A stretch of 64,000 nucleotides of DNA, from NCBI GenBank assembly GCA_035772405.1, contig JAYKKM010000065.1, positions 1,274,001 to 1,338,000 on the forward strand, read 5' to 3'. The first letter of the stretch is position 1. Each line of letters opens with the position of its first letter. The position numbers were made by a program, and so were the translations under genes. Positions 1-64,000 of this stretch are shown here, piece after piece. The stretch is from Chrysogorgia sp. JL179-B06 (taxonomy: Eukaryota > Cnidaria > Anthozoa > Scleralcyonacea > Chrysogorgiidae). The notes beneath the pieces were generated by a model. The model saw only the letters and a program-made list of their open reading frames with translations, was not told the origin of the DNA and ran no database searches.

Positions 1-807
1 AAACATGGTGAAGTGCGTGCTTAATGAAATAAACAACTATGATGTAAACAACTGCTATCATGAGAATCACTTGAGGATGTTTTGCCCGTTTATCGGATTA
101 GCACATTTAGGTGTTTGACAACACTAAAGATTAGTGTATTGCAATTGTTATATTTCTATGCTTTAATTCTTGACAGATGTGTTTCTCACCACACAACAAC
201 TTAAACTTAGTTGAACAATACACTGGACATTGAACAAAAAAATATAAGTGCACCGATTTTCCTATTTGCCAGCTGCCAATTCGCTGCCAATTGGTATTTA
301 GCTGCCAATGCAACACCAATCTCTCACGTCTCTTGAAGCCCGTTCAGTCCAACTTTACAAATAATCACTACCTATCAACTAGTGAAAACATTTGCATTCA
401 AATTCAACTTCAAAAAACTACATAAGAAAGCTCCGATCACTATCCCCCAAATAAGAGTTACTCATTAGAACAGCGATGATCCCAATTCCAGGTAATTTTC
501 TGTTCTGTAGATGAGCCATTTGAACGCATCATTCGATTCCTCATTCAATTCTGCGTATAATAACATGCAATTCACCATTTAAATTTTATAAATAAAATAA
601 TACTTGAGAGCCGAAGCCATTATTAGAAAAGTTAACTCAGAAGTCTCAGAGTATAAACATCTCACCATGCATGTCATATGATGCATGTTATACGAAAGTC
701 ATATGATGAATTAAAAGTGCAAATTTAAAATCTCCATTTGTGACAAGTGCAGCTGTTAGTACTTAATCGATCATTTAACTCCATCTTTTATCTGCTGTTG
801 TCATTAG

Positions 808-904
808 TAAAGAGCAAAAGGAGTCGTGGGACTGGATAAAGGAAACACATTTTGATTTCGTAGAGAAGAAAGGTGTAATGAAACGAACTGACATTCCAGA
901 AGAG
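808..904 (+). other. Candidate host exon
   Basis: A short open stretch starts right after a TTAG-type acceptor (ends 807) and runs to a GAG|GTATAT donor at 904/905. It encodes a charged peptide containing ESWDWIKETHFDFVEKKG. A second open stretch with an acceptor-like AG follows at about 947..1029. I do not recognise the protein. Only the splice signals and the plausible amino-acid composition support this call. Confidence 0.25.
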
Positions 905-1389
905 GTATATCATTTTAGAATTACCGCTAATTAATTGTCCGAATGTAGGCATTAAGAAGAATCATTTCCATTCTATTTTACCCAGATAATCGACGATACA
1001 ATTTGCGCAACACTGATCAACATGTTTAGACAGGAAGTCCGTGTAACACAGGACAGGTACGAAACCATGTACATCAATGTTTTATAATCAATCAAAAAAC
1101 ACATGCATTTATCCCGAGGTGCAGTATAGGAAACAAGTTTAAGTTTCCGGGGAGCACAAGTTCTTAACTAACATATACTTTTTGACTATATATGTATTGT
1201 TAAACATGAGGGCACTTCATAACGGTTATAAGGCACACGCCCCAGATTCCCCGCCAACATCTATAACTGAATTAGTAAACTGATTATTTTTTGGTCACTA
1301 AAGTAACATTCAAATTGTACTCAAAGTTTTCATATCACCATAACAAGCTAAAAACATAACCTGAGTATTAATAATCTAAGCCGTAACAG

Positions 1390-2490
1390 TTAAAGGTGGG
1401 TTACAGTCCCTTCTGCGCATGTGCGGGGTTTGTTTACGTTTTGCTTGTTTTGTTTATGTAGGAGACTCCTCACCGGAAATGGCTGCTATATTATTAAGCA
1501 CGTTGGTTTTAATATCGCAAGCTGGATTCAAGTCCTTTGATATCGAATCCTAATCTACTTTGCTATTGGATCCAGCTAAGTTAAGATACAATACTAGACT
1601 GGTAGAGATGCCTTTAAAGACTAAACCAGCCCTGGACTAAAGTGTATTTATTTCACACGCACGATCCGACATGGCGAAAATCCTGATCAATTTCTACGGC
1701 TACTATGCTTCGAAAACCTCTGGGGAATCGCCGCCGAATCGAAGAATCAGTTAATTTTGATAAGCATTTCATAAAATACAACAAACCTTTGACCATTTAA
1801 AGGCCTTCCATGTTCTTTAAGATACAGTAAACTCGCACGGCTTTCGATTTTTTTTTACTGACATCACAATACATATAATCCGACGACCGACTTCGATTTT
1901 GAACATACTATAAATACACCACACTATAATAAGGTACATATATAAAGTAATATATATATACTGAAGTTATTTTTTTCTTGCTTTTACTACTGGAAGAGAG
2001 CGCTTGTTTGCATTTTATAAAAATATGCTTGACATTGCCTCCGGTGTTGTTAGAGATTACCGTTTACACACCGCGGCTAAAAAATCGACATCAGAGCATG
2101 TATTAAAGAACATGGAAGGCCTTTAAAGGGTCAAAGATTTGTTGTATTTTATAAAATGCTACCCCGAGAATTTCACTCGTATATTTTCACGGCATCTACG
2201 TAGTTGGCGTCTCGCACTTCATTGTTCATATTTAATCAATTATTTTCTTCTTTGAATTTCTTCCATGTCGTGTGTGTGAAATAAATACAGTTTATCTCTA
2301 CCAGCGTAGCAAAATAGATTGGAATTCGAAATCAAAGGATTTAAATCACCATATTGTTCTACACGCCTGCGATAAAAACAACGCACTTATATAGCAGCCA
2401 TTTCCGGTGTGGAGTCTCCAGCATAAACAAAACAAGCAAAACGTAAACAAACCCCGCACATGCGCAGAAGGGACTGTAACCCACCTTTAA
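1390..2490. mobile_element. Foldback palindromic element, about 1.1 kb
   Basis: The two ends are inverted copies starting TTAAAGGTGGGTTACAGTCC (1390 onward, and the complement ending at 2490). The match continues inward for over 200 bp on each side. A second matched pair lies nearer the centre (about 1763..1826 against 2098..2160, around 'aaggccttccatgttcttta'). No coding region is visible. It looks like a non-autonomous foldback/MITE-type DNA transposon. It sits inside the larger inverted-repeat region 241..3560. Confidence 0.7.
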
Positions 2491-2875
2491 AATTGTGTAT
2501 TTTAGAAAACCTGAAAACATCTTCCTTCCTACCACGTCGTTCAAGTTCGATGTTCAACTATGGAATGGCGCAAACAACAAAAACAAGTGAGTTTGTGTAG
2601 ATGTCGTGTAACGGTGTTTCAAAGTGAACCAATCAGATAGCAACAATATTTTAATGATCTCATCGTACATCCTTGTTTTAGGAATGATTACATACATTTA
2701 GTTCTTCTGGTAGAAGCTACTGCGTTAGTCGTATCGGCGTTCAAAAAAATTTCCAGAAAAGAGGCTATCAAAATGTTGGATAAAGTAATATTCTAAATGT
2801 ACAAAGTAATATATGTATGTAAATTAACAAATTTTATATAACAAATGTATACAAATGTAATGTTCAAAACGTTAA

Positions 2876-3350
2876 TTTGAAAAATTTCAAATAAAATAGT
2901 AGTTTGAAATGTGAAAGGACGCGTTGATGTCATTGAATTTTATAAGGAATGATTGCTCATCCACCGAGCGAAAAATAATCTGCAAGCGAATTAAACAGTC
3001 TGTCTACATGACAGAAGTTGAAAAATTTCAAATAAATAGTAGTTTAAAAATTGAAAGGGCGAATTGCATGTTATCATACGCAGAATTGTATAAGGAATCG
3101 CATGGTGTGTTCAGATTGCTCATCTACAAAGCAGAAAATGATATGGAAGCGAATTGGCATGTCTGTCACTCAGTCAAAAAGCGCGCTAAATGACGGAAGT
3201 TGAAAAATTTCAAATAAATAGTTTGAAAATTGAAAGGGCGAATTGCATGTTATTGTATGCAGAATTGTATAAGGAATCGAATGGTGTGTTCAGATTGCTC
3301 ATCTACCAAGCAGAAAGTAATCTGGAACGGATTAGCTGGTCTGTTGTTAT
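2876..3350 (+). repeat. Three imperfect tandem copies of a 130-180 bp unit
   Basis: The motif 'gaaaaatttcaaataaa' followed by 'attgaaagggcgaattgcatgttat' and 'gcagaattgtataaggaatc' recurs near 2878, 3018 and 3200. The later copies are translatable with a shared peptide beginning MTEVEKFQINS and containing ANCMLxYAELYKES. A related copy lies inverted at about 480..600. The similar open frames may be chance products of duplication rather than a gene. Confidence 0.6.
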
Positions 3351-3575
3351 ATCTTATTACGGGAAAAATGATGGGAGCTGTCTGCGCGCTTAAAATGTTC
3401 TTTTATTGTGATAAACATGGTTCATTGAAGTTGATTTTGAGTGCAAATGTTTTAGCTAGTTGACAGGTAGTGATTATTTGGAAATAAAGTTGGTCTGAAC
3501 GCGTTACAAGCGACGTGGGAGAGTGGTGTTGAATTGGCAGCTAACTTAATTGGCAGCGAATTGGCAGCTAACTTC

Positions 3576-4010
3576 ACTGCAATTGTCAAAAATTGCAAAC
3601 AATTCAATGGAGAACACGGCCAACACGGTTGTGATTGGTGCGAATTTCCTGGCGAAACCATTGACAATGGTGGTAACTAGATATTACACATAGGGGGCCC
3701 TCCGAAAATGTGGACACCCATGAAGCACATGCGGTATGACCTTTAAGCGATCCATGAAGGCGAAGCTGTCAAAGGGGTTAAAGGGCCATCCGTAATTGGA
3801 ATTCTTCCAACCTTCGACCAAGTGAGAGGTGTTGCTGTCGACTTCATGGATTACTGGAATATGTCTTAGGAGTCACCCATCAGTTTAACTGGTGGATGGA
3901 TAGCCGACAACACGAGAAGAGCTACTATAATGGTACAAGGGAACAAGTCATTGACAACCGACTCCAGGCTATTGATGTTCCAAACGAAATCGCAGCGCAC
4001 CAAAATCAAT
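3576..4010 (+). pseudogene. Transposase-domain protein fragment, degenerate
   Basis: Plus-strand translation, with frameshifts and stops, reads VKNCKQFNGEHGQHGCDWC, then VKGVKGPSVIGILPTFD, then a stretch with VLGVTHQFNWWMDS, NNGTR-like residues and VIDNRLQAIDVPNEI. This order matches my recollection of a family of transposase-domain proteins abundant in cnidarian genomes, with a CxWC-type site, a GVKGPS...FD block and a downstream D/E-rich core. At least two frame changes and in-frame stops (for example near 3669 and 3870) show that the copy is dead. Family assignment is from memory of the pattern; a protein search would settle it. Confidence 0.5.
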
Positions 4011-4033
4011 AGCTGATCAATACCAAGATCAAT

Positions 4034-4375
4034 AGAAGATTTCGACATTGCCGACTGGTTCCCAGATGCGTTCCCTAATACCAACGAACAGATAAAGGAA
4101 CAAGAAGCCGACCTATTCCCCGAGTTATCAGAAGGTTTCGACATTGCCGACTGGTTCCTGGATGGGTTCCCTGCTACTGTCGAGCAGATAAACAAACAAG
4201 AAGCCAACCTATTCCCAGAAGCCTCCATAGTTGACGCCGAGTTATCAGATTTCGACATTGCCAACTGGTTCCTGGATGGGTTCCCTGCTCCTGACGAACA
4301 GATAAACAAAGAAGAAGCTGACTGGTTCCCAGATGCGTTCCCTGCTACCAACGACCAGACAAACGAACGCTGTGG
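4034..4375 (+). repeat. Tandem repeat encoding acidic/aromatic units (FDIADWF...FP)
   Basis: Four imperfect units of roughly 70 to 110 bp share 'gattgccgactggttcc' or close variants. In one plus-strand frame, open from about 4016 to 4417, they encode FDIADWFPDAFPNTNEQI-like repeats ending in EQINKQEA-type segments. There is no start codon in the frame. It could be a terminal exon of a repeat protein or an expanded piece of the adjacent transposase-like pseudogene. The function is unknown. Confidence 0.5.
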
Positions 4376-4799
4376 TTTGTTCAGGCTCTCCACAACAAAC
4401 TCTCATCATCTCTACTAAAATCCATAGTAAAACTTCAAAAACATGTCGATACTGCTACTGAAATGGCCGATGTTTCTTCCCTGCCACGGCGCTTAATACA
4501 GCTTGCTGATTGGTTCAAAACACGATAATCAACACATGTGTGATTACTATAAATAATCGTACATGTGTGATTATAAGTTTTATTAGTGGCAGAGCCATCA
4601 ATAAAACACTGTCTATTATATAGTAGCAGTATGTGTCTCACATGCACACATTTATTTTTAATTCGTAGGGAAGACGGCACAATGGATCTTGTACAGAATG
4701 CATTTGACCCAAATGGAACACCAATGTGTATTTATGGTGGCCCTGCATATCCCCACCATGTGCACCTCGAAACCCCTTGTTTTGATACTACAAATCTAT

Positions 4800-6382
4800 C
4801 TATCGGGTCGAGCGAACTCGGACTCCTTTGACTATTTTCCTCCACACGACCCGATCCTGCATTGCGGCATCAAGTTCTTCTTTCTCTAGATTTGTGTCTC
4901 CTCATTTGTTCTAGCTATGTTGTGTGTGGGCGCCCTCTTGATCTTTTTCCATGGGTGGGATCCCATAGAAGCAGTTGGTGTAGCGTTTGTTGCTCACTTC
5001 TCCAGACATGCCCTACAAAACTCAACCTCCGACTTCTGATAACATTAGTAATGGCATCTAAGTTGTCATACAGATAGTCATTTGTTTTGTGTTCTTTCCA
5101 GGAAATGTCTTGTGCTTTTCTTAGCAGCCTAGTGTAAGTGCCATCAAGATGTTTCTCCATACGTTTAGTCAATGTCCAACTTTCAGCCCCGTATAGAAGA
5201 ACACTCTCCACTGTTGCTCTGAAAAATTGGATTTTAAGCTTCCTACTCAATGTTGATTTCCATATCACGTCCATTTTATTTGCTGCAGCCCATGTCATAC
5301 CAATTCGAGTGTTCATGTCTGTCTCTGAGGAGTTAATCCATGAACCAAGGTATTTGAAGTCTTCAGCACACTTCAACCATGTACTCGGTTTTTGTAACAT
5401 TCACATGAAGACCAACAGATTCAGCTGCTATTTCGACTCTCAGTAATAGAAGTTGAGCCTTCTCAATTGTATCAGATAACAAGGCAATGTCGTCTGCAAA
5501 ATCAATGTCCGTTAATATTACTTCAGGGTTTCTTCTACTACGACGAGGATACAGGGTAAAACCTGTTTGATGAGGGTTGGATGTTGCCTTCCTCATTGCA
5601 TAGTCAAGTGCTAAGATGAAAAGTGGAGGTGCTAAAGTGTCCCCTTGGAGTACGCCAGCAGATATATTAAAGAGATCTGTTTCGCCATCTGGTGACAATA
5701 CCTGAGCTTCTGTGTTCTGGTATAACATTTTTACTGCATTTATAATTTGTGGTGGTATTCCATAAGCCTCCATGATTTTCATAAGTTTTCCACGGTGAAT
5801 CGAGTCGAAGGCTTTGCTAAAATCAACATATGTCAACACTGCTGGTAAGTTCTTAGCCTTAATGCATTCAATTAGCCATCTTAAAGTTAATATCTGCGCG
5901 AGCGTGGATCTGTTTGGTCGAAATCCATTTTGGTTCATGCGAAGTATTGGTTCTAAGTGGGGTCTTATCCTTTGAAGTAGCATTTTGTTGTAGACTTTGG
6001 ATGCAATCACTGTTAAGCTGATTCCATGGTAGTTATTTGTGTAACCCAAATCACCTTTCTTTGGAAGTGGTATTAATCCGCTTCTGCCCCATATTTTCGG
6101 TTTGTCCCCATGGAAAGTCTTATTGCACACTTCGAGTAGTGGATCTATCAGTGCTTCTGTCTTCCAGACTTCTATCGGAATATCATCAAGTCCTGTTGCT
6201 TTACCGTAAGTGAAGGATTTGATGCACCTTTGCAATTCATCTTTCGTGAAATCCTCAGTGACGATTGGTAACGTCTCCTGAATTACTCGAGTAATTTCAC
6301 GTTCCTTGATTACAGGTGGTTGTCCAAGAGGTTGTGAAAGGAGTTGACAGCTTTTATCTTTCCAGTTGGTGTGTTCACACAT
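4800..6382 (-). pseudogene. Non-LTR (LINE) reverse transcriptase remnant
   Basis: The minus-strand frame 6382 to 5363 carries reverse-transcriptase blocks in order: YGKATGLDDIPIEVWK, GLIPLPKKGD, QNGFRPNRSTLAQI, the active-site block LTYVDFSKAFDSI, GVLQGDTLAPPLFILALDYAM, then the second catalytic FADDIALLSD. The C-terminal part continues in another frame (5400 to 4915), with FKYLGSWI and LYGAESWTLTKRMEKHLDG, and ends in a third frame at a TAG at 4800..4802. No endonuclease domain lies upstream, so the copy is 5'-truncated, as is usual for LINE insertions. Two frameshifts inactivate it. The tail style suggests an RTE- or I-like clade, but I cannot assign it firmly. Confidence 0.85.
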
Positions 6383-6899
6383 GCAAGATTATAATACAAA
6401 TGCAATATTATAATACATATGAGTGCAGTACGCATTTAGTTGAATGGTTCTTTGCAGAACTATTCTAAGTTTGTTGACATTAAAAACCCTTCAAAATTGA
6501 TCTGAGTTCTGTAGGGAAAATGTATACAGCTAAATCAATTAACATTGTCCTCGACAAAGCTAAAAGGCCAAAGCTAAAATGTCAAAGCCAAGCGCGAAAG
6601 TACGATTTCCTTAAATTTTTTAGCTCTTGGCTGCAAGTCTCCCTGTATTTCAATTTTTAATGGAGAATTTCGACACAACTAATTGGACTAATGGACCCTC
6701 CAGGAATATTTTGCATGAAACATAAACAATGCTATGGAAGAGTTATTTAATTTTAACAAAATATCAAACTATTGTCAAACATTTTCTAGCAAGTAACATT
6801 ACATTTATCCTGTCGGATCATGTGTGTTATTTTGCCATACTCATTTTGAGGCAATTTTATCTAATAACACAAGAAATAAGTTATTTTGCCTCTGTTGCT

Positions 6900-7351
6900 G
6901 TTCCATCTGCTGTACTAGCATTGTTTGGACAACCTGCCTGTTATTTTTCTCTGTCATGCTGCATCATCTCCAGAAAGTGCTGGTGTCGATTTGCCTCGGT
7001 CTCTTGTTGCTTCAACTTCAACTTCAAAGCCATTTCCCACATCAAAGACTATTGAGCTTCGTTTTTCTCTTAGGTAATGTAAGGTTTCATTACCAGTCCA
7101 TCTCTTATTTTTCCCAGGAGTGCACTTTTCCTCACCCTCCTTTTTGTATCTTAAAGCTTTTCCATGGCCTTTGCTCTGTCTTGGGCAAGCTCTACTTGAT
7201 TAACAAGATTCTTCTGTTTATTTTCTTTATCTTCTCTCTCAGCGTCCTCAGCAGCATCCTCTTTTTCTATTATTTCCTCCAGTGCTGTTTCTATTTCAGT
7301 CATATCTGTTGCTATACCATTGGGTTTCTCATATTTAACCTTTGCTCTCAA
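6900..7351 (-). pseudogene. Charged coiled-coil ORF remnant (transposon-associated Myb/SANT-type protein?)
   Basis: Minus-strand translation gives a Glu/Lys-rich segment at 7351 to 7151 (ETALEEIIEKEDAAEDAERE). After a stop it continues with RWTGNETLHYLRE and, in a shifted frame, MALKLKLKQQETEANRHQHFLEMMQ. A trihelix- or Myb-like protein with a basic C-terminal helix and ELxLKRxQQE tail is typical of mobile-element accessory proteins. Only the C-terminal half is seen here and it is broken. The long plus-strand frames across the same bases are shadows. Confidence 0.35.
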
Positions 7352-7544
7352 CTTATAACAGCTTCGTGTATCTATCTCTCACTGCTCGCTGATCGAGATC
7401 TGCTTTAAGGGTGTTCAGACATATTTATTTTGGCCTGTTGCTAGGGAAAACTTGATTTGACCACAGGGCTTCTGGAGCTTTACAAATTTGATCCCCATGC
7501 GAGATATCCTGCACGTGGTATATGTGAACGAAGATCTTTTGTTC

Positions 7545-7583
7545 GGTGACGTCATACGATGACGTCATCGTGACGTCATCGAG
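7545..7583. promoter_or_regulatory. Cluster of three TGACGTCA palindromes
   Basis: Three copies of the 8-bp palindrome TGACGTCA occur within about 36 bp (near 7547, 7560 and 7571). This octamer is the consensus cAMP-response element bound by CREB/ATF bZIP factors. No promoter or gene start was identified next to it, and it lies in repeat-derived sequence, so a regulatory role is only possible. It could equally be part of a transposon terminus. Confidence 0.35.
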
Positions 7584-7914
7584 ATCAGGAAAATCCTATA
7601 ATTTCTGCCAATTTTAAAGTTTTGTGAACAAAACAAGTTTCACCTAAACGAAAACTGTTATGTGCAAAAAAGTACGCATGCATTTCTCAATTGAGCAAAT
7701 TTTAATGATTTTATGGCCGTTTTAGTTGGATATTTTCAATAAAAAATGGAATATCTTTGTCATTTTTGGTTGATTCATAAAACCCATGCGTACTTTTTGG
7801 GAAACGTATTAGCCCTATGTGTAAACGAATAAAAAGTAGCTATTTGATGAATACTCGCGGAAATTATAGGAATCTTGTTTTTGCCGGGAATACATTCAAC
7901 CTAGCCTGCGAATA

Positions 7915-8824
7915 TCAGGCGAGGGTCCTCTTCCCGCCTGATCGGATGGAGTTCGAAGCGGTTCTTCGCTCGTTGATAAGCTCTGCCGATTTCTGAATTC
8001 TGGCGTTCAAACCTTTCAGTAAAAAACAAAGAAGGATGTAATTTGGCATGTAGTTTTTTGCTTTGGTTTTACCACATTGAATTGCCTCATCGGAGGAAGA
8101 AAACAATGACTTGGCTTCACAGTCGTGGTAGATGACAGTTAGGGAACACTTCAAATCACTACGTGTACGAACTCGAGAGGTTAGTTCGTCGATATCAATG
8201 TTCGAGCTGCCGCACTGTTTAATCTTACTTAATTCCATCAACATTTTAGCAGAAATTATGTAGTGGGCATCATCTTTGATAATTATTTTTTCATCAGAAA
8301 GTTCGTTTTGGTTATGTTTTGTAACCATAAATATTTTGTTCATTTCACCCTCAAGTTTGACACTTTCGCTTAGTTCCTGAAGCATGCATTCGCTTTCAGT
8401 TTTTTCACTCTCCTGAGACAGAGAGAGGATTCAAGCCAACTTCACTAAACACATCTTTTTAATTTTTGGCATTGTTGAATGCTTGGAAAAACTCGGTGTT
8501 GATGTTTTCAGGTTCACTACCGTCGCTGCACAATGTCGATGTTTCTCATCGTCCTGTCTCGTTGCTCTCAATTTTTCGGGGCTCATATTCTTCCAAAAAA
8601 TTAGTCTGTATTTCAACGTCTTTTACTTCGGCCTTTTCAGTTTGAGTTTCTATGTCCTTCGTTTCTTTTTCAGTTTGAGTATCTACGTCCTTTGTTTGTT
8701 TTTCCGTCTGTGTCTCGACGTCCATGGTTATGACCATGCCCACGAGCAGAGCAATGCTTCCATGAAAGGTAATGGTGTTGCCGTAGGTTTGAGACGTGGA
8801 TGGTAATCGGACCGGAGATTGCAA
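7915..8824 (-). pseudogene. Unrecognised minus-strand ORFs with QTE repeats, probably one broken gene
   Basis: Three overlapping minus-strand frames (8824 to 8546, 8616 to 8431, 8385 to 7915) look like pieces of one gene. The first carries about five tandem copies of a 'K-D-V/I-E/D-T-Q-T-E-K' unit (8590..8730). The last encodes a 156-aa segment, MLQELSESVKLEGEMN onward, ending in a basic tail. Repeats of DVETQTE type are common in N-terminal parts of cnidarian repeat-borne proteins, but I recognise no catalytic domain. Breaks at about 8430 and 8550 suggest decay, or possibly introns. Confidence 0.35.
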
Positions 8825-9279
8825 GAGTTATTAGAGAGTTTGAGGACATAACGAGGAAGCCAAAATGTGTGAGAACCACAACGATCTTAAGTGTGTTATC
8901 TATGTTAGCAAGTGGCTTGTCAGTCAAACAAAGCCCATTTCAGATCCCATCAAGAAAAACAATCATCCTTGATCTCTTTAGCCAGCCTCCAGTCCAAAGT
9001 AACAGCTACAGCTAACCTCCTTGAAGAATGATTGCTCCCTCTTCTCAGCTGTATATTGCATCACAAGTATGTAATGGGAATATGGATGAATTTGAGCACA
9101 AGAATCGAAATATCCACCAGCATTATCACAAAATGGCAATCTGAGAACAGGTACAACGTCTTATCTAGTTCAATGCTTGGACGACCTGCTTCCCTCCCAA
9201 GACAATGCAAACAATCCCAATGTATAAGTCATTATCCTTGACTGCACTGCTATTGTGAATATGCTATGGCTTGGCCCTG

Positions 9280-9735
9280 CCCTGCTAAAACATTTTCAGA
9301 TTATGCAACACAAGTTTTCCTGCCATACATTGCATGCCAGTTGCAGCATGTTAGTTGAGTGGACATTGTTTTGGACGAGTACCTTCTCGTTCACACTGAA
9401 GTACTGCGTAATTGAACCCAGAAATGTATCAAGGCTTGCTCCATGCACTCCCAAAGAGGCCGCCGACACAAGCATTCTCCATCTGGAAGATCCTGTGAAA
9501 GCAGGGAATAACAAAGTTTCCATACGTACTTGACAGATGTGGTAGTATTGGCAGTGACCAACGCCTCAATACACTGAAGTGTGGATCGCTTTTGGTACTA
9601 GAAAAAGCTTCCACTTCTTAGCAGCTCGGGAGATGACCAGAACCTTGGGGTCTGATCGGTGTATTGCGTCGCCAATGTTCAATGCGTTCACTGGCTGTGA
9701 CAGTGGGTAAAAGAACAGCATGTCATATCAATATC
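9280..9735 (+). pseudogene. Fragment of a multicopy repeat-borne protein (FxALTGCD family)
   Basis: Plus-strand translation with stops shows FSDYATQVFLPYI, then VDIVLDEYL, and near the end SPMFNAFTGCDSG. This order matches a repeated protein family I recall from cnidarian and other invertebrate genomes, characterised by a FHALTGCDT-like motif. Several in-frame stops and frame changes make it a dead copy. Its molecular function is not known to me. Confidence 0.4.
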
Positions 9736-10075
9736 AAAATTGGAAAGCTTCTTCAGAAAGGAGTTATTGTGGAGTCTGCTCATGAAACAGGATAATTTAT
9801 TTCGCCCATTTTTCTTGGACTCAAGGCAAATGGTGTAGATTATAGAATGATTCTCAACTTGAAAGAGCTTAATAGCTTTGTTGAGTACCAACACTTCAAA
9901 ATGGAGACCCTAAGTTCCGTGACAAATTTAATGACTGAAGGATGAATCGACATTCGAGATGCTTACTATAGTGTATCTATTTCATTAAAGCATCAAATTG
10001 GTATCTCAAATGTTTTGGTGAGATAAGTTATACCAGTATTCTTGCTTGCCTATCCGTAGCACTTAGAATTTTCAC
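9735..10075 (+). pseudogene. DIRS-like retrotransposon reverse-transcriptase remnant
   Basis: After the preceding fragment, the plus strand reads IGKLLQKGVIVESAHETG, stop, FISPIFLGLKANG, then YRMILNLKELNSFVEY and IDIRDAYYSVSI. The blocks ISPIF, RMILNLKxLN, HFKMETL and DxxDAYYSV are the N-terminal half of DIRS/Ngaro-type reverse transcriptases, whose elements integrate by a tyrosine recombinase. At least two stops are present and the catalytic YVDD-like block is absent, so only a 5' fragment remains. Confidence 0.65.
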
Positions 10076-12834
10076 TAAACTCATGAAACCAGTTTTCCAC
10101 TTTAGTTTTTTAGTATTAGTTTTTTACTTGTGGTAGAGTTATAAAAATTAAACAAGCCTGTCACAAACTAATTGGCAAAAGGATTCGAATATGAACCCCT
10201 TTACTATCGTAACCTGGAACGTGATAAAATACCGCCTTGCAAGAGAAGGGGAGTGGTGGAAAGGCTTGCAAATTTATTACCTGTAATTTCTGTTTATCAT
10301 TCGTTTATGCAACACTTTTTAAGGTATGCAGTTTTGTAGATTAAAGTTACAATGGATTTCAAAGAAATTATATATGTATGTGAAGCGAAACTTAACCTGC
10401 ATATCGGCAAGAAGGCGATTGGGATGGGGCGAGCCAAGAATTTTGGTTCTTACTTTTCTTTTAAAGTGCCAATGCAGCCAAATTTTCGATGTCCGTTTTA
10501 TTGCCTTCATAAAATATTCAGTCTTACGAGTAATTTGGTGAACAGCTCACACTTATCTGAGTAGTAGAAGTTGTTAAATTTCCCATCTAAAATTAGCTAC
10601 TACATGCGAATTTTTACATGCGAAGTGGCCATGTTATCACACGTGACATAAGGAAGGCGTTCAACAACAAAAAGTATTACAAGGTGTTGCAAGGAGATAA
10701 ATACTTTGCCTTTTGAACACATTCCTGGTCGCTATCTTCGACGATTTTTACCTAGTTTTCAATATGAAAACTATTATGGCAGAAGCCAATTCAGATACGT
10801 CCCTGGGTTCAAGCAAAAACACTTCTAATAGCCAAAGTGAAAGCAACGATGACTATGCTATTGTAATTTCACACGACCCGGTCAAGAAGTAACTTCAGTT
10901 TGGTAGTTTAACATAATACTTGTGTATAACATAATAAAAATTATGTTGATTTACACCAATCTGCAATGTCAATGTTTACAAACTGTTTTCTTATAGCAAC
11001 AACATAATGTTTAAATGTATTTTTAGGTGCACTTGCCAATGTTGTGAACATAGATGCTGCAGAGAAATTATGCCTGCTGTAAGAATTTTGACCTTCGATG
11101 GTAGCAGAGAGAGTCATTATGCAGCATGAGGATTTTACTTCTATGATAAACCCCACCATACTGGAACCGAACTAAGTTGACCCATTGTTTAGGGATATAA
11201 ATGGTCGATCATACCAAAGACATGGGGAACAAGGTAGAAATGAGTAAGAAATTGAAATGGACTTATCGTTTAAGTATTTATAACGGCAGCACTATATGTA
11301 CGTATGTATGTGTATGTGTGTAATTTAGGTTGATGTAATATGGTTCTTCCAATAGTAATACTGTTGGTATGTCTTGTCCCAAAAGAAGCTAGGTTGTAGA
11401 AAATTGCTCTCTTTCCCTTTTTTGAGAGCTGCTGCATACAGATGGCTAATTAGATGGATGTGTGGTATACTTGGTTGGGAGAACTCTAGGCCTTTACCTG
11501 CACGGATTTATAAGATAAATAAGATATACCATAAGATATGAACACAATATCCAGCACAAGAACAAAGAGGTTACCGTATGTTTCAGGTCAAAGACGAACA
11601 TAACCAGCATAATTGTTTTGTCAACAAACCAGTGTAATATATACATATGTGAAGGAAATCAATGATGAGGATTATTGAGTGTAGAAATTTTCTAAGACCC
11701 AACCGTGTCCAGTTGCAAAAACTGCAACTCCAAGGCCTTCGGTGAGAAAGGAACTCATGACCCTGCGTTTGTAGTGCAGCACTCCACAAAAGGCCTGGAG
11801 TTGCATTTTTTTGTAACTGGTCTCAGTTGAATCTTAGAAAATTTCTACATTCACAAATAATCCTTATCGTTGATTTTCTTGACAACTTAGAGTGAAAATG
11901 CCAATATTATTCATTCTTTTGGGAAATTCGGGCATCTACCACATGGGTGTCCTTTCATTGGGTTATTGCATCAGGGTTGCTTTCTTGTTACCAGATTTGC
12001 AGTTGGAGAAACAGCTGCAAGCTCTTGTTGCTATTGAATCTGTTTTTGTACTAACAAATTTAAATGAAGAGTAATCAACTGGGTTGTAATCTGTTGTCTC
12101 ATGATACCACTGTACCGCTGATTCTTTATCCCGCCTTTCGGGAAATTGACAGTTCAGTGGATCTGGTGTTTTTTCTTTATACTTGTTAAGTGTTTTTGTT
12201 AGAGCATTCACTGAACTTGTAAACAAGGTATCCAATGTTGCACTAACAATCTTTAAAAAAATGGCAGTCTCATATGTACAGTAGTGTGTTCAAGGCTGAA
12301 GGCACACATTCACTTGAATTACAATAAAAGAGTTAGTGACACCTACCATATGTGGGAGGGACAGGGATTTTCCTAACAATCTCCTCTCCATACTTGAACT
12401 AGGGATATGTCACTTTATAGTATTGTTTCCCGTCCCTAGCGGTTATGGTCTTATTATGTTATGTTTGTTTGCAATGTGTCTCATTTGCAATCATCATGTT
12501 TGTCTACATTGTGTCTCACTGTGGATATCCATTTTGCAGTTATAAATTCAACAAATCCAAGCTGAGTAGTTTGTACACTGCAGTACAAGTGGTTGCATAC
12601 ACCTTTCAACCAATCCTTGAAAATTTCACAACCTTTCTCCTTGTTGACTTGTCACAATTTATTGTTGCTCTTGTTCACATGCCATATAGCATTGTAGTGT
12701 TTAGTTTTTCATTTAGCAATGCTGTTCTGGCGATCACTGAAAAATATATCTCAAGCCAAAACACTTCTGTGCAGCATCAAGTTCCATAGCATTGCTACTT
12801 CCTGGATGATTTGCCTGTAGAATACAGAAAAAAT
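10076..12834. other. Interval with no recognisable gene
   Basis: AT-rich non-coding sequence. The longest open frames (about 60 to 115 codons) show no domain I recognise and no splice-site logic. A roughly 60-bp segment with 'agaaattttctaagaccc' at about 11680 recurs inverted near 11830..11850. This suggests another small foldback repeat spanning about 11660..11870. Nothing else could be supported. Confidence 0.4.
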
Positions 12835-12965
12835 AACATATATATATACCAGAAAAAATAACATATATATATACATATATATATATATACATACACACAC
12901 ACATACATACATACACATGCACATGCACATATATACATACATACATACATACATACATACATGTA
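12835..12965. repeat. Compound microsatellite (TA)n (CA)n (CATA)n
   Basis: Runs of 'atatat', 'acacac' and 'catacata' follow one another. Two 'cagaaaaaataacatatatatatac' units at the left are duplicated. Open frames translating as Met-Tyr-Val-Cys repeats over these bases are artefacts of the repeat. Confidence 0.95.
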
Positions 12966-13516
12966 TTACAGTAAAAACCCTGTTAGGCTAAAATTTGCCA
13001 GTTATACCCCCTCTATACAAGAACCTGTTTAGCCTAAAATTTGAAACAGGTTCTTATTTTCTAAAATCTATATAAAAAGATGTGTACACTTGGGTGAATA
13101 AGATACAGATCCACATTTTTGGAGATACAGGTGCCTTATTACTCCAATTTAATACAATGTAAATGTCAATGTTGAAAATCAAATAGAATTGTTATTGTTG
13201 TAATTACACATAAATACTGTAACTGTATATATATTGTTTATACAGTATCTCCATGGCTACACATCAGCATATGGAAGAGTCTGTTTTTTTCATGAATTTC
13301 TTTATAAATACTTACATGGTATGCAGATGTTATATTATAAGGAATACAGGCTGAATACCACTAAATTCTATTAGCTACAATATATTTTTCTTTAGAAAGT
13401 AAGAACCTATTTAAGAACCTAAGTAGCCTCAATTTGTGCTAAGTACCATTTATATAAGAACCTGTTTAGGCTAACTTGGGAAAACGCAGGTTCTTACTTG
13501 CGGGTTTTTACTGTAT
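12965..13516. mobile_element. Non-autonomous DNA element with TACAGTAAAAACCC ends
   Basis: The left end 'acagtaaaaaccctg' at 12969 is matched by the inverted 'gggtttttactgta' ending about 13515. Subterminal copies of 'aagaacctg' and 'ttaggctaa' occur in both arms and both orientations. No coding capacity. It is consistent with a MITE of roughly 550 bp inserted beside the microsatellite. Confidence 0.65.
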
Positions 13517-13836
13517 ACAAAATTAAATTTATTTACCTCAGTGTTGCTGAACATGGTATATATACAATACTTGGTACTGTGCCCCATTGACTCAAATCGC
13601 CATCCGCGGACCATATGGTACGTGCATCTTTATTGCCTTTCACCTGAGCAATCATGTTGGATTGTTAATTTTCCCAGTAATTGAGAATAGATGGAAACAA
13701 GAATTTATTTTGGTGCACAAAGTATGTTCTTAATGAGATTGCCAATAAGTTCATGCGATTGCCTGGCTGATATTTATCCCTGACATCAGAATCCCAAAGC
13801 TCATCATAATGTTGTCATGAACCGGTATCTTCCTAA

Positions 13837-13988
13837 AGCCTGGTTTCCATATGGTCGCTACGCTGTCTTTACGGTTGCGGAAGTGAAGCAGTGAAGCGTG
13901 TTTCTTTTGTTATAACAAAAGAAACACGCTTCACTGCTTCACTTCCGCGACCGTAAAGACAGCATAGCGACCATATGGAAACCAGGCT
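13837..13988. mobile_element. Near-perfect palindromic MITE, PIF/Harbinger type
   Basis: The 152-bp sequence is an almost perfect palindrome with ends AGCCTGGTTTCCATATGGTC. Centred on 'ttttgttataacaaaa', it could fold into one long hairpin. It is flanked on both sides by TAA (13834..13836 and 13989..13991). A 3-bp TAA duplication is the signature of PIF/Harbinger transposition. The near-identity of the arms suggests a recent insertion or active homogenisation. Confidence 0.85.
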
Positions 13989-14739
13989 TAAGAGTAAATG
14001 TTGGCTTCTCCACTGGTAGCATTTCCCTGGTTCACATTCTTTACAGATCTGTCACTGTAGCCATTGATTCATTGGATTTGATCTCAGCTTTGCAGTTGTA
14101 CAATACCTGGTGAACAGGCGCATGAGCATACCATAAAACACCACAAACTTTGGTTCAGATTGGGGCTTTGTTCCTGGCTCAACCCTGAAATAGATAAAAG
14201 CTAGTGTAACATTATTGGAAATGGTTTGATTACTCAATATTACTAAATTAATTTATGAGGAGTTTTCCTTTTCTTCATCGTTTCTATCCTCCGTCGATTG
14301 GCTCTCTTCCAGTGAGGACCAGTCGGCATCTGATTTGTTGTTGCTCTCATTGGTCTCTTCAGCTTTGTCCTTGGGTTTGGGTAACTACTGCTTAGAGCTT
14401 TCTCAACAGATTGCGTTTACTTTTCTCAAGGTAGCTAACTTTCTTTTGGAGTCTTTACAATCAGCTTCAGAGATGCACAATTTACACAGGATACAACGTC
14501 AATATCTGAGTCCGATAATCTGCCAAATCCTGTGGCTCTATGTTTGAGTCTGACTCACTGGGTATTAATTTCTTTGGTGATATTTTCTTCCTGCACGAAT
14601 GATCTCCCATCAAAAGTAAAGCAATTTAAAACTCGCCTGAACAGAACAAGAAATTCATTTTTTCACAAGGTGAAATTAATTTGCATAATGACCTATATAA
14701 TGATATTAATGATGATAATATGCATTTAATACCTCTCTC

Positions 14740-15000
14740 CACTTGCGATCTGGAATTTCTCCAGTTGTAGGTACAACAACTCCTACCACATCAATTGTAG
14801 GAACAGTATTATCCCATAATTTGCTCTTCATTCCAAGAGAAGTTGCGATTTCCAAATTCGTTGTAAATGAACTCTTCAAAATGCACAGAACACAAAACCG
14901 ATGAGAGTGAAGCTATAAAATTGGGCTCTTTCTCTATGTATGAACAACCGAAATACAAACCAACCCCTAAGTCAAATCCTAATGCTCTCAATGGTGCTGG
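14740..15000 (-). pseudogene. THAP-domain-like fragment
   Basis: Minus-strand translation shows LSSVLCSVHFEEFIYNEFGN followed in another frame by SLGMKSKLWDNTVPTIDVVG. The spacing of a C-x-V-H-F block and a downstream xxVPTI block resembles the second half of the THAP zinc-binding DNA domain used by P-element-like transposases and host regulators. The N-terminal C-x-C part is not clear and the frames differ. An acidic Ser/Glu-rich segment further along the same strand (about 14240..14400) may belong to the same gene. Confidence 0.35.
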
Positions 15001-15492
15001 TGGAGGGCTTGCTTGTTACGAACACCATCATCGCGTAAACGCTGTTCTTCCCAGCGTGGTTTAGATCGAGCTGTGGGAATGTTTTTGTGGTGTATTGGAT
15101 TGGGTGTTGCAGTCGACGGTGTTGGTTCAGGCTGTGGATCGACTTGAAAATGCACGATTCCGTGAATAATTTCGCATATTCGAGTAACGGGTGGGGCCGC
15201 AGCGGCAGCCCCATTGTTAATATTTCTCGTTTCTTCACCGTTATAAATAACCAGTGGAAAGGGTTGGTAGCCCTATACCACGTTCATGGTTTCTTAGCTT
15301 CCACACCAAAACAAGCTGGTGTGTACTGACAACTCTCGCCACAAGAAGGCGACCCAGTAAGAGTCACAATCAAACACGTATGATGTAGGCAGAAACAATT
15401 CGGGCAGCGAATGGAGACCTGTTAATTCTGCAGTCGTTTTTCAAGGAAGCTATCTATCAATACATCCACAGAATATTAAAATAATCTGAGTT

Positions 15493-16545
15493 ATGAAGTG
15501 TGGAATATTCTCTGACAATTGCCGTCATGTCATTAAGTTAATTATCCTTTTAAATGCATTTTGTTTAATAGGAACACCAGTAGCAGCCCTAATTACAGGG
15601 ACTGCTGATGATAGCACAATAGCAACTGTGGTTAAGCATCTTTCAGTGAAGGAACCACTGACAATCAGAATCAGCCCCAACAGAGCAAATGTCAGGATAT
15701 CTGTCATGCAAGCCAAGGAGAACATCCTAGGTAATCCGGATTGGCTGCTAAAACTATTAGAGACAAGGCTGAGGTAACACCAAAGACAATCGTGTTTTGC
15801 AATACGATGAACGGTATTCCTAGTGTGACAAATTACCCAATGTAAATTACCTCTAATGACTCCACTACCTTGTGGGAATTAATCATTCTAGATCCTGGGA
15901 TCAAAATAAGGAAATAGTAAAATCGTTGAAAAGAGAAATGTTTTTGTCTCATCTTAGGCATTTAGCATGAGTTCAACTTTCCAAACATTTCTTATGTTAT
16001 AAATTTGAGTCCAACACAGTCTTTGCTTAACCAACACCAAGAATTTGGAAGCGATGGCAAAGTCATGCCTTCGTGCTATTTCATGTCCGTCAATTAAGTA
16101 ATTGTGAGGATACGGTCAAGGAATTTGTAAATAACGATGGTTGTTTGCATGTTGCAGCATACAGGCCATTTGGTGACTGCATCAAGCCTGGGGAACCTCT
16201 GCATACCTGCTGCAGTTATTGTTCCAAAGAATGTAAATGTCAGATGATTGTGATGCTGAAGCCCCATTGTCTGAAAGATACCATAATGAACAAGGATCAC
16301 ACCTATTCCTTCCTTAACAAGACCTGTCAGTGAAGAAGACAAAGCAGATTTAAAGGGTGTATTAATGGAAGTGCAACAAAGAAGCCAAGCTTTTCAGACC
16401 AATTAACAGAGGACGTCATCAATAATTGTTCAAGATTGTTTACTGTCAACGATATAATTGATACACTTGTCCAGTATATTTCCATCGAAAGTAAGAGTAA
16501 GGAGTTGTGTCTGGAGGATGCTCTAAAATGTATTGACCTGGGTTT
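15493..16545 (+). pseudogene. RecQ-like helicase C-terminal remnant
   Basis: The plus strand encodes a helicase-like segment: GTADDSTIATVVKHLSVKEP, RISPNRANVRISVM and KENILG (15600..15735), then in another frame TPKTIVFCNTMN (15778 onward). After a gap it continues with QLSNCEDTVKEFV, HVAAYRPFGDCI and a Cys cluster HTCCSYCSKECKC (16090..16240). These are the motif IV region, the zinc-binding segment and the Cys cluster expected of RecQ-family helicases in my memory of a cnidarian multicopy family. The helicase core motifs V and VI are missing between about 15850 and 16060, and frames are broken, so it is a pseudogene. Confidence 0.6.
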
Positions 16546-18238
16546 AAATAATAATAATAATGGTCTTTATTTCATCATAGGTTAAAAAATACATGTCCTA
16601 TGTTCCATGGCTCGGGCGGCTGGCCTAATCATTGGAATATAATTGCTTGTATTTTTAATAAAAACAGACAATACTAATGTTGATTGAAATACGCAAGACG
16701 TTCAGGACTTAAGAATATTCATATAGTTTATGTCGTCACAGTCGCCAATTGTAGCAATTGCAGACTGTCGAATAATAGTGGTGAGGCAATTCGTTATTCT
16801 CCATTCCGTTGTGTTAAACATTGAATGTCAGCTGTTTATATCTGCATGCGAAACATATTTCGTAGTTTATTTATCTCAGTTGATCTTCTTTGATTTATTT
16901 TTAATTTAGATATCGTTGAACATGTCAAAAACTTGGCGGAAGAGGTTGCTGGTTTGAAGAGTGTGATCGAGCAGCTGGCGGAGGTTCTGAATGAACTTCT
17001 GGTAATAACCAAAATAATTAGACAAATTCGACATGGCAAAGAGTTGTCACACCGTACGTATTTGTTTATATTATATTATTGGTTGAAGTCTTTGGACCTT
17101 CCGGCACATCAAAATTATTGTCAAGCGAACTTATATGTTGTCCCTGTTTTGGTTTAAGAAAAACGAAATCAACATTTCTCATAATACATATCTGGGTAAA
17201 GGTGGGGTTAAAAAGGTCTGCATATGACGTATACCGTAATTGGACACCAGTCGAAAATAATCAATTCAATAATATAATTAAAAGTCTTTTCATACTTCAC
17301 AGGAGAACGTTAATCAAATCTTAGGCAAATACTACACCACAAAGGGAAGGTATCATATCAATACACAAGAAAAAGAGGTAATTACACAGTCATTTACCAA
17401 ATATCCATAAATTTTTTCTAACAGTAGTTCTGTTCATGTGTGAAACAGGATTTTAAAAGTTCTGAGACAAGACTATCTCACCAATGTGGAAATACACAAG
17501 CCATGCAACTTTCAAAACAACAACATGCATTTCCATATCTCATATCGGATGTCGTCATGATCTCACAAGGATTTATTAGGTTTTAAATTCACCAATTATG
17601 CTTGTTTTCAAAAATTGTATGCCCTAAACCCTATAAATAATGACCGGTCCCTTAATATATATACATGTCAGTGTATTATTTGTACTGTATAGGAATTTAA
17701 ATTTTGATTTATGCTGATTTGTTAAAGTACTTCAGTAAATAAATGCTTATATAAATAGAGTTAAATTGCTTGAACAACCCATCAACCATACCCTGATTTT
17801 ATAAATGATATATTATATTATTTGTAATGTATTGGATTTAATAGAATACTGAAGGCTGACTTTAATAATTCCCCAACTGGTCTCAGTTGCCAAGAGCTCC
17901 TGATAAGGTTCAAAACATATTAAGCTTCCAAATTCTCATATTGGAGGAGTGAGGAATGCAGAAAGGTAAGTTGCCATAATGTGGTTGCTAATTATCCATG
18001 CACCAACAAATGTGGTAATCGAGAAGGTTCTCTAGCTTGTGGGACAAAAGTTTCTAGTTGATAGTTATCCAGGCTTACTAAACAATGAAATAATTATTGC
18101 AGTAAGTATTTCGGTGGTAACTGTGCTAGTAATCACTCATAACTGCTAGATCAAAAGAATGTTTGAAATAAGTGACAAAATAGACCAAATAATAATAAAT
18201 ATATGTGTATATGTAATATATAGTATATAATGTATATT

Positions 18239-18240
<2 letters not shown>

Positions 18241-18272
<32 letters not shown>
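18241..18272. repeat. (AC)n microsatellite
   Basis: About 16 uninterrupted AC dinucleotides. It lies immediately beside the hammerhead ribozyme motif, a neighbourhood often seen at ends of retroelements. Confidence 0.97.
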
Positions 18273-18277
<5 letters not shown>

Positions 18278-18286
18278 GTACAATAT

Positions 18287-18328
18287 CTACAGACACGTGT
18301 TTCGCTGTTCCACAGCTCATCAGTGTAG
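18287..18328 (-). ncRNA. Hammerhead self-cleaving ribozyme (Penelope-like element type)
   Basis: On the minus strand the core reads CTGATGA (plus 18318..18324), a GCTGT/ACAGC stem II with a GGA loop (18304..18316), then GAAA, a very short self-complementary stem III (CAC/GTG), and the cleavage triplet GTC. Stem I pairs CTACA with TGTAG (18324..18328 with 18287..18291), and GTAC/GTAC may extend it. All conserved catalytic-core nucleotides are present. The minimal stem III is the hallmark of ribozymes described in Penelope-like retroelements, which cleave best as dimers. No reverse transcriptase or GIY-YIG frame is nearby, so this is a solo end fragment. Confidence 0.85.
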
Positions 18329-18394
18329 CTTGGTACAATCTAGATATGGGCATGAGAACTAATTATACACAACCGAAGTCTATATTAATCGATG

Positions 18395-18840
18395 TGCACT
18401 AGCCTATAAAAGAGTCAATGGTCTTACACCTCACTATCTAAATCTACTTCTAAAAACAAATGCTGACATTCACTCAAGAAATAATAGATTTTCCAACTTG
18501 AATCTTTCATGCCCAACCTTCAAAAAGATGACTGAAGGCAGCCGTACTTTTAGCGTAAGAACTATTAAGGACTGGAATGCTTTAGCAACATTTTCGAGAA
18601 AGAGTATAAATGTTAAATGTTTTAAAAGAGATCTTTTTAAATCTATTCTAGAAAATCAAAATATTTCTAGCTGTTTTTATAAAATATGGACTATTGTTTT
18701 TACTTAGGATTTTACCAACCTGGGAAATCTTAACCATTTTTTGTAATTATTTTTAAATTCTATTTTGACTCTTTATTATTTAATGTAACTGTAATTTTAA
18801 CTACTAGAGGGCCACAAGTTTATCAGTACACTTTACTGTC
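18395..18840 (+). mobile_element. Truncated LINE, ORF2 tail and 3' region
   Basis: The plus-strand frame reads AYKRVNGLTPHYLNLLL and, after 18498, SRTFSVRTIKDWNAL and FKRDLFKSIL, ending at a TAG near 18705. Such segments (xLNGLxPxYL..., RSFSYxxxxxWNxLP, SxxxFKxxLKxxL) form the extreme C-terminus of many non-LTR retrotransposon ORF2 proteins. The following AT-rich 130 bp with 'agagggccacaag' resembles a LINE 3' untranslated region. The body is missing, as in most 5'-truncated copies. Confidence 0.7.
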
Positions 18841-19061
18841 ACATGTCTTCAATCAATATGTTACACAGTGCAGCTTGTTGAAAGGCTGTTTTGACAAGTT
18901 AGATCTTGGTTGTAGTGACAAGGGTGTCACAGGATGTCAGAGCTTGATCCAGACGTGTGAAAGCATACATACATGCATACATAAATCTTTATTTCAACAG
19001 GGTAATTCTTTCAGAAATTATTTAACGACAAAATCTGTTATCAATAGAAGCCCTGATATAA

Positions 19062-19107
19062 AAAAAAACAACCAATAAAATGATTTCATTTTATTGGTTG
19101 TTGTTTA
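19062..19107. repeat. Short perfect hairpin
   Basis: The 17-bp arm 'acaaccaataaaatgat' is followed almost at once by its reverse complement, giving a stem with virtually no loop. It may be a small foldback insertion or a terminator-like structure. No gene relation is evident. Confidence 0.75.
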
Positions 19108-19254
19108 TATTACAATATTTTAAAAACTAGCATAATAAAAAATTATTTAGTGGTCATGTGATCCAGGTTGTTACGTCAGTGTCCAAACCCAGCCATATAT
19201 ATAGTCCTTTAGTCCGCCGCCGATAACATAGCGTTTACGTTGCTAAACAACGTA

Positions 19255-19930
19255 GACGCAAAAAGGATGGTGTATTGCCACTTTATAATCGTATTCCGCG
19301 TTAAAATATGAACTATTAGACGAAGAATGACTTCCTGAATTTGAATTTTACATCGGCAATACGCTTCGACAAGAACGTTTCTTCATGTTTTTACTATCAT
19401 GAAAACCATAGTAATTCTGGGCCGGAAGTAAAACGAATGACTACATAGACGTCACAAACAACTCTCCGTACTATCGGTCATGAAATCAAAATATCCAACT
19501 TTGGGAGCTTGTAGAATCTTTGTTTTTCATTTTTCTCGATCAAACTGCAAAAAACCTTCTATCCATCTCCTGTTTCGTTTGAGCCAGAAACGAATTTGGG
19601 TTTATATGCACTTAAACGTTTTGAGCGTTGGACCATATTGTAACGGTATAGTATATTTGGGTATAGTTATAATTGTATGCTTCGATTTTCTAGTGACTAA
19701 TGTCTTTACAAGTCTTGGCCCAAGCGACAATTCCCAGGAACCGAACCCCCCACTCAAGCACATGGCTTTCCAGTCCCTTGATTGGCCAATCAGCTGTATC
19801 GTTACACATATTATATACTATAAGATGAATTTTGCAATATATTACCATTTTCTATTTCAATTGAAAAAAATTATGACAACAATTGCAAGCAAAATTATAT
19901 TAATTTTAATGTCAACATTATTTGAATGGA
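19255..19930 (+). repeat. Dispersed repeat, long copy
   Basis: Segments 'aaaaaggatggtgtattgcc' (19260), 'aaacgttttgagcgttggacc' (19615) and the AT-rich stretch around 19830..19905 all recur in the opposite orientation and collapsed order at about 50290..50470. The shared ends and internally deleted second copy suggest a non-autonomous transposable element. The open frame at 19480..19941 covers this repeat and is not credible as a gene. Confidence 0.55.
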
Positions 19931-20378
19931 AAGAGATGTAATTTTAATTGAAAGACATGGAATGGGAAGAGACTCTGGCGTTCATCTTTGTATTTTCATT
20001 CTTGTTCAGCGTTCTTGTTGAGCAATTTTCTGGTTCTCTTCGTTGGATTGGTTGGTTGGTAGTAACAACTTAAATTGTCGTTAAGTCCTTCTTTTCGTTT
20101 TGGGATTTTTTTTCCGATCGTCACATTGGTCTTTTCTATCGCATTCCCTACAATATTGATTTAAGAGTTTGCAAATTAAAAAAACAAGACATGAATACAT
20201 CGTGTACAACTATTAACGGCGTTTGTTTTACCGATGCTTTGTTTAAAGAAAACCACGGATATATAGTTCAATACTAACGTATAAAACACATCGTATTAAA
20301 AAGTTTACTTACACTGTTTCCAAAATATTTCAATTGAATTACATGCAAACTTGGGCATATTTCTTTAGATAAACTTAC

Positions 20379-20447
20379 TATTAACATCTCCGTCTTCGCA
20401 GGCTCCATCTCCATGTTCATCTTCTTTATGTTCGTCCAGGTTTTCGT
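20379..20447 (-). CDS. Small host exon, copy A (acidic)
   Basis: On the minus strand a 69-nt segment lies between a TGTACAG acceptor and a GTAAGT donor. In the phase that stays open it encodes an acidic peptide beginning ENLDEHKEDEHGDG. The same exon with its flanking intron sequence occurs again at 21333..21392 and 21538..21576, so the unit has been tandemly duplicated. All three are multiples of three in length, so they could be included or skipped without frame change. The gene itself is not recognised. Confidence 0.6.
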
Positions 20448-20543
20448 CTGTACATTCAAAAATATAATATTTACGATTTTATACTATATAAAGCACACGT
20501 ATTAAAAAGTTTACTTACACTGTTTCCAAAATATTTCATATAG

Positions 20544-21290
20544 TAATAATAATAATAATTGTGAAATTTATATTGCGCTAATTTCATAAAATTATCAAAA
20601 GCGCATCACTTGAAGAAAAGACAGTAAGAATAATAAATTACTAAAAAAGACTAAAAATAAAGTATGTTTATACATTGCAAAAGCTAAGTTAAAAAGATGA
20701 GTTTTAAGAAAACGTTTAAAAGTTTTCAAATTGGTGATGCCTGGAATGTCTGATCGAAAGAGCATTTCAAAGTGTTGGAGCTGCAACCTGAAAAATCCTA
20801 TCACAGAGAGTTGTCATGGAGTTAAACGATATGGATGTTTAAGATTAGTAAAGATGAACGCAGGCTGTAACTTATTGCTGCAGACAGTAAGAAGGTTCTT
20901 TAGATAATCAGGGCACATGCCATCAAGAACTTTAAAGGTTAACAAAACAATATTGAAGTTGATGCGAAATTTTACGGGGAACCATGCAGTGCAATTTATG
21001 TAAAACATGAGTTATATGTCACAAAATTTGGGGAGGCGACAAATTACTCTAGCTGCAGCGTCAACCCGTTGAACTTTACCATGCAAGTTGGGACATTGGT
21101 AGGCCATGTTGCAGTAGTCAACACGGGATGAGATAAAGGCATGAACCTGAATATAGCGGCTGTGTCCTGAGAAAGGTATTTCTGATCAGGAACAAAGCTT
21201 ATTTATGTGAGTTGGCATAAGTAATGGTGGAATGAAGCTCTGCCCCAACATTTTTCACTTCAGAGATTAGAGATAGACTTTATGTTTGAA
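20544..21290 (-). mobile_element. 5'-truncated LINE inserted in the exon-duplication unit
   Basis: Minus-strand translation gives PVKFRINFNIVLLTFKVLDG, CPDYLKNLLTV and later TNLKTFKRFLKTHLFNLAF, the C-terminal tail of CR1/L2-like ORF2. The 3' end on this strand runs through 'aattagcgcaatataaatttcac' into an (ATT)n tract at 20544..20560, the usual tail of such elements. It splits one copy of the surrounding duplicated intron, whose uninterrupted form is seen at about 20320 and 21490. Confidence 0.8.
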
Positions 21291-21332
21291 TTACATGCAA
21301 AAACGTAGGCAGATTTCTTTAGATAAACTTAC

Positions 21333-21392
21333 TATTAACGTCTTCGCCTCCATCTCCATGTTCATCTTCTTTATTTTCGTCCAGGTTTTCGT
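21333..21392 (-). CDS. Small host exon, copy B (acidic)
   Basis: 60 nt on the minus strand with TGTACAG acceptor and GTAAGT donor, encoding ENLDENKEDEHGDGGEDVN. It is nearly identical to copy A apart from a 9-nt difference. The flanking intron is also duplicated. Confidence 0.6.
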
Positions 21393-21537
21393 CTGTACAT
21401 TCACAAATATAATATTTACGATTTTACACTCGGATATAGTTTAATACCAACGTATAAAACACATGATCGTAGCTGTTTCCAATATATTTCATTTGAATTA
21501 CATGCAAACTTAGGCATATTTATTTAGATAGACTTAC

Positions 21538-21576
21538 CATTAACATCTCGGCCATATTCATCTTCGTTATTTTCGT
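21538..21576 (-). CDS. Small host exon, copy C (acidic, shortened)
   Basis: 39 nt on the minus strand with TGTGCAG acceptor and GTAAGT donor, encoding ENNEDEYGRDVN. It is the shortest and most diverged of the three copies. The Polinton target duplication starts only 33 bp upstream of it (at 21609), so the 19-kb element lies in the intron preceding this exon. Confidence 0.55.
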
Positions 21577-21608
21577 CTGCACATTCAAAAATATTATATT
21601 TACGATTT

Positions 21609-21614
21609 TATATA
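21609..21614. repeat. Left target-site duplication TATATA
   Basis: Six bases identical to 41081..41086 directly abut the AGTAGTATAG terminus. A 6-bp duplication is characteristic of Polinton/Maverick integration. Confidence 0.9.
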
Positions 21615-22025
21615 AGTAGTATAGAACATGGCGGTGCGAGCTCAGTCGACGCCAACCGTGATATAAACGCCAAAACATCACCAAATTCGTGCCGATCCAC
21701 AACTCAGCAATGTTTTGGTATTTATGTTTTACAATCGACATTGGTGAGCTCACAGCCTCACTCTCTGTGCTATTATGGTAATCATTAGTCAATCTAGACA
21801 CCCCTCCCACGTTTTCTACTCAATTGATGCCAAATACTAAAAAATCACAACTTTCGCTAGACTTTACGCTACTTTAGCCATATTTAAAAAAAGTAGAAAG
21901 TGTCATTTCAGCATTTTCACATTTTTGTTCAACAAACCACCAACACGTTCTGCTACTGTCTCACAAATTCACGCGCGAAAAAAACCCACTAGATTTTGAT
22001 TCTAGTGGTGATGTTTATCCAAATG

Positions 22026-22198
22026 GATAGTATAGAACATGGCGGTGCGAGCTCAGCGACGCCAACCACAAATGCGAGTGCCATAGCAGCGTTAATTTCT
22101 ACGCCAAATCGCGATTTAGCGCAAAAATTAGCGATGCCACGGTGCCCACACTTGTGGATAACGTCGAATAAGCTCGCACCGCCATGTTCTATACTACT
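22026..22198. repeat. Nested inverted pair of the element's terminal motif (left)
   Basis: The terminal 26-bp motif TAGTATAGAACATGGCGGTG-CGAGCT recurs at 22028 in direct orientation and at about 22171..22198 inverted, enclosing some 120 bp with a central palindrome 'aaatcgcgattt'. The unit could extrude as a hairpin. A mirror copy is in the right repeat (about 40497..40669). Confidence 0.85.
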
Positions 22199-22304
22199 AC
22201 AGCAGTCGTTAGTTAGGCTTGACGCACCCCTCCCCACACTCTCCACCGATTAATGTCAAACACGCACAAGACTCGTGAAACAATACTGAATTTATACCAA
22301 ATCA

Positions 22305-22815
22305 CATTTCAGTCACGTTTAAAAATAGTCGCTTCAACATTTTCAGTCACGTTTAAAAATAGTCGTTTCAAAATTTTCAGTCACATTTAAAAAATAATCG
22401 TTTCAACATTTTCACAAATTTGTCAAATCACATTTTAAAAAATAGTCGTTTCAACATTTTCACAAATTTGTTAAATCACATTTAAAAAATAGGAAGTGCT
22501 GTCTCAACATTTTCACAAATTTGTCAAATCACATTTAAAAAAATAGAAAGTGTCGTTTCAACATTTTCACAAATTTGTCAAATCGCATTTAAAAAATAAT
22601 CGTTTCAACATTTTCACAAATTTGTCAAATCATATTTAAAAAATAGCCGTTTCAACATTTTCACAAATTTGTCAAATCACGTTTAAAAAAATAATCGTTT
22701 CAACATTTTCACAAATTTGTTAAATCACATTTAAAAATAGAAAGTGTCGTTTCAACATTTTCACAAATTTGTCAAATCACATTTAAAAAAATAGTCGTTT
22801 AAACATTTTTACAAA
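22305..22815. repeat. Subterminal tandem array (left)
   Basis: About ten degenerate units of roughly 46 bp contain 'cgtttcaacattttcac' and 'aaatttgtcaaatcacattt' in alternation, some with an added 'agaaagtg'. The mirror array is at 39882..40392. Its regularity and position near both ends suggest a role in replication or packaging, or repeated slippage. No direct evidence distinguishes these. Confidence 0.9.
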
Positions 22816-22872
22816 TTTATGTATCGTAAAAGTGTCTCACGCGTGATAAAATTGCCACCTGTTAATAATAGA

Positions 22873-23388
22873 TTAGTCCGTTTGTTCACTATTTTCAGCG
22901 TTTGTCGCGCTTCTAAAATGGTGATCGTACACATATTTCGACGTTGTGATTCCTCCCGACAACAAGCCCAAGAAAGGCACGTACGGTGTCACAATCGCAA
23001 CAATGCTCTCGACGTCTTTCTTTAGTAACGGGTCTTTTTGCAACTCGTCGTTTAGTTCGTCAGGGTTCTCAATGGCGTTCAACCCATCTAGTAAGTTAGC
23101 GAATTTGCTGATTAGCAAGTCAGTGACAAAAGCGTTTGCAATTTCCATTCTCTTCAACTCGCATTGGCGCCATATCTTATCGATAGCCTTTGCGGACGCT
23201 TTTTTAATGTACGCTTCAGATTGGCTTACCATACCATCACCAGACAGTCTAATAAGTTCGGCTCTCCTAACGTCAATGTCGTCTTCCACAGTCGAGGCAC
23301 TAGCGGCTTGAGTATCCTCAACTAACTCCTCAATCGTGGGGTTTTCTTCACTTTTGCGTTTCACCATCACGCTATTACTTATACCCAT
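22873..23388 (-). CDS. Putative N-myristoylated virion-associated protein, 171 aa
   Basis: The start at 23388 gives MGISNS, which fits the N-myristoylation pattern (Gly2 with Ser6). A charged region follows, then a predicted helical segment (about residues 60 to 125) and one hydrophobic stretch near residues 130 to 150 (VAIVTPYVPFLGLLSGG). This architecture suggests a membrane-associated structural or accessory protein. The stop lies inside the terminal repeat, so the last 11 codons are shared with it. It is separated from the packaging ATPase by 3 bp and is presumably co-transcribed leftwards with the capsid genes. I recognise no family; function is unassigned. Confidence 0.75.
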   Translation of the reverse strand: MGISNSVMVKRKSEENPTIEELVEDTQAASASTVEDDIDVRRAELIRLSGDGMVSQSEAYIKKASAKAIDKIWRQCELKRMEIANAFVTDLLISKFANLLDGLNAIENPDELNDELQKDPLLKKDVESIVAIVTPYVPFLGLLSGGITTSKYVYDHHFRSATNAENSEQTD

Positions 23389-23391
23389 ATT

Positions 23392-23961
23392 TTATTGCGG
23401 AATAACAACTTCGTGACTGTATGGATAGCGCAGTGAGATTTCGAGTCTAGCGTACTTATTATTTTTTAATGCGGTCACAATCGCCGACGCTTCCTCTTTG
23501 CTAATGTTTCCAAGATAATCGTCAATAACAACCTTCATATCGCTTCTGCTCGGGCAGTAAAAGCAAATGAGCTTACTAATGTTTTCTCTATACGGTTTTG
23601 CGATCGACGTCAGTTGTTGTGTGATGACAATAACGCTCAACATAAAATGTCGCGCACTAAAAGCCAAGTTGACCAATTGACTAGTCCTATTCTTGACGTC
23701 CTGTCCGTTAGTGCCTTTAAAAACATTTGTTACACACTTGAGAACAGCGTCGACATTGTCTTGTGTGCAGTCTATCGCTAACACGTCGGGGTCGCGCACA
23801 TATTTCCAATCTTGATACGCTTTATTCCACTCGAAAGTAGGGCAAATCAACACAATGTAGTCAAATTTGCTACAATACTCGGATTCCAATGTCTCCAGCA
23901 AATAATGCGTCTTACCACAAGCTGTCATACCAACAATTAGCGCATTAAACGGAGTTTCCAT
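23392..23961 (-). CDS. A32-like DNA-packaging ATPase, Walker B segment missing
   Basis: This is a HerA/FtsK-superfamily genome-packaging ATPase (189 aa), expected to pump DNA into the capsid. Walker A is VGMTACGKTH (residues 10 to 19). The later conserved blocks are LAFSARH and SVIVITQQLTSI (about 102 to 124), with the polar residue of the sensor-like motif in ITQQ. The hydrophobic strand ending in Asp-Asp/Glu, which should lie between the two halves, is absent: the sequence runs from FKGTNGQDVKNRTSQL straight on. The missing ~10 residues would be an in-frame deletion. It is placed next to the capsid protein gene, as in Polintons and adintovirus-like viruses. The fold assignment is strong; activity is doubtful. 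Confidence 0.88.
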   Translation of the reverse strand: METPFNALIVGMTACGKTHYLLETLESEYCSKFDYIVLICPTFEWNKAYQDWKYVRDPDVLAIDCTQDNVDAVLKCVTNVFKGTNGQDVKNRTSQLVNLAFSARHFMLSVIVITQQLTSIAKPYRENISKLICFYCPSRSDMKVVIDDYLGNISKEEASAIVTALKNNKYARLEISLRYPYSHEVVIPQ

Positions 23962-23976
23962 TAAATTACGCTTGAT

Positions 23977-25215
23977 TTAATACCCGATTGAATGCAACCC
24001 ATTGTTCACGAAGTTGACCAACCCATCACTCATCACAAACACCCTGCACATAACATTTGCAGTCGTCACTTTCTTAGTGATCTCAAGAAGCACGCCGGAT
24101 TGTGTGTTCACAATTTTTTTACCAGTGGCGACGTTGTAATTATCTTGGACGCTCCTCAAGTCAATGACTAACGCAAAGCCATCTTTATAGAACTTCTGTA
24201 TAGTCATGAACTGAGCGTGCTCTTCACCCAACCCAAACAATCGTTTCGCTTCTGCATAGAACTTCGACTTTGGAATGCCTTGTGAGTACACACTATTTGG
24301 CACACCTTCAATTGTGACTCTAACACTCTCGATATTCGGGTAAAGAAACTCCTCGCTGTCTGTTCGCACCTTATTCGTGAATAGCAACACAATTGCCTTC
24401 ATGCTTTTTCTTGGAAGATTAATGTTTTCATTCACAATGGTCGTGCCTTTGTCCCATTCGGTGGTTTTCATCAACGTGATGTGCTCATATGACAAACTAC
24501 GACCACTTGCATACAACGACGTTATTTCGTCAGCGAGCTCCTGGTTATCAATCGTCTCATACTCAAGCTCGAGGTTCTCCAGAGTGTATCCGCCCACAGC
24601 GCTACCGGATTGCGCCACCATGATGTCTGTGACCTTCGGAAGTGTGATCACATACTGCAAGTTGTTGTTCATGCTAAAAGGAGCGTACAACCCATGGTCG
24701 TTCATAATTTTACCAAGCTTAATCCGCTGTTTCGTCCCAATCACACCAAACATCAACGCGTCACTAACTTTAGCAACGTTCCCACTTGTCGCACCACTGT
24801 CATCCTTAGAAATTAGCTTTCTCAAGTTTTCAGAGCCAACACCATAGTCAATCATTTGGTCTCGCGCAGTAACACTCTCCCAAAGGTCGCGATAAACACC
24901 AGTGTAATTTTCCCCACTGTTGTCGTACACAGTCTCCCCAGCTAGTCTCACAATAAGTTTCTCAACCAACAACTTGCTCACATTATTCAAGAACCAGCTT
25001 TTGGCGTTTGCATTTTTAAAGTCGAACACTAGACCCAACGATCCAGGCACCAAACAGCTGCTAACCTTGAGCTTCGGTATGTCAATGTAGAGTTCCTCGC
25101 CAGGACTGGCCTTATTAGGGTTCAACGTGATTACGTGTTGCGTTCTCGCCCCTTTTATGACACCCATGGTCGCTCGTCTAAAACCGGGGCTCAACTCTGC
25201 TGACGTGACGTTCAT
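23977..25215 (-). CDS. Probable double-jelly-roll major capsid protein, compact (412 aa)
   Basis: The start at 25215 gives a 412-aa product with no signal peptide. Capsid-like features include an N-terminal beta-rich part with KLLVEKLIVRLAGETVYD, a middle segment ITLPKVTDIM and the stretch LENLELEYETIDNQELADEI, then MKTTEWDKGTT and INLPRKSMKAIVLLF. The order and the beta-strand/loop alternation fit the two jelly rolls of a minimal PRD1-like fold, as does a position directly beside the packaging ATPase. At 412 residues it is short compared with the roughly 600 residues common in Polintons. The assignment rests on context and pattern; a structure prediction would decide it. Confidence 0.7.
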   Translation of the reverse strand: MNVTSAELSPGFRRATMGVIKGARTQHVITLNPNKASPGEELYIDIPKLKVSSCLVPGSLGLVFDFKNANAKSWFLNNVSKLLVEKLIVRLAGETVYDNSGENYTGVYRDLWESVTARDQMIDYGVGSENLRKLISKDDSGATSGNVAKVSDALMFGVIGTKQRIKLGKIMNDHGLYAPFSMNNNLQYVITLPKVTDIMVAQSGSAVGGYTLENLELEYETIDNQELADEITSLYASGRSLSYEHITLMKTTEWDKGTTIVNENINLPRKSMKAIVLLFTNKVRTDSEEFLYPNIESVRVTIEGVPNSVYSQGIPKSKFYAEAKRLFGLGEEHAQFMTIQKFYKDGFALVIDLRSVQDNYNVATGKKIVNTQSGVLLEITKKVTTANVMCRVFVMSDGLVNFVNNGLHSIGY

Positions 25216-25237
25216 ATACTTTACATATGTTTTGTCA

Positions 25238-26119
25238 CTACCGTTTTAGCTTGTAATAATCATAGGCAAACCACGCAAGTACCACCGCGAGTACCCACAG
25301 ATTTTGAGCCAACCACGCGAGACCCTTTGCACCCAACGTCAACGCATTATAAACTAAGTTAGCCAACCCAACAGCCCATGGACCCATCTTCGTTATCGCG
25401 TTCTTAACAGCCTGTGCGAACGACCTCGTAGCCATAGCGCCTCTCATAACAGCAGACCTCCCAGCGATAATAATAGTTGTTATAATTCCAGCCACTGAAA
25501 TTGCCACAGCGCTCAACCCAACCATATTCTCTTTAGCCCATTCCTTGAATTTCTGAAACCTGTCAATGTCGATCTCTTGTCGCTCTCTAACCTCTTCTAT
25601 TTCTAGCTGTCCTAAAGTTCTGTATTTAGCTTGCGTAAGTCCAATAACTCTTTCGTGTAGATCAATGTACTCTTCGTTCTCTGCAGTTGTAAGGTCTTTT
25701 CCCTCAAGCTCTACTATTCTTTCATTCGCTTTATCTATCGCTTCTTGAAAATGGTTTGCTTGTATTCGCAACGCACCATTGGCATCTATTCTTGATTCGC
25801 GCACCACACCATCGCTTGGGTTGAGCACACCATTCAGCTCGCGGTTTTCGTCTGGTGATAACCCAGGTATGTCGTCATAGACCACTTTTGTCTCAACTAC
25901 TGGGAAGTCATCTGGGATCACTTCTGTTGTGACAACTGTTGTCTCTGTATTCTCAGGGATTTGACTAACTAACTGTTTGAACTGCTCAATCGCGTTTTTA
26001 CTACTCGCGTCTTTACTGTAGATCAAGCCTTTTTTCCAAGGTATTAGAATTCGTTTGGGTTTTCCATATTTACCATCTTTGTTTATCGGTTTGAAAAGAA
26101 TAGACCCTGAGTCCGTCAC
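25238..26119 (-). CDS. Multi-helix membrane protein, no ATG start
   Basis: The 293-aa frame has a charged N-terminal half with a long helix (about residues 115 to 190, Glu/Arg-rich), then hydrophobic segments: VGLSAVAISVAGIITTIIIAG (about 200 to 220), a basic amphipathic stretch (MRGAMATRSFAQAVKNAIT), and two more hydrophobic spans towards the end (GLANLVYNALTLGAKGLAWL and LWVLAVVLAWFAYDYY). No ATG is available: translation would have to begin at the GTG at 26119 or enter from upstream. The frame stays open upstream into an A11 run that ends the preceding gene, so it may be the second half of one protein. A virion membrane or penetration role is possible but unproven. Confidence 0.7.
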   Translation of the reverse strand: MTDSGSILFKPINKDGKYGKPKRILIPWKKGLIYSKDASSKNAIEQFKQLVSQIPENTETTVVTTEVIPDDFPVVETKVVYDDIPGLSPDENRELNGVLNPSDGVVRESRIDANGALRIQANHFQEAIDKANERIVELEGKDLTTAENEEYIDLHERVIGLTQAKYRTLGQLEIEEVRERQEIDIDRFQKFKEWAKENMVGLSAVAISVAGIITTIIIAGRSAVMRGAMATRSFAQAVKNAITKMGPWAVGLANLVYNALTLGAKGLAWLAQNLWVLAVVLAWFAYDYYKLKR

Positions 26120-26153
26120 ATATGATCTGTTGGCTATTTTCCTTGACGCGTCG

Positions 26154-26495
26154 TCACGACCGAGTCTTTTTTTTTTTATACAACTTATGTATTTTCTTAT
26201 CTATTAGCTTGATTCTTTCTACTTCGTTTTTTACTCGATTTTTTTCTAACTCTTTGTTGAATGCATTTAGCTCACCAAGTCTTCTCTCAAGATCGTCCGA
26301 CTTTACAAAAGATAGATCGAAACTTGCATCACCAACGTCACCGTACAACTCCTGTTCAACAAACTCTACCGCTGGGACTTCTGTGTTGGTCCCCCTTATT
26401 GTCACCGTTTTACCATCGTCGGTGTCGGTGAACGGTGTCTCTTTTTCTTGAACCCCTCTTCTATCCCGTTCATACTGCAATTTATTCACTCTCAT
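26154..26495 (-). CDS. Charged 113-aa protein ending at an A11 run
   Basis: The start at 26495 (MRVNKLQYERDRRG) is preferred over the longer upstream frame because it overlaps the preceding gene by only 14 nt. The product is rich in Asp/Glu and Lys/Arg and ends KKKKTRS, where the Lys codons lie in a run of 11 A residues (plus-strand T run at 26166..26177 region). A one-base slip backwards there would join the frame of the following membrane protein. No known domain is visible; a coiled-coil propensity is suggested by the LEKNRVKNEVERIKL segment. Confidence 0.6.
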   Translation of the reverse strand: MRVNKLQYERDRRGVQEKETPFTDTDDGKTVTIRGTNTEVPAVEFVEQELYGDVGDASFDLSFVKSDDLERRLGELNAFNKELEKNRVKNEVERIKLIDKKIHKLYKKKKTRS

Positions 26496-26682
26496 ACAAT
26501 TTGTCATACTTGATACGCACGATGTCTGGCATGTCGTCGTCATCAGCGTACTCATCGTCAATTAAATGATAATCTCGAGAGAGTTTTTCGAGTTCGTCGT
26601 TTATTTGATCATCGGTGTACCTATCAAGTCTATCGAAGTTCTCCATCTCAATCTCGTCAAAACCTTCCCCACCTTCAGCCAT
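26482..26682 (-). CDS. Small acidic protein, 66 aa
   Basis: The frame starts MAEGGEGFDEIEMEN and is very Asp/Glu-rich (DDEYADDDDMPDI). It lies 6 bp downstream of the integrase stop and its 3' end overlaps the start of the next gene by 14 nt, a compact arrangement typical of this leftward block. A small acidic protein beside capsid genes may be a scaffold or DNA-mimic, but there is no motif to support either. Confidence 0.55.
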   Translation of the reverse strand: MAEGGEGFDEIEMENFDRLDRYTDDQINDELEKLSRDYHLIDDEYADDDDMPDIVRIKYDKLYESE

Positions 26683-26688
26683 ATTACA

Positions 26689-27792
26689 TTAGCTCACATT
26701 TTGAATATCGCTTTCTGGTATCCACGAATTATGTTTGCTCTCATAACCTAACCATTTGACTAGCGCCATCTTCTTCCCTCTGACTTTCTTTCTTTTCAAC
26801 ACCTTTTCTACTCTGTACACATCGTCACCATGTTTCTTATTAACCAGCGATAGTTCCTGTTCATAAAATTTCCCAATAATCTGTTCACCGGTGTGGTCCT
26901 CAATTTCGTACACATTCGGATCACCGCGAATAACTTTCACCACTTTAAACAGCTCCTCAGTGAAGTTGGCTTCATAACCCTTTGTGAACACACTCTTGTA
27001 CTTACTAATTCTCACTGATTGACCAACTCTAAACTTTGGCAATGGGTTGTCTGCAAATTGGTGACCAAACAAAGTGGTCCACACTTCGCCTTCGTTTGAC
27101 TTATTGACATCCTTCGGCTTCATCATAATACTGCGGTTCACATTGCTATTGTAATTGCTTACAAACTGGTCCAAAGCGTCGACCCATCTATACGTCCCAC
27201 GGGTGTAAAAGTACTTCCACATAATACTCTTCAGACTTCTATTAAAACGCTCAACAACAGCAGCCTTTTTATTGCTCTTAGTGCTGAAATATTCAACACC
27301 GCGTTCTTTCAGCAAACTTTTAACACCAACGTTATAGAACTCAAGTCCGTCGTCAAATTGCGCTAATTTAGGCGTGGCTCCAAACCGATCTTTAAAGTCA
27401 ACCAACAATTTTCCAACAGCCTTAGTCATGTTCTTAGTGTCTTTTCTATAAACCGCGATGCCAAAAGCGTATCTACTCAATATCTCAATGCCTGTCAATA
27501 TCCAATAATAACCACCATTCTGTTTTGAGTGCTTACTCATGTCCACTAAGTCCATTTGGAGCTCTTCACCAAGAAACCCGACGAAGGTAGCACGGAATTT
27601 ATGTCTTCTCACAATAGGTTTGTACCTAGTGTAGGTGTCCTGCGCTGTCAACCATTCTTTCACTGTTTTTCTAGTTACTTTCAATCCGTCTCCCAACGCG
27701 CTTTGATACAACCTCTCTACACCACTGAACCCTGTCTTAGGATTGTAATAAATGTCTCTCAACCCTTGCTCTGTTTCCACACCAAGCTCCAT
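26689..27792 (-). CDS. Retroviral-type (RVE) integrase with C-terminal chromodomain
   Basis: This is the Polinton integrase expected to cut and join the element's ends to a 6-bp staggered target. I chose the ATG at 27792 because the codon three residues upstream (27801) is GTG. In the 367-aa product the catalytic triad appears as QMDLVDM (Asp about 81), AQFDDGLEF (Asp about 147) and VVERFNRSLK (Glu about 181). The C-terminus holds a chromodomain (about residues 325 to 363) with YRVEKVLKRKKVRG and VKWLGYESKHNSWIP. An N-terminal HHCC zinc module is not evident. It starts 5 bp after the previous gene's stop. Chromodomain integrases in retroelements bias insertion toward modified histones; that is an inference here. 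Confidence 0.92.
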   Translation of the reverse strand: MELGVETEQGLRDIYYNPKTGFSGVERLYQSALGDGLKVTRKTVKEWLTAQDTYTRYKPIVRRHKFRATFVGFLGEELQMDLVDMSKHSKQNGGYYWILTGIEILSRYAFGIAVYRKDTKNMTKAVGKLLVDFKDRFGATPKLAQFDDGLEFYNVGVKSLLKERGVEYFSTKSNKKAAVVERFNRSLKSIMWKYFYTRGTYRWVDALDQFVSNYNSNVNRSIMMKPKDVNKSNEGEVWTTLFGHQFADNPLPKFRVGQSVRISKYKSVFTKGYEANFTEELFKVVKVIRGDPNVYEIEDHTGEQIIGKFYEQELSLVNKKHGDDVYRVEKVLKRKKVRGKKMALVKWLGYESKHNSWIPESDIQNVS

Positions 27793-27797
27793 ATAAT

Positions 27798-28589
27798 TCA
27801 CACAATATACAGTTCCAATAACACCGCGCCGACGTCAGCGTCACCGTTGTTTGGTTTGACACGAAACGTCATACTTGAGTAAATACCTTTTTTAATTCTC
27901 ACCTTGGAGTCAACATATGCGTAACGTTGTGTCCCTCCATCAAGAGACTGCTCGGTGGGTATTGGCAACGTTGTGATCACATCGCTACGCTTCCCGTCAG
28001 TGCCCACATTGCTCTCCGTCTCAACAGCGTCGCACGAGACCTCTACATACTTCAGACCTCTATTCATGTCAATCTTGTTTGGACTGTCGTGCCACTTACC
28101 ATTTAACACAATTCCTGCATCCTTCGCGAAACCAAGCAAAAGCCCAATGTCACCCAGCCTAAGTTCTATCATGTCGCTGGCGCCCCTCCTCAAAGGCAGA
28201 ACTTTGATCCTACTTTTACCTGTGGTCATCAGTTTCTCCACCACGAAGTTCACATGAACCTCCCTGAGCGCGTGTCGTAGAGCTTTAACCAACGCGTCGA
28301 AGTCGTAGCGACCCCCACCCAATCGAGGTGTTGAGAGTATCGACGTTGGCGTTCCTAATCTAACAGAAAAGAATCGAATATCGCCACTACCCATCACATT
28401 ATCATAGCTCCAAAACACAGTGGCTGTCTTGACTATAATGTGTGGGTTATCATGTGTGGCTACTACATTGTAGTCAAAAGTTACAACTTTTTCCACACCT
28501 TCAATGAGCACCGTCAACTTTTGAGGACCGTCGTCTACACGTCGCTTTTCAGTGTAGCCACCAGAGTCGAACCCATAGTTTAGACTCAT
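27798..28589 (-). CDS. Structural (capsid/minor capsid) protein, 263 aa, N-terminal MSLNYG peptide
   Basis: It starts MSLNYGFDSGG. The body contains beta-rich segments and a C-terminal block YVEVSCDAVETES, TTLPIPTEQSL and GAVLLELYIV. The last 130 residues align by eye with the neighbouring 230-aa protein (both have a GLKYVEVxC/GLRYVQVGC block, a PLTTT/LPIPT block, SKVxIxKGxxxxxxF, and end in a VGxxLLxLY), so the two are paralogues. They are likely penton- or spike-like minor capsid subunits. The N-terminal 22 bp are also the start of the fibre-like gene at 30806. The family is not recognised by name. Confidence 0.65.
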   Translation of the reverse strand: MSLNYGFDSGGYTEKRRVDDGPQKLTVLIEGVEKVVTFDYNVVATHDNPHIIVKTATVFWSYDNVMGSGDIRFFSVRLGTPTSILSTPRLGGGRYDFDALVKALRHALREVHVNFVVEKLMTTGKSRIKVLPLRRGASDMIELRLGDIGLLLGFAKDAGIVLNGKWHDSPNKIDMNRGLKYVEVSCDAVETESNVGTDGKRSDVITTLPIPTEQSLDGGTQRYAYVDSKVRIKKGIYSSMTFRVKPNNGDADVGAVLLELYIV

Positions 28590-28614
28590 TACTTTAGCGT
28601 GCGTTTAGCGTTAG

Positions 28615-29277
28615 CTACTCAAGCGTTGCATACAAATCCAACAATATGTCACCAACGTTGACACCATTACCATCTTGGTCAGTCACATTAAACACCAGCT
28701 GCGTAAAAGCGCCTTTGTTTATCGACACCTTCGACTCAATGTTGAAGAAGTGTTGAACCGAGCTCTTCAGTGGTTGGGTGGTGGTCAATGGTAGCTCGAC
28801 GATAACCTCGCTTTTGCTACCACTAACAATGTTCTCAGGTCTGTTCACAATGCTACAACCTACTTGCACATACCTCAACCCTTTGTTAACGTCCACAACA
28901 TTAGGGCTGACCAAACCACTAGTGGTTATCGTTGTGTTATCGTTGAACCCTAAGAGTTCTCCAAATTTAAACAACTCTAATTGTTGGTCAGTTCTTATCG
29001 CACACTTTGAATTGTGTTTGTTGGCTACTAGCTCAATAGCCCCTATTCCTCTCAATTCGTCGGCAATCATTTTAAAAGTCTGGTACCCAGACTCAAAAAC
29101 GTGTTTGTTGCTGTTGTAACTTATTTCATCATTCACACCGGTCTCCACGTTAACGTAGTCCCAAAAGATGGTCGCTTTTTTCACTAGTAAGTGAGGATCT
29201 GAGCCAAACGTCAAAAGTGCCTCTGGTAGATCCACAGTTTCCGTTGGGCCTCTAATCAATACTACAACCCTGACCAT
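28615..29277 (-). CDS. Structural protein paralogue, 220 aa
   Basis: I chose the ATG at 29277 (MVRVVVLIRG) so as not to overlap the divergent gene; an in-frame ATG lies 30 bp upstream. It is beta-rich and shares its C-terminal layout with the 263-aa neighbour: GLRYVQVGCSIV, ELPLTTTQPL, IESKVSINKG, ending VGDILLDLYATLE. It lacks the MSLNYG N-terminal peptide. Two paralogues side by side suggest duplication and division of labour in the virion, for example alternative vertex subunits. This is inference from sequence and position only. Confidence 0.65.
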   Translation of the reverse strand: MVRVVVLIRGPTETVDLPEALLTFGSDPHLLVKKATIFWDYVNVETGVNDEISYNSNKHVFESGYQTFKMIADELRGIGAIELVANKHNSKCAIRTDQQLELFKFGELLGFNDNTTITTSGLVSPNVVDVNKGLRYVQVGCSIVNRPENIVSGSKSEVIVELPLTTTQPLKSSVQHFFNIESKVSINKGAFTQLVFNVTDQDGNGVNVGDILLDLYATLE

Positions 29278-29321
29278 ATATAATGTAGCATGTGTTATGT
29301 GTAACATATGGTATATTATAT
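29278..29321. promoter_or_regulatory. 44-bp bidirectional promoter region
   Basis: The only non-coding gap between two divergent late-type blocks. It carries TATA-like strings toward each side ('atatataatg' and 'gtatattatat'). The symmetrical placement and short length imply shared regulation of the leftward capsid genes and the rightward 503-aa gene. Confidence 0.45.
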
Positions 29322-30803
29322 ATGCAGAAAGCCCTTCACGACTACTATGGAAAGTACTACAAACGTGCGATGGCTAACACATCGAAGGCTACACACGATG
29401 CAAAGGCAGACCTTATCAAAAAGTACCCTCACGCTACTCTAAACAAATTCGAGTTCTATCCAAATATTTCGCAAGACGGTAAGATCATGAGTGTCGACAT
29501 ATATTTCAGAAACAACGACATCCTCAGCACAGACATAACCAGCGCAACTTTCAAAAATGATAAGAACATGTGGAAGTGGCTACACAATAGTAAGTTCCCA
29601 ATAATATGGCAAGGCGGTGGGACTATCCAACCACTACCAAAAGGTCATAAAAACCATTGGAGGCTTTGGGATGGTTATCCAACAGAAAATGTGTTAAATT
29701 ATCCAGTGAACAACTTTAAAGTTTTTGTTAACCAAAATAGCTACTTCATGTCAAAGCTACCAGTCTTACAAATCACCACGTCAAAGACAAAATCAGAGTG
29801 GGATGACAACGAATCTTACTACCGCGTTGTGTTTGCGACGTATTGTGCAAGTTTCTGTTGTGGAGTGTCGTTGCAACATTTATCAGTGTCACAAGAAGTT
29901 CACCCTGTGGTCACAAGTGTGATGAGATTTCATTTGTACTTCACCATTAGAAGACTTCTCAGAAGAATGGAAGGTGGTGAGACCATGAAATCAATAAGTA
30001 GAGAATTTAACGCTTCCGAATTGTATGGCAAGATTTCCAAGATTCCCAGAAAACATTACTACCAGAATAAAGTCCTGAGCGATGGCACAACAGGTGAATC
30101 CAGAGTCTTCACACTCAACGACATCCGTAACGATTATAAACGATATGTCGCGCGATTGTCAGACGGCTTCACCAACATTGGGCTGCAATATCTAAATCAG
30201 AGCATAGAAGCCTTTGTGTACTCCACACTTGGTGCGCAAGCGAGAACACGTGTATCAGTCGTTGGTGGTTCTGCAGGAAGTCTAGAGACCCAACAAGAAT
30301 TCCGCAAGTTGTTTTCTGACAGTGTTATCAACTACGACGTATCAACATGGATTCTCAACATGAATAAATCGATTAGAGACACCAACGTTGTCCAAAATCT
30401 CGCAGTGTCACCAAGTACATGGTTAATGCCGAGTAACCTAGTGATTCTCAAGAATAAAATCGCTGGGTACAACAACTTATTAAAGATTGCCACAGAGTCC
30501 ATGAAATTTGGAGTGAACACTCGCTTGAATGCAACAACACCAACAATTACGGCTAAAAAAGTCCACCAAGAAAATGTGGTGACTCACTCATTAGTAGTGC
30601 CAACAACCGTGAAGAAAAAAGCTCACCAAGAAAATGTGGTGGTACCAACGACTGTGGCTAAAAAAGTTTACCAAGAAAGTGCGGCACCACTTCCCACGAG
30701 AAAAGCAGTGGCCACAAGTAAGTCAGACACGACGACGTTGGCGATAATCTTGGGGTTCTCAGCAGCCTCTGGTTATCTGCTAACCAAATACACCTTGAAG
30801 TAG
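29322..30803 (+). CDS. Large virion-type protein with C-terminal membrane anchor, 493 aa
   Basis: I start at the ATG at 29322 (MQKALHDYYGKYYKR); the further upstream codon is GTG. The body is rich in aromatic and basic residues. Near the C-terminus (about residues 410 to 460) three imperfect repeats with HQENVV/YQESAAP motifs separate Thr/Val/Ala/Lys linkers. The final residues (TLAIILGFSAASGYLLTKY) form one transmembrane helix. It stands at the head of the rightward block, with the fibre-like protein 3 bp downstream. I recognise no family. A membrane-anchored virion or terminal protein is a possibility. Confidence 0.7.
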   Translation: MQKALHDYYGKYYKRAMANTSKATHDAKADLIKKYPHATLNKFEFYPNISQDGKIMSVDIYFRNNDILSTDITSATFKNDKNMWKWLHNSKFPIIWQGGGTIQPLPKGHKNHWRLWDGYPTENVLNYPVNNFKVFVNQNSYFMSKLPVLQITTSKTKSEWDDNESYYRVVFATYCASFCCGVSLQHLSVSQEVHPVVTSVMRFHLYFTIRRLLRRMEGGETMKSISREFNASELYGKISKIPRKHYYQNKVLSDGTTGESRVFTLNDIRNDYKRYVARLSDGFTNIGLQYLNQSIEAFVYSTLGAQARTRVSVVGGSAGSLETQQEFRKLFSDSVINYDVSTWILNMNKSIRDTNVVQNLAVSPSTWLMPSNLVILKNKIAGYNNLLKIATESMKFGVNTRLNATTPTITAKKVHQENVVTHSLVVPTTVKKKAHQENVVVPTTVAKKVYQESAAPLPTRKAVATSKSDTTTLAIILGFSAASGYLLTKYTLK

Positions 30804-30805
30804 TA

Positions 30806-31756
30806 ATGAGTCTAAACTATGGGTATGAGTCTGACGACCCTCACGATAAAATACTAAAGAGAACGAAAAGGCATCTGGACGAAGATCCTAAATTAAGCGC
30901 GACCGGTGGAAGGATGTCTGGAATAATAGACATGCAAGGCTCAGCGATAAAAAACGTAGCAGACCCAGTCGATGACTCAGATGCTACCAATAAAAGAACT
31001 CTAGAGCAATTGTTAGCAGGTCTCCTCAAGAGTCAGTCCTACAATGTTGTGCTCGACTTCAACGTTAGCACACACGCCTTGAAAAACGTGGAATTTCACA
31101 CCAATGGTTCAAACAAAGTGAAAGCTATTGGTGAAACAAGTAAATTAGTGCAAAACAACCCAACTTATGGCCCTATTATCGGCATCAGCAGTGTAAGCCA
31201 AAGTTTTCTATCCCCTGTGTTAACACCACTCCCACTTGAGTCAGGTCTCCATTTTAATTGTCCCAGTATGCAATGGTGCGATCTCTCTATTTTTGTTGTG
31301 GTGAGGTTACCTACTCGTACCGCTGGATCAAATTGGGAGACAATTATATCAAACGACGACGGTCAGTGGGATAAGTTCATAGGGTACAAGACTGGTATGA
31401 CTAATGGACTCGCGTATGGTGGTAGCATCCCAGCAATGGAGAGCATATGCACTATTCCAAGTGGCGTTGACATAAGTAAAATGCATATGATATCAATACA
31501 TTGGCAAATGAGCAATTCACACGTCAGGGTCAACAACGTCAAGTCAGCCGATTCAGACTTCGTAGCAAATATGAAAAAGATAGGCACACCCTATGGAACG
31601 ATTTTTGGAATACATCGACCAAGAATACCACTCGCACCTTATGCATACCCATCGTTAATAGAATTCTACGGCATGAAAATTGTGAGTGGCTACATGGCGA
31701 ACCGAGACATCATAATCATGGGTGGAGAAATGATGAAGGAATATGGTGTAAAGTAA
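30806..31756 (+). CDS. Fibre-like protein, 316 aa
   Basis: It starts MSLNYGYESDD. Residues about 31 to 72 form the trimeric-fibre-type segment GGRMSGIIDMQGSAIKNVAD followed by a DSDATNK helix start, a pattern used in phage tail fibres and collagen-like viral fibres. The C-terminal 200 residues look like a lectin/LamG-like beta-sandwich (NWETIISNDDGQWDKFIGYK, SLIEFYGMKIVSG), which would be a host-binding head. The first 19 bases, and six identical or similar residues, are shared with the 263-aa structural protein (27798..28589), suggesting a common docking peptide. It follows the 493-aa gene by 3 bp and is followed directly by the 68-aa gene. Confidence 0.65.
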   Translation: MSLNYGYESDDPHDKILKRTKRHLDEDPKLSATGGRMSGIIDMQGSAIKNVADPVDDSDATNKRTLEQLLAGLLKSQSYNVVLDFNVSTHALKNVEFHTNGSNKVKAIGETSKLVQNNPTYGPIIGISSVSQSFLSPVLTPLPLESGLHFNCPSMQWCDLSIFVVVRLPTRTAGSNWETIISNDDGQWDKFIGYKTGMTNGLAYGGSIPAMESICTIPSGVDISKMHMISIHWQMSNSHVRVNNVKSADSDFVANMKKIGTPYGTIFGIHRPRIPLAPYAYPSLIEFYGMKIVSGYMANRDIIIMGGEMMKEYGVK

Positions 31757-31963
31757 ATGGGAGCGTGTGTTTCGAGACCTCACGAAATATATAAGATAAA
31801 TAAGACGACTGATCACATGTTCAAAGCTGGTGGATCGTTTGGTCGCGGTGACATAACTCTCGAGCTCCACGCTGAGATTGGTATGAGGTCTAAAAAGACT
31901 TACGGCAAACCTATTATGTTACCAGAATCAGACACTGTGGGAGTGGTAGGAGACGTGACCTAA
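31757..31963 (+). CDS. Putative dually lipidated small protein, 68 aa
   Basis: The ATG abuts the fibre gene's stop. The N-terminus MGACVSRP fits N-myristoylation (Gly2) with a neighbouring Cys4 for palmitoylation. The rest is beta-like and polar, with no further motif. Together with MGISNS at 23388 and MGWLRK at 31972 it makes three Gly2 proteins in one element. A membrane-targeting role is likely if the acyl-transferase of the host recognises it. Confidence 0.6.
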   Translation: MGACVSRPHEIYKINKTTDHMFKAGGSFGRGDITLELHAEIGMRSKKTYGKPIMLPESDTVGVVGDVT

Positions 31964-31971
31964 GTTATGTA

Positions 31972-32112
31972 ATGGGTTGGCTTAGAAAACTGGCTCGTAA
32001 CATTAGAAACTTTTTCAGACGACGTAGAAAACTGAAGACTAATAAAACACACCTGCTGCATTGGTACACAACAAACCAGATCTATAAAAAACCTGACACC
32101 TATGTCGAGTAG
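31972..32112 (+). CDS. Very basic 46-aa peptide
   Basis: ATG at 31972, stop TAG at 32110..32112. The N-terminal half MGWLRKLARNIRNFFRRRR is an amphipathic, Arg/Lys-rich helix with aromatic residues; the C-terminal half is polar. Its size and charge resemble viral core or membrane-active peptides, but no homologue was checked. It sits 8 bp after the 68-aa gene and 24 bp before the BRO-N gene, with a T-rich run between. The frame is too short for most gene finders. Confidence 0.55.
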   Translation: MGWLRKLARNIRNFFRRRRKLKTNKTHLLHWYTTNQIYKKPDTYVE

Positions 32113-32136
32113 TTTTTTTTTTGCGAGGCTATAGTA

Positions 32137-32898
32137 ATGGCAACCAACTTGGCTCAATTATTCGATGGCCACCAAATCACGATGGCTAATCACGACGGTG
32201 ACATATGGTTCAAAGCAAGAGAAGTCGCAAGCGCTCTAGGTTACGCTCGACCAAAAGATGCGGTCAACGACCACGTCGAACCTGATTGTAAAATGAAGAT
32301 AGAGCAGGCCTCGTTTATCAATGAACTTGGAGTCTACTCATTGGTGTTCTCGAGTAAAATGGAGCGTGCGAGACACTTCGGAAGGTGGGTGCACTCGGAA
32401 GTCTTACCAAGCATTAGAAAGGGTTTAGCTAACGTTGGTCTCAAACACAATCAGTTTAAAATGATCACTGAGTTCGACCTTCATACGAAAGTTGTTGGTT
32501 TTCTTAGGAAATATTATCCAGAGGCTATTTTGATAGCCGCTTGTGGTGAGAATCAAGACACTTCAAGTAAAAGAATAAATTCGTGGAAAAAAGGTTACCA
32601 ACGTGGAACACCTGACTTGATTATTGCCAATGCAAACCGACAGCATAGCGGACTAGTGATTGAGTTCAAGAACCCAGGTGGCACAGGTAAGACATCCAAA
32701 GAGCAAGACTCTCTGCTACTCAGATATAAATCCGCTGGTTATCTAACACTCTTGTGCGACTCGTACGATGACGCTATCACCACGGTGATAAAATATTTCT
32801 TTGACGTTGGGTTTCAGTGTTCCCAGTGTTTTCGTAAATTTAAAAATAAATCAGCGTTGAGTAACCACGAGAGACGTTACTGTAAAGAGACTTTTTAG
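32137..32898 (+). CDS. BRO-N / PD-(D/E)XK nuclease / zinc-finger fusion, 253 aa
   Basis: Residues 1 to 96 match the BRO-N fold (IWFKAREVASALGY, then ERARHFGRWVHSEVLPSIRK), a DNA-binding module of baculovirus and NCLDV BRO proteins and phage antirepressors. Residues about 113 to 205 form a VRR-NUC/PD-(D/E)XK-like nuclease: GTPDLII (Asp160) and VIEFK (Glu176, Lys178). A C2HC-type finger C-x2-C-x12-H-x4-C occupies 228..249. Such a BRO-N plus nuclease fusion resembles recombination or repair accessories of large DNA viruses. It is 24 bp after the basic peptide and convergent with the thymidine kinase. Domain order and catalytic residues are visible; the exact role (repair, host-DNA damage or regulation) is inferred. 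Confidence 0.85.
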   Translation: MATNLAQLFDGHQITMANHDGDIWFKAREVASALGYARPKDAVNDHVEPDCKMKIEQASFINELGVYSLVFSSKMERARHFGRWVHSEVLPSIRKGLANVGLKHNQFKMITEFDLHTKVVGFLRKYYPEAILIAACGENQDTSSKRINSWKKGYQRGTPDLIIANANRQHSGLVIEFKNPGGTGKTSKEQDSLLLRYKSAGYLTLLCDSYDDAITTVIKYFFDVGFQCSQCFRKFKNKSALSNHERRYCKETF

Positions 32899-33134
32899 AC
32901 AGCGAGTAATGAGTCGAGTTAGCACTCGTTCTCGTTGTTGAGACGACGCTTGAAGTGACAACTGTTCTAGCATTTTTTAAAGACGTTTTTTAACTCGATA
33001 AAAAATATCTGCGAAACTTTCTCTCTTTATTTCACAAACCTTCTGACCACTGTGAAAAAATGTTTCTATGAGACATTGGACGCTTCATGTGACCAATGTC
33101 TAAATTTAAAAAAGTGGGGTATCCGAGAACACCC
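32899..33134. other. Convergent intergenic gap
   Basis: The 236 bp between the stop codons of the BRO-N fusion and the thymidine kinase are AT-rich with T-runs and contain no open frame of note. A shared bidirectional 3'-end or polyadenylation region is plausible. Confidence 0.5.
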
Positions 33135-33707
33135 TTAATTTTGCGTGGAAGGATGATGACGTCTGCACACTGCGCGATATTGCTCAGCACCACCAACGAA
33201 TGATGGTCCTGGGTTGTATCTCCAATTGAATGGCGCTTCAACAGTTGTTCCGTAAGTGTCGCGACAAACGGCGCAATACGCTTTTAGAAATGTGATGTCG
33301 TCTGCCATTGGGAACAATGTGTCGAGCTCGCCAATTCTTTTTAAACGCTCTGTCGCTATGAGACCACAAATAATGACGTGAATGCCAGCTTTGACATACT
33401 CGCAAATAATTGGGAGTAGATCAGAGTACCAATGGCCCTCATCAATGCCGATGACGTCGTAATCAGCTATCTCAGAAGAGCTTGGGAGGTTGGTGATTAA
33501 CTTCGCAGGTAAACTGTCTGATCCAACGACAATGGTCTGGCGATGTGTGGAGAACGCGTGGTCAGTTCGCCTAGTGTCGCCTGTGTTGTTCATGTAGAGG
33601 ACTTTGAGCCCTGATTTACTTAACGTGATTAACCTACGAAGAGTCTCTGTCGTTTTTCCTGCGAACATGGGACCAATCACGATTTCTAGCTTACCGAGTT
33701 TCTTCAT
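33135..33707 (-). CDS. tk: Thymidine kinase (TK1-type), 190 aa
   Basis: The enzyme phosphorylates thymidine to dTMP with ATP in the cytosol. Walker A is GPMFAGKTT (residues 12 to 20). The Walker B/catalytic site is IGIDEGHWYSD (Asp89-Glu90), with His where cellular enzymes usually have Gln in the -DEGQFF- block. The zinc site is built of C145-x2-C148 and, further on, C181-x2-H184. The lasso-like nucleoside-binding block before the terminus (YNPGPSFVGGAEQYRAVCRRH) is present. Length fits TK1-type enzymes (about 190-235 aa). A viral-type nucleotide-supply enzyme is unusual in a Polinton, and it sits in a short leftward pair with the 209-aa gene. All catalytic residues look intact. Confidence 0.95.
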   Translation of the reverse strand: MKKLGKLEIVIGPMFAGKTTETLRRLITLSKSGLKVLYMNNTGDTRRTDHAFSTHRQTIVVGSDSLPAKLITNLPSSSEIADYDVIGIDEGHWYSDLLPIICEYVKAGIHVIICGLIATERLKRIGELDTLFPMADDITFLKAYCAVCRDTYGTTVEAPFNWRYNPGPSFVGGAEQYRAVCRRHHPSTQN

Positions 33708-33790
33708 GATTACTATACCTCCAGAGAAATGTTCTCTCCTGTTGCGGCAACTGTTGTTCGTTGTTAAATATCCGCTGAAGCTCTAAGTTT

Positions 33791-34420
33791 TTAAGATGAG
33801 CTCTCGTGTCTCAAGCGATGCAGTGGGTCGTTGGTGACCACACCGCATGGGTGACAGGTGTACACGTTTTCGTCTCTCGCAAAGTGTCTGTGGGCGGGCG
33901 AGAGTACGTGGTCCCTGATATCGTCCACACCTAGTATTTCCTTACACCCAACCTTGCAAACGTGAACGTCGCGGTTCGCGGCGAGATCTAGCCACGCTTT
34001 GGCTTTGGTTGGGCATGGTTTCCATATAAGGGTCACTAAGAACACTTGGAGGAAGTTACCGAGTAACGTACCGTTGGACCCACTAGGGTTGTTCAAGTAG
34101 ACATCACTTGCTAACATAAGGTACTTGAATGATGAGTAACACCACACAGGGATTATGCTAGCTAATCTATCAGCAATCTCCTTGGCTCTATCTTCTCGAA
34201 GATCGATCCAAGTGTCGTGAAGATGCCTCGCACAGTCGACCTGGGGGATAGGCTGTTTTATTAACACCTCTTCACGTCTGAGGTCGAGCAGATTGTATAT
34301 TGAAAAGTACTCGTTTAAGACGTTGGGTCCATTGTCGACTCGTGGGGTAGACACACTGACAAAGGCCGTTCTCAGCAAGCGGTCAATAACTTCTTCGCTA
34401 ACCTCTCGGTCTTGAGTCAT
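33791..34420 (-). CDS. Cys/His-rich protein of unknown function, 209 aa
   Basis: The start at 34420 gives MTQDREVSEEVIDRLL. The N-terminal 140 residues are largely helical with a hydrophobic segment (LLGNFLQVFLVTLIW). The C-terminal 55 residues contain Cys/His pairs (VCKVGCKEIL, HVLSPAHRHF, YTCHPCGVV, RLRH) that could bind one or two zinc ions in a C2H2- or treble-clef-like arrangement. The start is 176 bp from the divergent 99-aa gene, across a repeat-bearing promoter region. No family is recognised. A transcriptional or nucleic-acid-binding role is possible. Confidence 0.6.
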   Translation of the reverse strand: MTQDREVSEEVIDRLLRTAFVSVSTPRVDNGPNVLNEYFSIYNLLDLRREEVLIKQPIPQVDCARHLHDTWIDLREDRAKEIADRLASIIPVWCYSSFKYLMLASDVYLNNPSGSNGTLLGNFLQVFLVTLIWKPCPTKAKAWLDLAANRDVHVCKVGCKEILGVDDIRDHVLSPAHRHFARDENVYTCHPCGVVTNDPLHRLRHESSS

Positions 34421-34596
34421 TATGTTATACTCCCAGAAAAAATCCTAATTTTTTAGTGCGTTTGGTCTGGAACTGTGAGATACCTGTGAGGTCAACTGTG
34501 AGACACCTGTGAGGTCAACTGTGAGTAAGATAACACGTGATAGTGTATTAGGTTGAAGACTCACAGACGGCTGTCGACGCTAAGATCACAGCTGAT
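34421..34596. promoter_or_regulatory. Divergent intergenic region with direct repeats
   Basis: Between the 209-aa gene and the small membrane-protein cluster lie about two and a half copies of a 22-bp unit 'aactgtgagacacctgtgag' followed by gtc (34471..34528). Such short direct repeats near a divergent promoter resemble binding sites for a regulator. No factor can be named. Confidence 0.45.
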
Positions 34597-34896
34597 GTGA
34601 AAAGTGTTAAGGTGAAGGACCCAAAGCGTGTCGCTGCTGGTAAGAAGTTGGCCGAGATATCGAAAGCTGCGAAAGAGAAGAAGATGCGTGAAATGATAGT
34701 TAACGAAGAACAGGGTGGTGAGTGGAGCTATGGTTATATTGTCGGGACACTTGGTGTTATCATTGCTGCTGCTTCGCTATGGTACACAATTAGCAGTGAA
34801 AAAGAGACACAACTAGCGCCTGTGAGTGCTGCACCAGCTAGTGTGTCAGAGAGTCATAAAACTCGTCGTCCAGCGTTAGACACATTTGATTCTTAA
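34597..34896 (+). CDS. Small single-pass membrane protein, 99 aa
   Basis: Basic N-terminus (KDPKRVAAGKKLAEISKAAK), one hydrophobic helix (about residues 45 to 66: SYGYIVGTLGVIIAAASLWY) and a polar tail. The codon at 34597 is GTG; the next in-frame ATG is residue 31 (34687), while the frame stays open upstream to a stop at 34549. The true start is unresolved. It is the first of three consecutive rightward membrane proteins. Confidence 0.55.
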   Translation: MKSVKVKDPKRVAAGKKLAEISKAAKEKKMREMIVNEEQGGEWSYGYIVGTLGVIIAAASLWYTISSEKETQLAPVSAAPASVSESHKTRRPALDTFDS

Positions 34897-34911
34897 ACAA
34901 AACACACGACA

Positions 34912-35154
34912 ATGTATATGACTGCGATCGATCGAAAAGAACTTATGAACGAATTGTACGATGCGCTACTTGTCACGACTGGTGCTGTGGCAGTGAGTAT
35001 GATTTCTAAAAAGGCTTTGGGAGAACCATTGGGAACACCAGAGACTGTGAGAGGCACAGTGAAACTTGCTGCGGCTGTTGGTGCAGGAACGCTGCTAGTA
35101 AAGTGGGTGCAATCGAAAAAGTGGATACCGACAGACCCATTCAAATCAACGTAA
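34912..35154 (+). CDS. Small membrane protein, 80 aa
   Basis: MYMTAIDRKELMNEL, two short hydrophobic segments (LLVTTGAVAVSMI, and KLAAAVGAGTLLVKW) separated by a polar loop, and a basic end (VQSKKW). It lies 15 bp after the previous gene and is followed by the next after 4 bp, so all three likely form one transcript. A holin-like or virion-membrane role is a guess from topology. Confidence 0.55.
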   Translation: MYMTAIDRKELMNELYDALLVTTGAVAVSMISKKALGEPLGTPETVRGTVKLAAAVGAGTLLVKWVQSKKWIPTDPFKST

Positions 35155-35158
35155 GTTA

Positions 35159-35578
35159 ATGGTGAGTGTTGTGGCTGGAGGGATTTTTAACGCAGTGGCT
35201 TTTGCAGGCGCTGGCTTTATGTTTTCGAAATTTAATCACTCAGGCTATGAAGCTGAGATGAAAAGGCACAACCATGCGTTGGAACAGCTAGCCAGTGCGA
35301 AAGAAGTGTGGTATGAAAATGAAGTCGCTAAGAAAGATAAGATCCAGCGTTTGCGACAACGGCTCTCTGACGCTAATGCTGACATCAATGACACAAACCA
35401 CGCGTTGGAAAAACTTAGAAGCGTAATGACCATACAGTACAGCGGACGAGTGTTCACTGACCTCCCGAAGATTGCGGATTACTACCAACCAAGTGCGGAA
35501 ATGAAGGAATACCAATTGTTGTTTGTTGGCGCGCTAGGTTTGGGTAGCGGAATAGCGGTGTGGGTACTAGTTCGGTGA
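35159..35578 (+). CDS. Membrane/coiled-coil protein, 139 aa
   Basis: An N-terminal hydrophobic segment (SVVAGGIFNAVAFAGAGFMF), a heptad-rich central part (KDKIQRLRQRLSDANADIN, about residues 60 to 90) and a C-terminal hydrophobic segment (YQLLFVGALGLGSGIAVWVL). The TM-coil-TM layout resembles small virion or spanning proteins. No known family is recognised. It is the third gene of the membrane cluster, followed by the zinc-ribbon gene after 26 bp. Confidence 0.55.
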   Translation: MVSVVAGGIFNAVAFAGAGFMFSKFNHSGYEAEMKRHNHALEQLASAKEVWYENEVAKKDKIQRLRQRLSDANADINDTNHALEKLRSVMTIQYSGRVFTDLPKIADYYQPSAEMKEYQLLFVGALGLGSGIAVWVLVR

Positions 35579-35604
35579 GAAAAAATGTTGGAGTAGTATA
35601 AGCG

Positions 35605-36168
35605 ATGGACAAACTTATGAGGCAGATGAGTTATGGCTTGACAATTGACGAGATCGCGAATGAGACGCAAATTGAGTGTGGAGGCACCTTCAGGATTCAC
35701 CACTGCTCGGATTGTGACGTTGTGAAAAACATGACTGACTGCGGTGGGTACGCGTGTCCAAAGTGTGGCGACATCGAATGGGGATACATTCAGAGTTATG
35801 GTGACATGAGACTCACGCGACTAAAAAGCGTTCACAAACGGTCTTGGTGGATGGGAAGGAGACTACGGAATGTTGTGAAGGGTGAGCACCTTGAGTTGAT
35901 AAAAGAGGACTTCCTGAAAGTTGTCAATGTGCTGCACTCATGCAATTTGATAAAGGGTAGAAATGTTAGCAGATACGGATACTACATTATTAGGTTGTGT
36001 CATAGAAGACAACTCGAGACACTCAAAAGGGTGCTAGACCTCAAAGACGGGAAGGTGAAAGATAAGTTCGACGACAATCTGTTTGGGGTGGTGTACCCAA
36101 AGCTGGGATGGTGTGAAAGTGGCGATATTTATTACAATGAGTGGGCTAAGAAAAAAAGTGTAGTGTAA
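35605..36168 (+). CDS. Zinc-ribbon protein, candidate late transcription factor, 187 aa
   Basis: The N-terminal third has a zinc ribbon with Cys pairs (HHCSDCD ... DCGGYACPKCGD, about residues 32 to 60). A helical region follows, with SVHKRSWWMGRRLRNVV, LIKEDFLKVVNVL and ISRYGYYIIRLCHRRQLE. The combination of an N-terminal ribbon and a helix block resembles the VLTF3-like late transcription factors of nucleocytoplasmic large DNA viruses. I rate that match as tentative. It directly precedes the polymerase with a 10-bp gap, so it could be an early regulator of the block. Confidence 0.6.
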   Translation: MDKLMRQMSYGLTIDEIANETQIECGGTFRIHHCSDCDVVKNMTDCGGYACPKCGDIEWGYIQSYGDMRLTRLKSVHKRSWWMGRRLRNVVKGEHLELIKEDFLKVVNVLHSCNLIKGRNVSRYGYYIIRLCHRRQLETLKRVLDLKDGKVKDKFDDNLFGVVYPKLGWCESGDIYYNEWAKKKSVV

Positions 36169-36178
36169 GTATAAGCCA

Positions 36179-39100
36179 ATGAGTCAGACTGTGAAAAACC
36201 CACTGACAAAAAGACGGGCGCATAAGACGAGTGCATCCGTTGAAAATTCACTAACAGATGAAGCGACCAACGTTCACGGCTTCTTTAGAGATCAAGAGGG
36301 ACAACCTGCAGTCGAAGACCTCGCACCGTCAACGCATCTGTTGGATCGAGCACTGAGAGGGTTCACAAGGTCCTATGGAGTCGAGGTGATTGACGACAGA
36401 GACATCAATCAGGTAAACGCTAGTAGAAGTGCTGTCACTAACCTTTTGAGACGTGAGCTGGGTGAGACCAACGGAATGAAAGTGGTAGAGACAGTCAAGG
36501 TCACTTTTGAGAAAGTTTTAGAGCGTGATAAGACCACATACAAAACTGCCTACTTTAACAGCGAAACGTTCGTCGTCATTAACGAGCATGACATCGAGGG
36601 TGTCGCCAATCGTGGGTCGGAGCAGATTTTGACGCGGATAGCTGGGTGGTTATCTGAGGGGTCTGGATGGACTATCGACAAAATAGATGCGCACTACGTC
36701 AACGTCGCTATTTACAGACCTTTGCATGGGAGTAGCTACATTGCGTTGCCAAAGGAGCTGTGCAACAGTATGAAGGGTCTGATAAATGTAAATAACGATG
36801 ATGACAACGAGTGCTTTAGATGGTGCCACCTCGCACACAAATTTCCTGTTGGAAAAAACTCTGACAGAACGTCAAAGTACGTCAGACATGTCAGTGAGCT
36901 GAACTACGACGGAATCGACTTCCCAGTCGCACTCAAAGACTACAACAAGATCGAAAAGGCAAACGATATTAGCATAAATGTTTTTGGGTATGAAGATAAG
37001 CAGCCATTCCCTGTGTACGTTTCTAAGGAAGCGTATCCCGACCATATGGACCTATTGTTGATAACTAACGACGTGGGCAACAAGCATTATGTATACATTC
37101 GCGATTTTAACAAATTCATGCACCGGCAGACAAAGCACGAGGCGAGAAAGCACTTTTGTAGGTATTGTTTGCAGTGTTTTACCCGAGCGGACGTGCTCGA
37201 ACGCCATGTGGAAGTATGTTTGGTCATTAATGGGAAGCAAGCTATTAAAATGCCGCAAAAAGGTGCGAAAGTGAAATACGAGAATTTTAGCAGACAATTA
37301 AATGTACCATTTGTGGTGTATGCAGACTTCGAGGCTATCACACAGAAGGTGCACACAACAAAGCTGTCAAGCGAGTGTAGCTACACAAACGCTTATCAGA
37401 GACACGTTGACTGTGGCTATGGGTATAAATTAGTTTGTTGCTATGACAATGAGTACAGTAAGCCAGTAAAAGTGTATCGCGGTGAAAACGCAGTCAACAA
37501 GTTCGTTGGGGAGATGTTAGAAATTGTCGAATATTGTAAAGAGACATCTGAGAGTCACTTTAACAAAGAAATGATACTGACTGATGCCGATAAGAAGAAC
37601 TTTGACGAGGCTAAGAGTTGTCATATTTGCAGTGTTGAGTACACTGGTGCTGACGTTAGAGTGAGAGACCACTGTCACGTGTCAGGTAAGTATAGAGGGT
37701 CTGCGCATCGTCAGTGTAACGTGAACTTTAAGTTGACTGACAAAATCCCTGTGATCTTTCATAACTTACGTGGCTACGATAGTCATTTCATTATGCAGGA
37801 GATTGGCAAGTTTGGTCAAGACATAAACGTGATACCAAACAACATGGAGAAGTACATGGCGTTCATGCTTGGAAAAAACTTGGTATTTTTGGACAGCTTT
37901 CAGTTCATGAGTAGTGGTCTAGACAACTTGGTGAAGAACCTACCAAGAGACGCTTTCAAATACACGTCAGAAGTGTTTCGTGATGAGGGGTTGGCACTAA
38001 TGACAAGAAAGGGGGTCTACCCCTACGATTATATGGACTCCTTTGATAAATTCGACGAATGCGAGCTACCCTCCAAAAAGGACTTCTACAGCGTTCTGAA
38101 TGATGAGCATATTACGGAGGAAATGCACGAGCGCGCCATCGATGTGTGGGACTACTTCGACGTTGAAAGTATGGGTGGGTATCACGATCTGTACTTGAAA
38201 AGCGATGTGCTCTTGCTTGCCGACGTTTTTGAGAACTTTAGAAAGACATGCCATCGTGAGTACAAATTAGACCCGTGTCATTATTTTACATCGCCCGGAT
38301 TGGCTTGGGACGCCATGTTAAAGATGACTGGAGTAGAACTCGAATTATTGTCCGACATTGACATGTTTCAGTTCGTAGAATTAGGTATGCGTGGTGGTGT
38401 GAGCTACATATGCAACAGACATGGCGTGGCGAATAATAAGTACATGGAAGGGTATGACAAAGAGCGAGAGTCGAAGTATTTGATGTACCTTGACGCCAAC
38501 AACTTGTATGGATGGGCAATGAGTCGAAGTCTACCCACGGGCGGCTTCAAGTGGTTGACTGAGAAAGAAATAGAAAAAGTTAATCTGCACGACTATCACA
38601 ACAATAGTAAAAAAGGTTTACTGCTCGAGGTCGACTTGGAGTACCCAACCCATTTGCATGACCTACACAACGATTACCCGTTGGCTCCCGAGAAGATGGA
38701 GATAACCGTTGACATGTTGTCGGAGTACTGCACGAAAATCAAAAATAAGTTTAACGTGAGTGTTGGTGGTGTGAAGAAGCTGGTGACTAATTTGATGGAC
38801 AAAAAAAAGTATGTGTGTCACTACGGAAATCTGCAGTTGTACATGGATCTTGGATTAAAAATCAATAAGATTCACAGGGTCCTGCAGTTTGACCAGTCCA
38901 AGTGGTTGGGTAAGTACATCGACTTTAACACAGTCAAAAGAACTGCGGCTAAGAACGCTTTTGAGAAGGACTTCTTCAAGTTGATGAACAACAGTGTGTT
39001 CGGAAAAACGATGGAAAACTTGAGGAAGCGTGTGGACGTAAGATTAGTGACCACTGCGAAGAAATTAGAAAAGCTTGTCTCGAAGCCGACGTTCGTGTCT

Positions 39101-39772
39101 TGCAAAATATTTAGCGAGAACTTAGTCGCTGTCCACAAAGTTAAAGAAACGTTGACACTAAATAGACCTGCATATGTGGGTATGTGCATACTAGACTTGA
39201 GTAAAACGCTGATGTACAATTTTCACTACAATTATATTATGAAAAAGTACTCTAGCGACACCTGTAGATTGCACTTCACTGACACTGACAGTCTGTTGTA
39301 CTCAATCAAAACTGACGACGTTTATTCCGACTTTATGATGGAGTGCGAAAAGTTCGACAATAGCGACTATCCTGCAGACAGCCCATTCTTTTTTAGAGAG
39401 AATAAGAAAGTTATTGGGAAGATGAAGGACGAGTGCGCTGGAACGCCAATTGTCGAGTTCGTCGGGTTGCGCAGTAAAATGTACAGCTATTTGAAAGAGG
39501 GTGGAGGCGGCGGGAAAACCGCTAAAGGTATTAGAAAGAATATAATTAAAAAAGTGATCAGACACGAAGATTACAAAAGTGTGTTACTTGAGCAGAAACA
39601 ATTGCGACACACAATGAAGACCATTAGAAGTGTCAAACATCAGCTCGGTAGTTACGAAATTAATAAAGTGTCGCTATCCTGTTTTGATGATAAACGATAC
39701 CTTTTAGAAAATGGTATTGACTCCTACGCGTATGGTCACAAAAACATTGAAGTGAGAGGCAACAAACGCTGA
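36179..39772 (+). CDS. polB: Protein-primed family-B DNA polymerase, 1,197 aa
   Basis: This is the hallmark replicase of Polintons, priming at the terminal protein on linear ends. Proofreading blocks: YADFEAI (Asp383, Glu385), HNLRGYDSHF (Asp533 vicinity) and YLKSDVLLLADV (Asp676 vicinity). Polymerase blocks: motif A YLDANNLYGWAM (Asp772), motif B KLMNNSVFG (Lys934 to Gly942) and motif C DTDS (1035..1038). Extra modules: a C2H2-like finger at 327..345 (CRYCLQCFTRADVLERH) and an endonuclease VII/HNH-like Cys-His segment at 481..515 (CHICSVEY ... RDHCHVSGKYRGSAHRQCN), both often seen in this subfamily. The N-terminal 300 residues have no recognised domain. All catalytic residues are present. 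The last codons and stop fall within the right terminal repeat. Confidence 0.96.
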   Translation: MSQTVKNPLTKRRAHKTSASVENSLTDEATNVHGFFRDQEGQPAVEDLAPSTHLLDRALRGFTRSYGVEVIDDRDINQVNASRSAVTNLLRRELGETNGMKVVETVKVTFEKVLERDKTTYKTAYFNSETFVVINEHDIEGVANRGSEQILTRIAGWLSEGSGWTIDKIDAHYVNVAIYRPLHGSSYIALPKELCNSMKGLINVNNDDDNECFRWCHLAHKFPVGKNSDRTSKYVRHVSELNYDGIDFPVALKDYNKIEKANDISINVFGYEDKQPFPVYVSKEAYPDHMDLLLITNDVGNKHYVYIRDFNKFMHRQTKHEARKHFCRYCLQCFTRADVLERHVEVCLVINGKQAIKMPQKGAKVKYENFSRQLNVPFVVYADFEAITQKVHTTKLSSECSYTNAYQRHVDCGYGYKLVCCYDNEYSKPVKVYRGENAVNKFVGEMLEIVEYCKETSESHFNKEMILTDADKKNFDEAKSCHICSVEYTGADVRVRDHCHVSGKYRGSAHRQCNVNFKLTDKIPVIFHNLRGYDSHFIMQEIGKFGQDINVIPNNMEKYMAFMLGKNLVFLDSFQFMSSGLDNLVKNLPRDAFKYTSEVFRDEGLALMTRKGVYPYDYMDSFDKFDECELPSKKDFYSVLNDEHITEEMHERAIDVWDYFDVESMGGYHDLYLKSDVLLLADVFENFRKTCHREYKLDPCHYFTSPGLAWDAMLKMTGVELELLSDIDMFQFVELGMRGGVSYICNRHGVANNKYMEGYDKERESKYLMYLDANNLYGWAMSRSLPTGGFKWLTEKEIEKVNLHDYHNNSKKGLLLEVDLEYPTHLHDLHNDYPLAPEKMEITVDMLSEYCTKIKNKFNVSVGGVKKLVTNLMDKKKYVCHYGNLQLYMDLGLKINKIHRVLQFDQSKWLGKYIDFNTVKRTAAKNAFEKDFFKLMNNSVFGKTMENLRKRVDVRLVTTAKKLEKLVSKPTFVSCKIFSENLVAVHKVKETLTLNRPAYVGMCILDLSKTLMYNFHYNYIMKKYSSDTCRLHFTDTDSLLYSIKTDDVYSDFMMECEKFDNSDYPADSPFFFRENKKVIGKMKDECAGTPIVEFVGLRSKMYSYLKEGGGGGKTAKGIRKNIIKKVIRHEDYKSVLLEQKQLRHTMKTIRSVKHQLGSYEINKVSLSCFDDKRYLLENGIDSYAYGHKNIEVRGNKR

Positions 39773-39881
39773 AAATAGTGAACAAACGGACTAATCTATT
39801 ATTAACAGGTGGCAATAACCTAATTTGCATAACAGGTGGCAATTTTATCACGCGTGAGACACTTTTACGATACATAAATTT

Positions 39882-40392
39882 GTAAAAATGTTTAAACGAC
39901 TATTTTTTTAAATGTGATTTGACAAATTTGTGAAAATGTTGAAACGACACTTTCTATTTTTTAAATGTGATTTAACAAATTTGTGAAAATGTTGAAACGA
40001 TTATTTTTTTAAACGTGATTTGACAAATTTGTGAAAATGTTGAAACGGCTATTTTTTAAATATGATTTGACAAATTTGTGAAAATGTTGAAACGATTATT
40101 TTTTAAATGCGATTTGACAAATTTGTGAAAATGTTGAAACGACACTTTCTATTTTTTAAATACGATTTAACAAATTTGTGAAAATGTTGAAACGGCACTC
40201 TCTATTTTTTAAATGTGATTTAACAAATTTGTGAAAATGTTGAAACGACTATTTTTTAAAATGTGATTTGACAAATTTGTGAAAATGTTGAAACGATTAT
40301 TTTTTAAATGTGACTGAAAATTTTGAAACGACTATTTTGAAACGTGACTGAAAATGTTGAAGCGACTATTTTTAAACGTGACTGAAATGTGA
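39882..40392. repeat. Subterminal tandem array (right)
   Basis: Mirror image of the left array: units with 'gaaaatgttgaaacg' and 'aaatgtgatttgacaaatttgtg'. Unit number differs slightly between the two ends, suggesting slippage after or during element replication. Confidence 0.9.
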
Positions 40393-40496
40393 TTTGGTAT
40401 AAATTCAGTATTGTTTCACGAGTCTTGTGCGTGTTTGACATTAATCGGTGGAGAGTGTGGGGAGGGGTGCGTCAAGCCTAACTAACGACTGCTGTA

Positions 40497-40669
40497 GTAG
40501 TATAGAACATGGCGGTGCGAGCTTATTCGACGTTATCCACAAGTGTGGGCACCGTGGCATCGCTAATTTTTGCGCTAAATCGCGATTTGGCGTAGAAATT
40601 AACGCTGCTATGGCACTCGCATTTGTGGTTGGCGTCGCTGAGCTCGCACCGCCATGTTCTATACTATCC
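40497..40669. repeat. Nested inverted pair of the terminal motif (right)
   Basis: Copies of 'tagtatagaacatggcggtg' and its inverse bracket about 120 bp that match the left nested unit (22026..22198). See the left copy for the structure. Confidence 0.85.
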
Positions 40670-41080
40670 ATTTGGATAAACATCACCACTAGAATCAAAA
40701 TCTAGTGGGTTTTTTTTCGCGCGTGAATTTGTGAGACAGTAGCAGAACGTGTTGGTGGTTTGTTGAACAAAAATGTGAAAATGCTGAAATGACACTTTCT
40801 ACTTTTTTTAAATATGGCTAAAGTAGCGTAAAGTCTAGCGAAAGTTGTGATTTTTTAGTATTTGGCATCAATTGAGTAGAAAACGTGGGAGGGGTGTCTA
40901 GATTGACTAATGATTACCATAATAGCACAGAGAGTGAGGCTGTGAGCTCACCAATGTCGATTGTAAAACATAAATACCAAAACATTGCTGAGTTGTGGCT
41001 CGGCACGAATTTGGTGATGTTTTGGCGTTTATATCACGGTTGGCGTCGACTGAGCTCGCACCGCCATGTTCTATACTACT

Positions 41081-41086
41081 TATATA
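41081..41086. repeat. Right target-site duplication TATATA
   Basis: Identical to 21609..21614; followed by unrelated 'catcatgttag' flank. Confidence 0.9.
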
Positions 41087-41662
41087 CATCATGTTAGTTA
41101 TACCTGTCAGTTTATAACTACAGTCAGTGGATGCCTTGCCTTTTTGTGTGAAACTATATCAAATTTCATCAACACGTTGCCTATGTTTGGTCGTAAATGA
41201 CTCTTTTCAACAATATGATTTTGCAACACGTTTTAAACAATTTAATCACATTTATCGTTATGTTATGGTTATTTTGGCTGTTTAGTAATTGTTTATTTTT
41301 TGTGCATACCTAAACTGTTGCCAGACTTCTCTTGGGTTTCATCAATCCGTAGACGGCGAGGTGCAAAATCAAAAGCATCTTTTACTGGCAAAAAAATATA
41401 TCATTATAGTCTGGTCACATGTAGTTATAGTCTTCATTTTAAGGTACAAGTTATTCATTCGAAATGAAACACCATAACGGTAATAATTAAGACAAATATC
41501 TTAATACTATATTTTAAGTAAATTAAGGTGGCTCTCTATGGTTTTTGAAAAGGAAAAAACATTGCAAAGTGAATATTCTGGAAAAGAATGAAACTTAAGT
41601 TATTGAGTAACTTTCAGGGTATCATGTACTGTCAATAGATAAAGTGTTACGTCACATCTTAC

Positions 41663-41833
41663 TTTTATATTTTTTGTGCAACCAATGTTGTTCAAGGTGA
41701 CGTAATTTTTGTAGGCTTCGCCAATTGCCAGAGGTGCTCCAAGGAATTTGAGTGCTGATGGCAGATGAAAACCCAAGACATCGCCACACAAGCATTTTCT
41801 CACACTAAACTGTCGGTTGAAAAACACCTTTCC
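41663..41833 (-). CDS. Host exon, unassigned (possibly 3' part of the ATPase gene)
   Basis: A 171-nt minus-strand segment (57 codons) is open between an acceptor TTTACAG and a donor GTAAGATG. It encodes GKVFFNRQFSVRKCLCGDV and ends NNIGCTKNIK. It contains no domain I recognise. The strand and position suggest it is a downstream exon of the gene at 45113..47168, with the hAT-like insertion lying in the intron between them. Confidence 0.5.
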
Positions 41834-42539
41834 CTGTAAATGTCTGTAGTTAATACACGCATGTTACCATTCTTATAAGCAATTGCTTGTTTCTATAATA
41901 TTTATTTTATTGTTAAGTAAATTAAGACATGAATGCCCATATTTGGACATATGAATTAATTGCTGTAGAAACTTTACCTATTCTGCAGGGGCGGATCCAG
42001 CCCAAAATCTGACTGTTGCAAATTTGTGAAGTGTATTATTGTAGGGGGGTACGGGGGCATTCCCCCCCGGAAAATTTTGAAATCTAGAACCTCTCTAACG
42101 CGATTTCCCGCAATCTGAGCGCACATTTACAGCTAATTTTGCATCAAGAACGGTTCGAATTTTCCGCAAAAACAAAGAATCAAATATAATTTAGAGTAAC
42201 ATTTCATGTTATCTTATATTTATGAAAAAAACACACTAAACACTGTCAACAATATCAAACTATTTGTGCAAAGCATTACAATAGTACTGTATCGATTGAC
42301 CAACTTACCTGCCCTTACTGTACTTATAAAAGTACAGTAAAAGTACTTATAAAAGTACCTGCTCTTCCACGTCACACAAAAAATTTATGCAAGGTAGATG
42401 CTTAATAATTTTTTTTCTGTACAAAACAGTTATACTAATTTACTAGGCAGCAACCCCACTAAGATATATGCTTTTAAAGAAATGATGGTTGTACAGAAGC
42501 ACAAAATTTAGGAGCTTTCACTGCACAGGTACAGAATAA

Positions 42540-42990
42540 TCAGTTTCAAATCATCAGCTTGGTGCTGCAACAGCAGCATAGTAGCAAGGGAAGATATTTA
42601 ATTTAAAATCATCATGATACAGCAGCACGAGGATGCAGTATTTAGGAAAGTTATTTACATGTAGTTCAAAATCATCTTGATACAGCAGCAGAATGACAGT
42701 TAGGAAAGTTATTTAATTGAAAATCATCTTGATACAGCAGCAGAATAGCAGTTATATACAACAGCCAAATAGTGGTCAGTAAGCAAAAGCAGTTCAAAAT
42801 CTTCTTAAGACAGTCGGGTTAGGAGAAAAAACCAGTTCAAAGTCATTAATATAGTACAGCAGTCAAATACACTGTAGTGATCAGGAGGGAAAGCAATTCA
42901 AAATCATCTTGAGACAGCTGCTCAGCCAAAAAGTGGTTGGGCAGAAAAAGCAGCTCAAAATCATCTTAGTACAGCAGCCAAATAGTGGTA
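42540..42990. repeat. Degenerate tandem repeat inside the hAT-like element
   Basis: About nine units of roughly 45 to 60 bp share 'aaaatcatcttgatacagcagc' with variable spacers. Several units are clearly diverged. No coding function is apparent. Confidence 0.8.
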
Positions 42991-43484
42991 AGGAACATGT
43001 TCATTTGAATAAAAATTAACAATATATACTGTCGCTTAATAGAAACATAGCATAGCCAACAACATTCTTTCTCAAGACTACAACAACCTGGACAATCAAC
43101 TTCACACATCTAAGGAAGTTTAATGGAACTTGATAGTGACATGAGACATAGAAATGAGGAAAATTGGCAGAAGCATTATTGTGAGCTTCTGCAACAATAG
43201 CCTTTATTGGATCTTCTTTTGTCAAATGTTTGAGTGCATTATTTGACAAATACATAGACAAATACATAGCAAATGCATTTCCTTTGTGATGAAATAATTA
43301 TAATAATAATAATAATAACATGCAGCTATAATTTGACTGGTTAATACTTGGTCATTGAGCTAGTTAATAAAAACATTGCTGCTATCAATCAAGGACCTGC
43401 CTATAAATGCACCTTTATTGTGCTGCTGCTCAACCAAATGGATGTAAGGAATATATAATAGAGAGCATTCAGGTAAATATGACA

Positions 43485-43622
43485 TAGACCTCTTTCATAA
43501 TGGCACCCAAATTAAATATTCTTTTATATTCATTTAAATTAGCCTTTAAGACCTTGTTCGTGTGTCTGTAACATACAGTATAAAAGAATATTTAGAATGA
43601 CCGACATTATGAAAGAGGTCTA
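43485..43622. mobile_element. Small palindromic MITE nested in the hAT-like element
   Basis: Inverted ends TAGACCTCTTTCATAATG enclose about 100 AT-rich bases. The arms also share 'aaagaatattt'. This is a second-layer insertion. Confidence 0.65.
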
Positions 43623-45112
43623 CAGTGCAATAGAACAGGCATTAGACAGACAATTGCCATCTCCCGCAGTTCTAGAGGTGGTTTAAAGAGATTGATATAC
43701 CTGTAAGCACATAACACATTAGGCCCAATTCTGGTCAACTTGTATTAATTTATAGCAATGGAATAGTGAACACACAAGGCCGGTCTGAGGTCTGGCTGGC
43801 CTTGTGTAAACAATACACCCAACATTAATAATTATTGCTAGAACTATCAGTTTATACAAACTGAAAAGGTAATTTTAACGAACTGTAGTATAATAAGGTC
43901 TATTACTAAACAAAACTTGCTTTTGGACTATTAAACAAAGACCATTCATTTCTGACATTAATAATATTATATTAAAGACATATGTTCTCCAATCTGGCAA
44001 GCCACAAATTACGAACAGATGAAAACATATTCAATATAAACTAATTAGCGTAATATGTATTATTCATGAGCCGGCAGGCTTACATTGCCTGTACCTTTTT
44101 GTCCTTTATACTGGGTCGTGATTTGAAGACCGGCGGACAATTTCCTGGCTGTGTCGAAACTGCAACTTCGAAAAATAATAAGTACGATAATCGACGTCCT
44201 TCTTGTTAAATTTACTTGTGAGAAGTTGTTCGCAATGGTGTACAATAACATCCATCTTCAACAGTTGTTGTAAAACGTTGGAAGCCATTGTGATTGAACA
44301 AAGGCTGAAAATGGACGAACGTTGGTAGCAAACCATATCACATCATCGGAAAGTTAATAGCGATTGCTTGCTATTGCGACATCTGTTGCAAACTGTTGCA
44401 AAATCCGGTGTTGTGATTGGTTTGCAACACAAAACGCGTCGTGCAACATGCTATATTTAGCGCAACTGTTGCAGTCGGCAATCGTCCGACGCGCCTTTAG
44501 CGCGATGCTAGAATGGCTAGAGTAAAAACCTAGCCTGCGTGCAGGCTTGGACTCTCCCGGAAGCTGGAGGGCGGCCGGAAGCTGGAGGGTCCACAGGCGT
44601 TTTTTAGGCGAGAAGGGCGCGGGCGGTTGGGGCGAACAAGCATTTCAGGCTATGGAATCGCGGGTTTGGGCGCGCCACCAATGATCCGGTAAGGGTCTGG
44701 TAACTAAAGTATGATATATCATGATTCGCGCCGCAAATGAGGCCACGCAGTTTTGAATTGGTATTGCATTTACCAATCCGTGACTGTGAATTGGTATTGC
44801 ATTTAAATTTCTAATTTAATTACAATTTCCTCTGCAAATTCTGACTGTTGCAAATGCAACAGTTGCAACACCCTAGATCCGCCCCTGTTCTGCATGACAA
44901 GTTCGATAACGGCACACCTTAGGGCGTGTAAAACAATCAAAGCACTTCCCGTCAAATCCAATGATTTAAGGTGTGCCGTTATCGAACTTGTCATGCAGAA
45001 TAGGTAAAGTTTCTACAGCAATTAATTCATATGTCCAAATATGGGCATTCATGTCTTGTGCTTTGATTGTTTTACACGCCCTAACCTAGTCTAAAATAGA
45101 CAATATACACAC

Positions 45113-47168
45113 CTTGTCTGGATTTTCTGTCACTTTTCTAACCAAGTCTTTGGTAAGCTCCTCCATAGCAACGTTTTGCAAGTCTGGAACAGCTTGATGG
45201 TTGGCGTGGGCATCTTTTTTATCATTCTCCACAAGTTCGTTATGGTGTGGAAGCACTACAGTAGTCATCCACTGCCTCAAAATGGGAAACAGTTCTTCCT
45301 TAAGTCCCAGCTTCTCGATCATCTGAAAAAACAAGTAACTTTTAATAGCTATATAATTTGCAGAGTAAAAGCAATTGCTCGAGCTGTGGTACTCTGGTGT
45401 ATATCAATAATTTGGGCTAGAAAGATCTTATTACTTTCTCTACACTCGTACAGCAGGTGTGCATATGTCATATGCCTGTCTTTTAACTGAAGTGAACCTC
45501 TTCACTCTCTAACCTTATTTAAAATCAATGTAATGTTTGACATGTGAGGCGCATGCATTGCATGTACTTCTTCACACTATGTATATAAAACCAATGCATA
45601 ATTGCATCGTGCTCTCATGTCTAGACCATCCACTTCCTCTATTGCGTTCAGAACTTCACTGAACACTTCGTCATCCTGACTATTTGCAAAGTTCTGCCGC
45701 AGTTCTATGATGACATCAACACTATTCATGACTGTCACCATCACTGCCTTCATCTCCGTTTGCAAAGCCAAGCTTCTATTCAAGGCGTGCTTACCCTGAG
45801 CTAATTTTTTAAACAGGATAACCACGATCCTAGAAAAACCCCCATAATTATATACAAAAACATACAGTAATAAAGTAATAAAAAACTGGAGGAAGCACAA
45901 TGTTTATATGCATTATATATCTTTAGAAAACATGTCACATGCTTCAATCAAGTCATGGAAGCACGCGGGAAGTGCTTATCCTCGTTACTTGTGCCTTGCA
46001 AGTATACAACTCTTACCGCAATAATTTCCCCTTGTCTTTTTGAAACTTTTTGAAACTGCCGTCGGATTCATCGTAACAACAGGCACTGTCCGTGGGTTCA
46101 TGTAACCATTTCTGCTTCTCATAGTTTTCTTGTTTGACTAAACATAATACAAAAAACAATTTTTAACGAATTTATATTTGTAAACGTTCATGAAGTATAT
46201 ACCGACTGTTTTAAGCAGCAAAGTTTTACCTTGTTAAATGAAGCAACCACTAATTTTCCTAAGATGGAGAAGTCACCAACGTCATCCCACCAAAATGGTA
46301 AACTCTGTCGACTAATGAGATCCATTGCTCCCGTTAACGTACATTCTACAATGAAACAAGTTGTATTTTTATACAAGTATATATCACGACATGATCAAAC
46401 ATGGGAATTACCCTGTCGACAATACCATGATTCTGATTTTGATTCTGTTCTCATCGTATGCAGTCGTCGAATGAGTGCATTGATTGTACTTACCTCCGAT
46501 CTTCTCACTGCCGTCGATTTCCCAGACACAGGTTGTCCATACGCCATTATCAGAGGTACACCGTCGTAAAGGTCCGATAGCTGCTCATAATGCACCGCCA
46601 AGCCAACGCCACCCAAAATAAGTAGTGCGGAAGGGAAGTTATCTCCCATATATTTTTTTGGGATACCGATCATCCGCCTAAGCGTCTCACCAGAGTCCAA
46701 ACATCCTGTAGACCAAAAAACTAAATTATTAAAGTTTTCATGGACAAAAAGGCCCAGTAATTGTCGAAAGCTGTTGTGATGTCCCATCTTTTCTGTCTAT
46801 TGTTAACTTGTTTTTGTATCTTTCAAATTGTACTCAGGTCTATTTGTACATGTTTATTTAACCATATATAGGCATATTGTAAACAATAACTTATGCCGGC
46901 ATAAGTTAATCATGTACAAGATCATTTGTTACACCTTAAGCCTGTAGCATGTCGCTTCAACCAATCGAACATCAATTGGTCATATAACCCAAACAATTTT
47001 TTCTCTTATTCATTTGAAAAATATTATGATTTACCACTTTTAATACGACAACGTTTTGGTGATTGCTGGTTCGATAGACCTACCTGAAATTTCAAATGAT
47101 GGCAAGCCATCAGCAGCGCTACCAATCATGCAGAATGGCGACTTTTCCGATGTCAATCGTCCCGCCAT
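45113..47168 (-). CDS. Host multi-exon gene for a P-loop ATPase (exons identified by eye)
   Basis: Minus-strand exons with GT-AG borders: 47168..47084 (ATG, MAGRLTSEKSPFCMIGSAA), 46705..46494 (VPLIMAYGQPVSGKSTAV, a Walker A P-loop), 46345..46230 (RQSLPFWWDDVGDFSIL, a Walker B-like FWWDDV), about 46137..46016 (GYMNPRTVPVVTMNPTAV, a sensor-like block), about 45830..45600 (helical) and 45322..45113. Phases between 46494 and 46345 do not join cleanly, so a small exon may be missing. The Walker A/B order suggests a multicopy ATPase gene family of cnidarian type in my memory, not a named enzyme. Substrate and role are unknown. Confidence 0.55.
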
Positions 47169-47387
47169 GTATGAGAGGGTAAAACGCAGTTAAGAGAGTA
47201 ACGGTTTAAAAAAGTGAAAGGGATAATATATTAGATAGTTCCGGAGGACTCTGATTGCATTCAATAGCGGCACGGAAACCAGTATACCTGTAATGTTTAA
47301 ACTCGAAATGTTTCGCAACTTTAAAAATTGCGTTTTTTCTTTGCTCACCTATTTTCGCAATCTGCCCGCACTTGTCTGCAGCCTTCT

Positions 47388-47460
47388 CGGACGAGGAAAA
47401 CCGCTGAAATTGTTCTCCGCGTGCTAGCGGAAGTTTCTGCCAGCGGTTTTCCTCGTCCAT
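47388..47460. repeat. Short hairpin element
   Basis: The arms 'gacgaggaaaaccgct' and 'agcggttttcctcgtc' are perfectly inverted, with about 40 bp of loop. It resembles a tiny MITE or a structured RNA motif. Confidence 0.6.
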
Positions 47461-47997
47461 TACCCTCTACTGTTGGCCTTATCTCAACCCCATCTACCGA
47501 ATTGGAAGCTTGTGCGGAGGAGAGAGACTATATATGAAGTGTAACACTATGTTGCAAAAATCTCTGCATTTTACAGCAACTATCGAAAAATCTGGCAATA
47601 ATACTATTGCAATATCGTTGTGATTCCCGTGGATGCTGTTTGATGGGTTTTAGATAACCATATTGCCGGGTATGGATAAAACGCGGGGGCGTATGGCGTA
47701 TGAGAGGATAAAACGTGGATGAGGAGAAAAAACGCGGATTCAAGCGGAGTTATGTATATTGTATTCTTTGTTCACAACCACTATAAAATAATAAAAGCGA
47801 CAGATAAAAGATCTAACTGCATGCTTAAATAAATGTTGAGACATGTCTGTCAACAAGATGTTAATCTGCACTCTTGTCGCACGAAAGAACCACTTAACTA
47901 ATTATTTAGTGTCGAACGTTGAACGTTCGTTTAACTGACCGGGGAGCTGATAAATAGGAGCTCTTTCTAGTCGAATCGCATTGTTAACCTCTTATGC

Positions 47998-48660
47998 ACT
48001 TATCAATGTCTTCCCACGGGGGGTGGGGTGGTAGGGCGGTTATAGAGTAGGTAATTTGACTTCTACGAGCTCGAGGTCTGGAAACAAGTGCGCGAGAAAC
48101 GCGAAATACTGTTCAGCGGATATTCGCAAAACACCTCTATGGCTCTTGTCAGGAGTGCATTCTCTTGGAATTGCATTTCAAAGCTGTTTGACATTTACAT
48201 GTAATTATATTGCATTTTGTAATTATATGCATGAGTATAATTATATGTATCATCCCTTTTATATGGCTTTATCCATATTAGGTTTACGATGAATGTTGTT
48301 GATTGTTCAGGTAGGTTTGTTTTTGTAAACAAACGCACGATTAAACCTGAAATAGAACCGCTATCCAAGTGTGTTAAATTGAATGTTCTTGTCACAGCTA
48401 TATGTTAGGGAAAATAATTTGGAGGGCTAAAGAGTTAAATAAAGACCTCCATCTTCTTCGATAAAGTTTATTCAAAGTTGCTAAAAGACAAACTACACAA
48501 ATCATTCAACATTTGTTGGTTTTAATTAGTGGCACATGAAAAATTTCAAACCCCGGGTCGGAAGATTTGACAATTTTTTACCAGAACAGTCTATTTTTAG
48601 AGGGGTCATTTGACAGTATGCCCGCCCTACCACCGCGGGGAAGACATTGATAAGTCTCTC
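47998..48660. mobile_element. Inverted-repeat element, about 660 bp
   Basis: About 47998..48058 and 48600..48660 are inverted copies, sharing 'cttatcaatgtcttccc' and 'ggtggtagggcgg'. Interior is non-coding. It is best read as a non-autonomous DNA transposon. Confidence 0.6.
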
Positions 48661-48960
48661 ACTTAGTCATGTCCGGAGTGCTCAGAACACATAAAATTGT
48701 TCATTGACGCATATTGAGCATACGTACGTAAACGTACGTAAAAAAGGAATCTTTCGGAATAGGAACAACATCAAGCAATAACCCGGTGGAAGATGAACCG
48801 ACTATTGAACACTACACAAGCAAACAGCGTGTTAGAACGTGCCATGTCCATGCTGAGACTGAGGAACTGCTTGGATGCACTCAGCAATAACGGCAGCGGG
48901 CTCCATTAGCATGAAATTTTCTTCCACAACGAAATACTAAAAAATATTTTTAAAGATTCC

Positions 48961-50145
48961 ATGGGTAACCCAAAAAGCCTACAAAAACAAGGCGAAAACG
49001 ATAACCCAGATTCAGGAAAAACGGAAGTCGAATGCATTGCTTGTCGTTTTGGGATGCAGGTTATTCCCATGTCTATGGACGGGGACTGCTTGTTTACTGC
49101 TGTTGCATTTGCAATCACCCAGCGATTTTCGTCGCCAATTTCATCAACATCCAGCACTATTTGCCAGCACTATATAAATTTAGGAATTTGCCCTACTTCC
49201 TACTTCTAACTGAAACTCCGGAGTTTTATGGTAAACGAACTAATAAACAACAGAACCAGATACTTGCCTTTTTTAGAAAACATTAACGATAGAGAGTATG
49301 ACGACCTTGTAAAAACATTCAGCCAACCTGGGGTATTTGCTGGTCATATGGGTGATCTGATGGTGAGAGCTATTGCGAATGTGTTAAAGACACCATTAAT
49401 AATTCTGACAAACATTACAAACTATCACGTGATTACTGTGACACCGGACGAATTTAACAACACAAACGACAATATTTTTATAACGTACATGCGAGATGGA
49501 CCGGGACACTACGACGCGTTAGTAGAATCACCACAAGAGGCAAACGACAAAGAAAAGTATCAAAATAAAGATGACCAAGAGACAAAATGTACTTGCTGAA
49601 TGACGAGAAATCAAGAAAAAGTAACCTGTGCGAACACAAAAACTGCAAGTAGACGAACATATGCCTCGCGTTGTCCCTGTTTGCGCGTCGCGAAAGCATG
49701 TGGAGATTCGTGCAAATGTAGAGGATGCTGCAACCCATTGGGCAAGAAGACAACCAGTGTGTTGAATGTGGAGGATCGACCTGAACAGAAAAAACGATGA
49801 AGAGCTAAAACGGACATGGGTGGGGAACGAAAGGATGGATCGACATACATGAACACTGGATACGAAGATTATGGAAAGTGGACCTACGAAAAAATTTCAT
49901 TTTCCTTCAGCACATTGTGATGAACCCAGGAATACTTACCGAGGAGGATAACCAGTCAATGCTCGGACCGTTTACAAGCAGCTTTAATGCAAGCTTAATT
50001 GAGGCAGATTCCGTTTCGGAACGCAATCATGTTAAAGCGAAAACAGATAAATAAGTAAAGCAGAAGCTTGAAGACATCAGGGAAAAAAAAGAACTTGCAT
50101 ATCGTTTAGTCGAATTGCTCTTCTTTATCAGCCAATTGAAAGAGT
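48961..50145 (+). pseudogene. OTU-type cysteine protease with CXC-like Cys-rich domain, two in-frame stops
   Basis: One plus-strand frame reads from 48961 through an OTU fold: MSMDGDCLFTAVAFAI (catalytic Cys in the D-G-D-C-L-F block, with the triad partner His in GPGHYDALV at about 49500), and VNELINNRTRYLPFL. It then continues to a Cys-rich CPCLRVAKACGDSCKCRGC block (49671..49739). TAA at 49207 and TGA at 49597 interrupt it, otherwise the same frame is kept throughout. A coding tail in another frame (FIFLQHIVMNPGILTEEDN) continues to about 50145. This OTU plus CXC layout is common in cnidarian repeat-borne proteins, so it is probably an old transposon gene rather than a host deubiquitinase. 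Confidence 0.75.
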
Positions 50146-50289
50146 AAATGTATAATCAAACGCTGCATGTACTTACTATAATTTTCAAATGATTTTTTAT
50201 GTAGAGTGAGAGAGTGAGAGTTTGTCGTAGTTATACTTTGGAATTACTTATGATTATATTAATTCATTTAAATAATATTGATATTAAAA

Positions 50290-50470
50290 TATAGTTTATT
50301 GCTTGCAAATGTTGTCATAATTATTTTTCAATTGAAATACAAAATGGTAATATATTACAAAATTCATCTTATAGTACATAATATGGTCCAACGCTCAAAA
50401 CGTTAAACTTTGGTTTTTCATATCGGCAATACACCATCCTTTTTACATTTTGTTTTTATGATACATCAGG
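50290..50470 (-). repeat. Dispersed repeat, short deleted copy
   Basis: Inverted and internally deleted relative of the repeat at 19255..19930. Confidence 0.55.
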
Positions 50471-50984
50471 CTGCTATTATATATATTTTCTAGTCTTCTA
50501 CGAAGGCAATGTTCTCTGTATGCTGAGTGAGGCCTAGGAGGCCAGAGAAGGGTTAGAAAGGGTATAGGGAAGGCTAAGTATGACTAACTAAGGCTAAGTA
50601 AAGATACCTAAGCCAAAGTAGAATTAGATAAAAGGTCACGAGGGACCATAGGCCCCGAGTGGCCTTTTATCTAATTCGAGGGACTCTATCCAATAGAGCA
50701 CAAGTGACCATGCTCTAACAGTCTTAGAGAATGATTGAAACCACGAAGTAATTTTAACTTTTACTATAAAATTGTTTTTTTGCCCTTACATTGATTTTAT
50801 TGAATTCATTAGCGAACTCTATATAGAGTCCACTGCGCTATGACAAAAGAAAACAAAAGATCTTTCAGTGGTCTCTATATAGAGTTCACTAATCTGTCTA
50901 ATCTTGATGAATTAAAACACTATGGAATATAGAGCAGTAAAATACTCGACGTGGATTGGCTGAGTGGTTGCAACCATTCTCTAA

Positions 50985-51684
50985 GGCCCTGTCCACACGT
51001 AGCCGGATAAATTTGAAAACGCAAAAATATTTTTCCGTTTTCAAAAAAATCCGCGTCCACACGTACTGTTTTTAAATCGTTTTCGCCCGTCCACACGTAA
51101 ACGCGAAAACGATGGAATCGCCCACAGAGCATGCGCCTCGAAACAACACGAGCCCACTGTATCACCAACCTCGTACCCAGGCTCTTTTCTTAGAAAAAAA
51201 GAGCCTGGGTACGAGGTTGCTGTATTACCTGCAGTATTTACTCACGTGTGTTTTTAGCTCAAGCCTCAAAGCAAATAATTTTGTAATAAACCAGCAAGAA
51301 AGATGTCAAATTCCGGACAAAAGCTACAAGGCTTGAAATAAGCCCATTAAAAGCGATACAACAGCTTGATTGTTCGCCATTTTTAATTTGCTATGTACCG
51401 ATGCACGTGGGTGGACTGGATTCGACACTTTTACCTGATACGTAATCTCAGCGTCTCAAACAGTATCCGGTTGCGCTTTTGCGTCATCGTTTTCAAAAAG
51501 TTCCGTTTTCGCCCATCCACACGTAGCCGGAAAAGTTGCATTTTTAAATTTTTACACTCTGGAGGCCGTTTTCAAAAAGTTCCGTTTTCGGTGTGCGATT
51601 TTGCCGGATACGTGTGAGCGATACCCGTAACCGTAAGAATATTCTTGCGTTTTCACATTTATCCGGCTACGTGTGGATGGGGCC
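50985..51684. mobile_element. PIF/Harbinger-type MITE, 700 bp
   Basis: The ends GGCCCTGTCCACACGTAGCC and their inverse (GGCTACGTGTGGATGGGGCC) bound the element. TAA flanks both sides (50982..50984 and 51685..51687), a 3-bp duplication. Subterminal 'gttttcaaaaa' segments repeat in both arms. A smaller palindrome 'aacctcgtacccaggctc' (51163..51222) is nested inside. Confidence 0.85.
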
Positions 51685-52268
51685 TAAGTAAGGATAAGTA
51701 AGGCTAAGTAAGACTAAGGAAGGCTAAGGACGACTAAGGAAGGCTAAGGACGACTAAGGAACACTAAGGAAGTCTAAGGAAAGCTAAGGAAGGCTAAGGA
51801 AGACTAAGGAAGACTAAGTAAGGCTAAGGAAGACTAAGTAAGGCTAAGGAAGACTAATGAAGGCTGAGGAAGACTAATGAAGGCTGAGGAAGGCTAAGTA
51901 AGACTAAGGAAGACTAAGGCAGACTAAGGAAGGCAAAGGAAAGTCTAAGTAAGGTTAAGTAAGTCTAAGTAAGGTTAAGGAAGACTAAGGAAGGCTAAGT
52001 AAGTCTAAGTAAGGTTAAGTAAGGTTAAGGAAGGCTAAGTAAGACTAAGTAAGGTTAAGGAAAGTCGAAGTAAGGCTGAGTAAGTCTAAGGAAGGCTAAG
52101 AAAGGCTAAGTAAGGCTAAGGAAGACTAAGGAAGGATAAGGAAGACTAAGGGAGGCTAAGGAAGACAAAGGAAGACTAAGTAAGGTTAAGAAAGACTAAG
52201 GAAGACTAAGTAAGGTTAAGGAAGACTAAGGAAGGTTAAGTAAGGCTAAGGAAGGCTAAGTAAGACAA
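51685..52268. repeat. Degenerate 10-bp minisatellite (aaggaagact)n
   Basis: Roughly 58 units of aaggaagact, aaggctaagt and similar 10-mers. A shorter stretch of the same type occurs at about 50560..50620, beyond the MITE. This is slippage-expanded sequence with no open frame of interest. Confidence 0.9.
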
Positions 52269-52543
52269 AGGGCCGTATTCAGAAACGTTCCTTAAGGTGG
52301 AAGTTAAGGAAAGCTTGAATAAGCCTACCTTCAGGAAGGTCACCTTCATTGAGAGTGCCTTGTGTAAGTTGTATTCAGGAACGTTCCTTTAATAAATTAC
52401 GCCAAATAAGGGTTCCTTACGGAAGTATTGCTTTGTCAAGGAAACCTTTGGTGGTGCATTAGTGTAAAAATGGTTGTCCCACGGGTATTATGTCAACGGT
52501 ATTTAAATGTCGCTGCTAGAGATTGTTTGAGTGCATGTGTTCA

Positions 52544-52922
52544 ATGGCGTCCCGAAAGAAATCGGTTTATACTGATCTCGAGAAAAATCTTCTAACGCGG
52601 CTAGTTGGAAAATCGAAAGGTGTAATTGAATGTCGTAAAAATGATTCAAAATCCCTGAAAGCTAAAGCTACCGCATGGGAGAAAATAACAGCTGAATATA
52701 ATAAACATCCACAGGTCAATGAGCGAGACGTCAAACAATTTAAAAAGTAAGGCGAAAAAACAGGTTGCCGAGTCAAAGAGAGAGCATAGACGAACTGGTG
52801 GAGGAACACCACCAAAAGCAGCAGATCCGTTAAGTGATGTAGTGGTTTCGGTAATAAGTGATGAAATAAACCCACTTGAGAACCCATTCGATTCGTACTA
52901 TCAGTTATTTAGCCATGATTAA
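52544..52922 (+). pseudogene. Harbinger Myb/SANT-like DNA-binding protein, frameshifted
   Basis: The frame MASRKKSVYTDLEKNLLTRL gives the trihelix/Myb-like start that such proteins use to bind element ends. A frame change at about 52740 shifts into the NLKSKAKKQVAESKREHRR helix and the GGGTPPKAADPLSDVVV segment. The protein would normally direct the transposase to the ends. The frameshift and further breaks to about 53270 show loss of function. Confidence 0.65.
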
Positions 52923-53440
52923 ATAATTGGTAAAAAAATTCTCTATATAACTTTGTCATATTATCACAATGATGTTAGGTACTGTGCATTGTGATGAAGA
53001 CCCGTTGGAGGGAAATGATGAAGTATCCAAGCAAACAGAAATAACTGTTGTTTTGGTCCCGAGCGATTTAGAAGGTAAACTTATGGAAACCCCACAACCC
53101 CACGACATTCTGCAACAGCAATGATTGATTCTGCAATACAAAGGAAGAGAAGGAAAATGGCCCAATCGCCCGCTATGATGGCTTTGGATCTTCAAAAAGA
53201 AGAACACAAGTTGCGTATGGAGCAATTACGTGAACAAGGAACATTTATTGATTTTACACATGATTAAAGACAATCTTTATGATAGTTCAACCGATAGGGA
53301 GGATGAACAAGCACAGCGTTCTTGCAATCAGTCAGTCGCTGTCCCCCTTTTGATAAACACAACGTTTAATGTAATGACTGAATTTGAGTGACTTTGTTAA
53401 AATATATTATTATAATATTTGTATGTATACAAACGTTGAG

Positions 53441-54429
53441 TTATGCGAAATATCTTTGTACAACAGTATCGCGAACCGCTTCTCCCATTGCATTATTTAC
53501 AATATCTAAGTCGTTCTCGTTATCGTCATGTAATAAATTCTCAATATCAATCTCTTCCCATTGCGGTTCATTCGTGTGCATAGCAAAATTATGTAGAACG
53601 GCAGTGGCAATAATGATTGAGAGTGTAGTAGTGATTTTTGTTCTCAATGACATTTTTAGACGTGCAAAACGTCGTTTCCATACACCAAACATCCTTTCTA
53701 CTGTACTCCTTGTTCTACGATGTGCACTGTTATAACGTCGTTGCGCTAAACTTGCAGGGTTACGAAATGGTGTTAACAAGTACGGTAGACATGCATATCC
53801 TGCATCACCAAGGAGTAAACCTTCAATTTCTCCGTTTTCAAATTTGGCACATATTTCACTGTTTTTGAACACCCTCGAATCGTGTACCGATCCAGGCCAT
53901 CGAGCAACAATATTAGTAAAACGTAGTTTGTCTCCTCCCGGACTTTGAATAGGGATGTGCGTGCTGTCTATACACCCGATAACTTGTGGTAATCCATACA
54001 TGTTTCGAAAGTTGTTTTTAACTTCCTCTGCTTCATCGCCATCGGGAAATCTAATAAATCGCGCTCTTTGTGCTGCAAGTACACGTGAAACCTTATAAAC
54101 AATTGCACTTTGACTTGGCTGCGAAATATTTTGTAGATCAGCACAAACTTCTTGAAATGTTCCACATAGAAACGCAATGCACACAACAGTTGCATATGAG
54201 GCGGTAGTGGACGACCTCTTTGACTTATGTGCTCTAGCTCCTCGTGTAGCAATGCAAGCAAATGCCTGTACGACGCTTTTCTCAATCTGTATCTTGAACG
54301 AAATTGTTCGTCGGTCAGATATTCCAGTGGATTGTTCATATCCCCCAGTAGCCTGCGAGGTGGCGCATTTCTTTGCACGTTTCTCTCTAGTTGTTCAATT
54401 TCACGTAAACGTTGTATATAATCAGCCAT
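53441..54429 (-). pseudogene. Harbinger DDE transposase, one frameshift
   Basis: Start ATG at 54429 (MADYIQRLREIEQLERNV). The N-terminal region includes NPLEYLTDEQFRSRYRLRK. The frame is lost at about 54175. From there the frame at 54184 to 53441 carries the DDE_Tnp_4 domain: VIGCIDSTHIPI (first Asp), SVHDSRVFKN (second Asp), LLGDAGY and TVERMFGVWKRRF (Glu). All catalytic residues are visible. A small deletion around 54175 is the only obvious lesion, so the copy is young. Confidence 0.88.
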
Positions 54430-54640
54430 CTTTCTGCTCGCGATGGTTCCAAAACGGTTAGCACTAAAACGCGGAACGCCGGAACAGAAAACCCGGAACG
54501 CAAGCACCCCGTTACAGAAAACCCGGAACACTATCAAATAACGCGCCATTATGCTTTTCGTCAGTCTGATTCTCTGCTGCTAGCTGTAATAATAATGAAA
54601 TTTCAAACAAGTATTCGATGACAAAAGGTAAGATCTGTTT

Positions 54641-54896
54641 AGGAGCAATTCTAGAATACCCGTCAACTTTTGAAACCGCATTTAAAGGCAGAAATACAAA
54701 CCAGGTTGCCCTAAAATCTCTTTAAATATAATGTCGAAGGTTTATATTATGTGTACTTGTTGATAGTTATCAAATTAAATGGGGTTTTAAAATAGAACGA
54801 AGCAATTGTATATGATGAACTTTCCGTAATTTGACCCTTTTAATAACTGTCAACAGATGCAAATAGCGAAACTGGATGGGTATTCTAGAATTTAGC
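54641..54896. mobile_element. Small inverted-repeat element
   Basis: Inverted ends 'aattctagaatacccgtc' (about 54642) and 'gatgggtattctagaatt' (about 54896). Interior is AT-rich and non-coding. A MITE-like unit. Confidence 0.55.
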
Positions 54897-55424
54897 GTCT
54901 GTTTATATATCTATTGTATCTATATTTAAATATAATAATTTAGTAAATAATAGATGTGATCATTTATACTGTATGTGCATGTTTGACAGTGTTGCACTTG
55001 CATATTTATCAAATTAACAATCCCTGCACATGTAAATAGATTTATTGCAATTGAAAAACCAATGTAGTATTAATACTTCGTGTTCATATTACATGTATTT
55101 CGTATAGATGGAGGTATAGACTGAGATATATAGACTGAGATATATAGACTATATATAGACTATAGAATACATTATACTGTAGTACATGTACAATCATAAA
55201 CTACTGTTTCTCAATCATCAAAAGTATTAAACAATAAACATGAAAAGGAACTCAAGTATGAACAGAAAACTGTTGGCAACAAACTACACTAGTACATACT
55301 AATGCTTTCACTGCTCTTTAGTGGTGCATTTTCTGCCATAATGTATTGATGAATGTTACTAAAATGAAAATTATCCCCCTCCTGTTACTGTATAACATAA
55401 AAATAAAATTGATGGTGTACGTAA

Positions 55425-56594
55425 CTAGATGATGTTCAAACCAAATTCATGAGCCAAATATTCTTTATGAATATCCAACAGCAAGTAAAGCACATCAGAT
55501 GGAACTATGAGGCTTTGTCCAACAAATGATGGTTCCACTGCTCGGATGCATGACAATTTGGCATGATAATGACTTGCACTCTCTTTGCTGCTTGTATGGA
55601 GTTCACCATTCTTATCTCTCCATTGATGTCTCTCCATTCTAGCCACAGTTATGTTGTAAGGTGCTGGTGGTATAACCCCTGTTGTCAACCTTAATGACGA
55701 TTTGCAGCCTTGGCACTTTCGGATTAGACCAGTTATGAACTTTGCGTAGAAAGGATTGCTGTTCACTGGCAGCTGACATGTAGAAGTTGTCTGCAAATTA
55801 AAAAAGAAATTACATGCATGGTACATTCTGTACTGTATATTGTTAAATTGTGTTATAAACAGTTGTATATTGTTTCTGGGCTTTAAAGTAGAGGCTGAAT
55901 ATTTACAAATAAAATACAAGTAATCTTACTGGAAGTTGAGTTGTTGAATACTGACGTTCTGTATGCACTGTCACTGGTGGCTTAACCTGGCGTTTGGCTG
56001 GCCCTACTCCTCCTTTCTTCTGTGGAAACTGTGGCATATCTAACTTTGCAGCATTGGTGTAATTCTTCTTTCTGGACCTACTCTTCCTCAGGAAGTTCAG
56101 GTACATTTGTAATTGCCCAGTGCATTGTGCAGCAACAATGCAATAGAGCACATCTTGTGTGCTGAAAAACCTGGGCAGGTGGAGTCGCATACAAACTGAC
56201 CTTTTCCTCTACCTGGAGCAACAAAGTGTGGGCGGTTGGAATGGTGGCTCTTTATTATTCTGGCATCCTTGTTGCCTGGTGCCAAGGAAATATGGTCAGG
56301 ACTAGAAAGATATTTACTAGCCTTCTCATACATTCCTTTTAATGTGGAATCATGAACTGCTGATTCAGGTACTGCTGATCTGAGTTCTTGATAGTTAACT
56401 GACAGTCCATTACCATCTTCTACACTTGAGGCTGCTGTTGCAAGAAGTTCCAGGCCACAAACATCTTGGTTTTCACTTGTGGGATCAACTTCCTTACTTG
56501 AGATGCAAGAAACATCAGTAGTGAGAACCATCTCAATGTAGTTAGACCTCTCTAGCTCATCTAGGCTTATCCAGGTTTCTTCATCGACCTGCAT
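55425..56594 (-). CDS. SWIM-type zinc-finger protein, partly broken (multi-exon)
   Basis: The minus-strand start at 56594 (MQVDEETWISLDELERSN) leads to FVCDSTCPGFSAHKMCSIAL, a CxC-x(n)-C-x-H-type SWIM finger that binds DNA or protein. In a shifted frame follow YLNFLRKSRSRKKNY and MPQFPQKKGG. A GT-AG intron at 55791..55929 leads to a last exon encoding NPFYAKFITGLIRKCQGCK and ending at 55425. A frame change near 56120 is the only break. The family (SWIM plus a C-terminal Cys segment) is multicopy in invertebrates and often transposon-derived. No upstream catalytic part is seen here. Confidence 0.55.
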
Positions 56595-57171
56595 ATCTTC
56601 TATTTCAGGATGAAGCTTGAATGATATTTTTCGATATATATATTTTTCGATCTTTCTCGATATATGAGCAACCGAAATGTAAAATTATTATAGCGTCAAC
56701 CTAAGTAAGTTTTAGGGCTAGGATTAGGGATTGGTTTGTATTTCGGTTTGTTCATATATCGAGAAAGCGCCAACTTTATTTCAAATCCCTAATGTGAATG
56801 GCGAGACATGAGATCAATGAAGACATGAAGAATAAAGACATGAAGCAATAACAAACCGAACCGCAACCGAACCGCAACAGAACCGCAACCGAACCGGAAC
56901 CGAAGTGTTAGGTTATTTCTGAGCAGTACTGTAAGTCACTTAAGAAACCCAGCCGTTCCCGACGATTATACGGAAACAAGAATTTGTCGATAAGCAATCC
57001 TCAAAACGCATTTGACCATGACTAGTCAGTAGTGTATGTCTTAATATGAGCATATTTGCATGTTACTATATTCCAATGTCAGCATACAGTGTATTTGCAT
57101 GTTACTATGTTTCAATGTTCGCATATTTGCATAGAAGTATTATTCAGTCTGGACTGTTTTTCCATTCACAG

Positions 57172-57656
57172 TATTGAAAGTAATTGATGTCAATGAATTG
57201 GTGTCAATGGACCATCACGTTGAGGGAGAGGTGAACCATGGAAATTGTACATCTGTCGCAGTAGATGGTGCAAATGCCGTGGCAGACTCGGAGGTAGCTG
57301 TAGAAAACGGGGAGAATGATGCGGCAATAGTAGCAACCACTATTGGAACCCAAGATGATGAAAAGAAAAAGAAAGGGCAAAGAGCGAAACATAAATGCCC
57401 ATTTCCCTCCTGTTCCGCTAGCATTGTCCATCTTCCGTGTCACATGATGCAAGTACATAAGTGGGCAAGAAACGATACTGTGGGCATTGTTAACGCATTC
57501 ACTCTGCGAAAACCTAAAAAAAACTCTGAAAATTCAACGCGAAAGCGGAAGATTTGCCCTGTTTTGAATTGCAAGTCAGTGGTAAAAAGGCTACCAAACC
57601 ATCTGACCGACTTCCATAATATGGAAAGGGAAGCAAAACTTACAAACATTGTTTAA
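57172..57656 (+). CDS. Zinc-finger ORF upstream of the recombinase
   Basis: The frame opens directly after an intron-acceptor-like CACAG at 57171 and has no upstream ATG; the first internal Met is near 57207. It encodes an acidic N-terminal region, then KCPFPSCSASIVHLPCHMMQVH and KICPVLNCKSVVKRLPNHLTDFH, two C2H2-like fingers. The stop is at 57654. It is probably the 5' exon of the recombinase gene that follows, or its accessory DNA-binding protein. Confidence 0.5.
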
Positions 57657-57930
57657 AATCGGCTGTGCCTCACGAAGTCATCGAACTTTCGTAGGAATTT
57701 ACGTGCGCGTCAACATCATCAGATGAGGAAGAACGACGTCTGTATCCAAAAAAGAGTAAAAAAAAGGGTCGAAAAAAGAGTAAAAAAAGGGTCAAAAAAG
57801 AAAAGCACGAGAGTATCTTCAAGAAAGTCTACTCTTCGGAAGATGAAGATGACGATGTAAACTGTCCACTGCGGTATCCGTCAATTTTTCAAAGACCACC
57901 GTACGTCCAACGAAGAGAGCGAATATTCTG

Positions 57931-59457
57931 ATGAAATGCCTGGGAGAGATGAATTGCCTGAGAGAAATGAATTGCCTGATGAATTGCGTGAGAGAGATGA
58001 AATATCAGAAGAGTGTTCCAGTGAGGAGTGTGGACAAATACTTCAGTGAATGCAGTTACAGTGAGGAAAGCGATAGTGAGGTGGAGAACGACGATTTAAA
58101 TACCCCGGTGAATGCATTACCAGATGAACAGAGCATACTTCAACAATTTGAAACGTGGCTCCAAACGGCAGATGGAGGTAGGAAGGATGAAGCAAATGCC
58201 TTCCAGTGTTCTCGACTAATCCAATTGGTGATGCAGTACATAAAGCCTGAAAACCCGACCCTGAAGGACTTGTTGAATAAACAAACTCTTAGAGACTGCT
58301 GGTTGAACAAATTTGAGAGACGCCCCGGTACTGTAAAGTCCTATCTTGGTGCTTTGAGACAGTTCTACTCCTTTTTGCAATGCAAGTCTCCTAAAAACAT
58401 CGATGCTCCACCAAAAGCATTAAGTGTTTTGGTTGCACAGATGACGCAGTGGAGTAAGTCATATCACAAGCTGGTGAAGTTTGGTTTTTGGTAAAAACGC
58501 ATGGATGATATGGCAAAATTGAGGAAACCAGAGCAGATAAAAGAGTTTACCTCTTCTGACGTGCCCAGAGCAGCAGTAAACACACTTCGTACGTACCAGG
58601 AAAAGCCTGAGGGAACAATACCCAGCAAAACGGAGTACACTTCAGTGAGGGATTATCTGCTCATGTTAATGTGTATTAACAACGGCAGTAGGTCGGGTGC
58701 ATTGGCTAACATGACGGTGAAGGAATTATGAGTACACAGCCATTAGACGATAACTTTGTGGTAAAAGTGAAAAACCTCGTATTATCAGCCACTCTGCACA
58801 ACTGGATGAAAATATTTCGCACCAAAAGATGATGATGTGACGTGCGAAGGTGCCGAACCAGTATTTCTGACTTGGACAAACCGTCCAATGGATTCGTCTC
58901 AGGTAGGTTGTCAGATTGGCAGTACCTGGGGAAAAGTATTCGGGAAGGAAGCAGCTACTGGTGGAGCTACAGCTTTTAGAAAAGCAGCTGTTTCTGCTGT
59001 CCACTGCGACGATAAAGGGAGAAGAGAAGAGCTGGCGGGATTGATGGTCCACACTAAAGCGACAGCGGACCGCTACTACTTGCTCAAAGAAAAGGCTGCT
59101 GCAGCAGTGAAAACTTCCAAATATTTAACGGAAGTTTTACATGCTGAAGTACCCAATAGCAAAGGTGCTACACCAGAAAAAGATGTTGAAGATACCAACA
59201 CGCCATCGTGTTCACAAGAGTGGACTTGGCCAAAACGACGGAGATGGGTCCCTGAGGAAGAGGAAGCTTTAAAAACTCTTTTTGCTGCCGAAATCCAGAA
59301 CAAGTGTATAACAATGGACACAGTAAAGCAAAAGATACGAAACAACCCAGTTCTCAGACAAATTCCACTTAAAGTACGTGACAAGATTCGCACCTTTTTG
59401 AAAGTGCGCCACGTGAATTGCCAACACTACCAGAGGAGACCCGTGAAGAACACTTGA
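57931..59457 (+). pseudogene. Crypton-like tyrosine recombinase with Myb-like tail, frameshifted
   Basis: Plus-strand pieces 57931..58494, 58501..58731 and 58837..59457 belong together. Features: an N-terminal SAM-like segment (WLNKFERRPGTVKSYLGAL), the LMCINNGSRSGALANMTV block carrying the first catalytic Arg, and the distal block GATAFRKAAVSAVH, LAGLMVHTKATADRYYLL (HxxR-like region and catalytic Tyr). The C-terminus has a Myb-like segment (RRRWVPEEEEALKTLF). Stops and frame shifts at about 58500 and 58735..58836 disable it. Tyrosine-recombinase elements of Crypton type cut and paste DNA without inverted repeats. Confidence 0.6.
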
Positions 59458-59524
59458 ATAGGACAGGCTACAAGACACTGTCGTTGGCTATAAAAAAAAC
59501 AAGTAAACAAGAACGATTCTGGCC

Positions 59525-60331
59525 ATGCATACACACGAAGCCTTGTTTCGCCGTCAACTTGTGTGTCCAAAAAAAAAAATTGTATTTGATTCCTCAAATC
59601 CCCATGGACTGCAGCGAAATGTCTGGTTCCACACGGTATTGTTTTGGTGTCGACACAGTCGCGCAGGTCAGAGAAATTTGACAAAAGAGAGCTTCATCTT
59701 CTCACAAGATCCGACTGGTGAGGAATATGCAACAATGACAAATCGCGAAGCATCCAAAAATCACCCAGGAGGAGTAAAGGATACCGAGAGTTTCCAACAT
59801 ATGGGTCGAATGTACAGGACGAAGGAGGGAAACGACTGGTACACAGCGTTAAAGCTCTACATTAGCAAGCTAAATCCGGCATGCGAAGCTTTTCAGTACC
59901 CAAAGCGTAAATGAAGGCCAACTGATGCAACCTGGTACGAAAATCGTCCTCTTGGCGTTAACAAACTCGGCGAAATTATGAAGAATATAAGTGCAGCTGC
60001 TTGTTTGCCCATGATCTACACAAACCACTGTGTAAGAGCCACTTCAATTACCCTTTGGTGGTCAAACGCTGGCTTAACCAACCGACACATGTCAATTTCG
60101 GGCCATCGAAATGAGCAGTCCCTGTATCACTACAACCGTAGACCATCAACCTCACAACTTAAGCGCTGTAGTGAAGTTCTGTCACAAGCTCTTGGCGATG
60201 AAACAAGTGACTCCGATCAGCATCGAGCAGTCCAGCGAAGGCGTATCGTTGACAGTCTTAAGATCAACCCAAGGTCATATGCCTCAGCCATGACAACAAC
60301 AACCTCGACTTCTCAGTCTTCCGAACTTTGA
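59525..60331 (+). pseudogene. Second tyrosine-recombinase (DUF3504-like) fragment
   Basis: The plus-strand frame from 59525 continues through one TGA (59912..59914) to 60331. It carries KLYISKLNPACEAF, then IYTNHCVRATSITLWWSNAG and SISGHRNEQSLYHYNRRPSTSQL. The HxxR-type block and SGHxNxxSLxxY block are the conserved C-terminal half of Crypton/ZMYM-related recombinases. Its N-terminal half overlaps the end of the preceding recombinase remnant in sequence, suggesting two elements inserted side by side. Confidence 0.65.
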
Positions 60332-60610
60332 TTCTATGTTTAGCGGTTGTTCCATCTGGAATGCAAATGTTAACTTCAGTCTCCAATAGTGAACATGAAC
60401 TGAACTCTTGTTATATTTAAAAACGTTGTAAAACCTTGCTCTATATTTGCGATCATTTCTTTTCAGTAATATTCAGGTCGAAGGACAATCGCAGGGGGTA
60501 GGGATGTACTCTCTTTTGATTGGTAATTGAGAATTGTTGTGAAAATTGCATACTTCATCAATTATTTGAATAAAGTTTACCATTGTTTCACTGTCGTTAT
60601 TTTATAAAAC

Positions 60611-60790
60611 AAATACCAAATGGTTTTCCGTGCAGGATAGTGTGATCCAAACACTTGGGATGTTGCTCGACTTTCGAAAAGCTAAAAAACACTCGCCTAG
60701 GCGGCTCGTGTTTTTTACACTTTTCGAAAGTCTCACAACATCCCGCGTGTTTGGATTACACTATCCTGGACGGAAAACCATTTGGTATTC
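60611..60790. mobile_element. Palindromic MITE
   Basis: The 180-bp segment is a near-perfect palindrome with ends ACCAAATGGTTTTCCGT and centre 'cgcctaggcgg'. The arms run through 'tttcgaaaag' and 'aggatagtgtgatcc'. No coding capacity. Confidence 0.8.
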
Positions 60791-60799
60791 CTTTATTGG

Positions 60800-61358
60800 A
60801 TAGCAGATCCAGAGTCCCTTGCAAGTTATAAATCAAATATTGTAATTAAACAAGCTTGTTCGAACAAATTCTATGATAATTTGTATCATTCTGTTATACA
60901 TACTTTAAAAAAACAAGTGTAACAATGATGATAAACAAATTAAATTGGTTTACTTATGAAAATGTTTTATTTAAACTTTTATGCAAGTAAAATATCAATC
61001 TGTGATCATTATTTAAAGCATCTTCTTTTTACATCTAAAAACATGAAAGTGTTTACATAGAGCGAATACTACCATTCCACAAAATGAGCTGTCTATTATA
61101 GTATGAAAAAGAATATGCAATGTACTGTACTGTAAGTTACTTTTAAATATAAATTATTTCCAAATGTAAAAGTCCTCCAATTGGCTCTATTATGTAATTA
61201 AAATACATTACAGATCATACTCTTTTGGTCAAAAGACTTTCCAGACTTCAAATAGTTTTCAGCAATGTACATGTAATTTACACGGAGCTGCCACTTTTCT
61301 GCAAAGACAAAGCTAAATTAAACATGAAATTAGTAACAAGAATAACATCTTTATTTTA
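60800..61358. other. AT-rich interval with no recognisable gene
   Basis: I see no open frame, repeat or RNA motif here that I can support beyond low-complexity AT-rich sequence. Confidence 0.5.
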
Positions 61359-62720
61359 TCAGTCAAACACAGTTGAGAAAGACTTTGACTTTGTGTTCAC
61401 AACTGCCTTAAACCTTGTGCTGAATGTGGCTTCATCAGGGAAGCTCTTTGGTAGTGTCAAGATCTGGAAACATGTTGATGCAAACATTGACTGCACATCA
61501 TCAAACTTTACTTCAATCTCACCCAAACCAAAGTTGTGTAGACATGGTGCCCTGTAGTGAATATTACAGAAGTTATCAAGGGTTTTCTTATCTGCCTGGT
61601 GTAATAGCCGTTTAAGGTACTCCTGAATGTTTGATTCCTTTTCATCCAATGATCGTGGAATATCAAGGATTTTAACGACATCCACGCCTGTCAAATCTTC
61701 ATCGGCATGTACAAACAATGGCTTGAATAATTCTGGGTACTCGGACATATTTGTAGAAAAACCTAAAGTGCAAAGGCCCTTGCAGAGCTGGTCTAGCACT
61801 GTCTTTGGTCTCCTTATAGCATCATGGATTATACTATGTATGATTTTCATCTTGTCATTCTGAAATAAAGACATTAATTTATGAACTGTAAATACCTTTA
61901 AGCCGCCACACCATTTCACCTGTTTTTCATAAAACATGAGTGGCTTATATACAGGATGAGTGAAAGCCTTAAAATAAGACAACGTGGAGGATTTGTCAAA
62001 TAAAAAGGAATCGTACACAAGCCAGACGTAGATTGAAAATATGTTGTGAATTATAATGATCATAGTGCTTATGATTTTATTTTTCTAAAGAATACTAATG
62101 CTAATTACAAAATACTAATTAATGCTAATTACTGTATCTAACAAAATAAAATGAGGCAGCTAGAGTGTAGAGCAAAGCCATTCTGGTACTGTAGTTGTAT
62201 TGTGTCATCCAGTATTAAAAATGGTATTACAGTACTTACAGTCAAAACTGAAGTCACGCCACATTCAGAGAGAATATCTGTTGTCAGTCCTTGGTCTATT
62301 ATCATGAAAGCTGCCTCAGCAACCTGTTGAATTCAAATGTATCTTAAGTATCAAAACAGAAGAGATAGCAAACTGCCAAAATGAACATGCTAAACATGTA
62401 TTGAGAATTGGCCCTACACAGTTAATGTGAAGGGCCACTGCTTGAACTGTAAGAATCTCACATATATTTTGCAACTGGAAGTAGCTTCCCTAACATTTCA
62501 AGTCTTCAGTATGTATGCTCTACCTGCTTTTAATAATACAAAAATAAACTATGGTAGGATACTTGTGATACTCGTAGGTTTGCGAAATCTGATGTGCAAA
62601 CAGCATCTGGTGGAGCTTTGTGTAAAATGTGGACGATTTGTTGTGCACAACATATGCTCCAAGGCCTTCATCACTGAGTTTCTTCATTAGATCTTTTACA
62701 TGTTCAAGTTTTGGTCTGTT
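61359..62720 (-). CDS. HECT-like C-terminal domain gene (multi-exon, partial)
   Basis: The minus-strand terminal exon 61860..61359 starts after a TTTCAG acceptor and encodes NDKMKIIHSIIHDAIRRPK, LGFSTNMSEYPELFKPLFV, then FASTCFQILTLPKSFPDEATF, ending at 61359. The CxxxLxLP block and upstream helices resemble the C-lobe of HECT ubiquitin ligases (the catalytic Cys region TCFQILTLP). Upstream exons: about 62322..62240 (VAEAAFMIIDQGLTTDIL) and a third region at about 62700..62570 (LMKKLSDEGLGAYVVHNK). Many such HECT-like genes are multiplied in cnidarians. The N-lobe is not in view, so ligase activity cannot be judged. Confidence 0.55.
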
Positions 62721-62959
62721 TTTTTAAGAAAAATTGGTATATACCCGTTTTGCAGTACAGTATGGCCCAGGTGACACCAGCACAACTTTGCAGATTTCTT
62801 CCACTGTCACACCAACACAGATAGAGCTTGAGCCAGTATTTCTTAGTTTGCAACGCTATAGAAGAATTAGTTGAAAAGAATAAATTACATGGTGCAACCT
62901 CTATGCGAAAAGGTTCTCGCCTTCTGTTTGGCCTGTATGGGCATGAGCAATCAATTCAC

Positions 62960-63400
62960 TGCTGAAGATGTTCTAAAGCGATAGGCTACTTGTTCTTAGA
63001 GTGCAAGAAGCTAGGAATCTCAGTGGTTATTTTTGGAGCTGATGGTGATTCCCAAGAACTTAAGGCCATGCAAGTCTCAATGCAACTGATATCTTCCCAT
63101 GATCCCATTACATCGCTATCCCTATCGTTTAACCTGCCAAAGCTTGTAATACCTAAAGAATGGGTGTCTTGGATTGCAGTAAAAACTCCCACGGTCGTTG
63201 CTTACATACAAGATATTGTCCACATCACAGTAAACATTAAATCAAGGCTCATCAAACTATCGATAGTCCTCCCGCTTGATAAATATCTGGCTGGTGTCCA
63301 TCACTTGCATCTGATGCAACAGACATTTGGCAAGGATCAACATGGACTTTGAGAGAGATATATCAACCACAAAGACAAGAACTATGACGCGTGAAGATGA
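62960..63400 (+). pseudogene. Repeat-borne protein fragment (GADGDSxEL family)
   Basis: Plus-strand translation includes GISVVIFGADGDSQELKAM, PKLVIPKEWVSWIAVKTP, TVVAYIQDIVHITVNIKSRL and the end GVHHLHLMQQTFGKDQHGL. The blocks match my memory of a multicopy invertebrate protein that has no named function. The frame is short of an N-terminus and ends in a stop at about 63352, so it is a fragment of a larger repeat. Confidence 0.4.
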
Positions 63401-64000
63401 AGTGATTAAATAATTTTAATACAAATTATTGCATTGATTAATATATAAAAATAATGTACTGCAATAACTATTTCAATATCAAGGAAAATGTTATTGCTAC
63501 TGACAAAAATGGTATCCTTTGTCCACAAGTGATTGAAAAAAAGTTTCATCACATTTAACATAATTATGACAGAATAGCGAAAGGAACAAATTCATCCTAC
63601 ACATTTGGTTCGCTTTTTAAAAATGCATGAAGACAAAAATTAATAGTCACAGCTTCCAGAAACTATTAGTACTGTCATTCTCACGAATATTGTAGCTACA
63701 GTACCGTAGTCCAACAAGAACCCGACGAAGATTTGGGCCAGAGTCAGAGAACTATAATAAAGAGCTAATTTGTTCATTGATTTTTTCTGCTTTTCTTTAG
63801 CCAATTGTACTAGTAGTATAGAAACTAGCGGTACCAGCGCATTTTTCCATTTTTTCATGCTTCGCAATCAAAATGGAAAAAGTTCGCTGTTACTGCTAGT
63901 TTCGAGACTACTAAAACGAGACGAAATAAATTAGACTCGAAAATCATCACACGCGTTTCCCAAAATAGTTTTTCGAGTATTAGTCCATAGAAGCCTTTGT

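Follow-up and report, generated by a model that had tools for sequence, protein, structure and literature searches.

A recently inserted octocoral Polinton and its many diverse copies in the genome

The 64,000-nucleotide stretch of DNA from the octocoral Chrysogorgia sp. JL179-B06 analysed here (the window) contains a virus-like element, described in a first-pass annotation as a complete 19.5-kb Polinton with an unusual gene set, perhaps representing a lineage between Polintons and adintoviruses. The locus raises the question of what kind of element this is and how it and its relatives came to be in the genome. It also bears on an old open question, namely whether animal Polintons still make particles.

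Boundaries and gene content of the element

The bounds of the element were established to the base, at positions 21615-41080 of the window (19,466 bp). The perfect TATATA duplications and near-identical 1.3-kb repeats reported in the first-pass annotation were both confirmed: the two terminal inverted repeats (TIRs) align with 1281 of 1290 bases identical, plus four gaps, and seven of the nine mismatches are clustered at 22493-22532, within a tandem-repeat stretch. With so few differences, most of them inside 40 bases, the insertion looks young, and the description of a complete, recently inserted, virus-like element is supported. A perfect 6-bp target site duplication (TSD) was present in all four elements read at both ends (the window copy and three others), with a different sequence in each (TATATA, GGAGTA, GAGATA and AATGGA), the AATGGA-flanked element lying where the ATPase gene of another copy begins.

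About 18 credible genes were recognized among the 28 open reading frames (ORFs) listed for the window copy, rather than the 23 mostly intact frames initially proposed, because several of the listed ORFs are antisense within others or lie in the TIRs. One of these genes, encoding a membrane protein, is interrupted in the window copy, and longer frames are present in other copies. Pfam matches support the previously noted thymidine kinase (TK) and BRO-N/nuclease fusion, the nuclease being of the VRR type. The features of the element are as follows.

21609-21614, left 6-bp TSD, TATATA
21615-22905, left TIR, with tandem repeats of about 50 bp inside
22873-23388, minus strand, 171-aa protein adjoining the TIR, function unassigned; matched in all 20 further copies compared, with the frame open in 23 of the 25 tested
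23392-23961, minus strand, packaging ATPase of the Pox_A32 family (Pfam E 2e-12), with an open frame in all 25 copies tested
23977-25215, minus strand, major capsid protein, 412 aa, predicted double jelly-roll (structure model)
25238-26682, minus strand, membrane-protein gene with C-terminal hydrophobic segments, in three frames here
26689-27792, minus strand, RVE integrase with C-terminal chromodomain (Pfam)
27798-28589, minus strand, 263-aa candidate penton or minor capsid protein (a guess from position and paralogy)
28615-29307, minus strand, 230-aa paralogue of the 263-aa protein; 3 of 8 copies lack it here
29322-30803, plus strand, 493-aa protein, function unassigned; strongly divergent type in 1 of 5 copies
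30806-31756, plus strand, 316-aa protein, perhaps fibre-like (weak PHROG tail-fibre match, E 3.7e-4)
32137-32898, plus strand, BRO-N, VRR nuclease and C2H2 zinc finger (Pfam; zinc finger below cut-off)
33135-33707, minus strand, TK (Pfam E 1.7e-28)
33791-34420, minus strand, 209-aa fast-changing protein (comparison with four other copies)
34684-34896, plus strand, small protein with one hydrophobic segment
34912-35154, plus strand, small conserved protein, 80 aa
35159-35578, plus strand, 139-aa protein, polar in the middle and hydrophobic at both ends
35605-36168, plus strand, 187-aa protein, zinc-ribbon-like on visual inspection (two CxxC pairs)
36179-39772, plus strand, family-B DNA polymerase (motifs)
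39762-41080, right TIR
41081-41086, right 6-bp TSD, TATATA

The 316-aa and 263-aa proteins both start with MSLNYG, and the match between the two has an E-value of 0.24. Outside the element, inspection by eye identified a reverse-transcriptase-like ORF pair on the minus strand at 4915-6388 of the window, and a HARBI1/PIF-like transposase in two overlapping frames at 53441-54579.

Replication and integration proteins

The Exo and Pol motifs of a family-B polymerase were found in order in the window copy, and all six motif strings searched for were present in each of four other copies. Pfam searches returned no PolB match, even with fragments, PDB searches returned no match to the polymerase, and a scan of IMG/VR, which reaches close relatives best, returned no relatives. 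The polymerase carries an inserted endonuclease VII-like domain (Pfam Endonuclease_7, 4.4e-5), and comparison with published Polintons suggests that its N-terminal region comprises a terminal protein and an OTU-like part, whose Cys and His residues are kept, as sequence strings, in five of five copies. The integrase is retrovirus-like, as in Polintons, matching rve at 2.1e-5 (below the Pfam cut-off), and its C-terminal chromodomain (Chromo, 7.6e-11, above the cut-off) is a feature of adintoviruses. The presence of an RVE integrase distinguishes the element from Polinton-like viruses, which usually lack one according to the portion of PMC4642659 drawn on here.

The first-pass annotation had seen no maturation protease, and this holds for a Pfam scan of 18 proteins, which returned no C5/Ulp1 match up to an E-value of 1; a divergent protease is possible. 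The sole Cys-rich candidate stretch lies in the 493-aa protein, where HW...CxxxCC resembles the adenain motif; the candidate was rejected because one divergent copy lacks the cysteines. NCBIfam searches with five proteins other than the capsid gave nothing useful. Proteases of the C5/Ulp1 type are common in Polintons (74% of elements) and not universal, as stated in the consulted part of PMC4028283.

Capsid protein and affiliation of the element

The compact capsid-like protein proposed in the first-pass annotation is supported by a structure model, which predicts a double jelly-roll fold. Sequence searches with this protein returned no notable Pfam match (best E 0.074), an entry of unknown function in PHROGs (best E 0.011), a best E of 0.93 against PDB sequences, and no relatives in the GTDB scan or in the IMG/VR scan, which reaches close relatives best. 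A homology search yielded 462 homologues at E ≤ 0.01; among the 120 of these that were listed, Paramuricea clavata is the only organism named, with at least 35 rows at 57-65% identity to the capsid protein, and no named adintovirus appears. The main text of the P. clavata genome paper makes no mention of Polinton or Maverick, and we found no literature describing these capsid relatives as Polintons. Candidates for a single jelly-roll penton are encoded at 27798-29307, and the structure model of the 263-aa candidate (pLDDT 37.5) was too poor to use.

A family-B polymerase (by motifs), RVE integrase, A32/FtsK-type packaging ATPase and predicted double jelly-roll capsid, together with a size of 15-20 kb, long TIRs and a 6-bp TSD, are all shared with Polintons/Mavericks (Polintoviricetes). 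The element differs from these in carrying a TK and a BRO-N/VRR nuclease, and in that no C5/Ulp1 protease was found. In the sections consulted, TK is tabulated for Megavirales and Caudovirales and not for Polintons (PMC4981718), and is mentioned for bidnavirus segments (PMC11071296).

The chromodomain of the integrase and the OTU-like motifs of the polymerase would also suit an adintovirus of the alpha or beta clade. The capsid evidence makes such membership very unlikely: the likeness to adintoviruses is a structural match only, with an adintovirus protein (663 aa, labelled penton in the library) at rank 11 (10% identity) and a MELD virus protein of 420 aa at rank 32 (11% identity), and the listed sequence matches name only Paramuricea. 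The proposed position between Polintons and adintoviruses did not find support either, since the part of PMC10120064 consulted treats the two names as largely synonymous, and since the capsid model scores higher against NCLDV capsids than against adenovirus hexon. By its anatomy the element is a Polinton, and it probably belongs to a lineage of cnidarian elements that has a capsid family of its own. Cnidarian capsid genes falling outside the main Maverick-Polinton cluster have already been published; compared through the cluster description in the same portion of PMC10120064, they share with this element the host phylum and a divergent capsid. Meldvirus chimeras (for instance Meld23486) offer another point of comparison, joining an adintovirus-like PolB and integrase to virion proteins likened, in the excerpted text of PMC11071296, to those of larger DNA viruses.

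Copy number in the genome

A search of the assembly (781 Mb, 522 contigs) with the terminal motif of the element returned 1,550 forward and 1,543 reverse matches, against none in a reversed control, indicating that the matches are not due to chance. These counts include subterminal copies of the motif (at least 2 of 100 listed ends) and miss variants; an earlier terminus pattern (1,069 + 1,059 matches) misses the window copy's own type. Ninety of the 100 listed ends form 45 pairs lying 12-40 kb apart (median 18.8 kb), with 34 pairs spanning 15-21 kb and 11 exceeding 21 kb, and wrong ends could be paired through truncation or nesting. Extrapolation from the 100 listed ends yields about 1,390 two-ended elements, amounting to 26 Mb, or 3.3% of the assembly.

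An integrase search of the genome resulted in 111 scored places from 5,461 first-look candidates, and the integrases other than the window's are stop-free, with 96-98% protein identity to it. Two of these loci are 99.8% identical and may be haplotypes of one site, so that some copies may be counted twice. Elements cover 7.2 of 117.7 kb of flanking sequence; the window copy's own flanks (44.5 kb) hold none, and one other copy's flank is made up entirely of a second element. Since nested insertions bias flank coverage, this measure was dropped in favor of the terminus count.

According to the portion of PMC8097293 used here, a vertebrate genome holds 22 Maverick copies on average and no more than 38 intact ones, and the highest total in one genome is 287 copies, all of them defective. 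The number of copies estimated here exceeds the vertebrate maximum of 38, with the proviso that 'intact' demands open genes in that source and both ends only in our count.

The terminal motif is also repeated in inverted orientation some 160-170 bp inside the TIR in 12 of 20 copies, as well as in the C44, C185 and C181 copies (examples are L012 2402-2570 and L014 5481-5649). This inverted copy makes the first stretch of the TIR an inverted repeat, which may matter for replication or packaging.

Gene order and variation among copies

Four other copies, read piecewise over most of their length, contain the same genes in the same order, except for the gene of the 230-aa protein, which is missing in two of them and at three of eight loci. 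The gene set, with its TK, BRO-N/VRR nuclease and lack of a detected protease, is hence not peculiar to the window copy. In all 20 further copies the integrase is followed, in sequence, by the genes for the membrane protein, the capsid, the ATPase and the 171-aa protein; one of the 20 has a rearranged capsid gene, and the TIR end was found in 19. The membrane-protein gene may be single or present as two tandem paralogues, the latter in 11 of 20 elements, and copies seen nearly whole often hold an interrupted frame. The gene of the 209-aa protein (33791-34420) varies strongly between copies while its neighbors are conserved. Its product is 54-62% identical to those of four other copies, with one C-terminal piece at 85%, and is a candidate host-interaction protein.

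Selection on the genes

Ratios of dN/dS were computed as point estimates with a simple Nei-Gojobori implementation of our own. A first set comprised two to five copies per gene for 15 of the 18 genes, interrupted or border-cut genes being left out. The ratios in this set were 0.04 for the integrase, 0.07 for the capsid, 0.08 for the polymerase (two copies), 0.09 for the ATPase, 0.10 for TK and 0.13 for the BRO protein (two copies). Values of 0.10, 0.12, 0.13 and 0.22 were obtained for the 316-aa, 171-aa, 230-aa and 187-aa proteins, and of 0.08 and 0.11 for two small proteins; the highest ratios corresponded to the 493-aa (0.30), 263-aa (0.37) and 209-aa (0.72) proteins.

Under a strict test for full-length open frames, all 25 copies analyzed passed for the ATPase, 23 for the 171-aa protein and 21 for the capsid. 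After dropping the copies that failed this test (four for the capsid, two for the 171-aa gene), dN/dS was 0.073 for the capsid, 0.086 for the ATPase and 0.101 for the 171-aa protein, and mean dS was 0.26, 0.26 and 0.35, respectively. Twenty-four of the 25 copies came from the integrase list (ranks 2-5 and 20 chosen from ranks 9-111), and the sample hence favors young, window-like copies. Among the 21 copies, capsid dS is never below 0.136, and the capsid genes form a star-like tree, with terminal branches of 0.62 against 0.145 for internal ones.

These data bear on the idea of a genome-bound transposon, in which a few master copies would jump in the germ line without particles, carrying the capsid genes as passengers. 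The elements are indeed integrated, with TSDs, and they insert into each other, as seen for the C181 copy, which lies in the ATPase gene of a different copy, and for the flank consisting wholly of a second element; the two integrase loci at 99.8% identity, possibly haplotypes of one site, would also be in keeping with such jumping. Passenger genes should nonetheless decay, whereas capsid, ATPase, TK and BRO display dN/dS values of 0.07-0.13, and a burst from a master copy should give near-identical copies, in contrast with the capsid divergence and star-like tree. We therefore regard a genome-bound transposon as unlikely.

The pool of copies looks instead as if it were kept under selection for its virion genes, as expected of active viruses. 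Purifying selection on Maverick capsid genes has been read as evidence of particles and reinfection in the part of PMC8097293 consulted. Against a viral pool, we note that selection acting within one germ line could also preserve the capsid genes, and that neither capsid nor polymerase has a relative in IMG/VR, in scans that reach close relatives best.

Linkage and recombination among copies

Linkage was analyzed in 20 copies in which the capsid, ATPase and 171-aa frames are all open. Between sites, r2 is 0.176 at distances under 30 bp and drops over longer ones to 0.093, then 0.068 and finally about 0.06; in a sample of 20 copies, unlinked sites have a value of about 0.05. All four site combinations are present in approximately 80% of the pairs more than 100 bp apart. 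Permutation of positions gave a p-value of 0.001 in each of the three genes, and multiple hits alone should not produce a decay that depends on distance. The distances measured in one half of the capsid gene correlate with those in the other at only 0.40 (p 0.003), and those in its 3' half with those in the neighboring ATPase gene at 0.10 (p 0.20). Three of the six comparisons between gene parts correlate, the other two being the capsid 5' half with the ATPase (r 0.35, p 0.011) and the ATPase with the 171-aa gene (r 0.19, p 0.045). Together with a far r2 of 0.079 within the ATPase gene, against 0.042 expected, these correlations indicate that some linkage remains.

The two TIRs of a same copy are nearly identical in three of four copies (1281/1290, 513/514 and 601/602 aligned bases) and less so in the fourth (720/756, with 15 gaps). 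Furthermore, in 40 of 42 pairs both ends belong to the same type, for which chance gives 0.11. Given that the two ends of a copy mostly match while linkage disequilibrium drops nearly to background over a few hundred bases, most of the mixing appears to predate the insertions.

The shuffling might alternatively reflect gene conversion between resident copies after insertion. Ectopic conversion is plausible with more than 1,000 copies per genome, and linkage disequilibrium by itself does not separate it from viral recombination; conversion should, however, homogenize the copies, which have a mean capsid dS of 0.26, and should scramble the end types, which are matched in nearly all pairs. On balance, we find conversion after insertion a doubtful explanation, if somewhat less so than the master-copy transposon.

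The explanation that we consider probable is that of a recently inserted octocoral Polinton, whose genome copies stem from repeated insertions out of a diverse, recombining pool of DNA viruses. Under this explanation, the octocoral Polinton would be a linear double-stranded DNA virus, existing both as particles and as integrated copies. Its replication would use the N-terminal protein domain of its polymerase as primer, with TK supplying nucleotides, and the A32 ATPase would pack the DNA into a double jelly-roll protein capsid. Many genomes would co-replicate and recombine in a virus-like cycle, possibly involving reinfection, before the chromodomain integrase pastes in new copies with a 6-bp duplication.

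A more far-reaching interpretation, which we judge about evenly poised between true and false, is that one living octocoral genome archives well over 1,000 nearly complete genomes of a sexually recombining polinton population that still circulates, so that a virus species would be sampled within a single animal. Such a population would be near linkage equilibrium, with allelic cassettes moving between backbones; as part of this same interpretation, the cassettes would comprise the candidate pentons, present as a pair or alone, the membrane gene, single or doubled, and divergent types of the 493-aa protein. The consulted parts of the open-access literature searched contain no description of such a recombining Polinton population. 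The surprising part is the population around the element. The copies also provide a capsid family for which the IMG/VR scan returned no relative. With more than 1,000 two-ended copies, many of them recently inserted and recombined where sampled, the question of particles becomes testable by population genetics, and also by looking for element DNA in particles. In addition, they offer a natural data set for studying how integrating DNA viruses recombine when their population is large.

A separate observation concerns contig C460 of the assembly, in which a MutS gene, the mitochondrial form of which is a mark of octocorals, occurs three times at a spacing of exactly 19,002 bases, with long open frames of 747, 986 and 987 codons. 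The MutS frame holds no TGA, contrary to expectation under the mitochondrial code; the repeat is perhaps a mitochondrial circle assembled end to end.
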